Shown: one piece after another, positions 1-64,000 of the stretch | Numbering within the stretch: the first letter of the stretch is position 1 | Layout of the letters: each line of letters starts with the position of its first letter | From: Aspidiotus rigidus | Lineage: Eukaryota > Arthropoda > Insecta > Hemiptera > Diaspididae | Reading direction: 5' to 3' | DNA length: 64,000 nt | Assembly: GCA_035079385.1 (NCBI GenBank) | Contig: JAVHKY010000054.1 | Location: 16,720,001-16,784,000 of the forward strand | Position numbers and translations under genes: made by a program | Notes under the pieces: generated by a model | Seen by the model: only the letters and a program-made list of their open reading frames with translations | Told to the model about the DNA's origin: nothing | Database searches by the model: none

Positions 1-86
1 TTTATTTATTTATTTATTTATTTATTCTTTCTTTTGCTTTTTGTTTGTTTGTTTGTTTGTTTGTTTGTTTCTTTCTTTCTTTCTTT
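1..86. repeat. TTTA/TTTG/TTTC microsatellite
   Basis: Consecutive runs of TTTA, then TTTG, then TTTC tetranucleotides. It is a simple sequence repeat with no gene in it. Confidence 0.95.
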
Positions 87-1113
87 ATATGATAGGAAGG
101 ACTTGAAAATTTTGAATTCGTGTCATAATATATGATAATAGATTTTGAAAAATTGGTGTTTTCTCAATTCAGTTCCACACTATTCTAGAGGTCGAACTGA
201 TGGTGTTTTTTTTTTCTTTTTAAAACAGTGGTAACCCCAACAGGGCTGTAACATCATTACTAAAACAAATTCAACCCATAAAACAGGTTCCCTGTGTTCC
301 TCGTTTGACATTGTTAAGGAAGCCTCAATTTTAAAATTGTCGTCCACTGCCGTCCAATATGATTCGTACCATGGTGGAATCTATAAATTTCAGCACCTTT
401 ATGGTGTCTACTTTGCCATCTACGTTCCATGAGTCCAATGTTTCCAACCTTTTGATTCGAGGCAGGGTCAAATTTATCACAAAGCCCCCGTTTCTCATAC
501 TTGAAATCCTTGTTTTAGCAACTCAGTCTTTAATAGAAATCTTGCTTCTTTGCAATACCTCATATTTCGAGCTTAGCTAAGTACTAAAAAGAATACGGGA
601 GAATGTCTTTCTAGTCAAATCGTTGTTGTGACCAGACAAAGAATTGACAGTACTTCTTTTGACAAAATTAGACCTGATAGTCATATAAGATTCTAAGGTC
701 ATAAACGTAGAACCTGTTCTTTAGTTGTATCAGAACTCGCAGATATTATTCAAAGCTGGGTAAGATTTTTGGAGCATGGCTCTCCGAGAGTATACGCTTT
801 TGATTTTGATTAGGCGGCAACATGACTCATCGACCCGGTCGTATGTACACATCTTATTCGACACCATCAATATCGCATAAAAAACTTTAATTCAAAATTT
901 TCTGATCAAAAAAATATCTATTTACAACCAGGCTTCACAATTAGAAAATGACTTATACAGGTGGTAATCTCATAGAGGAATGCGCAAAAAAAGACAGAAA
1001 TAGGCAGCAAAGAAAGCAAAGGCAAAAAATGTTTACATAGATGGTGCATGATCTAAGAATGATTATAAGTGGAAGATCAAAGATAACAATTTTTTCCCCA
1101 TTTCAATAATAAT

Positions 1114-3242
1114 TTAGTTACAGTTTTGATTTTCCAAGACAGAGGATTCCAATTGTACTTGACCAGTAGAACTTGTTGCACGAGTAGTGTAAAGGAAAGG
1201 AAACTGCTCAAATATAAACCTTCTTTTGCAGCAGCCCTCGATAACTTTAATAATTTTTCTCGAAGTCAACCACTTCGCTGAGCATGCATTATTTAGGAGG
1301 TTTCTCACATATTTCATTCCTGTAGACAGCTGTGAATACAAATATGTGAGGAAATTAATATCGTCATTAGAATTAAACATTTTTTAAAACTCAAAAAGGT
1401 TCATGCATTTCTTCTCTGATTGATAGATAAGGGGCAGGCTCAAAAATTTGAGGAGGAGGACTTGCAAAATGTTGAGCTTTGAACTCCAGGATGATTCCGA
1501 GCTGAACCTCCATAGATGTAGGACTTGAGAAAATTCAACGTCTGAGCCGTAATGATTGGTACAGGGGAAAATGGGTGGATGTCCACATAGAACGATTTGG
1601 AGAAACGGTTATTTCTCAATGGCGCCTTGGATCCAATTATACAGATTCTTTCTTATGGGCATTCACCTTCTTTCCCTGTTCTATGGAGGAGGTGTAGAAG
1701 AATTCACCCATGGACAAGCAACTTGAAAGAATTTCGTCCTTTACTCCTATAGGACTTGGCAACTGCACTGTTGAAAGAAAGACTTGAAATAATTTTAAGC
1801 TAATACAAGGACTGGTAATGCAGCAGTGAAATTATTGAAAGCAGAAAAATTTCCCGATTCCTTAAGGATGAAATCGTTGACTACGTACGCGCAAAACGCG
1901 CCGGCGCCGCTGTCCATCGACAATTATGCATAGATGTGGTTGCTTGCAGGAAGACTGTCTGAATTCAAAATAAAAAAACTTGACTATTTTGGACGGATAT
2001 GTTTACATTGACTGCATAAATGTAGCATCACCAGTTCATACTAAATAGTCGAAGATCCCTGGAGGGGTTGGAAAATTTTGAACGAGGAGCTCGTACTAGA
2101 GTAGTATTTGAGGAAAATTTTTGCCTCTGGAACATTCTTTTTCAAGTAGTGGGATACTTTGTTCTTCTATAAATGTGGGTCATGGAGAAATTTCAACGTC
2201 TGAGCCTTATATCTGAAAAAGGGAACCTGAGACAAATTTCACCCTTCAAACTTCCGACTTCCCGTTATAATCTTTCCAAGTCTTTATGTATAATTCGGAA
2301 AAAAAATTCTTTAATATTGAGTGAATCCTATGTTTATGTTGGTAGCTGTTACTTACGTAATAATAATCATAATAACAATGACGGGTGTATTCGGTCATAA
2401 CTTTTATATAACAAGGATTCTTTTTCTTGACATCTTTCTCCATTTTCGTGAGGAAATCCTTCTTATCCTCTTCGTACAGAGAAAGTACATTTACAAAATG
2501 TCGGTATATCATTTTACGTCGCTCCAGATGCTATATGAACAAAAATCAATTATTTATACGGTTGTAAAGTTCTAGACACGCACCAATCATGAGTGAAATA
2601 AAGAAAGGTAGTAATTACGGTCGGATATCGTTTCCCTTCCATACTATAGTAAATTTTGGTAGTTGATTTTGTGGGCCTTTTCCTAGCCAGAGTGTAAGGT
2701 TTATTTTTACGCGTCTGCCTCTGACTGTATTCGTCTTTCTTAGTAGAGTAAATTGTTTCACGTGGAACATATGTTGCTCTCAGCATGGCGACGTCGAAGT
2801 GTAAAGATCTCAATCCTGATTTAGAAAGTGTGAGCTGCGTTTGTTGGGTAGAATTTGGTACGAATAGGTCGGAAAGACGTAAAATAACACGTACTTTTAG
2901 ATTCGTTCACTGAAATTCTGAAAGGCCGCCTCCGTTTTTTTCTCGAATTTAGAGTCGTCGTGTTATGAAATCCAGTAAAATAACTCGTACTTCTAGATTC
3001 ATTCGCTAAATTTCTGAAATTCGTCTGTTTTTTTCTCGAATTTAGGGTCGTCGTGTTTTGAAATCCAACTAAGTAGTAACAAGAAAAATTCCAGTAATCA
3101 TACACCTCGAAGTAGAATTCATCTCTGAGTCAGAAAAATCAGAATGAAGTAGGTAAGGTATATATTCCTTATTTCTTCATAGCTTACCGATTTCAGTGAT
3201 ATAAATGACTACCATAATACTGGTGGTCAAAACTATTCTCAT
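1114..3242 (-). CDS. Gene A: secreted cysteine-framework family protein, 289 aa, five exons
   Basis: Exons on the minus strand: 3242-3188, 3122-2895, 2815-2619, 2530-2357, 1329-1114 (stop). Intron phases are 1,1,0,0 and all introns are GT-AG. Residues 1-18 form a hydrophobic signal-like segment starting MRIVLTTSIM. Exon 2 (residues 20-94) is twice the length seen in paralogues and carries an internal duplication of about 37 residues built on NTTTLNSRKK. Exon 3 (96-160) has ATYVPRE and KSTTKIYY. Exon 4 (161-218) starts HLERRKMIY and has C200 and C212. Exon 5 has C234 and C251-C252, with a C-terminal tail about 20 residues longer than in the other copies. The start was chosen because it gives a signal peptide and the same exon 1 phase as genes B to E. 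Function is unknown. The exon 2 acceptor (CAGAG) is the least certain join. Intron 4 (1027 bp) holds repeat sequence. Confidence 0.8.
2880..3085 (-). repeat. Two tandem copies of a ~110 bp unit inside exon 2 of gene A
   Basis: Two near-identical units lie side by side (about 2880-2990 and 2991-3085). Each contains TTTTTTCTCGAATTTAG and a GTCGTCGTGTT block. In the gene A frame they encode repeats of the NTTTLNSRKK...NES(R/K)ST type. The unit length leaves the frame open, so the duplication lengthens the protein without breaking it. Confidence 0.8.
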
Positions 3243-4672
3243 ACCGTACTAGATATACATTTTACAGAGTAAAATCAAGAATCATTTATTCAGAGTTAAC
3301 GTCCTCTTTTCCTCCATGATTCATTACTATCTATCTTCAATTGAGCTGAATAATCTAAGAATATCAATGCCGGATTCAACTTGCAATTAATTGATAACGA
3401 ATGATAAATGGAAAGATGATTACGACGAAGTGAAAAACAGAAAGAAGCTGTTAGCCGTTAAGTCGAATTTGTCTCTGAAAATCACTCTCATTAAATCCTA
3501 AATCTCTAGCCTATTTCAATTCCTCTAAAAACTTTCAAATCAATGAATGCTCCATGCTACCTTATTTTTTCAATGATTTTTCGTCAACCTTTATAGCCAT
3601 TATGATCCAACATCAGCCCATAATTCTGATTCCCAAGCACGTTTTTGCATACGTAAATAATATTCAAATCGGAATGACTTGAACTGCCGATTTTTGAGGA
3701 CCGGTCTCATGACGCCACACTGAATAGAAACCACGTCAAAAATGAAACTTCAACTTGTCTTAACATAGCATAAACTGACACAGTTTTTGCTTTTTGAAAA
3801 ATAAAGCATTATGTAAACCATCCTTGATGTACCTATTTTAATTGAGTGGATGAGTGTAGCTTGAGCAAGTAAAACCTTCCAGCATCGGAAAACCTCGTTC
3901 AGTTTGGGCTTTTACTGATACTCATTATCCTCAGGAAAAATGCATAGCAGTACTACCATTTTATTTTGAATCCAGAAAATTGGGTTTAATCCGAGAAAGC
4001 AAAGCCATCGAGCTCTCTTAAGGATATTGATCAGCATGCTTATAATGCCTTGTCTGACTTGTTCTAGTGGGTCGGAAAAAGGTACGAGCCTTTGTAGCGA
4101 CCTATCCGTTTCTGTGACTATGCTACTCGCAGATAAAATACGCATTCACGCGTACTTAATAAGATGTTGACGTACGATCATCACTCGATCGAGCAGTAAA
4201 GCCTAACGATTTTTCAAATCCTAGGTCCTCAATGAATAATCAGGATCGGAGTGTGGTTGTATGCGAAGAAAGACTGGTTAAAATTTACAATACTCTATCG
4301 CAGTGGAGATTCAGAAAAGCAAGACGGTGTAGTGGGCTAGGTTGAGGTTTGCAGACGAGCTCCTGAAAGTGATCAGGTAGCTTACTTTTGCTGCGCATCA
4401 CAATTCACGATGTGACAATCTTTAAGGTGTTTTAGGCTAATGATGAAACTAGTTTCGGTAAAAAATCAGATGGGGGCGAAGTTGACGAATGTATGTCGAA
4501 AAATTCTCGATTTCCAGCTGATTAATTCAACCCTGCCTCGAATTTAGTGTGGATGCCAAACGTTTGCCAAATAAAAGAAACTTGGTGTACAAAAATCTTA
4601 ATTTCTTTATCTCGTCTTCGAGCACCTTAGAAATGATGAAAAATAATACTGATGTATTTTAACCATAAAATA
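3243..4672. other. Spacer between genes B and A
   Basis: About 1.4 kb of AT-rich sequence. The promoter of gene A should lie in its left part. The 77-codon minus ORF at 3912-4145 has no recognisable motif or splice context, and I see no other gene. Confidence 0.5.
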
Positions 4673-5936
4673 CTATCTCTTAGGCTTATCCAATTCATAC
4701 GGCAAATATTTAAATCTCTTTTTGCAGCAATTTTCCAAAATACGTACTATTTTCTTAGTATTTAACCATTCTGCCTTACAAGCTCGAGCTAAGAGATTCT
4801 TCACATACTTCATACCCGTATGTAGCTGAAAAATACCAAATCCAGAATTACTCAATGAAATTAATATGAGGTTAGGTTCACAATACTTCGTCGTTACCGC
4901 TTACGTAATAGTGATCATAGAGGCAGTGGCTCATGAAAGAGCTGACTGCTTCTAAATAACAATTATCCGCTCTTTTGGGTGCCTCACTTATATTGGCGAA
5001 AAATTTTTTCTTCTCGTCGTTAAAGTCCGAAAATATATCTATTAAACGTAAATATTGATTTTTACGTCTCTCTATTCGCTGAAAAAAATAAGAAAAAATT
5101 ATTTTCTTCTCACACTTTCTATAGTGAATTTATTAAAATGAATCTCCTTACTGATGGTGTGGTTTTTTTGCTCTTGTAAACTATTTTCGTAGTTGATTTG
5201 GTCAACAGTGAAACGCTGCGCGGCCGGTAAGTACCACGTTTGCGTCGTTGGTCATACTTTGAAAGAGTCGTTATAAGATTTTCTCGAGGCACGTAGGTTG
5301 CTACAAATTTGTCTACATCGGATCGTAGGGAGCGTAATCCTGGCCAATAAAATATTTTGGTCATGATTTAGCGTACATACATTAATTAAAATTAAAAATT
5401 TTGGAAATACACACACTTTTAATTTGTGTCCTCCTGACCAATAAAGTGGAAGATTTTATCTTTGTATCAAAATCCTTCGGCGCATTTGATTTATTTCCTC
5501 TTCTTGAAATTGACACTGCTAAAAAAAAATACCTGTCATTTGTAGTCATAGGAATTTTATAAGACAGAATATCTTAAAGGCGTCTATGAAATTTTGATTT
5601 GTTTTCTACGCGGTGAGGTCGGTTGCTTTTACAAATATCCGTAAAGAGGATGCACCATTCATAGTAAAAAATTCGTTCGTTGCGCACTTTGTATAAATTT
5701 GAATGAGAAGTATCTCACTTAGGTAAGGAAATTAGATTTTGTCAAGTCAGTTCCACAATATTGAATGAAAGCATTCGGTAGCGTTAGTTACTGATATTAC
5801 AGTTTTCCCAAAGACTAATTTGCGTACCTAAGTAAGGTCACTCTTCATTATTGAGCCAACCTTTCTTCACAACCTTACCCATTCTATCAAAGTGCATGAA
5901 CAAAATAAGGAAGCATACTCGTAAAATACGTTTCAT
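4673..5936 (-). CDS. Gene B: secreted cysteine-framework family protein, 224 aa, five exons
   Basis: Exons: 5936-5879, 5518-5417, 5339-5152, 5078-4905, 4825-4673. Phases are 1,1,0,0. Residues 1-19 are a signal peptide (MKRILRVCFLILFM...). Exon 2 (33 codons) ends in the basic RRTQIK, and the exon 2/3 join creates a KR dibasic followed by LRSLRSDVDKFVATYVPREN. KSTTKIVY is in exon 3. Exon 4 begins RIERRKNQY and holds C156 and C168 in CYLEAVSSFMSHC. Exon 5 begins LHTGMKYVKNLL and holds C190 and C207-C208. The exons downstream of intron 1 span only about 850 bp, making this the most compact copy along with E. Closest in sequence to gene A (shared LRSL, VPRE, TGMKYV). The reading frame has no lesions. 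Function is unknown; secretion is inferred from the N-terminus. Confidence 0.85.
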
Positions 5937-8436
5937 ACTTTGCACAAAACTTGAAGGAAAAAATTAAGTAATTTAGGCGACTCAACCGTCAATAGCATTT
6001 TGCTACAAAGAATACTCAACACACACTTTTCTATGCTGCATCTCAGTGTTGGTTAAATTAAGACGCGGAATTTTCCGCCAATTGAAGTTGATTACGTATT
6101 CGAACGTCATCTTTATTCACGTTCATAGTAGAGTAGATAATCTCACACTTTCGATCTCTGGACATAAGGAATATACCATGGTAAAAAAAACGTATAGAGT
6201 GAGTTTTAGATATTCTATAAAAAGTTTAATCAAGTACAGTATCAGCCTCGAAGTAATCTCATTGTTCGCGAACTATTCCCAACCCCCTGTACTATAAAGA
6301 GTGAGCAATATTTCAGCAAGAGACTCAGAAACTGTTCAGAAATTTTACTCAGCATAACCTAATTTAGAAACGTTCGAAAATTTTGTGCCTAGCGTGACGT
6401 CATCATGGAATTCACAAACATTTTGACTTCAGCACGGACCTATTTGAGAAACTTCTAAAAATTTCAAGTAACAAATTACGGGAAGGAGAGAAAATACGAA
6501 AAAATATTGATTCAAAAGTAGGGGGGAAGTTGGTACAACCGCTTTCTGCTGTCACCGCACTCAAGGCAATGACCTGATTTTTTTCTAGGCACAAGGGTTA
6601 CACGCAGACATTTCTCAACAGAGATGAGTTGCAGTATTGGAGACGGCTACTGAAATTATAGATGACTATCGTTATCGGAGAGAGCTATTACTATATCAGA
6701 AATGGTAATCAACATCAAAGATAGATACTGCAGTCAGGTAATTATAAAAGCTGGTATAAGTCGGAGATGGCCATCGGCATCACGATATTAGAATGGGTAC
6801 CTTTATTGGAAATGGTTACCGATGGCTATCAATATCACAGATAGCTAGGTATACGTGTATCAGGAATTTCTATCTATATCAGAGAGGGCTACCAGCATCA
6901 GAGTCGGCCATAGGTATCAAAAATAGTTCCCGGTATCCCTAATGGTCATTGGTGTAATTAATTTTCATTTTACCTCGTTTCACATAGCCTACAACAACCG
7001 ACTCCAGTAAAGACGTAGTGCCACTATGGTCGTCACAATGGTTTTTGCGCTGTAATTGATTACATTTTTGTGTACTTTGAAATCTCTACTCGGGCCATAT
7101 TTTAGATCATGTGGGCCGGAAGTTGCCCATGCCAGTATTATCTGTATAAAGATCAAAAGCGGTGTAACGAAATGTCATAAACTCATGGTTCAGATCAAAT
7201 TTCTTATTCAAACTGTAGGCTAGCTTTCTCTTGCGAGCTTACTTTCTGTGTTAATAAGTACGTTGGATTAGTCAACAGAAACGGATGTTTAAAGGAGGAT
7301 AAAAATCCAAATATTAAAGAAGAATGAGCCTCCGTTTATAATCGGTCCTCTCTTTTCACACTGGGGAGAGCACTTAGCTTGCCTTTTTGAGCAGAAGATT
7401 ATGGTATGACCCAATAGACCAATTCCCTGTGACGTCAACATCTTGAATTTCGGTTGAATGTTTGTTCTCTGCTGCTGGCTTCGAGGCAGCAATACACACA
7501 GAACGTATCGATCATTCACTAGTATTCAAAAACGAGAAGTAAGTTAGCAATCGAAGCTACATATTTAAATTCTGCAGAACTTCTCAAAATAGAGATCTCT
7601 AATAGGTACATAAGAAACATATTGTTTTTAAATATCTGTATGTGACTGAATAGTTTCCTGTGTATTCTTATGGAAATCGATATCATGATTATGGCCGTAC
7701 TTCGACTCACTATCGCAGTATCGCTCACTATTAGCAACACTGTGTCGTCACCGAGGAATCGGTCTATTGGGAGCCAGAAAGCTCATTCCTGAAAGTCAAT
7801 ATCGTTGACGATAACGCTCTGCACATTTATGAAGATCAATAAGTCGGGAGAGCTTCTGCATAGCTTCAGGCTCGCATGATTCACCTGTAAGGGCTTTGCT
7901 AGGAGCGCTACTTTCCATGCTACACTCGAAGGTGATGGTTTATATAATAGTCCCATATAAATAACACAGGAATGGTTTTTTAAAAGTTTCTCACTACTTA
8001 ATATGTCAATCAATTTTAAAAAATGAGGTATACAAAAGCTGGAACCGAGTCTACTCTAACAATTTCAAAACTCATTTAGGGCTTTCCATTTGAATTTTAC
8101 AATAAAAAAGGGCAAAAAGGAAATACGTTGTATACTCATTATCACTCATCATCACCTTTGAGTGCGAGCTTTGGAGAAATTCCGTATAGTAGCGCATACT
8201 CCGCCTTTATTGACGAATAGCCACCGGGCCTCGGGCTCTCACCAAACAGGGGCTCAACACACCTGTAGTTGAATTATATTTCTCTCCTCAGAAAACTGAT
8301 AATCACTGCTAATTATCAAACTTTTCTTTTCTTATGAGGAATATTGGACCTTTACTATGTATTCCTTTGGCCCCTGAAGATAAATCTTCTAGGTCCGGGC
8401 CTATAGCTTTCTTTCTCCCACTTCCCTTATTGCTCC
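5937..8436. other. Spacer between genes C and B, with a degenerate short repeat
   Basis: No gene recognised in 2.5 kb. From about 6620 to 6960 a degenerate unit of roughly 25-30 bp recurs (variants of GGCTATC and TATCAGAGA), looking like an old minisatellite. The short ORFs at 6046, 6412, 7289, 7519 and 7783 show no motif, splice context or paralogue. Confidence 0.5.
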
Positions 8437-8444
8437 GATTATGA

Positions 8445-9081
8445 CAGTGTTTCTCAACCAGTGTGCCGCGGCACACTACTGTGACTCAAGCCCACGAGTT
8501 TTGATCGAAAACATAAATTAACACTAAAAAAAGAATTGCTAATTTTTTTTATTTACTCGAAAAAGTAATCATAAGCGCGACCTATCTGACTGATATGTTC
8601 CAGCTTTTGAATGTCATCAATTTTCGTAACAATTTTTTAAACTGGAGTCTAAACCTGCACCGAATATCATAAAACTCAAAAATTTTGTGCGACGTGGCCC
8701 AAATGCAGATCTTATTTCATTTTTCCTCTCAAACTTTAAAGATAGGAGAGCTCAGGGGGCTCCCCAGTGAATTCAAGAAACATCCAGACCTTTTTGCGTG
8801 TATTGGTGGCAGAACTTAAAATTTTCTCAAGTTATGGCGGACGGTCAAAGCTCTCATTTCTCGAAATACAGAAAAGGAAAGAAGCCTGAGGCCTCATATG
8901 GCCTTCTCGCACGGTCACAAATCCTGAAATTAGGAGGAGGAAATCATTTACGAGTATGGAGACATGAAAATATCAAAACGCTGAAAAACTTTGGACCCAA
9001 AGTTTTTGAATTATGCTGTGCCGCAGGAATATTGTCTCATGGAAAAATGTGCCGCAATGTAAGGAAGGTTGAGAAACACTG
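8445..9081. mobile_element. hAT-like nonautonomous element with TIRs and 8-bp target duplication
   Basis: The element starts CAGTGTTTCTCAACC and ends GAGAAACACTG, as in hAT family termini. It is flanked by GATTATGA (8437-8444) and GATTAGGA (9082-9089), an 8-bp target duplication with one mismatch. Just inside the left terminus is GTGTGCCGCGGCACAC. Length is 637 bp. A second copy lies inverted at 55173-55806. The 105-codon ORF inside is not a recognisable transposase. Confidence 0.85.
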
Positions 9082-9342
9082 GATTAGGACGTCTGAAAAT
9101 AAGTTTGGGGTGTGAGATTTTTGGGGGGGTCAACTTAAGTATGAAAATTTCAATCGGTAACGGAAAGTTTTTTCTCTTTCTTCTTCAATATAATAATTTA
9201 AATTTATTAGATCATAAACAACTCTGGATATTCATCAAGTTTTGAGAAGCTGCATCACGTCCGGTATCTAGTTTTCGAATGAGTGATAAACTTTATTTAA
9301 TTTATTTATAATACCTTGATTATTTTACTTTTACTAGAGTTT

Positions 9343-11055
9343 TTACAATGGAAGCGTAGCGTATTTGAAATTAAACCTTTTCCGACAGCAACTATGAATT
9401 GCAGATTCAATTTTACTTTTTGTTAACCATTCTGCCGAGCAAGCTTGAGCTAATAAATTCTTTATTTGGGACATCCCTGCGTTTCTCTGTGAATGAATAT
9501 AAATAAATTAATACTCGATGTAAATCAGTTTATACAGGACTACAGTATAATAACCAAACGTTCTGTTTAACTAAAAGTAGCAACAAAAATATGCAACGAA
9601 ACCCGAATGAAAATATTGATATAATTCTATTCAGTATTAGTAAAAGCTTGGGAAAGTCATTGAGTTTGACGCCTCAGCTAACTCATCCCTCCGATATTTT
9701 CGAGTAAGAAGTTTCGACTTGAGATCTAATGATCCCGTCCCTACATAACAGAAGGAGTGGTATAAAACACTTAATGGAAGGAATGTTGAGGGAGCCGGTG
9801 TTAGCAAGGTAGATTTTATTAAATCGAGAAATAGGTACGCAGAGAATCCCAACCTCCAGGAGTATTTGACCAGTTTTCGTGGTTGGTCAGGCGCGAGGGT
9901 GACAAGTTTTAAAAAAAAGAATGATATGATTAGCCAATTGCTCTTGAACGCTGTCTCGAGCCATACTTGGTGACTACAGAGGCCGCAAGTGGCCCGCGGG
10001 TCACTAATTGAATAGGCCCGCCGATTGTATGCCCTACGAGACTTGAAAAAATACAAAACCCAAAAAGATATGCCAACTCTTCGATAATGAACTCACGTGA
10101 TAATGATAATAAAAGCAATTTTCCATAAAACAACTGTGAGCTTCCAAGTAACAGACCGAATTTTTTTTAGGAGGTTTTTCTGTATTTGTCAGCACTTCTT
10201 GTCTCTCGTCCTTGTATTCTGCCAACACGCGTGCCAACTGCCAGTAAATCATCTTACGTCTCTCCGAGTTCTAAGAAAATAAATAGCACATCAAATTACT
10301 GGTACGGCCAACCGAGACAATATTTTGACTACAAAAAAAGCTCACTTTTGGATAACTTCTTTTTCTTTCATACGTTTTCGTCGAGGTCATCTTCGTTCTT
10401 CTTCGCATTTTATACGTTCTCCCGGTCGGCCTATGTTTTATTCTTTTACTTATCCACTTTAATTGTACGGGAGTCTTGAACGTTTCACGTGGCGTGTAGG
10501 TTGCTACAAACTGAGCGACAGCTGAACGGAAATCGAGTAATTCTGAAGGAATAATGAGAGAATATGAAAATAAAAAGCAGGTAGGCCTACTCTAATAGAA
10601 AAAACCTCACTAATCTGTGTAGGTACGTACGCGTGACTTCGCTTCTGGATAATTTAAACTTCTTATACATGAAGTATGTACCTCTGCTACCTCTCGTAAC
10701 CTTTGATTTATATTGACTCGTCGGGGTTGTCGTCGTAGCTGGAAAAATTAGGTACTCATATCATCATGTCTCATCTGGAATATTCAAATTGTAGTATTTG
10801 TATCATTTCTGAAAAATTTGGTCTCAAGGGGAAGATGCGTTTTTTTATGCTCCAAACCCATGTTTCTATTATTTTGATGCGTTTAAATAATCAGAAAATT
10901 CACTTTTCCCAATAAAATAGACTATACTTTTGTTTGACTTATAAAACTAATTAACATTCTAAATAAAATTCTATATAGCTCTCACCAATTTGCGTGTCGT
11001 ACATATCAAATGAGTACATCAATACAACTACAATATAAAACAAAATAAGATTCAT
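9343..11055 (-). CDS. Gene C: secreted cysteine-framework family protein, 230 aa, five exons
   Basis: Exons: 11055-10986, 10738-10631, 10542-10346, 10270-10097, 9486-9343. Phases are 1,1,0,0. Residues 1-23 give a strong signal peptide (MNLILFYIVVVLMYSF...). Exon 2 is exactly 108 nt, as in D and E; it opens with a Thr-rich run and ends in FKLSRSEVT. Exon 3 has FVATYTPRETF and a very basic stretch (KMRRRTK). Exon 4 begins NSERRKMIYW with C165 and C177 plus an extra C172. Exon 5 begins RNAGMSQIKNLL and has C199 and C216-C217. The dibasic site at the exon 2/3 join of A, B and E is absent here (VTQLLDF). Intron 4 is 610 bp and contains a hAT-terminus-like GC-rich patch. No frame damage. Confidence 0.85.
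9960..10020 (-). mobile_element. Possible hAT terminus remnant in gene C intron 4
   Basis: The minus strand reads a GC-rich GACCCGCGGGCCACTTGCGG patch resembling the subterminal sequence of hAT elements. No partner terminus was found, so this is a remnant at most. The 139-codon ORF overlapping it (9637-10056) lies within the intron and is judged non-coding. Confidence 0.35.
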
Positions 11056-12511
11056 AATTCTGATTCATGACATAGGTAGATAGCCTATAGCTTAGTAAGT
11101 CTGACTGAATTTTCAGAATTGGACAATGATTGTCGAATTTATAAAGAGGCGCTGGGCGCAGGAGATAAGACCTTTTGTAATAATGATTAGTAGATAACAA
11201 CAAAACCAAAAAATATCGCGATTATGAATTATCTTTAATTGATGTAGGTACCTACAGACTGGTAATACTGAGTGAGACAGCTGTATTTCAAAATTCTACC
11301 GCGATAGCTTTAAAATTTACAAATAAAGGGAGAACAGAACTATCGTCACCTACATAATTTTATTTCACTCGTTTAGGCACGATGTTCCTCAATACCTAGT
11401 CTTGATCATGAGCTGATGGTGTGTTAACGATTATCTATGCTGGTCAGTACCTAAGATAAGTTTCTTCATTTCCTTATCATTGTTTGTCAGTCCACGTTAT
11501 TCTTATACAACTGACATTTTGAGCAACAAAAATTGCAATCGTGGAGTTCGAGAATACCCGAAAAAATACAAGAAAATTTGTATAAAGTCTTCCATTCACG
11601 TAAGGTCTACAACTGTATGGTACCTATTTCCAACATTAACGGCGACTCGTGCGGCAAAGTGCGGAAATTAATTATCCAAAACTGTCTTCAATCACCATAT
11701 TTCATCCTTTTCTTTTGTGACGTCATCAGTGTCATAAATGAATCATCAATTTAATTCATGATATAGGTAAATTGCCACTCCTAGGTACTCTTCATTCGAC
11801 TTTGAACCAGAATACAGAACCAAAATCCCAATACCTTTTGACTAAGTCGTACTTGTTGTTTTGTTTTTTGCTTTTTACTATACGAGCTCGTCAACTAGGT
11901 TTTGAAGGGCTATCAGTTTGAAGAAGGTAATTGTGCCTTGTGGAGAGTTCGTGAAGATTAAGGTAAGAAATAAGAGAGGCCCGTTGGGCAAGATTTTTAG
12001 GTATGTCGATTCACAATTGCGGCGCAGCGGCACAAGTACTTCACACTTCGGGTACTTTTGTGGAATATCAGCAGAACACTTGTGACGGTTCAGTAGACCA
12101 CGCCCACTTTACATAATGCCTGGAGATGACGTGCCATAAATGAGTCACATCAGCAGTATAATGCTGGGGCACAAGGTTCTTCAATTGTGATACTCATGCA
12201 TCAGTTCACAGACAATATTTGAAGGATCGTTTGTACAATGAGAAATTTTACAAACTTAATTGTGGAATCCTATCCGTTACACCTTTGTCATACGAGAGTT
12301 TTTTGATAAACACTTCTTCAGACCAGTTAGGTCACATGGCGTATAACTTGAGCGTCATACTGTCGTCAAATCACTATGGTAGAATATAGAGACTTCACAA
12401 ATGCCTCTGAAGAGCAGAAACAATTGCGTCACTTCCTCATAATCCAACCGTCACAACTGCTTCTCCTTTGTACCTGGATGTGTCTCAGTTGAACCGCATG
12501 GCACATACCGC
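11056..12511. other. Spacer upstream of gene C
   Basis: About 1.45 kb, AT-rich on the left. It should contain the gene C promoter. I see no coding pattern; ORFs at 11480 and 11533 overlap each other and lack splice or motif support. Confidence 0.5.
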
Positions 12512-12519
12512 TTCTACAC

Positions 12520-12988
12520 CAGGGCTGGGCTCAGATCGCGAAAATTTGATCTGGATCGCGAATCATCGGATTGCGCATCAATCATCGTCCATTGGAAACG
12601 ATCCGGATCACAGATCAGTAACATTTCTTTGCGATCCGACGCATCAATCAACTGCGGACCAGAACATTTGATTTGCGATCCGTGAGCGCGGAAAGAATTT
12701 TTAAATTCTAAATAGAGGGTTCTCTATGGAGAATGTGATTGTATTGCAGCTTGGAAAAATTATAAGGCTCTAGAGCTTTCCACTTTAATCTGGTGCGAGA
12801 AAAAAAAAAAACGCTATCTGCGCGGATCAAGGCAAACGATTTGGATCAAATCGACCATAAACGAAAAAATGATCCGGATCAATTGCGGACCATAAAGCGC
12901 CGCAAAAAAATGGTGCAAATACGGGTCACGGATCGCCAATTTTTGATCCATGATCCGTGATCCGCGATCCGATCCGTACCCAGCCCTG
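12520..12988. mobile_element. MITE with CAGGGCTGGG termini and GATCCG-rich interior
   Basis: Begins CAGGGCTGGGCTCAGATCGC and ends GATCCGTACCCAGCCCTG, an inverted terminal repeat. The interior repeats GATCCGGATC-like palindromes many times. The flanks TTCTACAC and TTCTTTAT match only partly, so an 8-bp target duplication is weak. No transposase. Confidence 0.7.
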
Positions 12989-13049
12989 TTCTTTATACAT
13001 CTGTAAGTTCCACCTATGTTCCAACCACAAAATGTTCTTCACTTATGAA

Positions 13050-13630
13050 AAAGTGATGAGAAAAACCGGTATTTCCATACAACCGGTTCATCGGTTATTC
13101 AAAATTCGAGCTCCGGTTAATCGGTTATTCTTAAAATAAAATACCGGTAAACCGATTAATGGCCGTTTTTGTTTCGAAAAATTTCCAAAACTTGATTTTT
13201 GGCTAATGAATAGAATATAAAGTGCAATTGTTCTTGTTGAGTACTGGCTAAAGACTCTAAGAGGCAAAGAAACAAAAACGTGAAAAGTATTATTGATATT
13301 TTTAGCTTCTGATGAAGGCTGCGGGTCAGCCGAAACGTTAAGCCTATAATTTGTAATATGTGCGGACAGAGCCAAAAATAAAATAATTTTGAATATTATT
13401 GATTACTGTTACTGGTAATTTTCGTGTACGTGAAAATCACAATAATTTATTTATTTGTACTACATTTTCTGTACTCCGGCCTTGTATTCTTTCATTTTCA
13501 AAAATACCGGTTTTTCTCAAAAGTACTCGATCAACTACGCGGTTTTGTTTTCAAACAACAATACCGGTTATCAAAGCTTATTATGAGAAGAAAAAAAAAA
13601 CGGTTTAACCAGTTACTAACTGGTGCATGC
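13050..13630. mobile_element. AACCGGTT-rich repeat element split by a Penelope-like fragment
   Basis: The outer parts (13050-13155 and 13495-13625) are rich in ACCGGTT and CGATTAATCGG words like the element at 13681. The middle (about 13160-13400) is unlike them and carries a hammerhead-like core and a GTGCGGACAGAGCC word shared with 43.2 and 56.3 kb. This looks like one repeat inserted into another. Confidence 0.5.
13309..13336 (+). ncRNA. Hammerhead-ribozyme-like core of a Penelope-like element
   Basis: CTGATGA (13309-13315) is followed by a stem GGCTG/CAGCC (13317-13321 and 13327-13331) with loop CGGGT and then GAAAC. This is the order of conserved hammerhead core parts. There is one extra A between the core and the stem, and I cannot find a good stem III, so it is probably decayed. 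Hammerhead motifs are known in terminal repeats of Penelope-like retroelements. Confidence 0.4.
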
Positions 13631-13680
13631 CCACCACCATTGTGAAGGTATTTCGTCACACATTTGCGCACTGTGATTGG

Positions 13681-14167
13681 TAGTGATGGGCGGTTATCGG
13701 TTATTTCAATATACCGGTTGAACGGTTTATTGGAGATCATTGTAACCGGTTAATCGGTTGAAAACCTTCAAATAAACCAGTTAACCGGTTAACTGGAAAT
13801 CATTCGGATTGCTGTTAGTTCTCAAAAAATTCCACTAGGAGCGCCAAGGTCTTCCACTTTTTTGCTCTCAAAATCGCAAAAATTAAAAAAAGAAGAGAAG
13901 CAAGATAAATGTGTTGATGATTGAGAAATATCTTAATTGATAATCTACAATTCCCTCAGCCTGGTTCTTCAAAATTTGTTAAATTATCAATTGAAATACC
14001 TACACAATTGTTGAAAAATTTTAAATTTTGGCGGTTAACCGGTTTATGCGCTCTTATTAACCGGTTTTTCAGGTCAACTGTTAATCACAAATAAATTGGT
14101 TTTTCGGTCAATTTTACCCAAGAATAAACCGATTAATCGGTTAATAACCGATAACCGCCCATCACTA
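13681..14167. mobile_element. hAT-like MITE with 8-bp target duplication
   Basis: Ends are TAGTGATGGGCGGTTATCGG and the inverted CCGATAACCGCCCATCACTA. Flanks are GTGATTGG (13673-13680) and GTGGTTGG (14168-14175), an 8-bp duplication with one mismatch, as expected for hAT. The interior is full of ACCGGTT words. 487 bp, no coding capacity. Confidence 0.8.
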
Positions 14168-14175
14168 GTGGTTGG

Positions 14176-15724
14176 CGAATCAGCGATACACTTAGGTCAC
14201 TAATTACCGGTACTGTAGTGACACTAGGGAGCTTGAGAGCAGATAAAATGCTTACTGCAAGCTGACAGCTTCTCTACTACTGACGTTATTGTCAGTAGTT
14301 GTCAGTAAGCAAACACTCCCACAAACATTTGACGAACTTGCAGTGAGTTGAGAAGCTGTCAGCTCGCAGTAAGTTACAAACAAAATGATTGACCATTTCA
14401 CCCACTTTCGAGCTTGTTAATTGTGACACATGGCTCCTGGTCCAGTATTCCGCTGTTGTGCCAATATTTCGCACAATGGGAGATTAAAGACTACAGTAGT
14501 CAAATAGTCGAGAGAGTTAGTGACCATATTGAAATTGTTACAAAGGGCAGACGGAAGATGTGAAGAAACGAAGTGGGAAAGGCGGATATTTTCGAGAGCG
14601 GGACACAAAGATTTGCAAGAGAAGGGAGAAAATGGACCAAGAAAAAGATAGGAATGGGTTGGACGTGTGTGACTGTTTCTGAGGTGGGTAGGAATGATTT
14701 TATGATGACGGGTAGTTCAATTAGAAGAAGTCCAGGGTACCATCTTGTTTTCGATTTCTTCAAGTTTAATGATTGAGAGGATGTTTTTTTTACAATTCAT
14801 AATTATAAATAAATAATAGACAGTGAATAAAACAACCTATGTTTCTGTACAATATTTAATTTATTCTCTAAATTTGTTTCAATACTGAGTTTTCCAGAAG
14901 TAAGTCGAATATCGGAGATCGGTATTAGTATTTGAGATCATGGGCAGGGTCAGAAATTTTATGAGAGAAGGGAATCTTTGGAGGCAAGAATAACCACGTC
15001 ATGTCCCGGTAAGTTGATGTAGCTCAGAATCAGGAGGAAGGAGACTGGATTTGAGGTAGATGATCGTGTTTACAAAGTAAACGGTGCGTGATATGAAGGG
15101 ACTAGTTGATTGACGGTCCTGTCTAGCCAAGAGAGATGAAAGTGAATCAGTCAACAGTAGGGCGAACGGTGAGGAGAAGTAAATGAGAAAGACAAAAGTA
15201 TTTGGCGTTCAGTTCAGCTCTGAAAATGAAGATAGAATTTCCCAATCGGTGACTGGTTATAAGGCCTTAGGTCAGGTATGCCTATAGCCAGTTTTGGGTC
15301 CAGCTTCAGATCCGTCAATAAAGCACAGCTATTGGGTCGGATATTCGGTAGAGATAACATATTTAAATAATGACATTGTCGTTATGGGTCGTTTTATCAA
15401 ATTCACGGGTTCACTAATTAGCCAGATCACGCTTCGTTTATTAGAAGGAATAGCCTTTCCCTCCCTCTCAAAATAGTGCAAAGAATAATGCCTTCAAATA
15501 TCCTCCATCATCATGACTGAATGACAAAGAAGTAATACGAAAATTTTCTTATCAAGGTCAACAAAACTTATAACATTAGCAAAAATTATAATCTACCTAT
15601 AACACATTCAATGAGAGAAAAATAAGAAAAATAATGAACTCAGACTTGAAAAAAAAAAGAAAAGCATCCCTATCGGTAGCTAAATACTGATGAACCTATA
15701 CATAAGTTACTGGATTATATCCTC
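14176..15724. other. Spacer downstream of gene D with a MITE-family fragment
   Basis: At 14226-14370 there are inverted words (AGAAGCTGTCAGCT against AGCTGACAGCTTCT), beginning with GAGCTTGAGAGCAGATAAAATG-like sequence that matches the terminus of the element at 58504-58642. The ORFs at 14500-14776 overlap on both strands and show no motif. No gene seen. Confidence 0.5.
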
Positions 15725-18586
15725 TTAAGCAGTTCGAATATGCAAATACTTGAATCTACTTCGACAACAACGCTGGAGGATACGAATGATTCCTTCAGTC
15801 GTTAGCCAATTAGCTTCGCAAGCACGAGCCAAAAGTTTCTTCATACTCCTCATGCCACCATCCTGAAAAAAAGAAGGAAAAAGGTCAATGATTTGATTTA
15901 AAGCGGTCTAGTTAAACTTAGACACATGGTCAACTTACGAAATAAGCGTAATCACAGTGACCCACGAATGTTGAGTAAGCGTTCATATAACAGGAGCTCT
16001 CTTTCACACCTTGGTCCTTTGATATTGTAAGTAATTCCTTTTTCGTTTCATCAAACAACGACAAAGTATTTACAAAATGCTTGTATATGATGTCTCGTCT
16101 CTCTATCTTCTGTTTGCGGGGCAGATAATGACAAAAATCATTTGCATGGATCATAGCACTATACTGAGAAAAGATAGCTAATGGGACTTGGAAAAAGTTT
16201 TGGTAGTGACCACAGTTGATATCTTGGCCGAGGGGAATGATCTCTGACTTGGTTGAACTACTTTCGATTCCAAAGCTAGAAACGTGAAAAGAATAATATT
16301 GCGGCTTCAAAAAAAAAACAGGGGCTCCAGTGGAACAGAGAGGCATTGAAGAGCTGGTGTTCAGTATTTCCTACTTGACTGCGCTCATACAATTTAGACT
16401 CTTCATTTTTTTCTCTCTTTCTTTTACTTTTGTTCAACAAGTATATTATATCTTTAGACTAGAGGTCAGTTGGAAATTTGCGAGACGCTATTTGTGAGAA
16501 TGGCGTCTTTTTATGACCTCGACCTAATTTACGCATTAAAAAAATTTTTACCCAGGTGTAGTCTGATGACCATGGTCTGATGAAAGAACTTTATAGGTCA
16601 ACAGGTTGAAATTGTAGGCTAACATATTGTATATAAGTTAGCTCATAATATTATACAAGGGTAAAATCCTGGCCCGATATGAAGTATAGGCTTATCCTGA
16701 GCCTAGAAATATTGGTGGAAAGGCGAGTGAGAGGAGGGAGTGAGCCTTTCAGCTGGTTAGCTTAATTTCTAGAAACTATACTAAGGGCTATCTGTTTGAT
16801 GACATCAACAATGTTTTTTTTCTTCAGAGCTCGGCCCTTTGAAAACACCTAAAGACGTAATATACATGATCTAATGTTTTTCCATGAACTAGAAAACTGA
16901 CGTTTTCACTTTTTTTTAGCATCGAAATTAGAAAATTATAAGTGAGGTTCCGATTTTGACTGTGTATGTACATTATGTTGGCGGGGAATCCGCTATCTTT
17001 TTTGTTGAGGGGTACTTTCAGGATATTTTCGTCCGCGAGCGTGGGCGCGATTGGTCCCAGGTTGATGACGTCACCAAGAGGGGAGAGGGACTTAGAATAA
17101 TTTCGACCTCTAAGCTATATATGATAAGAGAGAGACTTGGGAAAATTTCGACTCTTGAGCTATATGATAGGATTTTCTATATGTTCTACTTTTTGGAAGA
17201 CCTTCCGCAGTGGAATACGAATCTTGCGGGTTCCCCGCTCGCCGCTGCAGGACTTGCAACGGCATCCTAATTTTTCTTTTTCTTCTTCTTTTCGATGCAA
17301 GTGGTACCTCACCGAAAAAAAAAACTTCGCTTTGCTTCTAAATTGGATATCGATACAATTTGGTATCATTGTTCTGACATGACGGGGTTTTAAAAAAAAT
17401 TTCTACACGATTCCACGTAAGTTATCGATCATCGATCGTAATTAAAAAAAAAAAAAAACTTAATTATTCCTCAATCAAGTAGTAAGTTCGAAATTCTTAC
17501 CGATGGGTACATTTTTTTTGTTGGATAGTAAAATTTTGTCACATATTTCGTTCTGTTCGTGACTACTTTTTGTCTAGTCGTACGACGCCAATGGAAGAAT
17601 CTGAATGCATGTTTGGTCGGTTCATGAGGCCGCTTGTAAGTGGCAACGAACTCCGCTACTTCTTTAGCGAGTGGTATTAATGCTGTGAAAAAAAGTATAA
17701 TATGCAATCGTGTTATATGATTTTTTAACACGATATTCATCTTTCATGATGAACATTTCGAGTTCCTACTCTGAACTTCCTCCATTTTTACCGGTCTGAA
17801 TCTAGGTCTACTGATTCTTGGATCTCTTGTATCTTTCATCGTGGTGGTTGTTGGCGTAGTGTACCGTCCTGACATACCTGTAAAAATTCAAAATGCATTT
17901 TGTTATACGAATACCGACAGGTAGGTCTATTTCCCTGATCCTACCCCCCAGGCTGAGCCACTGCTCCTAGAATACATAATTTCGAAACTGTATGTATCAT
18001 CCACTGAGCCGAAGAGGATCGTCTCTCATTGACGAGCAGTTGATTCATTCGATTCCTCTATCGACAAATTAGGAATCATTCGCGAACTCTAAGCAGAGTA
18101 GAGGTTTTTCCATTTACCCAAAAAGACTTCCAATGATCGAAGAGACTTTATATGTACGAAGTTCGAGCCTTAAAAATTTTCACTTTCAATTTCGAAAGAT
18201 AAAGTGAATGAATCGTGAGTTATTTGAGGTACGTCATTTCTGAACAGAGCTCAGGAGCAGTTTGAAAGTGATGATAGCACATCTCTAACATCTACTTAGT
18301 TGTGATCCGCTACGAAAGAATTACCCCAATCATTAACGAAGAAGCCTAAAGGCTGGAAAAAGACTACCTAATACTACTTTTTTTTTTTTTCGGTCATTTT
18401 CTTTGATGAATAAAGTTGAAAGATTTTTTTAAAAATATATTTCAAAACACATTCCTGCAAAAAGACGATTTTTCAAGAATTATTTTTTACGATAAAATTT
18501 TCTTTGTTGGCAAAAAAACGTAATTTCTTACCTGTCTGAAATGAACTAAGAAATAATAAAAATCTTAGACAGGGAATTTTATTCAT
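15725..18586 (-). CDS. Gene D: secreted cysteine-framework family protein, 217 aa, five exons
   Basis: Exons: 18586-18532, 17877-17770, 17682-17501, 16109-15939, 15862-15725. Phases are 1,1,0,0. Residues 1-18 are a signal peptide (MNKIPCLRFLLFLSSFQT). Exon 2 is 108 nt, Thr-rich at its start, then RPRFRPVKMEEVQ. Exon 3 has EVAEFVATY, but the PRE motif is changed to RPHEP. Exon 4 begins KIERRDIIYKHF and has C155 and C167. Exon 5 begins DGGMRSMKKLL and has C187 and C204-C205. The exon 2 donor (CAGA|GTAGGA) was picked because it restores the family phase. Intron 3 is 1391 bp against 73-88 bp in the other copies because it contains a repeat element. Frame intact. Most similar to gene E in exons 4 and 5 (one residue shorter exon 4 than A to C). 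Confidence 0.8.
16950..17290. mobile_element. Dispersed repeat with GCGGGGAATCCGC termini inside gene D intron 3
   Basis: Runs from GGCGGGGAATCCGC to GCGGGTTCCCCGC and encloses TCCGCGAGCG, TTGATGACGTCAC and copies of an AGCTATATATGATAGGAG unit. The same order of parts occurs at 49930-50350, so this is one repeat family. It accounts for the long intron 3 of gene D. Confidence 0.65.
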
Positions 18587-18669
18587 ACTGTAATGATTTA
18601 AAAATAAGAGAACTTTACAAATATACAGAATAAATCTCACTTTTGATGCCTTTGAAGCTTCCTTCTCCG

Positions 18670-18963
18670 CTAATCACGAGATTCTTTTTGGGCTATTTTC
18701 ACACGGGTAAGTTTTATGCGAGACTCGAGCCATAAGATAAGAATCAACATGCGAAATATCTCGATAGTTGAACTGCGTCTTATAAATAAAATCACCTTGA
18801 GAGAATACCATTCGAATCGATAGTAAGTACGGTAATTTTTCATTCTTTCTCCTTCTTTTTTTTCTGTTTCCGGCATATCGTGCTCGTATTTCCGAAACGG
18901 ATTTTCCTCACATCTTTCTTGAGCGATAAAATAGATAGCCACTCCGATTGACGAAACGACCAA
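18670..18963 (-). CDS. Hypothetical 97-codon ORF upstream of gene D
   Basis: Single open frame starting MVVSSIGVAIYFIAQERC, which looks like a short signal or membrane segment, followed by a charged region (FRKYEHDMPETEKKEGERMK). It ends only 84 bp upstream of the gene D start, on the same strand. A GTGATT donor-like site follows YSLK. I recognise no homologue and none of the family motifs. It could be a small secreted protein, an alternative 5' exon or chance. Confidence 0.25.
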   Translation of the reverse strand: MVVSSIGVAIYFIAQERCEENPFRKYEHDMPETEKKEGERMKNYRTYYRFEWYSLKVILFIRRSSTIEIFRMLILILWLESRIKLTRVKIAQKESRD

Positions 18964-20440
18964 CCCCCTAATGGAGAGTTCAATAGGACGTAGTAGGTAA
19001 AATCTTCAAATCAGGAACTAATGTCGATGAATAAAAAGAGCTCCTGTGTCAATTTTTTCGAATGTTGATACGCCTTTGTATACAAATAAGTATGATACCA
19101 CTTTTTCAAGTTTTAATTTATAGGCTAGTAGAGATGATGAGATTGGAACATTAATAGTCAAAAGAGAAGGAGGAGGGGGTGGTCGCGTGAAACTAATGAC
19201 ATTTTAAATCGCCGATAGGACGAGAACCCCACTGAGAAAAAAAAGTAGTTTACATGACTTTCGATTGTAGTCCCGGTGCTCCGCTCTGCAAAAAATTGTA
19301 TAATTTACTGAAAAAAATAGTTGAACTTACTAAAAAAAGTTGTAAACATTGATAAAATTTAGTAATATTTACTATTTTTTATAGTAAAATTGACCATTTT
19401 CTACGAGCGGAGTGCCACGACTACATTTATAGTCATTTAAATCGTAGAGATTTTTTTCCGTGTACAACCCTTGCAAAATAAAATTGATAGTGATTTTAGA
19501 TAGTAAATTTTAGACACTACCTACATCCAGTGAGGTACAAGTGGTTTCGAATCAAGATCGTGATAGAGAAATTCATAGTATATGACATGACAATGTCACA
19601 CTTTCTGAAAAAAATTACCTGCGCAACTAATGATTAGCTTTTGTCATTCTTGTCAAAATGAGCAACTGTGATATAAGTTGAAAGTGTGTCAATTTTCCAA
19701 AGGGATATTAAAAACTTGACTATTACCCTTAATGACCTGAAAAAGTTTTGCAAAACTTCTCATACTTGCTGAAAGTTTCGACGAGATCTGTTACAAAATT
19801 TGAGTCGAATACGTAAAGAACCTAAAAGACTAAAATTGTAGCTCCTAGACTCATTTGTTTCGTAGATGGACTATTTCTCTTTAGATTACTTCGCGAAATG
19901 CGGTGTAATTAAGGGGAAAAAATTATGAACTTTAATCTTTCAAAGTACAATTCCAGCTTCGAACAAACCATGCACGACGTGTATTGCGTTCCGGAAATAG
20001 AAACTATCATAGTATTAACGTAATATGTACTTACGTCAGTTATGTAGTCTCTGATAACTGTTACGCTGATATTACATAACTTTAGTGGAGTAATTTTTCA
20101 AAAAATGTTAAAGTACGCTACGCATCATTATTCATAATTGAATGAAGAGGCTCCACGATTAATCAATTACAACCATTACTTACGATACCTATAATGTGCC
20201 ATAGCTGTAATTCATCAACAAATTAATATTGTTTAAAATAAAATGATATCCGTACATACTCGTATACTTATAGTTGAATAGTCCTACCAGTAGGTGAACA
20301 TATTCGGTAAATTAATTTTCTCATGTTTCGAATGTGAAAATTACCAATTTCAATTTTTGTCTCAAATTAGTCGGCAAGGGCTACGGCTGAGGTAAACTTG
20401 AGTTGTCCCAATGTTGAGAAAAACAGAACCAAAGTAGAAA
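18964..20440. other. Spacer with a MITE at about 19204-19445
   Basis: TTTACATGACTTTCGATTGTAG... at 19250 and an inverted counterpart at 19400-19445 (GAGCGGAGTGCC against GGTGCTCCGCTC) mark a small inverted-repeat element with an AT-rich core. The rest (19450-20440) shows nothing recognisable. Confidence 0.5.
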
Positions 20441-20446
20441 GGTAAT

Positions 20447-21600
20447 TTATTGGTTCAACTTTATTTTCAATATATTTGAGACCTTATTATCGTCTTTGAG
20501 AGAGACGGGGCCGTATGAGCGTAAGTGGTCCCTGAAAAACCGCACCTCCGGTACCGGTATCCACCCCTTAGGGCATTGCGAGGGTAGTCCAGAGGGCTCG
20601 AATCGAGAGTAGCCTGGCTCCATTTCTCCTGGGGTTCCACACGCTGTGGAATGTTCGTCAATGAGGCCACAACAGGGATCTACTCTACTGACCGAGGGAG
20701 CGCTCAGCACTCAACCTGGAATTCAGATAGTCCTGTACCATGGACGCACGTGTATCAAATCCTCCACCAGAGCTTTCAGTCACCACTGGGAACTCACTAG
20801 GTGCTCACCAGCAATGTTTCGCGACTCTGGCTTCTCAGGCAGGGGTTTCTTCTTCCTCCTCCTCTTCTTCTTCTTCTTCCAGCTTTTCCTCTTTTTTTTC
20901 CCTTCTGTGGGCGCCCCCTACTGAGCGCCCTGTATATGGTGGTACTGGTGCTGGCGAGAGGTGATGTGGCAGCAGCAGCAGCAGCAGCAGCGTGGGGGAT
21001 GGTACACGTAGATGTGAGAGGCCAACGATTCCGCGTTTATTTTCTTCTTCATTACCTTAGCGGCAAATGTAGATTACATATTCCATGCCTGCGATGTTTT
21101 GAGCATGCATGGAACCAGATTACTTGGGGTGAGTTCTTCATCTTCTCCGATCTCAGCGAGAGACCGTTTTAGCTCACCCCACTCACGTCTTTACGTCTCA
21201 CACTTGAAGATGGTGTGTTGTGGTTCATCATTTAGCTCCTGACAGTGTGAACACAACGGTTGCTCAACTTTCCCCATTTTGTGTAGGTATTTGTTGAAGC
21301 ACCCATAGCCACTCATCATTTGTGTAAGATGAAAATTTAGCTGGCCACGGTCTCGGTCCATCTACTGGTCAAGATCACGTATTAGCACGCGGGTCCACTC
21401 ACCCTTTGCTGTTTGGGCGAGTTGCTCTTTCCATTTGGCAAACAAGGAGCGCCTGGCCTCCTGCTTGACCCGCAAGACTGATTCGTGGTCCTTATCCTCT
21501 TATTTGCCTCGTGTTCGCTCTTCCGCAAGTAGCTCGAGACCTTAATATAATGATAATAATGTGTAAATTGATAGATGGCGTACAAAACATGTAATCCATT
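20447..21600 (-). mobile_element. 3' end of an R1/Jockey-type non-LTR retrotransposon
   Basis: The minus strand between about 21560 and 21010 reads in fragments WTRVLIRDLDQ, GQLNFHLTQMMSGYGCF and CSHCQELNDEPQHTIFKC. This order (LTQ..SG.GCF, then a C-x2-C..H..C knuckle) is typical of the region after reverse transcriptase in R1, LOA and Jockey-related elements. In-frame stops are present (for example after DLDQ). The downstream part (21000-20447) is GC-richer than the surroundings and probably its 3' tail; it contains CTT/CCT and CAG microsatellites. Confidence 0.75.
20847..20991. repeat. CTT/CCT and CAG trinucleotide microsatellites
   Basis: A run of TCC/TTC triplets at about 20847-20890 and CAGCAGCAG... 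at about 20970-20991, within the retrotransposon tail. They create long spurious ORFs in several frames. Confidence 0.9.
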
Positions 21601-21603
21601 CAA

Positions 21604-22500
21604 GTGATCTGAGTACGTCTTGAATAGGGGTGCAGTGATCCCTCAAGCTTTCAAAAACTTTCTAAAATTATTACCTTCTACCACTAAAGAAGGGCAAACA
21701 ATTTCTCATTTTACCTATTGGAAATGAATTTTTTACTTTTCCTAACCCTCTCGCTTCTCCTTCTTGAAATCGTACGGAAATTCATCTTCAAAAATTGATC
21801 ATTGTTTAATCATAAAATTTACCCAATTATTGAATCTTCTTTCCCACGTTTTCATAGATTAACAAAACTAAAACTATACAGGTACCTAGGTTAACAAATA
21901 TTTAGGATTTTGATCGTTTCAGGATAATCCGAAGATGAAAGACTCAACTGATTTATGGGACCAATGACGTCTTGAAATCAAGATGCTCATAAACTGAGGA
22001 ACTATATTACGAGTACGAATATATACTCGTAAGATAGGTATCAATCTTACGAGTACCTAGGTACTAAGTATTCGTTCGTGTTGCCCGTGCAGCGCCACTC
22101 GTTTTCCATGATGGAGTGGGTGCGGATTGCGTATGCATTCAATTTTATTTCCCCCAACATTGGAATCGACCCTTTGGGGTATAACTTCAGTGTTGGAAGA
22201 AACTCCTCGGCGAACCCCCTCTTCTACTCGGCAACCGCCAAGCTACAGTGTCGTCAGGCACGCAAAACATTAGAACACCAACACCAGCTTAGCTGTAGTA
22301 GATCGCTGTTGGAGTCTCTTTCTCTTATACTGTTATCTCAAGGTACTTATAAGAACAACTGAAATTTACAGCACATGACATCGATATTGGATATTTTCTT
22401 CACTCTGGTGTTCAAATAAATTGTAAACCAATGAAATGAGGGTGATAATATCAAAATTTAGAAACCACAAGTTTTTTTTATCACCAAACTTATTACATTT
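21604..22500. other. Unassigned stretch with a GC-richer island at 22080-22300
   Basis: A 94-codon plus ORF (22078-22362) lies in a patch with higher GC than its surroundings. I see no domain, splice site pair or transposon motif. It may be another mobile element fragment. Confidence 0.3.
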
Positions 22501-22503
22501 CAC

Positions 22504-24432
22504 GAGATAAGGAATCAGGCAAATGCTATACTATCCGCAATAGTGTCAAAGCCTTATAGGCTTAGCAAGAAGTTGCTTTTGCCACCAAAATGGGGAATGA
22601 TTGTACCCATAACTCTAGTTTAAATCGGCTGAGTTAATTCTCTCCGCATACCGCGTTATGACCGCAGAGCGATGAAATTTGCAAATATTTTAGACGATGT
22701 GGACGTGTATCCATGGTATCTTTGAAAAAAAAATCCATATTATCCCCAGTTTCTAGCAAAAACAAAACTTTATTTCAATTAGCAAAAAATATAGGAGAAG
22801 AAAAAAATCCAAAGTTTGGACATGGAGCAAATCTTGAAGATATAGAACGTCATTGAAAAAAGTAGCACCCTCTATATTTAACGCATATTCTCAGGCCAAA
22901 AAGGCTCTGTTACAGGTGTACAAACAGAAATTATTCACTACTACAACTATAGACTACACCAGTATGAAACCGTCCAAAGCCCTTCACCATCTAAAAAACC
23001 TGGCGGACACAGGCGTTTTTGCGTTTAGGACAGAATGCTGCGGGAAATTGGTCTCTCAAAAATCGACCCCAATGTGAGAATTAGTATTGCGTCTCAAGAC
23101 AGCTTACTTGCTGTAGAAAAATTAAGAAGAAATCGCCGACGTGGTATACATACCGCGTTATAGACCAAGTTTTTCGTGATAATAAAATATCAATTACAGT
23201 GTGATTACAGTAGCAAAAGTAGCCAAAATATATTTCCAATCGCAAATTTGCTCCCCATAAGAAAACATAGGAAGCAAACCGATCATATGGTATTAATTAA
23301 AATTGAGAAAGAATTGAGGGGTTAAAAGTTCAATTTTGGAAGCTGATTACTTCATACATTATAAAAAATAAACTTTTTTGCCCTCAATCCTTTTTAATTT
23401 TTGTTTAATTTCATACTGATCATTGCTCCCCGTGTATTTCTTATGGGAGTAAAATTGCGCTTGGAAATATCCAAGGTATTTATCGATATTTTGTTATCAC
23501 AAAAAACTGGGTCTATTGGTGTAATTTTGAAAAAAAAAATGAAAAGCCTTTGCAAATCGCGGCCGTCTACAACACCTCGAATCATTCCACGAATCCCGCC
23601 GGAAAAAGTTCTGTCAAGAAAATGGAATTGCCATTTTGACATCATTTTTGCAACAATGGGCACAATATTGCCGCATTTTTCAAGCGTTTTAATTGCGGGA
23701 ATTTCCAAAAGTGGCGTGGTCAATTCGCATCAGGCTACTACTGTAGACGCGCTAGTGTCGTGGACGAAAAGGTGATCACATGAAAATTTACATAGAGCGT
23801 ATGTTATTTCAACTAGCTGTATCTCTGTTAATACTGAAAAAAAAAGTACCACTTATAATGAATGACCTTTCTTAACTCTCTTATAACTAGTAGAATAGTA
23901 TGAAACTCATAAAATTCCACCAATTATCTGAAACATCACCTTTTTGTCCAAATTCCACAAATGGCCGCTATAGTAAATGTAGAGGGCGACTCTTTTGGGG
24001 CCTGACGCAAATTGTTCTGTCAAGAATTTAGCAATAATATGTTCTTGTCAACCATATAATATTAATTTTTCCCGGCGGCCGACGCACTGCTGGTTGAAAC
24101 CACCCAAATGCTCGCGTTTGTAACTGAAGAAATCAGTAAAATTAGAGCCCAAGATTTGGGTCAGACAGCTAGTCGCCAACAGCAACAATCGATGCTTGGA
24201 AGACAACAATTACTTACAAGAAAGGTTTATGAAACTATCTATACTCCGTTCACGTTAAGAACAGATAGAAAATAGTACTGTGAGTCTGTGAGAACGGAAC
24301 GCTCCAGGTAATCTCAATCTACCGTTCCATTCTCGAGGTACTACTTTCTATCCTTTCTCAACATGAACAGAGTATACAATAAGGCTTTCCCACTATTGCG
24401 GATAGTATAGCTTTTGCCTGATTCTTTATCTC
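22504..24432. mobile_element. Terminal-inverted-repeat DNA element, ~1.9 kb
   Basis: Starts GAGATAAGGAATCAGGCAAA and ends with its inverted partner; about 55 bp match, including CTATACTATCCGCAATAGTG in both arms. Internal ORFs (22853-23077; 23401-23775) might be transposase relics, but I cannot name the superfamily and see no catalytic triad. No clear target duplication. Confidence 0.75.
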
Positions 24433-24659
24433 TCCAAACGTAATAAACAACACTTCTCCTGGTTTCTGAATTTTGGTATATTATCACAATAATTGTAATA
24501 ATTGCATTGACAAATTATTTGAACACTGGAGTTGAGAAAATATCACCATATTTCTCAATACAATCGATTAAAATGTAAAATATTGAAATGAAGTTTTGTT
24601 TAGAACTTTCAGTAAGGAACTAGACATATAAAATAGGTATGCGCAAGTGATTAGAATAG

Positions 24660-24914
24660 GATCGTCACCACACTGATAAAGTTGAAGGAGGAGCAACCTG
24701 AGTAGTATCCTAGGAGAATTTTAAGCATCAAACATCGAATACCAGAATTCAAACGAAAAAAATGAAGGAAATTCACTAATTTCTTGTTTTCATCGATATA
24801 ATCTCTCTAATTAACCAAAATTCAATGTTTGACATTTAAATTATTCTCACACGGCCCTCCTGAAATCTTCTAAAACTGCTCCTCCTTCAACTTTATCAAC
24901 ATGGCGATGATTAC
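24660..24914. mobile_element. Short MITE
   Basis: Inverted arms contain TGATAAAGTTGAAGGAGGAG at 24675-24694 and its complement at 24880-24900; about 255 bp in all, with no coding. Confidence 0.7.
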
Positions 24915-25047
24915 TTTCAGTGAGATAAGGAATCGGTAATCTCATTTTCTTGATCGTTGTTTTGCAGACGCGTTCATTAAACTTAGTACGGCAGATCAGT
25001 TCACCTCACCCTCCCGTCTTCATTTGTCATTAACTTCATTAATGACA

Positions 25048-25119
25048 GTATCATGAGCCCATTTAGGTAATTTAGTATAGTAGTATCATGAGCCCATTTA
25101 GGTAATTTAGTATAGTATG
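25048..25119. repeat. Direct duplication of a 36-bp unit
   Basis: GTATCATGAGCCCATTTAGG followed by TAATTTAGTATAGTA occurs twice in direct succession with almost no differences, suggesting a recent tandem duplication. Confidence 0.85.
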
Positions 25120-25500
25120 TATGTATCGCACCACCTTTTTTGCCGCAGACGAATATTTTTTTCCAACAATCGCGTGACATAGATTTTGTTCAGAAGAAAA
25201 TATATTACCTGGATATAGGCCTAGGTACCTCAGTAGGCCTACATATGATAGTAATGAAGATGGCGAGAAGGAGGCCAACGTAACACATAATGAACTTTCT
25301 TTGAAATTCTTCGATAGTACCCATATACGTATAATGAACACAGGCACCTATAATAATGTTCGCTACTATAATAATACCTAAGCTACGGGTCATAATAATA
25401 ATATTATAATGCTGAGAACAGGTATAGATACAGAGATTTAAAAATTATTTCTCGTTTTTAATCGTTGCTCTCCAATTCGACTTAACAGAAGAATTCGATT

Positions 25501-26551
25501 CTAGATCTTATCAAATAGTAGAAATTTGAATCTTTCTTGACAGCAACCGCTGAGCACTTTGAGAATCTTCTCGGTATTCAACCAATCTGCTAAGCAAGCC
25601 TGCGCCAACAATTTCCGCATATTTCTCAGTCCTCCGAGTAACTACTCACAGATGATTGAAAACGAAATGAAAATAATTAGAATCGCATTCAACATTTGTC
25701 GTTTTTTTAACACATAAAACTTTACTCACAAAATATCCATAGTTACAATGTTCTATAAAATAGGAGTGGGTTTTCAAGTAGCAGGGCCCTCCTTTTCCCC
25801 GATTGACAGTTTTATTCGTAAGTATCCTCATCTTTTCTTCGTCGTCTTTCGACAATACTTTTACCAGGTGTGAATATATGGTATCTCTTCTTTCTTTGTG
25901 CTGTGTAAGATAGAATGATAGCGACGAATAAGGTATCATCGTTGAGACGTCTGTAGATTAGGTACCAACAGTTGAATAAATTCAATACCGTAGGCCAGAA
26001 TTTCTTTTTTTTGTATATGCCTCTTGTTGTTGATTTTGTTATTCTTGATGTTTCGTAAGGCTTATTATATTTTTTTTTTCGTCTACGAATACTTCTAATT
26101 ACAGTGGGTCTGAATGTTTCAGGCGAAATATAGGTGGCTACATACTGAGCAACGTCTGCCCTCAGAGAACACAGCCCTAAGAAAGATAATACAAGAACTT
26201 TCGCTCTTTACTATACGGTCGGCTAAGCAAGCTACGAACCACAAGTTATGAGCACGATTAGAGGAAACTTACTTTTTATTTTTACTTCAGATAAATGAAA
26301 TCGAAATTCTCTCTGTCGTACGTGACCCGCTTCCTCTGTACTTTCTGAGTCATTGGCAGGCCAACCATTTGTCATTATTTCTGTAAATATTCATCAATAA
26401 TACACTTTACCAAAAACAAGAGTAAAATTGATTCTGTCGAGTAGTTTCGCCCGACGGTGACGTCCAAATTTGAGTTATCAGCGTATCTTCAAACCTTACC
26501 CTTTTTGACGATAAATATGAGAGCGATACTGTACGTCAGAACTCTATTCAT
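25501..26551 (-). CDS. Gene E: secreted cysteine-framework family protein, 219 aa, five exons
   Basis: Exons: 26551-26500, 26380-26273, 26176-25989, 25900-25730, 25641-25501. Phases are 1,1,0,0, and all introns are 88-119 bp, so the whole gene fits in 1.05 kb. Residues 1-17 are a hydrophobic leader (MNRVLTYSIALIFIVKK). Exon 2 is 108 nt, acidic then basic (SESTEEAGHVRQREFRF), ending SEVKIK; the join gives KR then LCSLRADVAQYVATY. Exon 3 is extremely basic (RRRKKKYNK). Exon 4 begins HKERRDTIYSHL and has C156 and C168. Exon 5 begins LLGGLRNMRKLL and has C189 and C206-C207. This copy is the cleanest template for the family structure. The exon 5 acceptor (GAGTAG) is weak. Function unknown. Confidence 0.85.
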
Positions 26552-27539
26552 AATTGGAAGCAACTCCTAATAGAAAATATGCGCACTAGCGTTCATTCAA
26601 AAAGCCCAATCAGATAAATCGAATTGATAACCATTCGTAGTAGTCCACCAGTTTAGAAAACAGTCGAATCTTACAATTATCAGCGAGAAATGAGCGACAA
26701 AAACAAAATTAGAATAGGTGTTTTTATTTTCTGGTACACTTTTAGTAAAATAACAAAAACCACAGTACACTTTCAGATTCGTTACATGCATTTTGGGATT
26801 ATTAGGAAAGGAAAGACAAGAACAAGAATTTTGAAGAATATTGGCTATATTTCTATGAACGAAATCGAAATCCTTCATCGGCTATTCGTTAATTTTTCAA
26901 TTGAAGTCAGCGATAAAAGTCAACACTGCACTAATTTCCAAAGAAAACGCAACAATAAAGTACGTGTACATCAATAGATAGAAATATCGTTATCATAAAA
27001 TGATTGCTCAACATTGGTTAAAGAAACAGAAACGTATAATAATAAAAGAAGAGAAACTAAATAAAGAAATAAAGAATAGATCACCAATTCGGAGTTCAAC
27101 TACTAACCATACTTGTGTAAGCTGGTTTCTGAAGTGTTCTCGAATAAAAATGAAGAAGAAGATAAGAACTAAAAAAAAGTGCCACAACAGCACGCAGAAT
27201 CATATTTCATTTTCGTACTCCACGCTTCCACTTCGTCCTCCGGTCAATTATACTTCGTGTTCATAATGTTTTTGTAGGTACAATTATCCTTAATACAGCG
27301 ACCTTTATTTCGTCATTGCTCGTTGGCTGTATACTTATCAATTCTCATACACTTTACTCGTCGAAGGAAGGGATAACAGAAATAAGGTGCTTCAGTCGAA
27401 TTCGCTATCAGAAGCCCATTCGCCATTCTAATAGCTGCCGCATATGTTCTGCTACGATGGCTCACCGTTTAATAACCCTATAAAATTCACACAAATAAGT
27501 CAAGGTATGGTAAAGAAGATTTCTACCGGAAAAATGCGG
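26552..27539. other. Spacer between gene E and the UPF1 3' end
   Basis: Contains the gene E promoter and the UPF1 3' flank. Overlapping ORFs on both strands (26597-27266) have no motif. At about 27462-27477 the minus strand reads TTTTATAGGGTTATTAA, a possible last UPF1 exon (see findings). Confidence 0.5.
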
Positions 27540-30500
27540 CTATCGTACCTGCGAGAAGTGCGGGTTTGATTGAGTCGAATAGAACGACGTAGCCTGATCA
27601 ATCTGATACGACGAATCCTGAGACAGAATACCGTCTGTCTGCGAATGGAATTCCCCGATCATGTAACTGTCCTGAGACAATTCAGGTTGCGACAAACCGG
27701 GTTGCGATAAACTGAACCCTGGTTGCGACATATTCTAAAGCGAAAAAAAATTAAAGTTGTATGAATGTAATTTTTCAACAAAGATTTAAAACGACTTTTC
27801 CCAATTTTTTACCTGAGACATGCTTTGACTGTACGGTTGAGTGATTTCTTGACTCAAGCCATTAGGCATCATCATCATTTTCGTGTTCTTACCGCTCTTG
27901 GCGCCTTTCTTACCCATCATAGGCATCATACGAGTATTTTTCTGTCTCACTGTTATGTAAATCAAAAATTTAATTCGATTATATTCACTTTTCAAACAGA
28001 GCACTAGTTGCAGGCGTCATACTTACTTGGCAAAGGCTGCTGATTATAGAATCGTGGCGGCATTGGATTCAAATTCATTATCATACCCATTGGTACTGGT
28101 ATATTCGACATAGCTTGCGCACGTTCCGGTGAAATGTAACTTACAGGATCGTGACTTCGAGGGAATAGATGGTCCACTGAAACATGAATAACATGGAAGT
28201 TTTACAGCCGTTCTATTTCGTTTCGGTGTTATAGCGCTCATAACAAACCTGGTCTGGGGAAGAATGGATGAGGCGGAGGTTGTGGATGCATCGCAGTATT
28301 CGGTCCTGAACGATCGTAAATGCTTCCGGGTATGATAGCTTCTCGGGCATCATAAACCGTAGTTGACATGAAGTGCGATCCCGGATTGGAAGGATTGATC
28401 AATGTTTTTGGTTTCGGGAACTGTATCACGCTTTCTTTCAAATTACTCAGCGGTCCTTCGACCAACACTTTTTGTTCTTTATAGAAGTTTAAAAGATTGT
28501 TCCATAATGCTTGCTGTAAAAAAACGATCAGAATTATTTTCGAAATCAGTTCTTGGATGATATTGGGGTTTAGATACAGTTTTTTTTACGTACTTTGGAC
28601 AAAACTTTTGGATTACCGACTACTATAAGCCCGTATTTGGCTCGGGTTAATGCGACGTTCAGACGACGTGGATCGTTCAAAAATCCAATTCCTTGATGAT
28701 CGTTTGAACGTACGCACGACATAATGATAATGTCTTTTTCTCGACCTTGGAAAGCGTCTACGCTGGCTACTTCAATTTGCTGGTATAGACGAGCGTGCAA
28801 GGCTCCTTGATATTGCATACATTGCACCTAGAAGAACATTATCAAATAGAATTACTTTTCTAGGATTGATACTACCAAACGAATACTATAATAATATACT
28901 TACCAAATATGCTCGCTGCCCCTCATACGGAGTAATGATACCGATTTGTTCCGGTTTCACGCCACATCTCAAAAATCTAGTAGTGATTTTCTCAACACTA
29001 GATGCTTCAGTTCTGTTTAGATACGAAGTACCGGAACCAGCAATTTCTTCGGTTCCTTGAGTTACATAGAATAACATGGGTTTGTCCGGAGCCGGCCACG
29101 GAAATTCTATTTTGGTCAATTTGCGTTCCTCTAAAAAAAAAAAGTATGAATTCTTAACAAGTGACAGTCGGAAAGCGAGAAGTTGATTCGATGAAAATTT
29201 TCACCAACCAGCACAAACACCATTTTGCAATGACCCTTCGTAAAAGAAATTTGAAGGAAATCGGGACAGTTCTGGGTGCATACGATACTGTACTTCCAAT
29301 CTAAATGGTCTGATGCCGAGGACAACGAGACGTTCGAACAATGATTGACATAATCCAGCTCTCGAGGCTTTCTTGCACATAACCACTGGACCCAGCTGGC
29401 AATGATCTCCCACAAGAATCAACTGTAATGAAGAGTTCTTGTTTCCAATCACGCCTTAAAGATGAGCGAAAAAAAAAAATACTAATAACCTTTACCTGTT
29501 TTGATCCCAAAACTGCTGGTACCATACATTCAGGCTCAGTAGCCTGCATCGATTCATCGATCAAAATCGAGTGGAATTTCATTCGTGCTAGTCGCGGATC
29601 ACCCGCGCCGACGCAAGTGCAGCAAATAACATCGGCAGCTTCGAGAAGTTCGCGTTCGGCAGCTTTCTTCAATACTCGATATCGTTTTTCATCCGCGGCC
29701 GATAATTCGCCAGTTTCTTCTCGTAATTGTTGTAGCTTTTGCAGTTCCGAATTTCTGAAACATACATACCCGCTTAAATACATACCTCCTTCCATCATGC
29801 GAACTATCAAATCGAGTACTCACGTATCCAAATTTCTCAACTGATTGTGAAGAGCGAGGAATGCGACGGGAGAGTCAATGGCTTCTCGCGATTTAGCGCA
29901 CACACGGACCACCTAAGGAACGCGGTCGATTGAAATTTGATCGAACTGTTACAAATAGGTTTCTATTAATGCCAAACGTACCTTCAAATTCGTTTTATGT
30001 ATCTTCTCGGTCAACTGATCGACTGCTGTATTAGATGGTGCGCAAACTAGCACCGGCCCACCATTTTGTTTAACCAACTGATAAACAATGGTCGCCGACG
30101 TGACAGTTTTTCCTGTACCAGGAGGGCCTTGGATCAACGAAAGTGGTCTCTGAATCGCGTGTTTCACAGCGTAAACCTGTAACAAAAATATTCGTTTTGA
30201 TCGTCTCCACTGCAAGATTTTAAAGAATTCGTCAAGAATATTAACCTGCGATCTATTTAGCTCCGGTAGGTTAGGAGCAGAATAATGCTTAGAACCATGC
30301 GATCTGAAAAGGACATCTTCGACGTCGTGCCCAAGTAATCTGTGATAAATGTATCCGCTCACGGATGTGTCGTCAATAGCAAACTTCCTCAATGCCTGTT
30401 GCATCCTACAAAACAGCATTCAGTTAATGTAGCATTTTCTTGATTCTCTATACAGTATTATAAAATTAATTTCGCATACCTGTCGAAAGACGTAGATTTC

Positions 30501-32306
30501 CAAATAAAATCCACAACGAATTTCGTGGTGCATTCAAATGGTATACCTTGACTGGTTTTCATTTCCAGACCAACTTCTTCGCCAAAATTGTCCGGTATTT
30601 TGATTACGTGACCAACTCCTGACCATGGTTTCGATACCTCGCCCATGTAACGTAATCGTAGCTCGTCACCGTGCATTAATTTCATATCTGCAAGAACAAA
30701 TGATAACGTATGAGAAATAGTCAGACAAGAGTAACTCGTAAGAATAATTTATGATGTCAATTGAGGTAAATATAATTTCCCTTCTTAGATTCGAAAATAT
30801 ATAGTTATAAAATACAGAGTCTCTATCGGCGATACAAATTTCGTTCCATCAATAGATTCCTGAAATTCCTGAACTCTCCCAGGATTACTCACCTCCATCG
30901 GTTTTGGCTAGGTTGAAATAAGCTACAACCTTCTTGTTCAACAAAACATCCCATCGGACGGTGATATTATCTTGAGTTTGCGATTCTTTCAAACGCTTGT
31001 CGTAATCTGCTTCCAATTTGACCAACGGACCAAATATATTTTGATATTGGTAACCATCTTCATACCTGTAAACCATAACGCATCGTAAATTGCATCTTCT
31101 GCATCGAAATTTCAGAAAATCAATTTATCTTACCTCAATAAGACTTGCTGAGGCTCAACGTCGATACCAGGCTTTTCGAGATCGGCGATGGTTGCATCTA
31201 TATTATCCTTCCATAACTCTTCCAGTTTAGCTATCTGCGCCGACGTTACTTGACGCGCTCGTAGCTGATCTTGTTCTGCTGGTATTTTCACCAACCACGA
31301 AAGGAAACAACGATCTTCGATCAAAGGCTTCCATTGCTCCTGGTCCCTATCATCAGAAACGTAATTCTGATAGAGACGAAATCTCAGTTGATGAATCGTT
31401 AGTCAAGACTACAAACCAATTCATATCTTTCAGCGAATTCTGAGCAGCACACGGTTGACGACACAGAAGTACGACCACAGAATCAGCTTTTGCTGGAATG
31501 AAACCAAGAACGAATGCGTTACGCATACCACAGGCGTAACATTCCAAAACTGTCTCTCCTAATGGACCGTCCTTATGCAGAGTAACTTCCTGAAACGAGA
31601 TCATTAATTCAAAATCACTTTAAATAATACGTGATCATTTACGAAAGTTATAAATTACCTTATGTTTCGCCCGGACTAAATGGTTCACGATATGCGATCC
31701 ACAAGTGTTTCCCCTTCCGTTGCAGAACCATTTCTTGCAAATATTACACATAACGACACAACTGGGATCGTGAATAGCGCAATATTTACACGCGTAAAAA
31801 GGTAACTCCTGTTGAAAAATACACGAATCTTTGTAAAAATATGTTCGTTGAATTTCCAAGAAGTTGTGTAGCTGTAACCATACTTTGTTATAATACGCAT
31901 CTTCTTCCTCTTCTTCGAATTGAAGTTCACCCAATTTTTGACTGACGGTAGATACACTATCATTTTTAGAATCACCGTTCAATTTTCCGTTCAACTGTAA
32001 CAGACAACAAACGTGCTACTAAACAAAATTCGTAAATGCGCCACGCCGCAGTACTAAGTATCGAATTCGGAACACCATTTCTTGATCGTAACAAGACGAA
32101 CATGATAACGCAGCATGATTTTCTTGTACCTGAATTTGTCCAGGAGTAGGTTCAATTTGTGAAGCTTGTGTCTGACTCTGCGATGGTAAGGTAAATTCGG
32201 TAAAATCGAATTCCGAACCCTGGGTGTCCGCTCCAATCAAGTCAGCTTCTTCGGTATCGAGAAACGTGAGCGTTTGAGAACTCGGTCCATAAGTATCAAC
32301 ACTCAT
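27540..32306 (-). CDS. Upf1: UPF1/RENT1, nonsense-mediated mRNA decay RNA helicase, 1109 aa
   Basis: ATP-dependent superfamily 1 RNA helicase that, with UPF2 and UPF3, marks premature-stop mRNAs for decay in the cytoplasm. 18 coding exons: 32306-32130, 31994-31884, 31808-31659, 31589-31417, 31346-31134, 31065-30893, 30687-30480, 30405-30246, 30176-29982, 29912-29824, 29754-29496, 29422-29209, 29130-28904, 28827-28594, 28513-28249, 28176-28027, 27949-27813, 27734-27540. The sum is 3330 nt. Starts [20 protein letters not shown]. The Cys/His zinc domain is in exons 3-4 ([18 protein letters not shown]). Helicase motifs: GPPGTGKT at 472-479, IDES at 615-618, [24 protein letters not shown]. The C-terminus has SQ repeats ([16 protein letters not shown]), the phosphorylation targets of SMG1. 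Length is close to animal UPF1. Oddities: DESM where DEST is usual, a Met/Lys-rich stretch near residue 1010, and an uncertain last exon. Confidence 0.97.
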
Positions 32307-32760
32307 TATGAATACCGGAAAGTAGAGAGTCTAATTTCACAAAATTCACTTCGAGTAATCACGAAAATACGACACGGTAAACTTTAAATAAATAATTTCA
32401 TTTCTCGATTAGATCATCAATCATCATTCAAATTCCTTGAGCGAATCGAAATATGTATCTTGCATGACAAATGACACTAAAATAGTAGAATGGACTATGA
32501 ACTCATTCATACTCATAGAGCAATAGGGCCAGAAACTCTCACGTCATTGATTACACATTACTAAAAGTAGACGAAAATAAGACCCGTTTCATGCTGATTG
32601 GCCTTCGGTATGTGCAAAATATTATAGTTTCGCTAGGGTTGCGTTTCCATTATCGTGACATTCGTGTTGCAGTGTAAAAGCTACAGAGTAGAAGCGTTTC
32701 ACAGTGTTGCGGGCACGTGGGAGTTTCTCTGAGCTTCTATTTCTGTCCGCTAGGCTGTAC
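32307..32760. promoter_or_regulatory. UPF1 promoter and 5' UTR region
   Basis: The upstream side of UPF1. No TATA box is evident near the start codon. A short plus-strand exon candidate begins at 32762, so the region may drive transcription both ways. Inferred from position only. Confidence 0.4.
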
Positions 32761-32761
32761 A

Positions 32762-32794
32762 ATGCTCTCCGTGTGCTCTCTGCCATCAAGGGTG
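32762..32794 (+). CDS. Possible first coding exon of a gene divergent from UPF1
   Basis: ATG followed by 11 codons (MLSVCSLPSRV) and then a consensus donor GTAAGT. It lies about 455 bp upstream of the UPF1 start on the opposite strand. I found no downstream exon, so this may be chance. Confidence 0.2.
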
Positions 32795-33245
32795 GTAAGT
32801 TTTAAGCCGTAACATAGAATTTAAATCGTTGAGCACGTTGTGGCCAACGGTGACATCAACTATAGTCACACGTGCTCAACAATGTAGATTCTACTACACG
32901 ATGTAGATTCTACTCTGTATATAAATCCTTTCATCCAGTTTTTCAATGGTTTTTGTCATGTCACCAGAGCGGTACAATCATAATAGAGGTGCTGATGACA
33001 CAACCCCAAAATCTTGTCTGCAGTTTTGTCGTAGATTCTGTTACGTTGGTTGCAAAATTTAGGTCTCAAGTTCCCCGCTCTCCACCAGCGCTGTTACATT
33101 ACCCTCCTAGGTACCCTGGTACAAGTAATTTTTCAAAAAATTGTAAAAAATGAAAAAATCCATTTAGAACAATGGTTTTTCTGAAATACATAGCTTGTAA
33201 TGAATTAGAATTAATCCTTCCTTCTAAATTACGGCACATACTGAT

Positions 33246-33829
33246 AACAAAGGTGAAAAAATAAATTATCCAAAAAGAACAAATTTATTAATTCGAATGA
33301 ATTTACAAACCGCATGAACATTAAATAATACACGCTGAGCCAGCTTTCGGCTAAAGAGCCATTATCAAAGCAATAGGAAGCACAGACTGAAGTAATTACA
33401 AGTACAACACAAACAGGAAACCGAAAACGCGAGAGGGAGGGAAGGAAGAAGATCACGGAATTATGGTGATTCATGACTAGAACAATAAACCTTCTCGATA
33501 AACTCATCTTCTGGAATAAACTGGTTAAGAAGAGTAACTTTAGTATCATGTTTATGGCGGACGATTTCAATATTTTCAAGAGCAATACGTTTCCTATAGG
33601 AACTCTCATTATGAAGCAAGGTAATAGAGCCCTCTTCGAACTTATGATTTTGCGATATAAGGTGGTCAGCAAAAGCAGACTCACCTACAGAATTGGACTT
33701 CCAAGCCTTCATGTTCTTTGAGAAGGTTTATTGTTCTAGTCATGAATCACCATAATTCCGTCATCTTCTTCCTTCCCTATATTAATAAATTTGTTCTTTT
33801 TGGATAATTTATTTTTTCACCTTCGTTAT
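33246..33829 (-). mobile_element. Penelope-like element 3' fragment flanked by inverted repeats
   Basis: Minus ORF 33712-33461 reads SAFADHLISQNHKFEEGSI, then KRIALENIEIVRHK and LLNQFIPEDEF. This is the arrangement at the end of Penelope-like proteins, downstream of the GIY-YIG endonuclease motif. Arms 33246-33292 and 33781-33829 are inverted copies (GGTGAAAAAATAAATTATCC), and an inner pair (33438-33493 and 33723-33779) continues them. Inverted terminal repeats are typical of Penelope-like insertions. Confidence 0.7.
33331..33370 (-). ncRNA. Degenerate hammerhead-like motif downstream of the Penelope ORF
   Basis: The minus strand reads TTTGATAATGGCTCTTTAGCC then GAAAGC. GGCT/AGCC forms a short stem ahead of GAAA, and TTGATAA stands where CTGATGA is expected. 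The position just 3' of the Penelope ORF fits known element layout; the altered core suggests it is inactive. Confidence 0.35.
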
Positions 33830-35171
33830 TGTAATGAATTGTTTAATCGAATCACGTTTCAGCTTTCTACAATCATTCATTCTTTTCCTATGATTTTTTG
33901 AAAATCGCCAATTTGCCATAAGACTCTGTCTGTGTTAAACACTTTTAATGTTTAAGACTAAGCACAAAGCGCGACCTGGGAATTTGTTAAGAAATACCCA
34001 CGTATTGATTGAGGGACAACAGTTTGTACAGCAAAGATACGCTTATGTCCCTACCTTTATTGTGTACAGTGGTCTTCAATTTAATCTTGAATCCACCCTG
34101 ATATTCTTCCTTGGTAATATACATTTTCTCCTTTCTTCATCACTGCCGTCTTCTCTTTTCTTCTCAATTCATTCTAGTCCTAAAGGAGATCGCCTCTGCA
34201 CCATGAAAACCGGTCTGGAATTTTCTTATAAAATAAACTGAAACTAGCAGTTTCCTTGCTCTTTTAAAAATTTGTTGTATACCTTCTTCTACCCTATCAT
34301 CAAATTTTTCAATTTTTAATGTTTTATTTTCATTTATTTCATTTTTAAGTTTCAATCCGTTTCCTTGTCTCTTGATTTTTCAGCGTTTTTATTAATTTTT
34401 CTTGTGGTTTTCACTTTTAATTCATTTTATTTACCTATATTTCAGCCTTATTTTATCTTGTGACTTTTTTAAATTTTACTTTAAATTTGTGATTTTAACC
34501 ACCCCTCCCCCCTTTTTCAGATTTTTCAACTTCAATTATATGTTTGGTTTGCCTGCCGTCGGTAGTTTCACTTATATTATAATTAAATACGTTACATGCC
34601 TGTATCTCCTCCATCATTATTATACCCTGGTAAATGCATTTCAGATATGAACGAAATCATTGTACAATATATATAGAACTGAAAATACCAGCTCCAACCT
34701 CCAGTATGTGAGTTAATTATAGTATTAATGATACGTCTCAAATTTTCAATGTTTTCGCAATTATATATAACATACCGGTATTTTTCTAGTTGTTCACTGA
34801 CAAAATGTAAGATTCCTAATTTTTCATTATGAAAGTTATTATTTCCAGTTTTTTTTTCTTGCGCGTATAAATAATCTACCTGCCTATTGTTTCAAATCAT
34901 TTGAATCCTCCCCATTTCCTATATATTTATATTCTACAGGATTTTCACTATACTTCAATATTCCAGAGCCTTTTACAAGGATACCACGTCCCTCCTTTCT
35001 TCATACAATCTTTCCATACTGGTGACATTAATTTTATCCATTTTCATTTACCCTTGATTTTGCCTTGTTATTAGAACTATCATTGTTAGCGTACATACAG
35101 TTTGTTGATATGACTATTTTTCGATAATTTTCTAAATCATTATTATATTCTTTAGGTACTCCTTTTGGATA
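33830..35171. other. AT-rich stretch without recognisable genes
   Basis: Low-complexity T-rich sequence. ORFs at 33948, 34164 and 34402 are T-rich translations without motifs. Confidence 0.5.
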
Positions 35172-35343
35172 CAGGGGCGGATTTACGGGTACATTTTTTT
35201 TTTTTTTTTGGGGGGGGGGAACTTCCATTGTTCAAAAATTTTTTTCCTTGTTTTGCTCGAAAAATATGGTCAAATTGAACAATTTCAGTCTTTTTTGGAG
35301 GCTTTGGGGGGAGGGGGACGTACCCCCCGTAAATCCGCCCCTG
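35172..35343. mobile_element. Small MITE with CAGGGGCGGATTTACGG termini
   Basis: Starts CAGGGGCGGATTTACGG and ends with the exact inverted partner CCGTAAATCCGCCCCTG; 172 bp with T- and G-runs between. The terminus style is hAT-like; a clean 8-bp target duplication is not visible. Confidence 0.8.
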
Positions 35344-35442
35344 CGGATATGATAATAATACCCACGAACCCTCTGTAGGTATCTACTCAACACACAGCTG
35401 GCGGTCAGGCGCGCCGGAGGCACGCCGCCAACCGCTGGTCTA

Positions 35443-37550
35443 CTATATAAGGTATATCTTCTTTAAACCGTTTTCTTGACAGGCGGGCACCTGCTGACCT
35501 GGCGCAACTAAGTGTACTGTAGCTGGAGAGGCCTGAAGTTCTACAAGTAGGAAAGCTAAAATTTGATTGGTGGATGGGGTATATTGATCGATACAGTTCT
35601 TCTCACAGTAGTTCCACCATTTCCTCGGCGCCGATGTATATGTTGCCATTGTTGAATTTTGAATGGACACTAAAATAATGTTGACTGCTGGAAGCGAAAG
35701 GTTTTGTTTCACTATTGCGTCCCTGACACAATTCCGGCCACCAGGGAAAGCTGATCCACCAGTGGGTGTGGATTCCTATTGGCATAAAAGTAAATTTTCT
35801 TCACTGTGATATAAGAACTGGCTCCGACGCAAGAAGTTCTTGAAAGAGTGGAAACCGAGGTTGGCCTGGCCAGTTTGGTACGACCAGGATTCTCGTCGCA
35901 TTTTCTCGTAGAATTTTTTTTATGCCTCTTAAAATCAGTGAAAAGGGGGGAACGCGTAAAAGTTTTCGTACGTCCGCATCAATTACTTTTGCACCCGGGC
36001 GGCATTTTCAGGTAAAGTCCCTGTCGCACTTGTGATTTCTCCTGGAAGTGAATAAATCGACCTCCGCGTGTCCCAATTGGGAGATAATTTTTCGAAAGGC
36101 CGATTGAGATAATTCATATTCTATATCTGTTTCCGTTTTTCTTGACTCTGCATCCGCCAAGCAGTTTATCAGCCGATCGATCATAGGTTGCAAAAACATT
36201 TAGGTTAGAATTTTCACAATAATTGCCTTATTTGTAAGGCAATGGCGTTTAAGCGAGGAAATTTGATACCTCCCATGCATGCGATTGATATAAGCAATAT
36301 GACGGTGTGGAATAAAAACGTCCATTTTTTTATCGAAAATGCGTTTGTGGTAGTTTCTTATAGGAAAAAAATCAAGGAATCCGAATATGAAATCCCCGTA
36401 ATTCCAAAAAGCAGAAAACCGCCCCTAGTAGATATTTAAAAGTCATGTAAGTCATCCAGGATTTTATCGGAGGTTAAAATCCGTGTAAGCCCGATATACG
36501 TTCTTTCTATTAATTAGTCACCAAAAGTAGTTTGAGACGTACGCGAATAAAAAAAAAAAAAAAGAACATGTATATCCTATAAAAAAACACTTAAATCGAG
36601 TAACATTGAAAAAGAATTTCAGGTAAGTCGAGTTACACTAAAAAGAAAAGCACGCAACTATGTGAACACTAAGAAAGAAATGCACGTAAGCCCATTTCAA
36701 CCGTTATTACTCCCCCCTCCCCATGTTGACCTAAGGGTCCGCTAAATGGATAAATTAGTTGAGTACCATCCACAAAATACAGAACGAAAATTTCTGGTTT
36801 TTATTCCACACCGTATATCAGGCTGGTTCTATTATCCTTCCGGCCACTTCATAGTCCTCCAGTTTAAAATGTTCTGTTACCATAAACTTATTCAAAGATT
36901 TCAAATTTAAAATGATGCGATAGGTGTCGTCTGGTTTGGGTTCCAGAAAAATAGGAGAAATGAATAGGCCGGGGAGAGGGGACAAAGTTTCATCGCACCC
37001 TCAATCAACAATTTCGTTATAACTTTTTAATGGTCGATTTTTTGGTATAGTTACTTGCTTAGGGTAGTGCCAAAATGCGACCCACGAGAAGAGCAATGGG
37101 TCTGTCGTGATTAGTTTCCACTCTTTTGTGGAAGACGGGTTTGTCGTCTTCTGGATGAATGCCTGTTGTGCGATGATCGGTGTTCCGATCAATGGGAGCC
37201 CGAATGAGGATGATGTCTGATCGATTCGTGTTTGTATCCCGCTTATAGGGACGATAGTAGTTTTTGTCCACCCGACCAATTCCGAATGTGATTCTGAGGA
37301 CGCCTGGGTGGGAACAACGCGTTTTTTGCTAGTGGTTTTTTCGCTTTTAGCTCAGTGGCTGTTTGCGTAACTAATTTTGCCTGTTTTATTGTTTCACTTG
37401 ATTTAGATCTGAAGAGATATTCTCCAATTTTAGTTTTCGACAGTGTATCTTTTATGTTCATGCTTACTAGTGATAGGATAAGGCTTTGGCGAATTCCCAA
37501 TTCTTCATACAAGGTACGGTATCAGCTAGGAGACGTCCTGCTTTTATAAC
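35443..37550 (-). mobile_element. Decayed DIRS-like tyrosine-recombinase retrotransposon
   Basis: Reading along the minus strand: a gag-like segment (37512-37040); a reverse transcriptase fragment (about 37000-36800) with ISPIFLEPKPDDTYRIILNL and NKFMVTEHFKLEDYE; an RNase H segment (36199-36008) with ADAESRK and SQLGHAEVDLFTSRRN; and the recombinase N-terminus (35785-35443) with SIQNSTMATYTSAPRKWWNY. This gag-RT-RH-YR order is that of DIRS elements. It is internally deleted between RT and RNase H and has stops and frame changes. The recombinase catalytic half is missing, so it cannot be autonomous. The left end runs into the MITE region. Confidence 0.85.
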
Positions 37551-38126
37551 GGGTTCAACCAATGTTGCATCGACCTATTCCGAGGAAATGAGGGTAGATA
37601 AGGTTTTTTGTTCACTAGTCGAATAGGCCGCTAGCCTTTTTTGTTTTTTGATAATTCTTTTGTCTTTAATCTATGCAGTTTTGGTCATTAAGGGTATCAG
37701 CTCCTCATTCAAAATAGGAGGTTCCAAAAATCCACAGTTCTTGGGATGTGGGAATGCTACCAGAAGATTTTTCTTTCTTCCTGATCAAGTCCAAGATGAG
37801 TAATTCCCTGCCACCGGGACATCACCACCTCTGTGTGTAGCAGTGGTGCTCTGGTACGATTATCAGTCAACCTCTTACCTAATAGGTTGATGATATCACT
37901 GTTGTCTTGTTCCGGCGAGTTGATGGAAGGCAACTTGGAATCTCATTCAACTCTAGTATTCCGCAGGGAAATACAATGAGGTGAACCGTCGACATAGATC
38001 GACATAATCGGTAAGAGGTGACTGGCTTCTACTTGAGGAAGGTGTACCCTATGGTCACGCGCAGGAGAAATACTTGTTGGTGTTTAACTGTTTGCAGGAA
38101 CAAATTTTTAGCGTAAGTAACTCAGA
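37551..38126. other. Probable 5' part of the DIRS-like element or spacer
   Basis: No clear coding. It adjoins the gag-like region of the DIRS-like element and may be its leader; I see no boundary. Confidence 0.3.
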
Positions 38127-38128
38127 TA

Positions 38129-39419
38129 CAGTCGAACCTTGCTAAGTCGAACCGCTGGGGCCGAGTAAATTAGTTCGATTTATCTATCCTATGGTTTGTT
38201 TTATAAAGAATTCGATTTTTGGAGGAGACAGTTCGATTTAGCAAAAATTCGATTTATGAAGGGCGGAATTCGATTTAAGTATATGAAAACGCAAAAATTT
38301 GGAACAAACAATATGTGATAATACAGAATTTAACTTATCAATCGAAGAGTTATCTGTCAAAGGTGCCGTACAAAGTGAGATGGACGTATATCCAAAACAA
38401 CGATTCGGAGAATGATATATTGCTTTCAAAAAGGACGAAAAAATGATTCTACAATTCTGCAAATTTCACGATTTCTAATATTTTTATCTAAGAATCCGAT
38501 GGATCGTTTTAAATTTTTGTTAACGGCATTAGTTTTAGAGATATTTACTAATATTCACGTAAGTGGATATCCGTCCCATTTGCCGACAAATGAATAAGGA
38601 CGTATATCCACTTTCGAATGATTTCACAGACGGAGCACACACGCACACACTCGTAGGTAAATCCGCAGAAGATCCATTTTTCTAGATTCGTATTTCCGGT
38701 ATACGTCAATCTCACTTTCCACGGCAGAAAAGGGCACCCATCAAAGGGGTGCCCTTTTTGCGGATATCCACATTTTTGAATTCTCTGAACCATTTCCTAT
38801 CAATACACAAAATTTTGAAAAAACGAAAAATTGCATATAGGTACGCTTATGGTCACTCAACCTCATCTCCATAAAAAGGGAACCCGAGGTACACATCTTT
38901 ATAGAATTGTCCCAGATTAATTTGTCGATCAATTTGAAAAATAATTAGTGATCTGTAAAGATGAAAACACGCAAAATATTTTTTGTCATTATAGATTTTT
39001 TGATAAAATGAATGTGGAATGAGTAATCTGAACATGAAACTCCAAAGACGTATTTTGAAAATCAACTATTGCTCACGGGTGCCCTCTTAACAGACAACTC
39101 CTCAATTGTAGATTCACACCTCAACGAACGTTTGATTTGTAAAAGCTTTTCAATTAAACTTACAACGTACGAAAAATAAAAGTTTTACTTTCCATCATGA
39201 GATGTGTAGGTTCGATTTGTAGAAGTTTTTCTAATACAACGTACAAACTATAGGGGTTTTTTCTCCTCAAAGCTGGCTCTAAAAAATTTATCTAAACTTT
39301 GTTCTGTTCATAAAGGTAAAAATACACGCATTTTGGTATTTTGGGACCGGGACTTGAACATTTGTTCGAAATATCCTAAAATTTGGTTTATCGATGTTCG
39401 ACTCAGCAATGTTCGACTG
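38129..39419. mobile_element. pogo/Tigger-like nonautonomous element with TA duplication
   Basis: Starts CAGTCGAACCTTGCTAAGTC and ends with the inverted CAGTCGAACATTGCTGAGTC, flanked by TA on both sides (38127-38128, 39420-39421). These termini and the TA duplication are those of the pogo/Tigger branch of Tc1/mariner. 1291 bp with no transposase. Contains a small hairpin GGGCACCC...GGGTGCCC at about 38726-38756. Confidence 0.85.
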
Positions 39420-39421
39420 TA

Positions 39422-40200
39422 TAGTTATTTCTAAAAAGGTCGGATTTTTTCATTGAGAGGCTTTGTGTTTCTCAAAAAGGTTGAGAATTTTGAGTTGCCA
39501 AAAAGGTCGAAAACATCTCTCTTACTTTTAAAAAGTTTTTCTTTCTTTTATTTGAACTGTCCAGGTGAGAAAGAATTGTACTCATATCTTTAATTTGCTT
39601 TCCAAATAATATAATAGGTCGGAGCCAAGAAATAATTTTTTGCGAGTATAAGTTTGCCTTGGGTATGCAATCTAAAGAGATCTGGCGGACGTTGTCTCTT
39701 CAATTCTTTGGACAGCCTTGTCAAGGGTTTTTCTATTTTTCCTCTTCACATACCTAACTATTGTTATTTTGCGATAAAATAAAAGAAAAAGAGAAACGAC
39801 GATCATATTAATACTCCAACAATTCAGTGGTTTTCTGCAACTAAACACGTGCAGCTGTACGTGCGCAAAACGAAAGAATGAAATGAAGTCTTGTGCAACG
39901 TGGTTAATAATGGGGAAGGAGAAAATATCTCCCGAAATTTTCTCGCTTTAAAAGTGTGGTTGCACTGTGTAAGGTGTTGCAAAATCGCAATGATTGAGTT
40001 GTGCTTTGCCTTTCCGCGCCCTACGTAGACCGTGAATTCGTGATGTCCTAACACGTGAGTAAGTGAAGGAGTAAACGCACAGCAGGATGACTCAATGCCG
40101 CCGCCGGCGCGGCGTTGTTTGCTTGAGGGGAAGGGAAGTCGATCAGTCGTACGTGTTCTTCCCTTCCGTCTTGCAATATAAGCGTCCGAACGTATAGCTA
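39422..40200. other. Upstream flank of the inositol monophosphatase gene
   Basis: Non-coding up to a CpG-containing promoter-like section at 39850-40240. The 134-codon minus ORF at 39824-40228 lies in that section and is judged a by-product of its base composition. Confidence 0.45.
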
Positions 40201-40239
40201 TATAATAGCGTAACGCCAATGATAACACCGTTCATAATC

Positions 40240-40384
40240 ATTTCGAATTTCAGCAAACCTCGTACCGGAGACCGAGTGTCGCTGCTTTCAGATAATCATG
40301 TGAGTATTACTGATTTGAATTTAACGTAGAATTTGCTTTTCAAACCCTGATTTTCGTTTTCTTTTCACTTCAATGTTTTTGCAG
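40240..40384 (+). promoter_or_regulatory. 5' UTR exon and first intron of inositol monophosphatase
   Basis: A non-coding exon ends at 40299 (AATCAT|GTGAGT), and the acceptor TTTGCAG at 40384 leads into the 5' UTR upstream of the start codon. The transcription start lies upstream but cannot be placed exactly. Confidence 0.55.
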
Positions 40385-40435
40385 ACTTAAAGCTAATTCA
40401 ATTTTTCAACGTTGTTACGAAGCGAAACTGAAATT

Positions 40436-41863
40436 ATGGGACACGATTTGGAACTCTATTCAAAAGTAGCCGGCAATCTCGCAAAAGAAGCTGGACAAGT
40501 AAGAATCTGTAGAGTGCCGCATTTAATAATTTCCGCAACGTATTAATAATACCTTATGCTCTAAAAGTATGCATATCCCCTCGTGTAAAAAGTGAACACT
40601 ACGTGTTGTGAAAGCGCATGTAAGCTCTAAAAATTAATTCGCTATGCTGTCTGCAACCAACGATAATTTGTATGACCGAAAACAAAGTTTAATTTTGCTG
40701 TTCTGTATGCTCCCCTAACGAATGCGAATGAAGTGAGAAATCGTTACAGGATTATATACTGCTCTCGTTAACTTACCTGTTTCTCTTCCCACTAGATAAT
40801 AAAAGAACGGATCTGGGAGAAAAAGGCTCATATAGAAACGAAAGCTCATGCTACCGATTTTGTTACCGAAACTGATCAACAAGTTGAGAAACTATTGATG
40901 AGCGGATTATCTAAAAATTTTCCGGATCACAAGTAAGTCGGGAGTCGTACCGGCGTTTAGTAATTTGAACAAATATATAACTTTAAACTACTTGACAGGT
41001 TTATTGGTGAAGAAACCACGTCTTCGGGAGTTAAAGCGACGTTAACCGACGCTCCCACTTGGATTGTTGATCCTGTCGATGGCACTCTAAATTTTGTTCA
41101 CGGTTATCCCAATGTGTGCGTTTCTATCGGATTGACGATTGATAAAGTGCCTGTTGTGGGAATTGTCTACGTACCGGTTGCAGATTTACTTTTTACCGCT
41201 GCCAAAGGAAAAGGAGCCCGTTTGAATGGCAAATGTATATGCGCGTCGAAAACTAAAGGTTATTTATGATAGGATTATGGAATGTCTCTCGATTTACGCT
41301 CTCTATTATTATATTGATTTTGACTCGTAATTTTAGATTTGAAGCTTGCTTTACTGGGGACCGAATTTTCCGGCTCGTCCGAAAACAAGGCACGTTACGA
41401 TTTATCGGTGCATTATTCTCAGACATTCTTACCAATTGTTCACGGGTAAAACGGAAAATTGTAGTGTATTCATGAATTTCGAACTACTATTTTAATTTTG
41501 AATGGCGATATCGTTACAGGTTACGCCAGTCTGGATCTGCAGCCTTTAATTTAGCGATGGTAGCTTTAGGAGCGTTGGATGTCTGTTTTGAATGTGGTAT
41601 CCATGCGTGGGATATTGCAGCCGGCGTTGCGTTAGTAACTGAAGCAGGAGGCGTTGCCTTAGATCCGAGTGGTACGTTGAATCCTTCCAAATAATATGTA
41701 GAGATTGTCTACAATAATCACCTATACTTATTTTATATTTTCATCTTAAGGAGGCCCTTTGGATGTTATGGCGAGAAAGGTACTATGTGCCGGTACTCAA
41801 GAATTAGCATTGGAAACATCAAAGTATATTAAACCGACTTCTTACAAGCGCGACGATGCTTGA
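40436..41863 (+). CDS. Inositol monophosphatase, 277 aa, six coding exons
   Basis: Mg-dependent phosphatase that releases free myo-inositol from inositol monophosphates, feeding phosphatidylinositol signalling in the cytosol. Exons: 40436-40498, 40796-40932, 40999-41258, 41337-41445, 41520-41671, 41751-41863. Starts [20 protein letters not shown]. Metal-site residues are all present: GEET (E71, E72), [12 protein letters not shown] (D91, D94) and HAWDIAAG (D221), as is [11 protein letters not shown] near residue 51. The length equals that of animal IMPA1. The donor of the third coding exon is GTTATT, poorer than the others, but skipping it would break the frame. AATAAA occurs directly after the stop, and again at about 42153. 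Insects often carry several tandem copies of this gene; only one is visible here. No lesion. Confidence 0.97.
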
Positions 41864-42271
41864 AATAAAATTACGGAACTATTTATTCTATTTACTTTCT
41901 GTCTAGTTTTAGTTACTTGAATACCAATTTTTACCGACTATTGAAACTAATTGATTTATTCGTTTCTAATTATGAAACCCTCATGTTATTCCATTTGAAT
42001 ATTATTATATTGTCGTTAGTTGTTTGCATTTGATTTGATTTGATTCTGTTATGCGTTCTGTTTCAAATATCGATATTCAGCCTACTTCGGAGTTCAAAAA
42101 CGTATACATCTACGCCATAAAGGGCAACAATGCTATAAAGACCTGTGATCAATAAAGAATACCAATTCTATGATCAGTAAGATAGTATAAAAGGACTTTA
42201 ATTGAACACGTAGACTTGAACGGAAGAAAATCTTTTCACTACCGACCGACGCCTACACTATTAGTCTGTAC

Positions 42272-42445
42272 ATGGTAGGAAAAATAATTTTACGGGATAA
42301 TTTATCACGGATAGGATGGTTGCATTCCAGAGCACGAAGAGGAAAAGACTTCTTCGCTTATTATTTGTTAAAAGACGTCGATAAATTACCAATTGATACC
42401 TTGGAAAAGAAAATTCGAAGAATATTCTCGCACAATTTTGCGTAA
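42272..42445 (+). CDS. Hypothetical 57-aa protein or terminal exon
   Basis: Starts MVGKIILRDNLSRIGWLHSR, continues with GKDFFAYYLLKDVDKLPIDT and ends RIFSHNFA. The composition (charged, helix-friendly, no cysteine) reads like a real globular fragment. The frame stays open about 23 codons upstream of the ATG, so it could be the last exon of a plus-strand gene. It lies 400 bp downstream of the inositol monophosphatase stop. I recognise no family. The overlapping minus ORF (42261-42545) looks less protein-like. Confidence 0.4.
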   Translation: MVGKIILRDNLSRIGWLHSRARRGKDFFAYYLLKDVDKLPIDTLEKKIRRIFSHNFA

Positions 42446-43149
42446 TGAGAAGACTTACTTTTACGTCAACAATGATAAAAAGTGTTATCTTGTGCGATAG
42501 ATACGAAATACTTCTGTCGCAATTGGTATTACCAAGACCAGGCACTTATCTCTCCACGAGTTGCAGTATCCACTTATCTCTCCACGTGTTGCAGTATCTT
42601 TGCGTAATATTTCTTTCAATAATTTTTATTATTCTTCGAACTAACTGATTTTCTGTCTTTATAATTAATAAATCTCAATGCAGTTCCTTCGTCCGTTCAT
42701 ACCAATCTTATTTTACAATAATTTAGGTTTTTTGATAACGTGATGATTATAATTAAAAACTTGATTTCTTTTGTTTTTTCATTCGAAGTCCGAGTGTTGA
42801 AAATAAAAATTAAGCCTCTTCTTTCTCTCCTCAAAAAAAAAAAAAAAAAAAAAAGTAAATAGTTTCTGTAGTAAACAAAGAGAACGTAAATAATTAAAGT
42901 CCCACTCTTGAATAAAAAGAAATACAAATATTGAACCTCCGAAAACTGTATCCTATTCATTGATTTTAAAAAAATATTGTTAGGTGTAATGGAGAAGGAA
43001 CAAATTTTTTGCTTGACAATAATCAACTTTTTCTTATTAATCATCAAAGAATTACTTAAACTTATTCACTCTAAAAATATTATGAAAAAGAAAGAAGATG
43101 TGGTAGTCTGATCTATTTCGTTCAAGGATTATAGTTTATATGTAGTGCC
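42446..43149. other. AT-rich spacer
   Basis: Contains a direct repeat CACTTATCTCTCCACG at 42543 and 42569 and an A20-like run near 42834-42854. No gene seen. Confidence 0.5.
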
Positions 43150-43334
43150 TAAAATAAATGAATAAGGCTCTGCCCGCACCGAATTTCTCATTATTCTAAT
43201 AAAAACGCAAACGTTTCAACCACTTCGTGTTCTGAAAAAAAAAAAAGAGAGACCACGAAGTCGTTGAAATGTTTGCGTTCTTATTAGAATAATACAAAAT
43301 TCTGTGCGGGCAGAGCCTTATTCATTTATTTTAC
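43150..43334. repeat. ~185-bp inverted repeat (long hairpin) sharing Penelope terminal words
   Basis: Arms 43150-43230 and 43252-43334 are near-perfect complements (AATAAATGAATAAGGCTCTG at the outside, GAAACGTTTGCG-type words inside) with an A-rich loop of about 20 bases. The word CTGTGCGGGCAGAGCC recurs at 13355 and 56338, linking it to Penelope-type terminal repeats. Confidence 0.8.
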
Positions 43335-44304
43335 TAAAAAGAAGATATGGGTGGTTTACTGCATAAATGAAAACTTATATCGTCCGCTGAGTAGGTGATG
43401 AAATTAATAAAATGTAGCCATTATCTTTCGGAATAGAAAAAAAATTGGTAGGCTCTAGGTATTTTAAGAAGAGGGAGTATACTGGTGATAATCTTGAAAC
43501 ATGTTTCCGACAGTGGCGTTGAAAAGTGAGCTTGATGAAAACATTTGGTTGAGTTTCGTAAATGTACACCATCTATACTCAAACTAGATCTACGATCCTC
43601 GAAAATTCCTACTCTCTACGTCACTAATGCCTTGAATAGAAGATACGAGATCTAAACTAAAAATTCAAAAATATTTGGACCTTACAGGACTAAAAATTTC
43701 TGAGTATTCGTAAGAAAAATGGGAAAATTTATTTTTAGCGTTAGAATGAATATCTATACCTATTGTTCGAGGCCTCGATTGTCAACATGCGAAGCCATAT
43801 AATGAGTCATAAATTGCAAGCCCTTGGCTCCGTTTAGTTTTTTATAAATTTCGTGTTTTCGTGAATAGAATCAATAATATTACGACAATTCCAATAACGT
43901 AACAAAGAATTACTATCAAGTTACGTCATTGTTTTGCCTTTCTCCAGCATAAATAGAGATTGACCATTTTCTAGTTAGATGTACGTATATTCTACAAATA
44001 AATAAATCAGCCAATAAAAAGGAGACGCCGACCAGAAATCGATTTTCGTTTATCGATTACATCTATCGAAAGAATCGATTTTTTATAATTCGATTATTTT
44101 TTATCGATTACTTTATATTTTATGAAAATTGATTAAATTTTTACAATTCTTCATTCAGTGTTGGAAAACCGTAGGTACCTACCATAAAACTTCCGCTTTT
44201 CACTTTCAGCTTAAATTTTCGTTAGCAAAAGTGTTGGTATTCGGCTTTTGCTCAAAATTTTTTCTGGTTTCAGATTTCGACTTTTTACACCCAAAATCGA
44301 AGCG
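43335..44304. other. Non-coding stretch with ATCGATT-rich segment
   Basis: 43375-43572 on the minus strand has a short ORF that may be part of a Penelope relic, but no diagnostic motif. 44035-44115 is dense in ATCGATT words. No gene called. Confidence 0.4.
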
Positions 44305-44372
44305 CTTTCTGTCAGAAGGGCGTCCGTCCCATAAGAAATACATTGGGTGGACGCCCTTATTTCGACAGAAAG
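44305..44372. repeat. 68-bp near-perfect palindrome
   Basis: CTTTCTGTCAGAAGGGCGTC pairs with the inverted GACGCCCTTATTTCGACAG, leaving a loop of about 10 bases. It could be a tiny MITE. Confidence 0.8.
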
Positions 44373-44544
44373 AACCTCAATTTCTTCACTTTTGATTTTT
44401 AAACTCCAGACTTCTGACTTTTCCAATCCTGAAAAATCGGAATTTCTGAGTACTTATTATGGGTCTGATTCAAATGAGGTATATTCTCGTTATGACCTAT
44501 TATAGGTATAGTTCCTATGCAGGGCTGGGAACCCTAACGATCAT

Positions 44545-44800
44545 TTTTCACGGTTCGTTCCGGTTCCGAATAAAGATGCGGTTCTTCTGGATGCCAGATC
44601 TCGGAGAAAAAGAGAAGTTGCGGTTCTTGTGGGTTCCGGATTTTGGAGAAGAAAAAAGATACGGTTCTTTTGAATTCCGGATCTTTGAGAGAAAAAAGAT
44701 GCGTTTCTTTCGGGTTCCGGATCTTTGATAAAAAAAAAAAGATGCGGTTCTTTTGGGTTCCAAATCTCTAAAGAAAAAAAACAGGATTGTTTCAGATTTT
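44545..44800. repeat. Minisatellite, ~45-bp unit, about five copies
   Basis: Unit resembles AGATGCGGTTCTTCTGG then GTTCCGGATCTTTGAGAGAA. The copies differ from one another by scattered changes. It opens ORFs on both strands with repetitive translations (for example RMRFFRVPD). Confidence 0.9.
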
Positions 44801-44829
44801 GGATCTCAATAGTCAAATCTTAAAATAAA

Positions 44830-46190
44830 GAGAAAAAAAAATAAGGGTCAGATTTTATTGCCAAATTTGGGGTGACGAATCACAGATGAAATGAATTATT
44901 ATCTAAATTAAATTAGTCCATTTCTTATTTATTTTATTCATCAACTGGACCCCTTTGTAAAAAATCAAACCAAGCGAAATTTTTTCTTTCCCCCGAGTTA
45001 TGTAGGCCTATATCACTGGAAAGTGCTTGATGAGTAGAATCTGGTGCACTTGAGTGGAAGATTTAAAACTCAAAATCCAGGGAGTAATAATAATTCAAAA
45101 ATCAACTGAGATCTTCTATCCATCATACAACATTAAGTAGCAACCAACCAAGCGACGTACCTACCTAGGCTTTTAGTGAAACCCAACCAAGAGACGAGAA
45201 TTTCTATTATTCTTATGGAGCACCGGTGACGTCACCGAGATGACGTCGTGATGAAGCGTGACGTCATGAAGGCATACGTCACCAAAACGTGAGTCATCAA
45301 ACGATGGGTCAAATTTCTCATAAGGGGGGGATGACTTAATCTTAAATTGGCTTTTGACCGGCTATATTTGCTTTTAAATATTCGACACTATCGGCTTGAA
45401 CTTTTCATCAAATTTTAGGTTATTTAATTGACTTCTCAAAGATTGGATTCTGTTGCTAAGAAATCACAAAATAATATCGAAAGAAAATTGAAAATATTGA
45501 AAGAGGAAAATTTAAAACACCCATTAATACGTTCATTCTAAGCGAAGAGGGTGCTGGCTGAGCGAATTCGGCACAATTTCTGCTCACTGCGCATTTTAAG
45601 TAATTGCGCAAATCAAGTGTAGCATACATACAAGAGGAGCTCAGGAGAATTTTGGGGTCTGCCATCGACATATCTGGGGATTTGAAACTTCTCTCCTCTG
45701 CGAATTGTTTTTGTAGACAGTATGAGACAAGGAACATGTCACGATCTGTTGGAATTACTCTTTCCCTGAGAATAGGTCCTTTCAAAACACAGAATTTGTA
45801 CGTTATTAAATGAACTTGAATGTTCGACGAATTAGACCGGACTAACGCCTCTATGAATATCTGTATATCGGGTAGAATCGAGAATATATTGTTTATTGAC
45901 TTTCTCTTTCTTACCCTTAAAGATATGTGGAGGGGGTCAAAACGTCCCTTTAACCAGCTTTAGGCTGATATTTTTTATCGAGCAGGTAGTAAAAAATCGT
46001 GTAAGGTAATCTCATCAATGAACCCCTTTTATTTTCTTAACAGAATTAATGAAAATATTTTCTGATCTCTGCTTTAGGCTTGAAGGCTTTGGAACTTCTT
46101 AACAAAAAAAAGGAACTATCTGGGGAAAAGTTTTGTCATCCTTCCGGCAAATCACACTTTCAAGGGAGGAGGAAACTTTGACCTACTTTG
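44830..46190. other. Non-coding stretch
   Basis: GTGACGTCAC-like sites cluster at 45228-45285. The 109-codon minus ORF at 45456-45785 lacks recognised motifs and splice sites. No gene called. Confidence 0.4.
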
Positions 46191-46600
46191 GGAACATGGA
46201 AAAATTTCGACTATCTATATCTATAAGTACTAGGAGGGGACTTGGAAAACTTTTGATTCTCGAACTATGTACTTGAGGGGAAGGAATAAAAGAAAAATCG
46301 ACTTCCGAGAGGAGATTTTGAAAAAATTTTGATCTTTGAATATACTCGTATATCAGGAGAGGAGATTGAGAAAATGTCGACGTTTGAACTTTATGTGAGA
46401 GGGGTGAAATTGAAAAATGTTGAACTCCAAGCTATGTATAAGTTATGAGGGAGGGGCTACGAACTATTTATCCAAAAAGAGAAGGACTCAGAAACACGTC
46501 GACAATCCTCCTTAATATATACGACGAAGGAATTTAGCAAATTGGGCTTCCGGGCAATATATATATGAGGCGTATGCAGAAATTCCGATCATTACGCAGA
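46190..46600. repeat. Array of the 'agctatatatgataggaggggacttggaaaa' unit
   Basis: Degenerate units of about 45-50 bp with the recurring words GGGGACTTGGAAAA, TTTCGACTCT and TATATGA. The same unit appears at about 85-120, 1430-1500, 17050-17170 and 50040-50230, so it is a dispersed repeat family. Confidence 0.65.
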
Positions 46601-46859
46601 TAAATATAACAAAGGAAGGGGATTCTCCATTCTAACAGGAAGAATATTAGGAAAAATTCCTATCACTGATCTTAATCGGTTACCTACCAAAATTCGTAAA
46701 ATTCTTTATAAAACAGATTCTCTGCTCGCCTCAACGAAAGAGACCCCGGAAGGCGAGTTTTTCCTACTTCTTCCCCAGTCATTTCTTACAATCGAATCGA
46801 TTCAGATTATACTCTCTCGAGTATTGACTAAATTGACTTCTTACACCTTAAACGTTTTT

Positions 46860-48281
46860 TTATTCTTTCAAGTCGTTTTCTTTCTCCAAGCAAGGAGTCG
46901 CGTGAAAAAGAAAGACGAGCAAACTTTTACAGCGTTCATTTAAAATTTTTCGTAGTATAAAGGAGAATTTATTGCAAATTTTTCGAACATTACGATATTT
47001 TGAAAGCAAACTTGCTAAATCACGATAGCAGTCTCGACCAAGATAATAAGACCTCATGAGGGCATAAATCTGCTGTACAGTACCAAGCCGCTGAGTAATA
47101 TTGAAGACTGGTAACGTAAAAAAACCGCTTCTGTAGCTTGCCTCCCACCATGTCCAGAACAGTATCTGCGCTCGTACACTCATTCAAGACCATATTGACG
47201 TCAACAATCCAGTTTGAGGTTCCAGTAGTGTGTACGGTTGTATACCACTATTTTAAAACAGCTCATACTCCGCAGTCCGAATTCTACTGTACCGCAGTCG
47301 CGAGTCTGCAGTCCGGTTTGAGGATTTCGACTGATCTCTCTTGCGTCGTCGTCAAGGTAGGAGTTACGTATTTGAGATTGAATCGCGCGATTCGCGTACT
47401 AATGCGGTTAAGCTTAAAATGTTTTACTGTCTTTGGTGAAGTGTGCGAAATTCTGAGACAGTGTCACCAATACAATAAACATACGGCATGTCGTATCGGT
47501 AATTAAAGTGCAGCGATTGTACCTGTTCACTCGAACACCAACTTAAAATCTACGTGCGCAAGAAGATCGCGCTCTGCTACCTTTCACCGACATAACGTAA
47601 TGCTCGTTGTCGTTATAATACGTAATAACGTAAAAAAACATACACACAGCATAAATTAATAATCATTTTTTATGACAAAAAACTTTTCATTCTTTTGTTA
47701 AAGTGTATTATTACGCGTGTTTCGTGCAGCCTTCTTTCGTTTTTTTTTTTGTCTTTTTTTTTTTCATTATTTATCTTGTCACAGTTGCGCGATTTGGACA
47801 CAAACGTGTATAAGGAAGAAAAACCATTATCGAGCACATCAGCGTCGAATGACTTGAAATTCCAAAACTCAGCATCGCAACGATTTACGAATTATCGAAG
47901 CTGACGTCGCGGTTAAACGGTATTACTATAAGAAAGCAGATGAGAAAACCGCGCGTGTAAACGGAAAACGTGATTGAATTTCGTCAATACCACCACCGCA
48001 TCTTCATCTTAGAAGGAGTCTACGACATTCTCGTCAGGTCAACACGACCAAGTGAAGAATAATATCAGAAATCGAAGATCATCGATGTGGCGCGATAATT
48101 TGATCGTGTAGATGGCGTGATCGCCTAGTGCGTGATTTTTGTGTCCATGTGAATGTGTCCTTTTTTTTCTTCTCGTTCTTGTCCTCGTCGAATCGTCTAA
48201 TATCTCGGTAGGATATGCGAGAAACTTTTCCATCAGCTGATCCAACATGTTTCATTATTGATTTTGTTATGCGATTGAGCT
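46860..48281. other. CpG-containing 5' region upstream of a signal-peptide exon
   Basis: The stretch 47130-48280 has more CG dinucleotides than neighbouring DNA, as expected for a promoter and 5' UTR. ORFs at 46860-47183 (minus) and 47138-47506 (plus) overlap and have no motif. A T-run lies at 47739-47763. Confidence 0.4.
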
Positions 48282-48381
48282 ATGCTTATGGTGATCTTAA
48301 GATTGAGACGTTCTCTTACGACGGTGATCTGCCTGCTTTTCAACCTGCTGTTGTTGTCCAATCACAATGTGCGATGTGAAG
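48282..48381 (+). CDS. First coding exon of an unidentified secreted or membrane protein gene
   Basis: 33 codons starting MLMVILRLRRSLTTVICLLF and ending NHNVRCE plus one base, directly followed by the consensus donor GTAAGT. The hydrophobic core (VICLLFNLLLLS) with a following polar, Cys-containing segment is a textbook signal peptide. An upstream CpG-richer stretch fits a promoter. The next exon must begin in phase 1; I could not find a convincing one before the window ends, so the intron is probably long, as in many receptor and adhesion genes. Confidence 0.5.
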
Positions 48382-48383
48382 GT

Positions 48384-49900
48384 AAGTTGCAACTTTCTTG
48401 CGTTAAGAGGAGGACCTACGTAGAAGTAGTGTCTTTGAGGTCAAAGTTTTCAGCTTTTCAATATCTTAACTATGGAAAATACATTGAACCTGTTTTGTGG
48501 ACAAAAAAAGCCTAAAGCCTTTAACTTAAGGGAAGACCGCTGAGTGAGATGGCAAGGGAAGAAAACTTTTGCGTAGAGATTCATAAAATTGGCACATCTT
48601 GGTCCATAAGATGTATCAATGCCCTTTCATGGAAAAAGGAAATACGAGTAGGAGCAAAAACTCATCGTGATCTCAAGATGTGGAGGGATAAAAATCCGTT
48701 TTCACGTAAATAAATCGAACCAAACAGAAAGCACCGATATAAAATATAAAGGATCGAACCATCGAACTGTCTCGCAAAAAATTACTATACGAAGTGTCGC
48801 TCTGAATATTACTGGTGAACCATTTTCAAGAGTACCTTTTTACGAATTTGCAGGCAGAACCTTACATAAGAAAGAAAAAGGGGGGAAGGGGAGGTTAAAA
48901 ATTGTCGAAATCGTCTAAGTAGAAAAATATTCAACATGGGGAGGAGAAACTCAGTACGGGAAATGGGTTCGAAAAAATTTTCGCATGTGAAAAACAGGGT
49001 ATAAAAATAAAATACCTAATATATTTTCTTTCACAATTTTTTTCTTTTCCTTTTTCATCTTTTATGAACGAAAATTATCACTCTGGCTGATCTGGAGTAG
49101 ATTTTTGACCTTTTTTTAATCGTATCATCGACTAGACTTGACATCACTAGACGATGAGACGATTACACTTCTATACTTGGGGATTTCAACATAATTTGAA
49201 CTGCACCCATTTTCATATAATCTGTATTGAAGTACATGCGTAGAAACTATTGTACTCCTCAATCGATGCTGAGAAATATTCCCACGATTAAGATCAATTG
49301 AAGTGTTTAAAAGACCGATTGTAGAAATTAAAATGGTATCATTTTTCCATTTTACATCATATGTGTGAAAAAATTCAGAATTCTCAATTCTTTTTCTTTA
49401 TGTACTTATATTAAGTGAGGCTCTGAAGAACTCGCTGAGCTACTGGGGTTGAATTTCATAGTATACATTCGAAAGTTTGATACGGAGGACGTTTCTTGAG
49501 AGGAAGAGAATTCCATGACATTTACCTGAAAGACATTTTTGCCTGCACTGCTCCACAATGTCGTGAATTCTGTCTTTGAGTACTAACGACTTCTTTTTGG
49601 GCCCTATCTTCACCCGTTTGTCCAAGGACTATTTCGATAAACAGTCTTTGTATAGCCTTGTTATTCCTATACGTCTCTTGTAGATGTGAAAATGCTGGGA
49701 TGGCTTCTACCGAAAAGTAGCTGAAAGCCGTGGAGCCCTTTCCCGGCCACTGTAGTCGTAATTTTTGTCCAATTAGTTTCCTCCTCAATCTTCAGCACAG
49801 CTCTTGATCATTTCGGCGATATTTGACTCCTGTACTTATTCGGTTTCTGATGCGTAGAATACCAAAAATCGCTATCACAAGTGTCAAGTAAATGCCCTTT
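48384..49900. other. Presumed intron sequence of the gene starting at 48282
   Basis: AT-rich, no coding pattern. Overlapping minus ORFs at 49440-49788 contain a donor-like TTTCAG|GTAAAT but no acceptor or motif that persuades me. Confidence 0.35.
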
Positions 49901-49919
49901 CACGCATTTGTCTTTCAGG

Positions 49920-50350
49920 ATTTTCTCATCCAGGGAGACGTTTTAGCGGGAAACCCGCTATCCCTTTTGTTGGGGGTACTTCCAGGAATTTTTAGTCCGC
50001 GAGCGCGAGCGAGGTTGATGACGTCACGGAGAGAGGAGGGGGAATTGGAAAAATTCTTAACTCCGAGCTATATATGGTAGGAGGGGGACTTAGAAACATT
50101 TCGACCCTCTAGTTATATATGATAGGAAGGAGACTTAGAAAAATTCTTACCTCCGAGCTATATATGATAGAAGGGGTACTTAAAAAATTCCGACCTCCAA
50201 GCTATATATGATAGGAAGAGGACTTGGAAAGACGACGGCTTCCTTGAAATTGCAGTGTGTTCAAGTTGTCACGTCATGATTTTAGGATTTGGAAAACTTC
50301 AGGCTCTAGGGGACTCGGGACAGCGGGTTCCCCGCTGCCATTGCAGGCAT
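49920..50350. mobile_element. Second copy of the GCGGG...CCCGC-ended repeat
   Basis: AGCGGGAAACCCGCT at the left, TCCGCGAGCG, TTGATGACGTCAC, four AGCTATATATGATAG units, then AGCGGGTTCCCCGCT at the right: the same order as at 16950-17290. Confidence 0.65.
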
Positions 50351-51680
50351 CTAATTTTTTCAAGCTAGTGGCGTAAAGGAAATGCCCTGCCACGGAGGAG
50401 GAAATTAGGTGAGGATAGGTCTGTAGAAAGCCACGACCGGGCCTAGGGACTAAATATAAAAATTATCAATTTTACGCGTGAAGCACTCTTTTACTCGAGA
50501 CTCGCGAGTTTCTCATAAATTTTGTATTTCAACACCTCCCATATTGCCCCCTTCAATTCACGCCTGGATGAGGTACCGTGGGAGGAAAGGTCGGCTTTTA
50601 GCAGATAGGCTAGCATGAGGAAAAAGGTGTCACTTGTGTTTCGAAGGGAGTATTAGGGGTGCTTTTTGCGGGAGAATGATTACTCGAATAAAGTATAGAT
50701 TGGAGATTTGTCCAGAACATATACCAAAATATTAAAATTATTGAATAATTCTTCAAATTCTGAGAAATGTGACACTGCACTCCTAATTTTTCCCGGGTAC
50801 TCTCTAGTTCGTAACGTTTCTTCTAGCTATTGAATATATATTTTTTTTTTCAAGTAAAATTTTTTTGTTTGTTTCTCTACTCCAACCCATACCAACTTCT
50901 TCGTTGCACGTATTTAAATAACTCGGTGAATACTTTGAGAATATTGTCTCGCAAGTAATTATGAATCATTTAAAACAAGTCTTTCTTCTTCTTCTTTGCG
51001 TAGGGTTATAATCGCTTTGAAGAAGTTGTGTGTCATTCTTTTAATTCTCTAAATATTCTCCTAACTTGCTGATATGTTTTAAAGAATGTGCGAAAATAGC
51101 GTAAAGAAGTTCAAGACGAAATATGCGCACTATGTGACATTCGTACGAATTTAATGTTTTTTGTTTCCCTACACTCCTTCCAGGTATATCGGGTCGACCT
51201 TTGACCCTGGAAGCGAGTTTCATTGTGTGATCAAAAACGTAATTACGAGTTAGTTATAAGAAGAAAATTGGAACACATGCATCCAATACCCCATCTTCTC
51301 ATTACACATTTTCTAGTATCTACTCGTCGTAATCATCAGATGACGTGATATTTAGAATTTAGTCCCGGCGAAAAAAACGTCATAACGAGTGAAGAATCTG
51401 GTTCGACCTATAAGCACATAATTAGCCTATCTTTGTTCTCTCAGCTTCAGAATGATTCAGCAATTGTTTAAATGAAAAGTAATACGCGTCGAGCCTTGAT
51501 TAGTCTCACATTCAAGGGTAGAACGTAGCTCAAAAGGGAAAAGATATTTATGATTATGAGGTAACGAAAATGTCTTCAAATCGTGGCTAATGTGCGGTTT
51601 CAGCGAAAGAATGGGAGATACTTAGCATTATTTAAGTTTCAAACATCTGCTAACAATCGAGAATTTCACTCTAGTACGTC
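50351..51680. other. Non-coding stretch
   Basis: No ORF with motif or splice support. Probably intron. Confidence 0.4.
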
Positions 51681-51693
51681 GATTAGAGACGTG

Positions 51694-51965
51694 AAGTACC
51701 TACAATGGACAAATCGTTGCTCGCGGCAAGGTTCATTGCGGCGCACTTCCTAACTTGGAAATCGCATTGACCATACAAGTATATTATGCTATATTCTTCT
51801 GGCCAGGGCGCACTCTTAAATTCATTATTAGCATACCAAATGTCTTGGCATTGAAAATTTTCGTTGAGATCGCCGGAGAACACGATATATTGGAATTGAT
51901 ATCGATGAAGAACTTGTAAGCGTTTGGCAGGATTGCGACAGCTTGATGACGATGACAGGAATTAT
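51694..51965 (-). CDS. Possible single exon of an unknown protein
   Basis: Minus frame reads about 90 codons without stop, including KRLQVLHRYQFQYIVFSGDL, QCQDIWYANNEF and SAPWPEEYSIIYLYGQCDF, and ends near a GTAG|GTACTT donor. The translation has balanced composition with spaced cysteines. No clear acceptor, no start and no recognised family, so it may be an exon of a minus-strand gene or chance. Confidence 0.25.
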
Positions 51966-54900
51966 TGACTTATTGCAACAGAGACTGAAAGCAATGCAAA
52001 GTTTTCTAAATCTTCTTTTGAAGATTTCAGCCTACGAAAAGAAACAACTTGTCAGGGTCCAGTTGCAGCAACATGTAGTCAATGCATCTACTTTCTTTTG
52101 CTTTCTTACTTCCAAAAGCCGCAACTTTCACCCTATGCAAAAGTCACATAGATAACATGAGCCTCATCACAACACCATTGTTAACTGTCTTCTCAATGGA
52201 TATCCGTAGGTCTATTTTTTATTAACGAAGCCTTTCGTCAATTGGAAAGAACACAGAGCTTATGGGGAGAGGGGCTTTAGGTTTTGATAAAGAATTCAGG
52301 TCGTAGTCCTCTTTTCCACAAATGCCTATGATCAGCTTTCAAAAAGATTCAAAATTACTAAATCACAAATCAGATTCAAACACTGGTTTTTGGGAACTGT
52401 AGTCCGCTTTTCATAATAATGGCTTCAAAATCGAAATTTTCTCAAATTTGGAGATGAATCGAAACCTCCTCCCCCTCACATACTTATGATCGTCAACAAA
52501 CATTTTTTTTGAGCCCCTAGTTCACGTCATAGCCTCTACTCCTCTCGGAGCAACCATTTTTTTCCCAAAATAACCGTTGTTAGAAATATCATCGAGAATT
52601 GATTGTAGGTGCTTAATATTCTCACAACTTTCGTTCATATATATTTACGTTTAATTTTGAAACAATCATTGCCTGAATTTTGTATTCACAGCCTTTTGTG
52701 AAAAAATCTCAAGGCTAGATTATATTTCGTTAATGAAGATATCTAGAATTAAATTCTCACAAATATGCAAGTAAAATCCCGCAGCGAGTGAGAGGTTCAC
52801 ACGTATATACAAAGAATACAAATATATTTGTAATAATCGAAAAGAGAAAATTGGAATCAAGATTTTTTCAACGAAAGAATTCATTCTCAGCCGGTTTGGT
52901 TTTATTGTGGGAATTTTAATTGTGCGAAAATTCTCTTTATTTGCCGGTTCAAGATACGCTTTTCAGATAGGATTGTATCGAAGATGGTGTTATTGAAAGT
53001 ATGAGAATAAGCGAGTCTCCAGCAAAATCAAATTTTTTTACGTGAATACATTCGCTTTTAGGATTCCGTCGAGAAGTACGGCGTTGGAATTCAATTTCCG
53101 GCAATTTTATGGCCGTCGTATCTGAATATACCCTTCTATTTTGTGAAGTCATCGTATCTAGATACGTTATTTATCTTAATGCAAAAATACAAAAATCATG
53201 AAATATTAGCTGTAATGTGATTAACGATGGTCCCTGATCGTTTACAATTTTATTCTCACAGCTATTCTCCAGGGCCGTTCAGTAGTTCCTTCTATCGATG
53301 CTGTTGATCTTCAGACATGTTAATCATCATTACTCAATTGGAACTGGAGGTTGTGAATATCCTCTCCAACCCCCCCCCCCCCCTTGGATAGCGGAATCCC
53401 TCGGGTTTGCTGGGGATTTCCTATATAAACAGTGATATCTGTAGAATCGTGAATGATCAGAACTTTCATTTTCTCTCACATGGGCGCAGTTGCTCTTTAT
53501 TGTAGACTTCTGGTTTTATTTGCGCTATAAAAATGTCGGTCTAGTCGAACTTCATGCTTCATGGTAAGTGCGTACTAAAGCGTTAAGCGTGAAGCCTTAT
53601 ATCAGAAGTACGAGTACGTAAATCATGACATATTTTCCGAGGTTAAAATTTGGTAAAATGTAACACGTACATCTTGATCAAGGCTTTCCATAAAATATTA
53701 ATCTTCCTTCTTAACCTCATAGTGTGACGTATTAATTTTAATATTTTTCGCATTTTTATAGAATGCGTTTTTCTCGTTTATGCGAATCAGTGAACCAGCA
53801 AATCTTTCCCAACAATTTTCGAAAGGTCTAAACTGAAGTACCAACCTTTGAATTAATCTTAATTCTGACTGCCCGAACTCTAACATCCATCAATAGCAGA
53901 AATTGAGTGCGACAGGCCAGAAAATTCACAGCAAGAGAGGGGAATATTCCTGGACGGTGTTGACAGTTCACGAATGTATTGTTTTATTTATGGTCTTCAA
54001 CGCTTCATTCCTTCAACTTCATTGAATTCCTCTCTAAAAAATTGCAATGTACACCTCATAACTGGATTATACAATTGCTCCCATTTTTGTATTCTAATCC
54101 AGAAAATAGAATGGAACTTGGAAATTTTTCAACTCCTCCTTTCCACTTTTCTGATGATCACAATTTTTCCACGTTGCCTCCTTATATGTATACTTATATT
54201 ATAACGAATTCTTCCAAGTTCCTGAAGTAGGTCAGAGCCTCCACTCTCTCAAAACCCCCATTAATTACGAAAAGGATGTAGGGCGGTCTTCTCAGACAAT
54301 CCGCCGTAGAACAGGCTCCCGTTCCTTCATTGTGTGTAGCTGGTGTTCCGTGATCCACCCTTTCCGTACCCTTGCTATCTGACTGAGGCCGTTCGTTGTT
54401 GACAGGAGCAGTTGTACGGGCCCATTTGACCCACCGCCTCTTGGGAGGGACCTCGGAGTTCTCTTATGCCTGAGTTGACATCAAGCGTGTCATCTACATC
54501 AACTTCAATATCACGCGTTTGCTAGACGAGTGCCTTCCCTAGCAGAACGCGGACGTACCCTTCATTTATATTGCAGTATTCTCTGAAATATTTGGCTACC
54601 TTGATGCAATAATTCGATTTATAGGTAGCGTTCAGATAGATTGCTCAAGTGGACTGTCGATAGAATAAACGATGAGCATTTTCTACCTTTTGGGCAATTA
54701 TAATTTCAAAAAAATGTTCAATTTCATAGATGAACGTTGTAGGTTAACGGTTCGACTTAAGTGGACTATCTTGTAGGAATTTTCACGAGGAACCTTTTTC
54801 GTGGAAGTCAAGACAGTATTTCTTACCGTCATACACATATAAGCCTAGTATTCTGCATGTTAAGCTGACTAGTATGACGGACTCATTCCTAGCCTTGTAC

Positions 54901-55160
54901 AAGTACGGTTTACTGTACCTTGGATTGCGTGGTTCACGAGCTTCCCCTGAACAACATAGTGTAGGCCTAGTACAGAACTAGTGTAGGCTCATGATGTCAT
55001 ACTACGCCTCGCTTCCTCTCTATCTGGGTCAGTTTACTACGTTAAATCCCAAGAGTGAAGCTTAGTATACTGTGTGTTGACTCTAGTATAGAGAAAGGGG
55101 AGGCCAGACGAACTAGTTAACCTGAAAGACAGTAATATGAAGCCCCTAGTATATTGCATG
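51966..55160. other. Non-coding stretch with TE-like patch at 54280-54560
   Basis: A run of 14 or so C at about 53371. 54280-54560 is GC-richer than its flanks and may be a transposon remnant. ORFs at 52949, 53698 and 53974 show nothing. Confidence 0.4.
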
Positions 55161-55172
55161 TCAGGCCTAATA

Positions 55173-55806
55173 CGTCGCGGCACATTTTTCCATGAGACAA
55201 TATCCCTGCGCCACAGTATAATTCAAAAACTTCAAATTGTGTCCAAAGTTTTTCTACGTTTCGATATTTTCATGTCTCCATACTCGTAAATGATTTCCTT
55301 CCTCCTAATTTCAGGATTTGTGACCGTGCGAGATGGCCATATGAGGCCTCAGGCTTCTTCCCTTTTCTGTGGTTCGAGAAATGAGAGCTTTGGCCGTTCG
55401 CCAGGACTTGAGAAAATTTCGAGTTCTGCCACCAATACACGCAAAAAGGTCTGGATGTTTCTTGAATTCACAGGGGAACCCCCTGAGCTCTCCTATTTCA
55501 GAAGTTTGAGGGGAAAAATGAAATAAGATCTGCATTTTGGTCACGTCGCACAAAGTTTTTGAGTTTTCTGATATTCGGTGCAGGTTTAGACTCCAGTTTA
55601 AAAAATTGTTACGAAAATTGATATCATTCAAAAGCTGGAACATATCAGTCAGATAGGTCGCGCTTATGATTACTTTTTTGAGTAAATAAAAAAATTAGCA
55701 ATTCTTTTTTTGTCTTAATTTATGTTTTTGATCAAAATCTCGTGGCACAACTAAGGTGGGCTTGCGTGACAGTAGTGTGCCGCGGCACACCGGTTGAGAA
55801 ACACTG
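55173..55806. mobile_element. Second copy of the hAT-like element (inverted)
   Basis: Reverse-oriented copy of the element at 8445. Ends GGTTGAGAAACACTG at 55806; the left end has lost about 27 bp of terminus and starts CGTCGCGGCACATTTTTCC. Flanks GCCTAATA (55165-55172) and GCCTAGTA (55807-55814) match at 7 of 8 bases. Confidence 0.8.
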
Positions 55807-55814
55807 GCCTAGTA

Positions 55815-58490
55815 TCTATGATGAAGACAAAGGATACAAGTCTCAAAGAACCGAAGACCGAAATGTTTTCGTCCCTAAAGCTGGTCAAGGTCACTGATGG
55901 CGTCATCAAGGGTGACAAAAACGATCATCCTAAGAGTGGTCCAAGTCAAAAAATCGTCAGGGTCTCCTCCCTACTGTTCGTTATGCTAATTAGCTAAAAG
56001 ACTGACGGGCATACTACTTGCTTTTATTCTAGTATAAGGCTATCATAGGGTTAGAGAGCTCAAGTTTTAACATGTTATTTTAGACGCCAAAGCTGAGAGA
56101 TTCCAGTAAAGTCTAACTCCCCCCGCCAAAAAAAAAAAGGAAATTCACTTTTTGGGGATTTTATTGCCTAAATACTGATATAGTAATCTGCATAAGTAGC
56201 GGATATAACAAAGTTGTAGCGTGCATCTTCTTTTCTTTTCCCACGAGATTAGTAAAATACGTACTTTGAACAGTAGAGCAAGAAAGACTGTGAAGATCTC
56301 CATGAAATCGAAACGTTTGTAAGCGCTGAAAATAAATAACTGTGCGGGCAAAGCCTATTCTTTGAAATCGATGGAAAGATTTTTGTTCGTTGAATATAAT
56401 TTTTTCCCCCTCGAAGCTTTTAATAGACCGTTGATGCTTGACTTACAATATTCGTGATGAGAGGTGACCAGCAAAAGTATGGTTGCAATGGGCGCCATTG
56501 AAATGGAAAATTGTTCATTAAACAACACCAAATCTCGGTCAGCTTCACTTACCACTTTCTGAATTATCAATAAAATTGTAGCTACCTATTTATGCATCAT
56601 CAAGAATTTCGAAATCGTCTTTATGTTAATCTCGAGCTCTGTTATATTCCTCGTGAACTATCAGCGTAGAACTATTATGAATGTTGATGTTCTTATTCGA
56701 CTTTTATAACCGAAAAAGTTCGAATGGGTCACGCAGTGTATCATCGTACTATCGTCTAGTTCAATGGCACAAATTTCTCCACAACGAGAAAAGTATTCGC
56801 CTACCAAAGTGAAATTTGTGTGAATCAAGTTCGTACGACAGTACCTACGTTTCGAATAAGCCTCTAAAATGCAAAATACTTCCACTTTTACGCATACATA
56901 AATGTGAACCTACTTCACGAATTAGGTATACCTTGTAAGAAATACCGACAGCGAAATAAAGACCGCAGGGTCTTCTAGTATAGTATTTCAAATGAAACAG
57001 AGTAGAAAAGAAAATAAAAATTCAAGGACAACATCCAAAATATACAAGTACCTCGATTCTCACGAGAGGATTCTGTCTTATTATGTATCTACGTAGGTTT
57101 TTCGAAGTTGTCGTTCCAGTATTGCAGTTTCTGAAAAACTGCAGGCGATGGTACACGTTCTCTTTTCATTTTACGATCTCCACTTTAAACGTCCAAGGCC
57201 ACCTCCCGTATCACCTGTTTAAAATTAGTTAGTTTTGTGCCTCTACTCGCGTTGTCGAAAAACGAACATGTTGGCCGGAAATTCGCCATCAATTTTTGCA
57301 TCTCTACCTGGATAACGACGGCAACGACTTTTGCCATGAATTTTTCCACGTAATTATAAGAGCACTTGTAAACGAGTAGAAATCGGTGAGAATTTTCATT
57401 TTAACGAATTTATTTTGTTCAAACTCTTCTGAAATATTGATGATGAGAAAAAAATTCAATTAATCTGAGGTCAGTTTACCTATTTACATAACAAAACTTT
57501 AATAACAGTTATATCTCGATTAATGTTCCATTGATGAAATATAATAATAATCTGGGAGAATACTTCATATAATTACTTATATATGAATGTTTGCAACCTC
57601 GATTACATTTCACTCTTCAGTGAACTTTTATAAGGTCTTACATCTAAGTTTTCTTCCATTCTTTTCTTTTTCATTGCGCAATTTGGTTATCAGATATATT
57701 GGGGCCAGCCACACAACTTCCGTTTTTTCACGCTATACCTGAATACATTAAATAAATACGATTTTTAATGTATTGATTCAATGTAACAGGTTGGTTGAGA
57801 CTCACGCATGCTCTCATCACGTACTTTAATTAGGAAATTCTGCTATCTCTTCAGCTATTGATCTACACATCTATAGGGAACTGAAAATAGGGCTTTCAAG
57901 GTAGGTGTATGCTTCGAATACACTTTCTTTTCCATATATTCGACTCGGAGCGAAATATTATCTTAAATTGCTTCAATTTATGTATTTACAATGTGTGTAC
58001 AAACCGCATAACACTTGCAAGCTTCCCGTACTTTTACTCTCGTTCTTCTTTTTGTGCAAGATGTTTGCCGCCTATGGACGAAAGAAAACAGCCGACATGT
58101 GCGATCAACGCCTTATACTTCGGCTATTAGTTTCTTTTGTGAGAATTTGTGCTCGCTTTTATTGACCATGTACAAATAACTTTTTTTATCTCCGGCGAGA
58201 GAGAGAGACATTCTTCTCGGGAGTTGTATGTCTCACAAACGTCTATTGACCCACTTTACGGACTCGAAGTTGACATCGAAAAGTTGGTTTGACGTACCCA
58301 CGGTAATAATATTGAAAACTGCTTGCAGAGTTGCAGTTGAATCCGTCTGTAACTCGAACGTTTTGTGTCAAGTGTAGGAGAAGAGAGAAAGAGAGGAAAC
58401 GTAGTAAAATATTGAGCCTCCCAAGAATTTTTTGAACGATGAAAATTTCTGAAAGCAGGTACAGTATCAAGTAATCAAATTAATCCGATT
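55815..58490. other. Non-coding stretch with a Penelope-word at 56290-56350
   Basis: GAAACGTTTGTAAGCGCTG followed by CTGTGCGGGCAAAGCC repeats the words seen at 13.3 and 43.2 kb. The minus frame upstream (CNHTFAGHLSSRIL) may be a Penelope protein relic. A Cys-containing minus ORF at 56661-56885 is unassigned. No gene called. Confidence 0.4.
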
Positions 58491-58503
58491 TTCCAAAGTT
58501 ATA

Positions 58504-58642
58504 TTAAGGAGCTCGAGAGCAGGTGAAATGGGCATACTTATTCTTACGGCGTTCATGCGAAAGTAACCAAAGGGAAAAGGGTGTAAGGTTCACTTAAAAA
58601 ACAAAATGGATGTCCATTTTATCTGCTCTCGAGCTCCTTAGT
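58504..58642. mobile_element. Short MITE
   Basis: TAAGGAGCTCGAGAGCAGGT at the left and the inverted CTGCTCTCGAGCTCCTTA at the right, with near-matching flanks (GTTATAT on both sides). A related terminus occurs at 14227. Confidence 0.75.
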
Positions 58643-59499
58643 TATATACGGGTTATTCAGTATAACCAAAAGGGACTTCGAAAAGTAAAAAACTGCAAAA
58701 ACAGCACGTTGAGTTTGGGTCCCCTTATTCGCTTAGGAATTTGGTCTCTTCGGTCAATGGGCTTAAGAGTACAAATCTTCCCCGGGATCGATCTTCTGCG
58801 GTAGCCTGTTCCCGAATATCCCTAAAATATTATCCAACGGATGGGTGAGTTAGGTATTTGTAAATTCTAATAGTTCTCATGATGAGTTAGAGGAGTTCTT
58901 GGATTTGGTGAATATCTGTTGGTCGCCAAATTTCCGTAAATTTAATAATGAACATCTCTGAGGAATTTTATATCGAAATTTAAATCTGATTTATTCTCCT
59001 AGGGCCATGACTTCTTAAATGTTGAGTCAACTAGCACAGGTATGTGGACGATGTCTTATGTATCGGAACTGGTCCTCGACCTTGCTCGTACCTGAATATA
59101 CAATACTCTTCAATAAAATTTACTTTTGAAGTTAGGGGTTTTATTCTGATTTAACGCACCCAAAAAGAAAGAGGTGGTTTTCATGAGTTTGGGATTTATA
59201 GAAAAGATACTTCGACCGATATTGTAACTCACGAATCGGGGCCCACAAGATTTCCACGTTCAATAGTTCTGTCCATAGACTGACGCATTTTTCTTCGAGT
59301 CAGTCTGTTTTCCACAAGGAATTTATGACCTTGACACACATGAGATTAATTTGAGCATCGGAAGGATATGGTTAATAGAAAAATCATGAAAAACTGTGTT
59401 CAATCCACGACCTTCCTCCTTTGTTAAATGAACGCGCGGCGGTAGTAGCGTCAGATTAGGCTCTTTTTCCTTGGGAAGTTTCCGTGCCCTTCACTTCTT

Positions 59500-59760
59500 C
59501 GGCTTTCGGCTGGTGTACAACTCCTGCAAACTGTAGAGGGGTTATTCGTTAGGTTGAAGGATCATGTTCCTGTGGAGTAGGGTGTACACAGTGGAATGTA
59601 ATGACTGCAGGACTGTGTATATGGGTGAAACTGGTCGTCAGTAGATAATTAAAGTGGCTGAGTACAAGAAAGCCTGATGGGAAATCACCAAGGTCACAGG
59701 TTCAGGAAGGGATTGGAAGTGCAGGACTCACATTTTAGACGTATCGCGCTCGAACTTATC
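59500..59760 (+). mobile_element. Penelope-like GIY-YIG endonuclease relic
   Basis: The plus frame reads VRLKDHVPVE, a stop, then GVYTVECNDCRTVYMGETGR, a stop, and KVAEYKKA. The C-x2-C..VYMGETGR pattern is the zinc-binding GIY-YIG block of Penelope-like elements. At least two in-frame stops, so it is dead. Confidence 0.75.
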
Positions 59761-62600
59761 GATCCGAACAGGTACATACCGGGTGGAGGTTTGTTTGAAT
59801 TGGTTTATAAGGCACATCGTGATGATTCACAGGTTCAGTCTTGATTTCTCTCAACCTGTTTCACAATTTTGGTTTCTGCTGGGTCAATGCTTTCAGATCT
59901 ACTTAGATAATGGTGATGGAACCAGAAGCACTTGCTCGTTCTTGAATATCATGGCGGTTTTTGCAATGCTTTGCTCGTTGAGGTATCCTCTTACTATAGA
60001 TACTTGGGAACGTTTGAAATCATTCGCGTGCAATTTTTCAATTTATTGACAAGAATATGAGAGTTAAGTAAAAGTTCTTTACTGCGGGTCATTCTGAAAT
60101 TTGTGTGACCACATTTTGATGACGTCATAGGATGGGTATCTGTGAGTGGTAAGCTTACCAAACGTCTCAAGAAAGACGATTTGTGATAATTTCTACTTCC
60201 CAGACATGAAGCCATCGTGGAGGCAGCTGGAGGAAAATGTGACGTCATCAAAGAGGAAGGAGGTATTATTTATTGTGGAGGAGATCGATTCCAGATTTTT
60301 GACCAACATAAACTTTCCTTGTTTGCTGAATAAGTCCTACTTCTAATGGTTAGAACTCAGATTCAACGACTTTTGTCGGATAATTTCTTTGAGAACGAGG
60401 TGGTATCAGTCAACAGATGGAATCTTGAAGACAACTTCTAAATAAAAGTAGGTAGATAGGTAGCCATTATGGTAGAACTCGAAGAATGCTCTCCGATAGG
60501 GAGTGAACGAGAATTTTCACGGAAAATTTTCAAGATTTTTGATGAGAAAGATAAATAAATCTGTCATTAACCTTCACGGTCACAGTTTAACATTATTTCT
60601 TCGCCAAACGATGATTGGAAAACCATATTTGAAATCCTATGAGAAACGAGAGTAAACCCACAATGCACCTACGTAAATCATGACGTATACAAGCACTATT
60701 CCGGTCATTGGAATCATTGGACGAAATACAAGTAAATTACTAGAAGAAAAAATTTTATTTTACCTGATAGTACCTACGTATATGTTTGGAAGCTTGCCAA
60801 AACTCTTAAAATTGCTGTCTCAGAAGAAAATTTTTGTTAGTGTTGACTTTACGAAAAAGCATGCTTTAACCTGGAAGATACATATGGAATGATTTCAGAT
60901 TGAACTCGATGATTTCATCAGATATTCGAAGATATCATTCCTAAAGTGTTGAATACGTCTCGACGAACTTCTGTCTCTCCATGACCAAGCGTGCGCTCGT
61001 TATTTCTCTCGTGCATCTATACCATCAGGGTCACGTTCGTGTCCACTGCAACCTTATTGAATACGAGCTTGTAAGACAATGACTCGTGAACACCAAAAAT
61101 ACGCGACATGGTGCGAAAGTAGACTTGTGGAGTGAGAGCGACGGAAAATACAAACGAGGAGATCCTATAATATTATTCATATTTTGAGTGGGATGCATAA
61201 GCACGGAAGCGAGAGGCTATATTTCTCACGACGTGTAATTACACGTAACACATAAAAAACGGTACTTCGACAATTATTGAAATTAACAGCACCTTTTGGC
61301 CGTCACCAACAGCACTTATGTGCCGCAGCTGGCCCTCTATATTATCCATGTAGGCTGGACTATTTGTTTGTCTGAGTTTAAAATGCAAAATGAAAGCTGC
61401 ACGCTTTCAACATTCGTCATTCGCACGATTTACGTATTATTGAAAAAATTGAGTAGATGCTTCGCTTTATGAATACTAAAATGCGAAAAGTAACGGAAAT
61501 TTCTTTTTTGAGATTGATCTTTAATTAATGAATGCACGCGACAGAACTCGATACGTTTTTATAATTTCCTTTTTTAGAAACAAAAAACGTGAGCGATGAA
61601 TGTAGTGCATAGAGTGCTCGGGAATCCACATTATTATTGGACGGAGAGTTTAAAACAAAATTCATTTCATATCCAGAGATCCCCTTTTAATTAATGGTTA
61701 AATGAATGTGTAATTTCAATACGCTAAATTCACAGAAATTGGTACATTTTCAAAATTTTAGGATTGCAATACTTCTTTAATTTTTTTTACATTAATCACG
61801 ATCATTGAAGTCTCGCTTCTAGCGACCACGACCTTCATGACTGCTGCGAGCGTTTATATACTCGTACTTTCTCGAATTTATCAGTACTTATAAAGTCTTC
61901 TACCTCGATGAGAGATTCATTTTTCTCTGCTCACTCTTTCGTCAAGTTTTTTTATTCAAAGACCTCTCGTCGAAAACGTACACACACGATTCTTCGGTCT
62001 ACGTATGTCTATTCACCTTTCCTCGGCCTCTTCAGACTTCTGGTTAGTATGAAATGTTCTCAATGTTTGAATTTCAACTATACAAAGTGCGTTCGAGTTA
62101 TATTTTAGTCCCATTATTTTTCCAGGAGAGAGAAGTCAATCCTGTCTCTAACTCGCGCAATCGTCATGAGTTTGACAAAATGGTTGAAGACTTGGATCAT
62201 CTACTTTAATGCAAATCATTCTTCAGGGATATGAAATTACTTGGATATAACTACAGAAAGCAAACCAGTTAAGAAAGGGCAGATGTACGGTAACCAGGAC
62301 AGTTGTCGAAAGAGTCGACCCTCCAAGGTTATGCAAAATTGTCGTCTAGAGAGAATGATCCCGTTGAGCCGTAAAATTATACCGAAGTACTTCGATCTCT
62401 ATTTTTCTCCCTTAATGGACATGTAATTCACCCTCTACTCTCAAATATTTCTTGTTTAGCTGTGAAATTGGCCAATAAGAGGCAGTTTTAGACAATTTGT
62501 GGGTAATTGCCTTCAATAGGTAGTGACTTTATACCTAATTGCTCCGCCATTCGCCTTAAACAAAAAAAAAAAATTATTTTTTCAAGTTCTGTCTGTTAAA
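59761..62600. other. Non-coding stretch
   Basis: No coding pattern recognised. ORFs at 59783, 59994, 60680, 61908 and 62241 lack motifs and splice support. Confidence 0.4.
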
Positions 62601-62609
62601 ACATGATAA

Positions 62610-63110
62610 TTTTTGTGACGTCATCAAACCTAACCTTGATGACGTCATCCTTCAAGTTCAGTAACATCATCACTCCTACCCTTCAAATATAAACACTTTT
62701 GTTACGTTATGAATCTGTGACGTCATTATTTCCAATCTCTAAGACGTCATAAGCCTGTGAAGTCATCACCACTAACATTAGGGCATATACGCTTTTGTGA
62801 GGTCATCAATCTACGACGTCCTGAACCACAATCTTAATCCCAGAGTGGTATGGAGATTTTGTAAAATTTATTGAACGATATATTCACTTAGTGACGTCAT
62901 TACCCCTAGTATTGGGACATTATGCATTCACGGGACGTCATTACCCTCAATCTTAGTCATGTAATAAACCTGTGATGTCATCACCCTGAACCCGAAGATG
63001 TATACACTTTTCTCACGTCCTCAACCCCAATTGTACTGACACGTCATCACCCCGCGGTATCTCTTCCCTAACCCCTAACATTATACACTTTTTTGACGTC
63101 ATCACTGCGC
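62610..63110. repeat. Cluster of TGACGTCAT-type words
   Basis: About a dozen copies of TGACGTCAT or one-base variants (GTGACGTCATC, GATGACGTCATCC, GACGTCATTA) within 500 bp, spaced irregularly and separated by CTAACCC-like and ACACTTTT words. Looks like a degenerate repeat; the core equals a CRE/ATF site. Confidence 0.7.
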
Positions 63111-64000
63111 TATGTATTTTAGGTAAGACAATTTTGGTGGGTACTGCCCTCAGAAATAGGTATTTTCGTTACTTGGGAGTAAAGTGAGCGTTTTTTACGC
63201 AATGTTGGCAACACGTATCGCAAGTGAGGGTAAAGTAAAAAGCCGGGAAACATCCTGATCATGTAAAAGAAGGTATTTCTGTTTATGCTTTTCCATAGTT
63301 TTCATCCGCCCTTTAAAATGAGGACTAGAAAAATTTTGGTGCATGACAGCTCAAGTCTTGGAAGATTCAAATTGACTTTAATGATTGGAAAACGAAGTAA
63401 GGAGCCGAAAGGAGTGTTTAAGATCGAACTAGAGTTGGAGGAAAATTTAGGTATAACATGAAAAATTTGATGGAAAAAATTCTTTCAGGAATGAAGAGAA
63501 AAGAGTTCGTTTTGAAAATTTGGTCATTTTTCAGAGCAAGACGATAGAATACTTTGAGGCTTTGAGTTCTTCGAAGGTAGCGATAATGACAGATGAAAGA
63601 TTAGCCTACTTGGTTTACTTCTCGATGAAGTGGAAAAACGAAGGCAATTTGAGCAAGATGGCTGAGCCAATAATTCTGAGACAGCAATGAACGATATTTA
63701 TGTCATTCTTTAACATTCAGACACAAGCCAGCAGCGTAACAACAGGAAAATATAAGCTTTTCAAATACTCAGTGAAATGAATTAATTTTATTTCTTCGCC
63801 ACTGTTTTGATTCAGTCCATATGTTCTTTACTACCGAGGTATACAAAGTTTGGAAATTTTAATTGAGGTAAATTACGATTCTTAGATTTACGGGGTAAAT
63901 TTCATTCATTTTTCTATTTATCTGCACTTATTAGTTCAAATATGATTTATATCCCGACAAATTATAGAGCGTGCGTTCGTTACAAAATTTATGTTCCCCA
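63111..64000. other. Right end, nothing recognised
   Basis: AT-rich sequence to the window end without a supported feature. Confidence 0.5.

Follow-up and report, generated by a model that had tools for sequence, protein, structure and literature searches.

In Aspidiotus rigidus, at least 20 genes in tandem array very probably encode, in their last two exons, a stand-alone legumain prodomain (LSAM domain) with the protease absent. In legumain the LSAM domain, which has a death-domain-like fold, covers the active site and keeps the enzyme latent. The right end of the array lies in the window, the whole stretch of 64,000 nucleotides that was analysed, where a sequence-only reading had described five minus-strand genes of common five-exon layout in positions 1114 to 26551. 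Their exact limits and joins bear this out. Genes g1 to g5 extend from the stop of g1 at 1114 to the start codon of g5 at 26551, and each consists of five exons joined at GT-AG sites, with intron phases 1,1,0,0 and no internal stops. The same reading could not place the genes in any known family; that part does not hold, as exons 4 and 5 together resemble the legumain prodomain. The exons, in the order in which each gene is read, are as follows.

g1 exon 1, 3188..3242, minus strand: hydrophobic N-terminus, putative signal peptide; ends in phase 1
g1 exon 2, 2895..3005, minus strand: variable, basic end; phase 1-1
g1 exon 3, 2619..2815, minus strand: basic, ATY motif; phase 1-0
g1 exon 4, 2357..2530, minus strand: LSAM-like domain, first half; phase 0-0
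g1 exon 5, 1114..1329, minus strand: LSAM-like domain, second half, plus tail and stop
g2 exon 1, 5879..5936, minus strand
g2 exon 2, 5417..5518, minus strand
g2 exon 3, 5152..5339, minus strand
g2 exon 4, 4905..5078, minus strand: LSAM-like
g2 exon 5, 4673..4825, minus strand: LSAM-like, stop
g3 exon 1, 10986..11055, minus strand
g3 exon 2, 10631..10738, minus strand
g3 exon 3, 10346..10542, minus strand
g3 exon 4, 10097..10270, minus strand: LSAM-like
g3 exon 5, 9343..9486, minus strand: LSAM-like, stop
g4 exon 1, 18532..18586, minus strand
g4 exon 2, 17770..17877, minus strand
g4 exon 3, 17501..17682, minus strand
g4 exon 4, 15939..16109, minus strand: LSAM-like
g4 exon 5, 15725..15862, minus strand: LSAM-like, stop
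g5 exon 1, 26500..26551, minus strand
g5 exon 2, 26273..26380, minus strand
g5 exon 3, 25989..26176, minus strand
g5 exon 4, 25730..25900, minus strand: LSAM-like
g5 exon 5, 25501..25641, minus strand: LSAM-like, stop

The five proteins form a genuine multigene family, as had been proposed. They are small (250, 224, 230, 217 and 219 residues for g1 to g5) and basic, with Lys plus Arg well above Asp plus Glu in all five (50/21, 54/20, 44/16, 42/18 and 45/21). Identity to g1 is 33%, 35%, 33% and 39% for g2 to g5, and peptide comparison of the exons inside the window gives E-values down to 6.8e-17, beyond chance. The hydrophobic first exon, read as a putative signal peptide, suggests that the products are secreted, in agreement with the earlier proposal.

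Further copies had been suspected past the left edge of the window, and the array does continue there. Profiles of exon 4 and exon 5, searched with a member threshold of iE<0.02, find 20 places each in strict alternation, from +25.9 kb in the window to -67.2 kb, so that g1 to g5 are the right end of a run of 20 exon-4/exon-5 pairs, all on the minus strand and spanning about 93 kb. At that threshold there is no match between 27 and 64 kb of the window or in the 50 kb to its right; additional family copies occur elsewhere in the genome, outside the array. The phase-0 sites of exons 4 and 5 are in phase in 20 of 20 copies by the script's criterion, with a weak donor in m10. Twelve right-hand copies (g1 to g5 and m1 to m7), called type A, carry a basic linker ahead of the domain, in some of them only apparently, and all 12 have a net charge of +4 to +12. 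Among the eight left-hand copies (type B), whose net charges vary in sign (-7 to +8), a Ser/Thr-rich linker replaces the basic one in at least m9 and m12. For several left-hand copies, exons 1 and 2 are candidates only, and the search for an exon-1 candidate found none in m2 and m5.

Evidence for a legumain prodomain comes from residues, profile searches and gene structure. Four Cys and one Trp are invariant in all 20 aligned rows. The Cys occur in the same order as in the legumain prodomain and at nearly the same spacing, within a domain of similar length and helical pattern: the intervals are 12/20-23/18 in the array (12/22/18 in g1), against 12/22/17 for mouse legumain and 12/18/16 for the legumain P0003. 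In every copy the third interval exceeds that of mouse legumain by one residue. In human legumain the Cys pair 1-3 and 2-4, and the same pairs are expected here. The LSAM domain of legumain has two conserved disulfides as described in PMC7489914. A profile of the eight left-hand copies, searched against 177,635 PDB sequences, matches three at E<=10, all of them legumain (best E about 0.011-0.013). The profile of all 20 rows matches four legumains (E 0.0062, 0.0063, 0.05 and 0.66) together with three TAL-effector repeat proteins, and that of the five right-hand copies matches legumains at E 0.046, 0.046 and 0.27 together with five TAL entries. The TAL matches were rejected; their scores are summed over many repeats, and no single stretch passes alone. 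In shuffle controls against four legumain prodomains, the real score is reached by 2, 6, 11 and 0 of 4000 for the 20 rows and by 1, 6, 1 and 9 of 4000 for the eight left-hand copies.

Exon structure agrees. Exon 4 of the array genes starts in phase 0 beside an ERR-like motif and ends in phase 0 a few residues past the second Cys. C27 carries the single full-length legumain-like gene that the genome search yielded; in it, one exon runs from ERR to five residues past the same Cys, in phase 0 at both ends, and the last exon also starts in phase 0. The array's exons 4 and 5 thus share boundaries and phases with the last two exons of that gene. What sets the array genes apart from legumain is that they lack a C13 catalytic domain with its His and Cys and have instead a signal-like exon and a basic or Ser/Thr-rich linker in front.

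Individual scores are weak, and the homology to LSAM is proposed on the combined evidence, with no member reaching the Pfam cut-off. PF20985 matches 8 of the 20 members at E<=1, the best at 16.2 bits against a cut-off of 25.2, and no array member is among the matches in a PF20985 scan of the genome. Direct comparison of profiles by hhalign is likewise weak (E 0.013 at a probability of 3.4%, and E 0.16 at 0.4%). For g4, CPW_WPC (E 0.017) scores about as well as PF20985 (E 0.013); CPW_WPC, zf-RING_16 and other Pfam families match one or two members each, and were treated as chance. The cut-off also misses full-length relatives: the C27 gene scores 21.5 bits, and the legumain-like protein of Planococcus citri has no hit at E<=1. 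The claim is one of probable descent from legumain prodomain exons, a different matter from membership in the curated PF20985 family, from which the array is further set off by its at least 20 copies. Chance likeness among small Cys-rich helical proteins, with an unrelated origin for the family, would fit the low scores and the five right-hand copies, which fail the shuffle control when taken alone (377, 282, 735 and 58 of 4000). It is nonetheless highly unlikely, given that the Cys pattern, the legumain-only PDB matches of the left-hand eight, the shuffle controls, and the exon boundaries and phases converge independently.

The C27 model matches PF01650 with E 1.4e-60 and retains its own prodomain. 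Its catalytic His and Cys are both replaced, as they are in P0001 and in the Planococcus citri protein P0002; both are present in P0003. The prodomain net charge is -4, -6 and -3 in the three dead legumains and +6 in P0003. A genome scan with PF01650, the single family scan by which an active legumain was sought in the assembly, has matches confined to C27, C41 and C47, and a motif search of 264 kb around the array found neither a C13 motif nor a parental legumain gene. Compared with the array genes, the scale-insect pseudoproteases (C27 and P0002) have the prodomain exons in common and differ in being full-length, with an inactivated catalytic domain and a single locus found.

The family had been called apparently undescribed, and literature and protein searches indeed found no description of it as such. 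With g1 to g5 as queries, a protein search gave no match at E<=1 among 1445 candidates; a search with eleven models returned one of 1607, P0005 (E 1.7e-9), whose exon-4 peptide matches m9 at 42 of 58 residues.

The copies had also been described as rapidly diverging, with an estimate of dN/dS proposed as a check. They read better as having diverged long ago under constraint, because 134 of 190 pairs have reached saturation at synonymous sites (pS>=0.74) and dN/dS is below 1 in all 56 measurable pairs (0.17-0.83, median 0.36). Among the closest pairs it is 0.21 for m9/m12 and 0.18 and 0.22 for two others. Since pN is below pS in all 190 exon-4+5 pairs and all 55 exon-3 pairs, positive selection is unsupported as the source of divergence. 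A transposon origin is unsupported too, in view of clean multi-exon genes, strict array order and coding constraint.

Legumains, among them the vacuolar processing enzymes of plants, are drivers of cell death in defence and of protein processing. The joint reading, in which the array supplies free LSAM caps that act on legumains in trans, is one we hold tentatively, at somewhat less than even weight. Its mechanism, about equally tentative, would be that the proteins are secreted by virtue of the hydrophobic first exon, and that the free, usually positively charged domain caps the active site of active legumains as a propeptide does, serving as inhibitor or stabiliser. In legumain, the positively charged LSAM is described as sheltering an acidic active-site domain (PMC9788469). 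A protocol for producing human LSAM has been published (PMC12320161). A foreign target would be more likely than an endogenous one, because no full-length legumain-like gene other than the catalytically dead one on C27 was found here; for a sap feeder, the obvious candidate would be the host plant's vacuolar processing enzymes, which hypersensitive cell death is reported to require and aphid infestation to induce (PMC6473326). The nearest parallel is the I29 propeptide-like inhibitors (CTLA-2alpha, crammer, BCPI), likewise protease prodomains encoded as separate genes, which derive from cathepsin-type (C1A) propeptides and are reported to inhibit cathepsins (PMC4089206, PMC3551606), whereas the array very probably derives from the legumain (C13) prodomain and encodes putative inhibitors.

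That LSAM is here only a disulfide-bonded helical scaffold, reused for other binding in saliva, immunity, reproduction or extracellular matrix with a target other than legumain, is a real if rather doubtful possibility. Cys, Trp and core leucines are kept while surface residues differ strongly, the linker differs in kind between subgroups, and type B charge is mixed; against this, type A is positive throughout, as an active-site cap needs, although basic charge suits many other roles too. It is distinctly unlikely that the proteins serve as partner or regulator to the dead legumain of the insect itself, whose retained prodomain would leave a free cap unneeded, or to an active one missed by the single scan, even though upkeep of a full-length dead legumain here and in P. 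citri implies that some legumain-based function persists in the lineage. Kinship or convergence with the aphid and coccid bicycle effectors is extremely improbable. Those too are numerous, divergent and putatively secreted helical proteins with disulfides, from sap-feeding Hemiptera (PMC9168663, PMC13041983); the array shares a signal-like first exon and a Cys/Tyr-bearing domain with them, and candidates without CYC motifs are reported from two mealybugs and a scale (PMC9168663). As described there, however, bicycle proteins have CYC motifs, a saposin-like fold and diversifying selection, and their genes average about 17 exons, including phase-2 microexons, with nearly all internal exons in phase 2, against five exons and phases 1,1,0,0 here. 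Bicycle identity was rejected on intron phase, and the profile searches yield legumains, with saposin absent.

The array proteins may, as first suggested, act as effectors, in venom or saliva, or in immunity; the overall constraint is unlike that of an arms-race effector. It is unlikely that scale insects freed the legumain prodomain and multiplied it into an array, that their full-length legumain died as an enzyme, and that the secreted caps now bind the vacuolar processing enzymes of the host plant and weaken its cell-death defence, which would make this the first stand-alone legumain-prodomain inhibitor family and a feeding effector. The literature searched describes no stand-alone legumain propeptide inhibitor, which marks a limit of the search rather than proof; stand-alone propeptide inhibitors are on record for cathepsins (I29), and a legumain counterpart would be new as far as that literature goes. 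The dead full-length legumain, conserved in scale insects, also prompts one to ask what role legumain scaffolds have once catalysis is lost. The family may consist of natural free legumain blockers, or of a cap put to another use. If the trans-acting reading is true, an anonymous effector-like family gains a testable target, and at least 20 free LSAM domains would form a natural ligand set from which to learn how cap and enzyme recognise each other.

Profile matches, cysteine pattern and exon boundaries point to the legumain C-terminal prodomain, the activity-restricting LSAM domain (Pfam PF20985), as the relative of exons 4 and 5 of the array genes, a family that the sequence-only reading had called unplaceable. 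The array of five genes that it had proposed at 1114..26551 was recovered exactly, with g1 ending at 1114 and g5 at 26551. Spliced models of g1-g5 comprise 25 exons in all, with GT-AG joins and phases 1,1,0,0; their open frames of 217-250 aa encode basic proteins. Conservation among the five is highest in exons 4 and 5, and exon 2 is barely alignable. A 44-nt repeat (window 2931-2974 and 3024-3067, 93% identical, 93 nt apart) represents a duplicated piece at g1 exon 2, where the upstream copy runs into a stop.

The surrounding region, 150 kb to the left of the window and 50 kb to the right, was searched with profiles of exons 3, 4 and 5, which matched 11, 20 and 20 places, respectively, at iE<0.02. 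Exon-4 and exon-5 places alternate strictly, on the minus strand throughout, and span the interval between window +25.9 kb and -67.2 kb. Copies past the left edge, which the sequence-only reading had suggested looking for, are thus present, and the array runs on as m1-m15. The g2 domain matched the genome 44 times, 29 within the array and 15 elsewhere; six of these 15 have E below 0.01, including two two-exon copies.

C54 (the window's own contig), ~16.653 to 16.746 Mb, minus strand: the array, by exon-4/exon-5 profile matches
C54:16452823-16453466, plus strand: two-exon g1-like copy, by g2-domain genome search
C28:8330428-8331103: two-exon copy of m7, by g2-domain genome search

By a simple criterion, the splice sites flanking exon 4 and the acceptor site of exon 5 are phase 0 in every copy, the m10 donor being weak. 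A basic exon 3 occurs in m1-m4, m6 and m7, with a weak candidate in m5; m9 and m12 have a Ser/Thr-rich exon in its place. All left-hand copies except m2 and m5 (13 of 15) have candidate first exons with a hydrophobic stretch, those of m8, m10 and m13 being doubtful. The g1-like copy (locus C54:16450001-16456000, plus strand) lies on the opposite strand to the array, ~200 kb to its left, beside an extra weak match near C54:16479925. The m7 copy (locus C28:8328001-8332500; dS 0.37) has intact domain exons and a broken exon 3 frame.

Upstream of g5 the next gene, on the same (minus) strand at window 27500-30500, is UPF1; the match of frame 29949-30419 to its product, regulator of nonsense transcripts 1, has E 2.7e-48. 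By eye, the left array end seems to adjoin a DEAD-box helicase gene. An inverted pair of similar stretches, window ~8300-9110 (+), between g2 and g3, and 55120-55930 (-), with translated identity mostly 80-95%, is probably a mobile element. Inverted repeat arms of 68 nt lie between g4 and g5 (22490-22557 and 24379-24446, 88% complementary, 1821 nt apart). Between m4 and m5 is an open stretch of 723 residues (L011:6069-8237); frames near it and elsewhere in the flanking region appear, by motifs, to resemble Penelope-like reverse transcriptase.

Pfam gave weak matches alone, the commonest being the legumain prodomain: two of five full g1-g5 proteins, three of five exon-4+5 proteins (best 16.2 bits vs a cut-off of 25.2), and 8 of 20 copies, where the next family reached 2 of 20. 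Against 177,635 PDB sequences, each of three profiles returned legumains (five right-hand copies, E 0.046; 20 copies, E 0.0062), and the profile of the eight left-hand copies, E 0.011, returned nothing else at E<=10. The full-length five-protein profile gave three alpha-galactosidase chains (E 1.7-2.4). TAL-effector proteins in three PDB profiles were rejected as summed repeats with no single passing stretch. Scored against four legumain prodomains, the 20 rows were equaled by 2, 6, 11 and 0 of 4000 shuffles and the eight rows by 1, 6, 1 and 9; the five right-hand copies by themselves fail this control (377, 282, 735 and 58 of 4000). Matches by hhalign of the 20 rows to single legumains are weak.

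Four Cys and one Trp are invariant in the 20 rows. The Cys spacings are 12 (20/20), 20-23 and 18 (20/20), compared with 12, 22, 17 in mouse legumain and 12, 18, 16 in the active-type legumain P0003; two conserved disulfides are described for the LSAM domain (PMC7489914). Scanning the genome for the legumain catalytic family brought up three loci, on C27, C41 and C47, with no active legumain among the best candidates. The C47 and C41 loci, presumably GPI8/PIG-K judging by motifs, are nearly identical, through duplication or as two haplotypes in the assembly. The remaining locus carries the single full-length legumain-like gene that turned up in this genome.

C27:586001-596000, minus strand: full-length legumain-like gene, by catalytic family scan and spliced model

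Its spliced model matches PF01650 with E 1.4e-60, and the database proteins closest to it are P0001 (42%), which its source labels a legumain, and the legumain-like P0002 from Planococcus citri (41% over 98%). The Planococcus citri match would suggest that the window derives from a scale insect, probably one resembling mealybugs. At the catalytic His and Cys of P0003, C27 has I and A, P0001 Y and S, and P0002 L and S; the C27 gene would thus encode a conserved legumain pseudoprotease, lacking both residues like P0001 and P0002. Of the four-Cys pattern, P0001 retains only three residues (spacings 20, 17), where array copies have all four. The next-to-last C27 exon, phase 0 on either side, opens at an ERR motif and stops five residues past the second Cys position; the last exon starts in phase 0 and carries the last two Cys. 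Array exon 4, again phase 0 on either side, extends in nearly all copies from 2-3 residues before an ERR-like motif to 5-8 residues past the second Cys, and exon 5 opens in phase 0. These matching boundaries and phases argue for common descent more strongly than any other single line of evidence.

Judged from its coding sequences, the family is old and constrained. For exons 4+5, pN<pS in 190/190 pairs, with synonymous sites saturated in 134; dN/dS over the 56 measurable pairs is 0.17-0.83 (median 0.36). The closest pairs give 0.21 (m9/m12) and 0.18 (g1 and the C54:16.45 Mb copy), and m7 with its C28 copy 0.22. Exon 3 has pN<pS in 55/55 pairs, and pairwise pN/pS and dN/dS for these exons show no sign of average positive selection. 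The domain tree sets the 20 copies apart from four legumains (97/94) and clusters them roughly by array position, although most inner forks are weak (of 21, 4 starred and 10 open).

In legumain, the LSAM domain, which carries positive charge in mammals, is described as sitting over the active site of the acidic catalytic domain and restricting activity (PMC9788469). Net charge is +4 to +12 in the right-hand twelve domains (g1-g5 and m1-m7), -7 to +8 in the eight left-hand, -3 to -6 in the prodomains of C27, P0001 and P0002, all three dead legumains, and +6 in P0003; the right-hand free domains therefore resemble a working cap more than the dead enzyme's attached cap does. Separate propeptide genes that inhibit cathepsins are reported (family I29; PMC4089206, PMC3551606), and plant vacuolar processing enzymes are legumains; hypersensitive cell death is described as depending on them, and aphid infestation as inducing them (PMC6473326). 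Given the charge pattern, this precedent and these plant roles, we tentatively favor a reading, itself somewhat short of an even chance, in which the free array domains would cap active legumains in trans, the targets perhaps being plant legumains. Nearly as likely, the LSAM scaffold has been reused against a target other than legumain. The literature searched yielded no description of stand-alone legumain prodomains, and a protein database search returned one distant relative, P0005. By kind, the family would be a new version either of propeptide-like inhibition or of the reuse of a prodomain.
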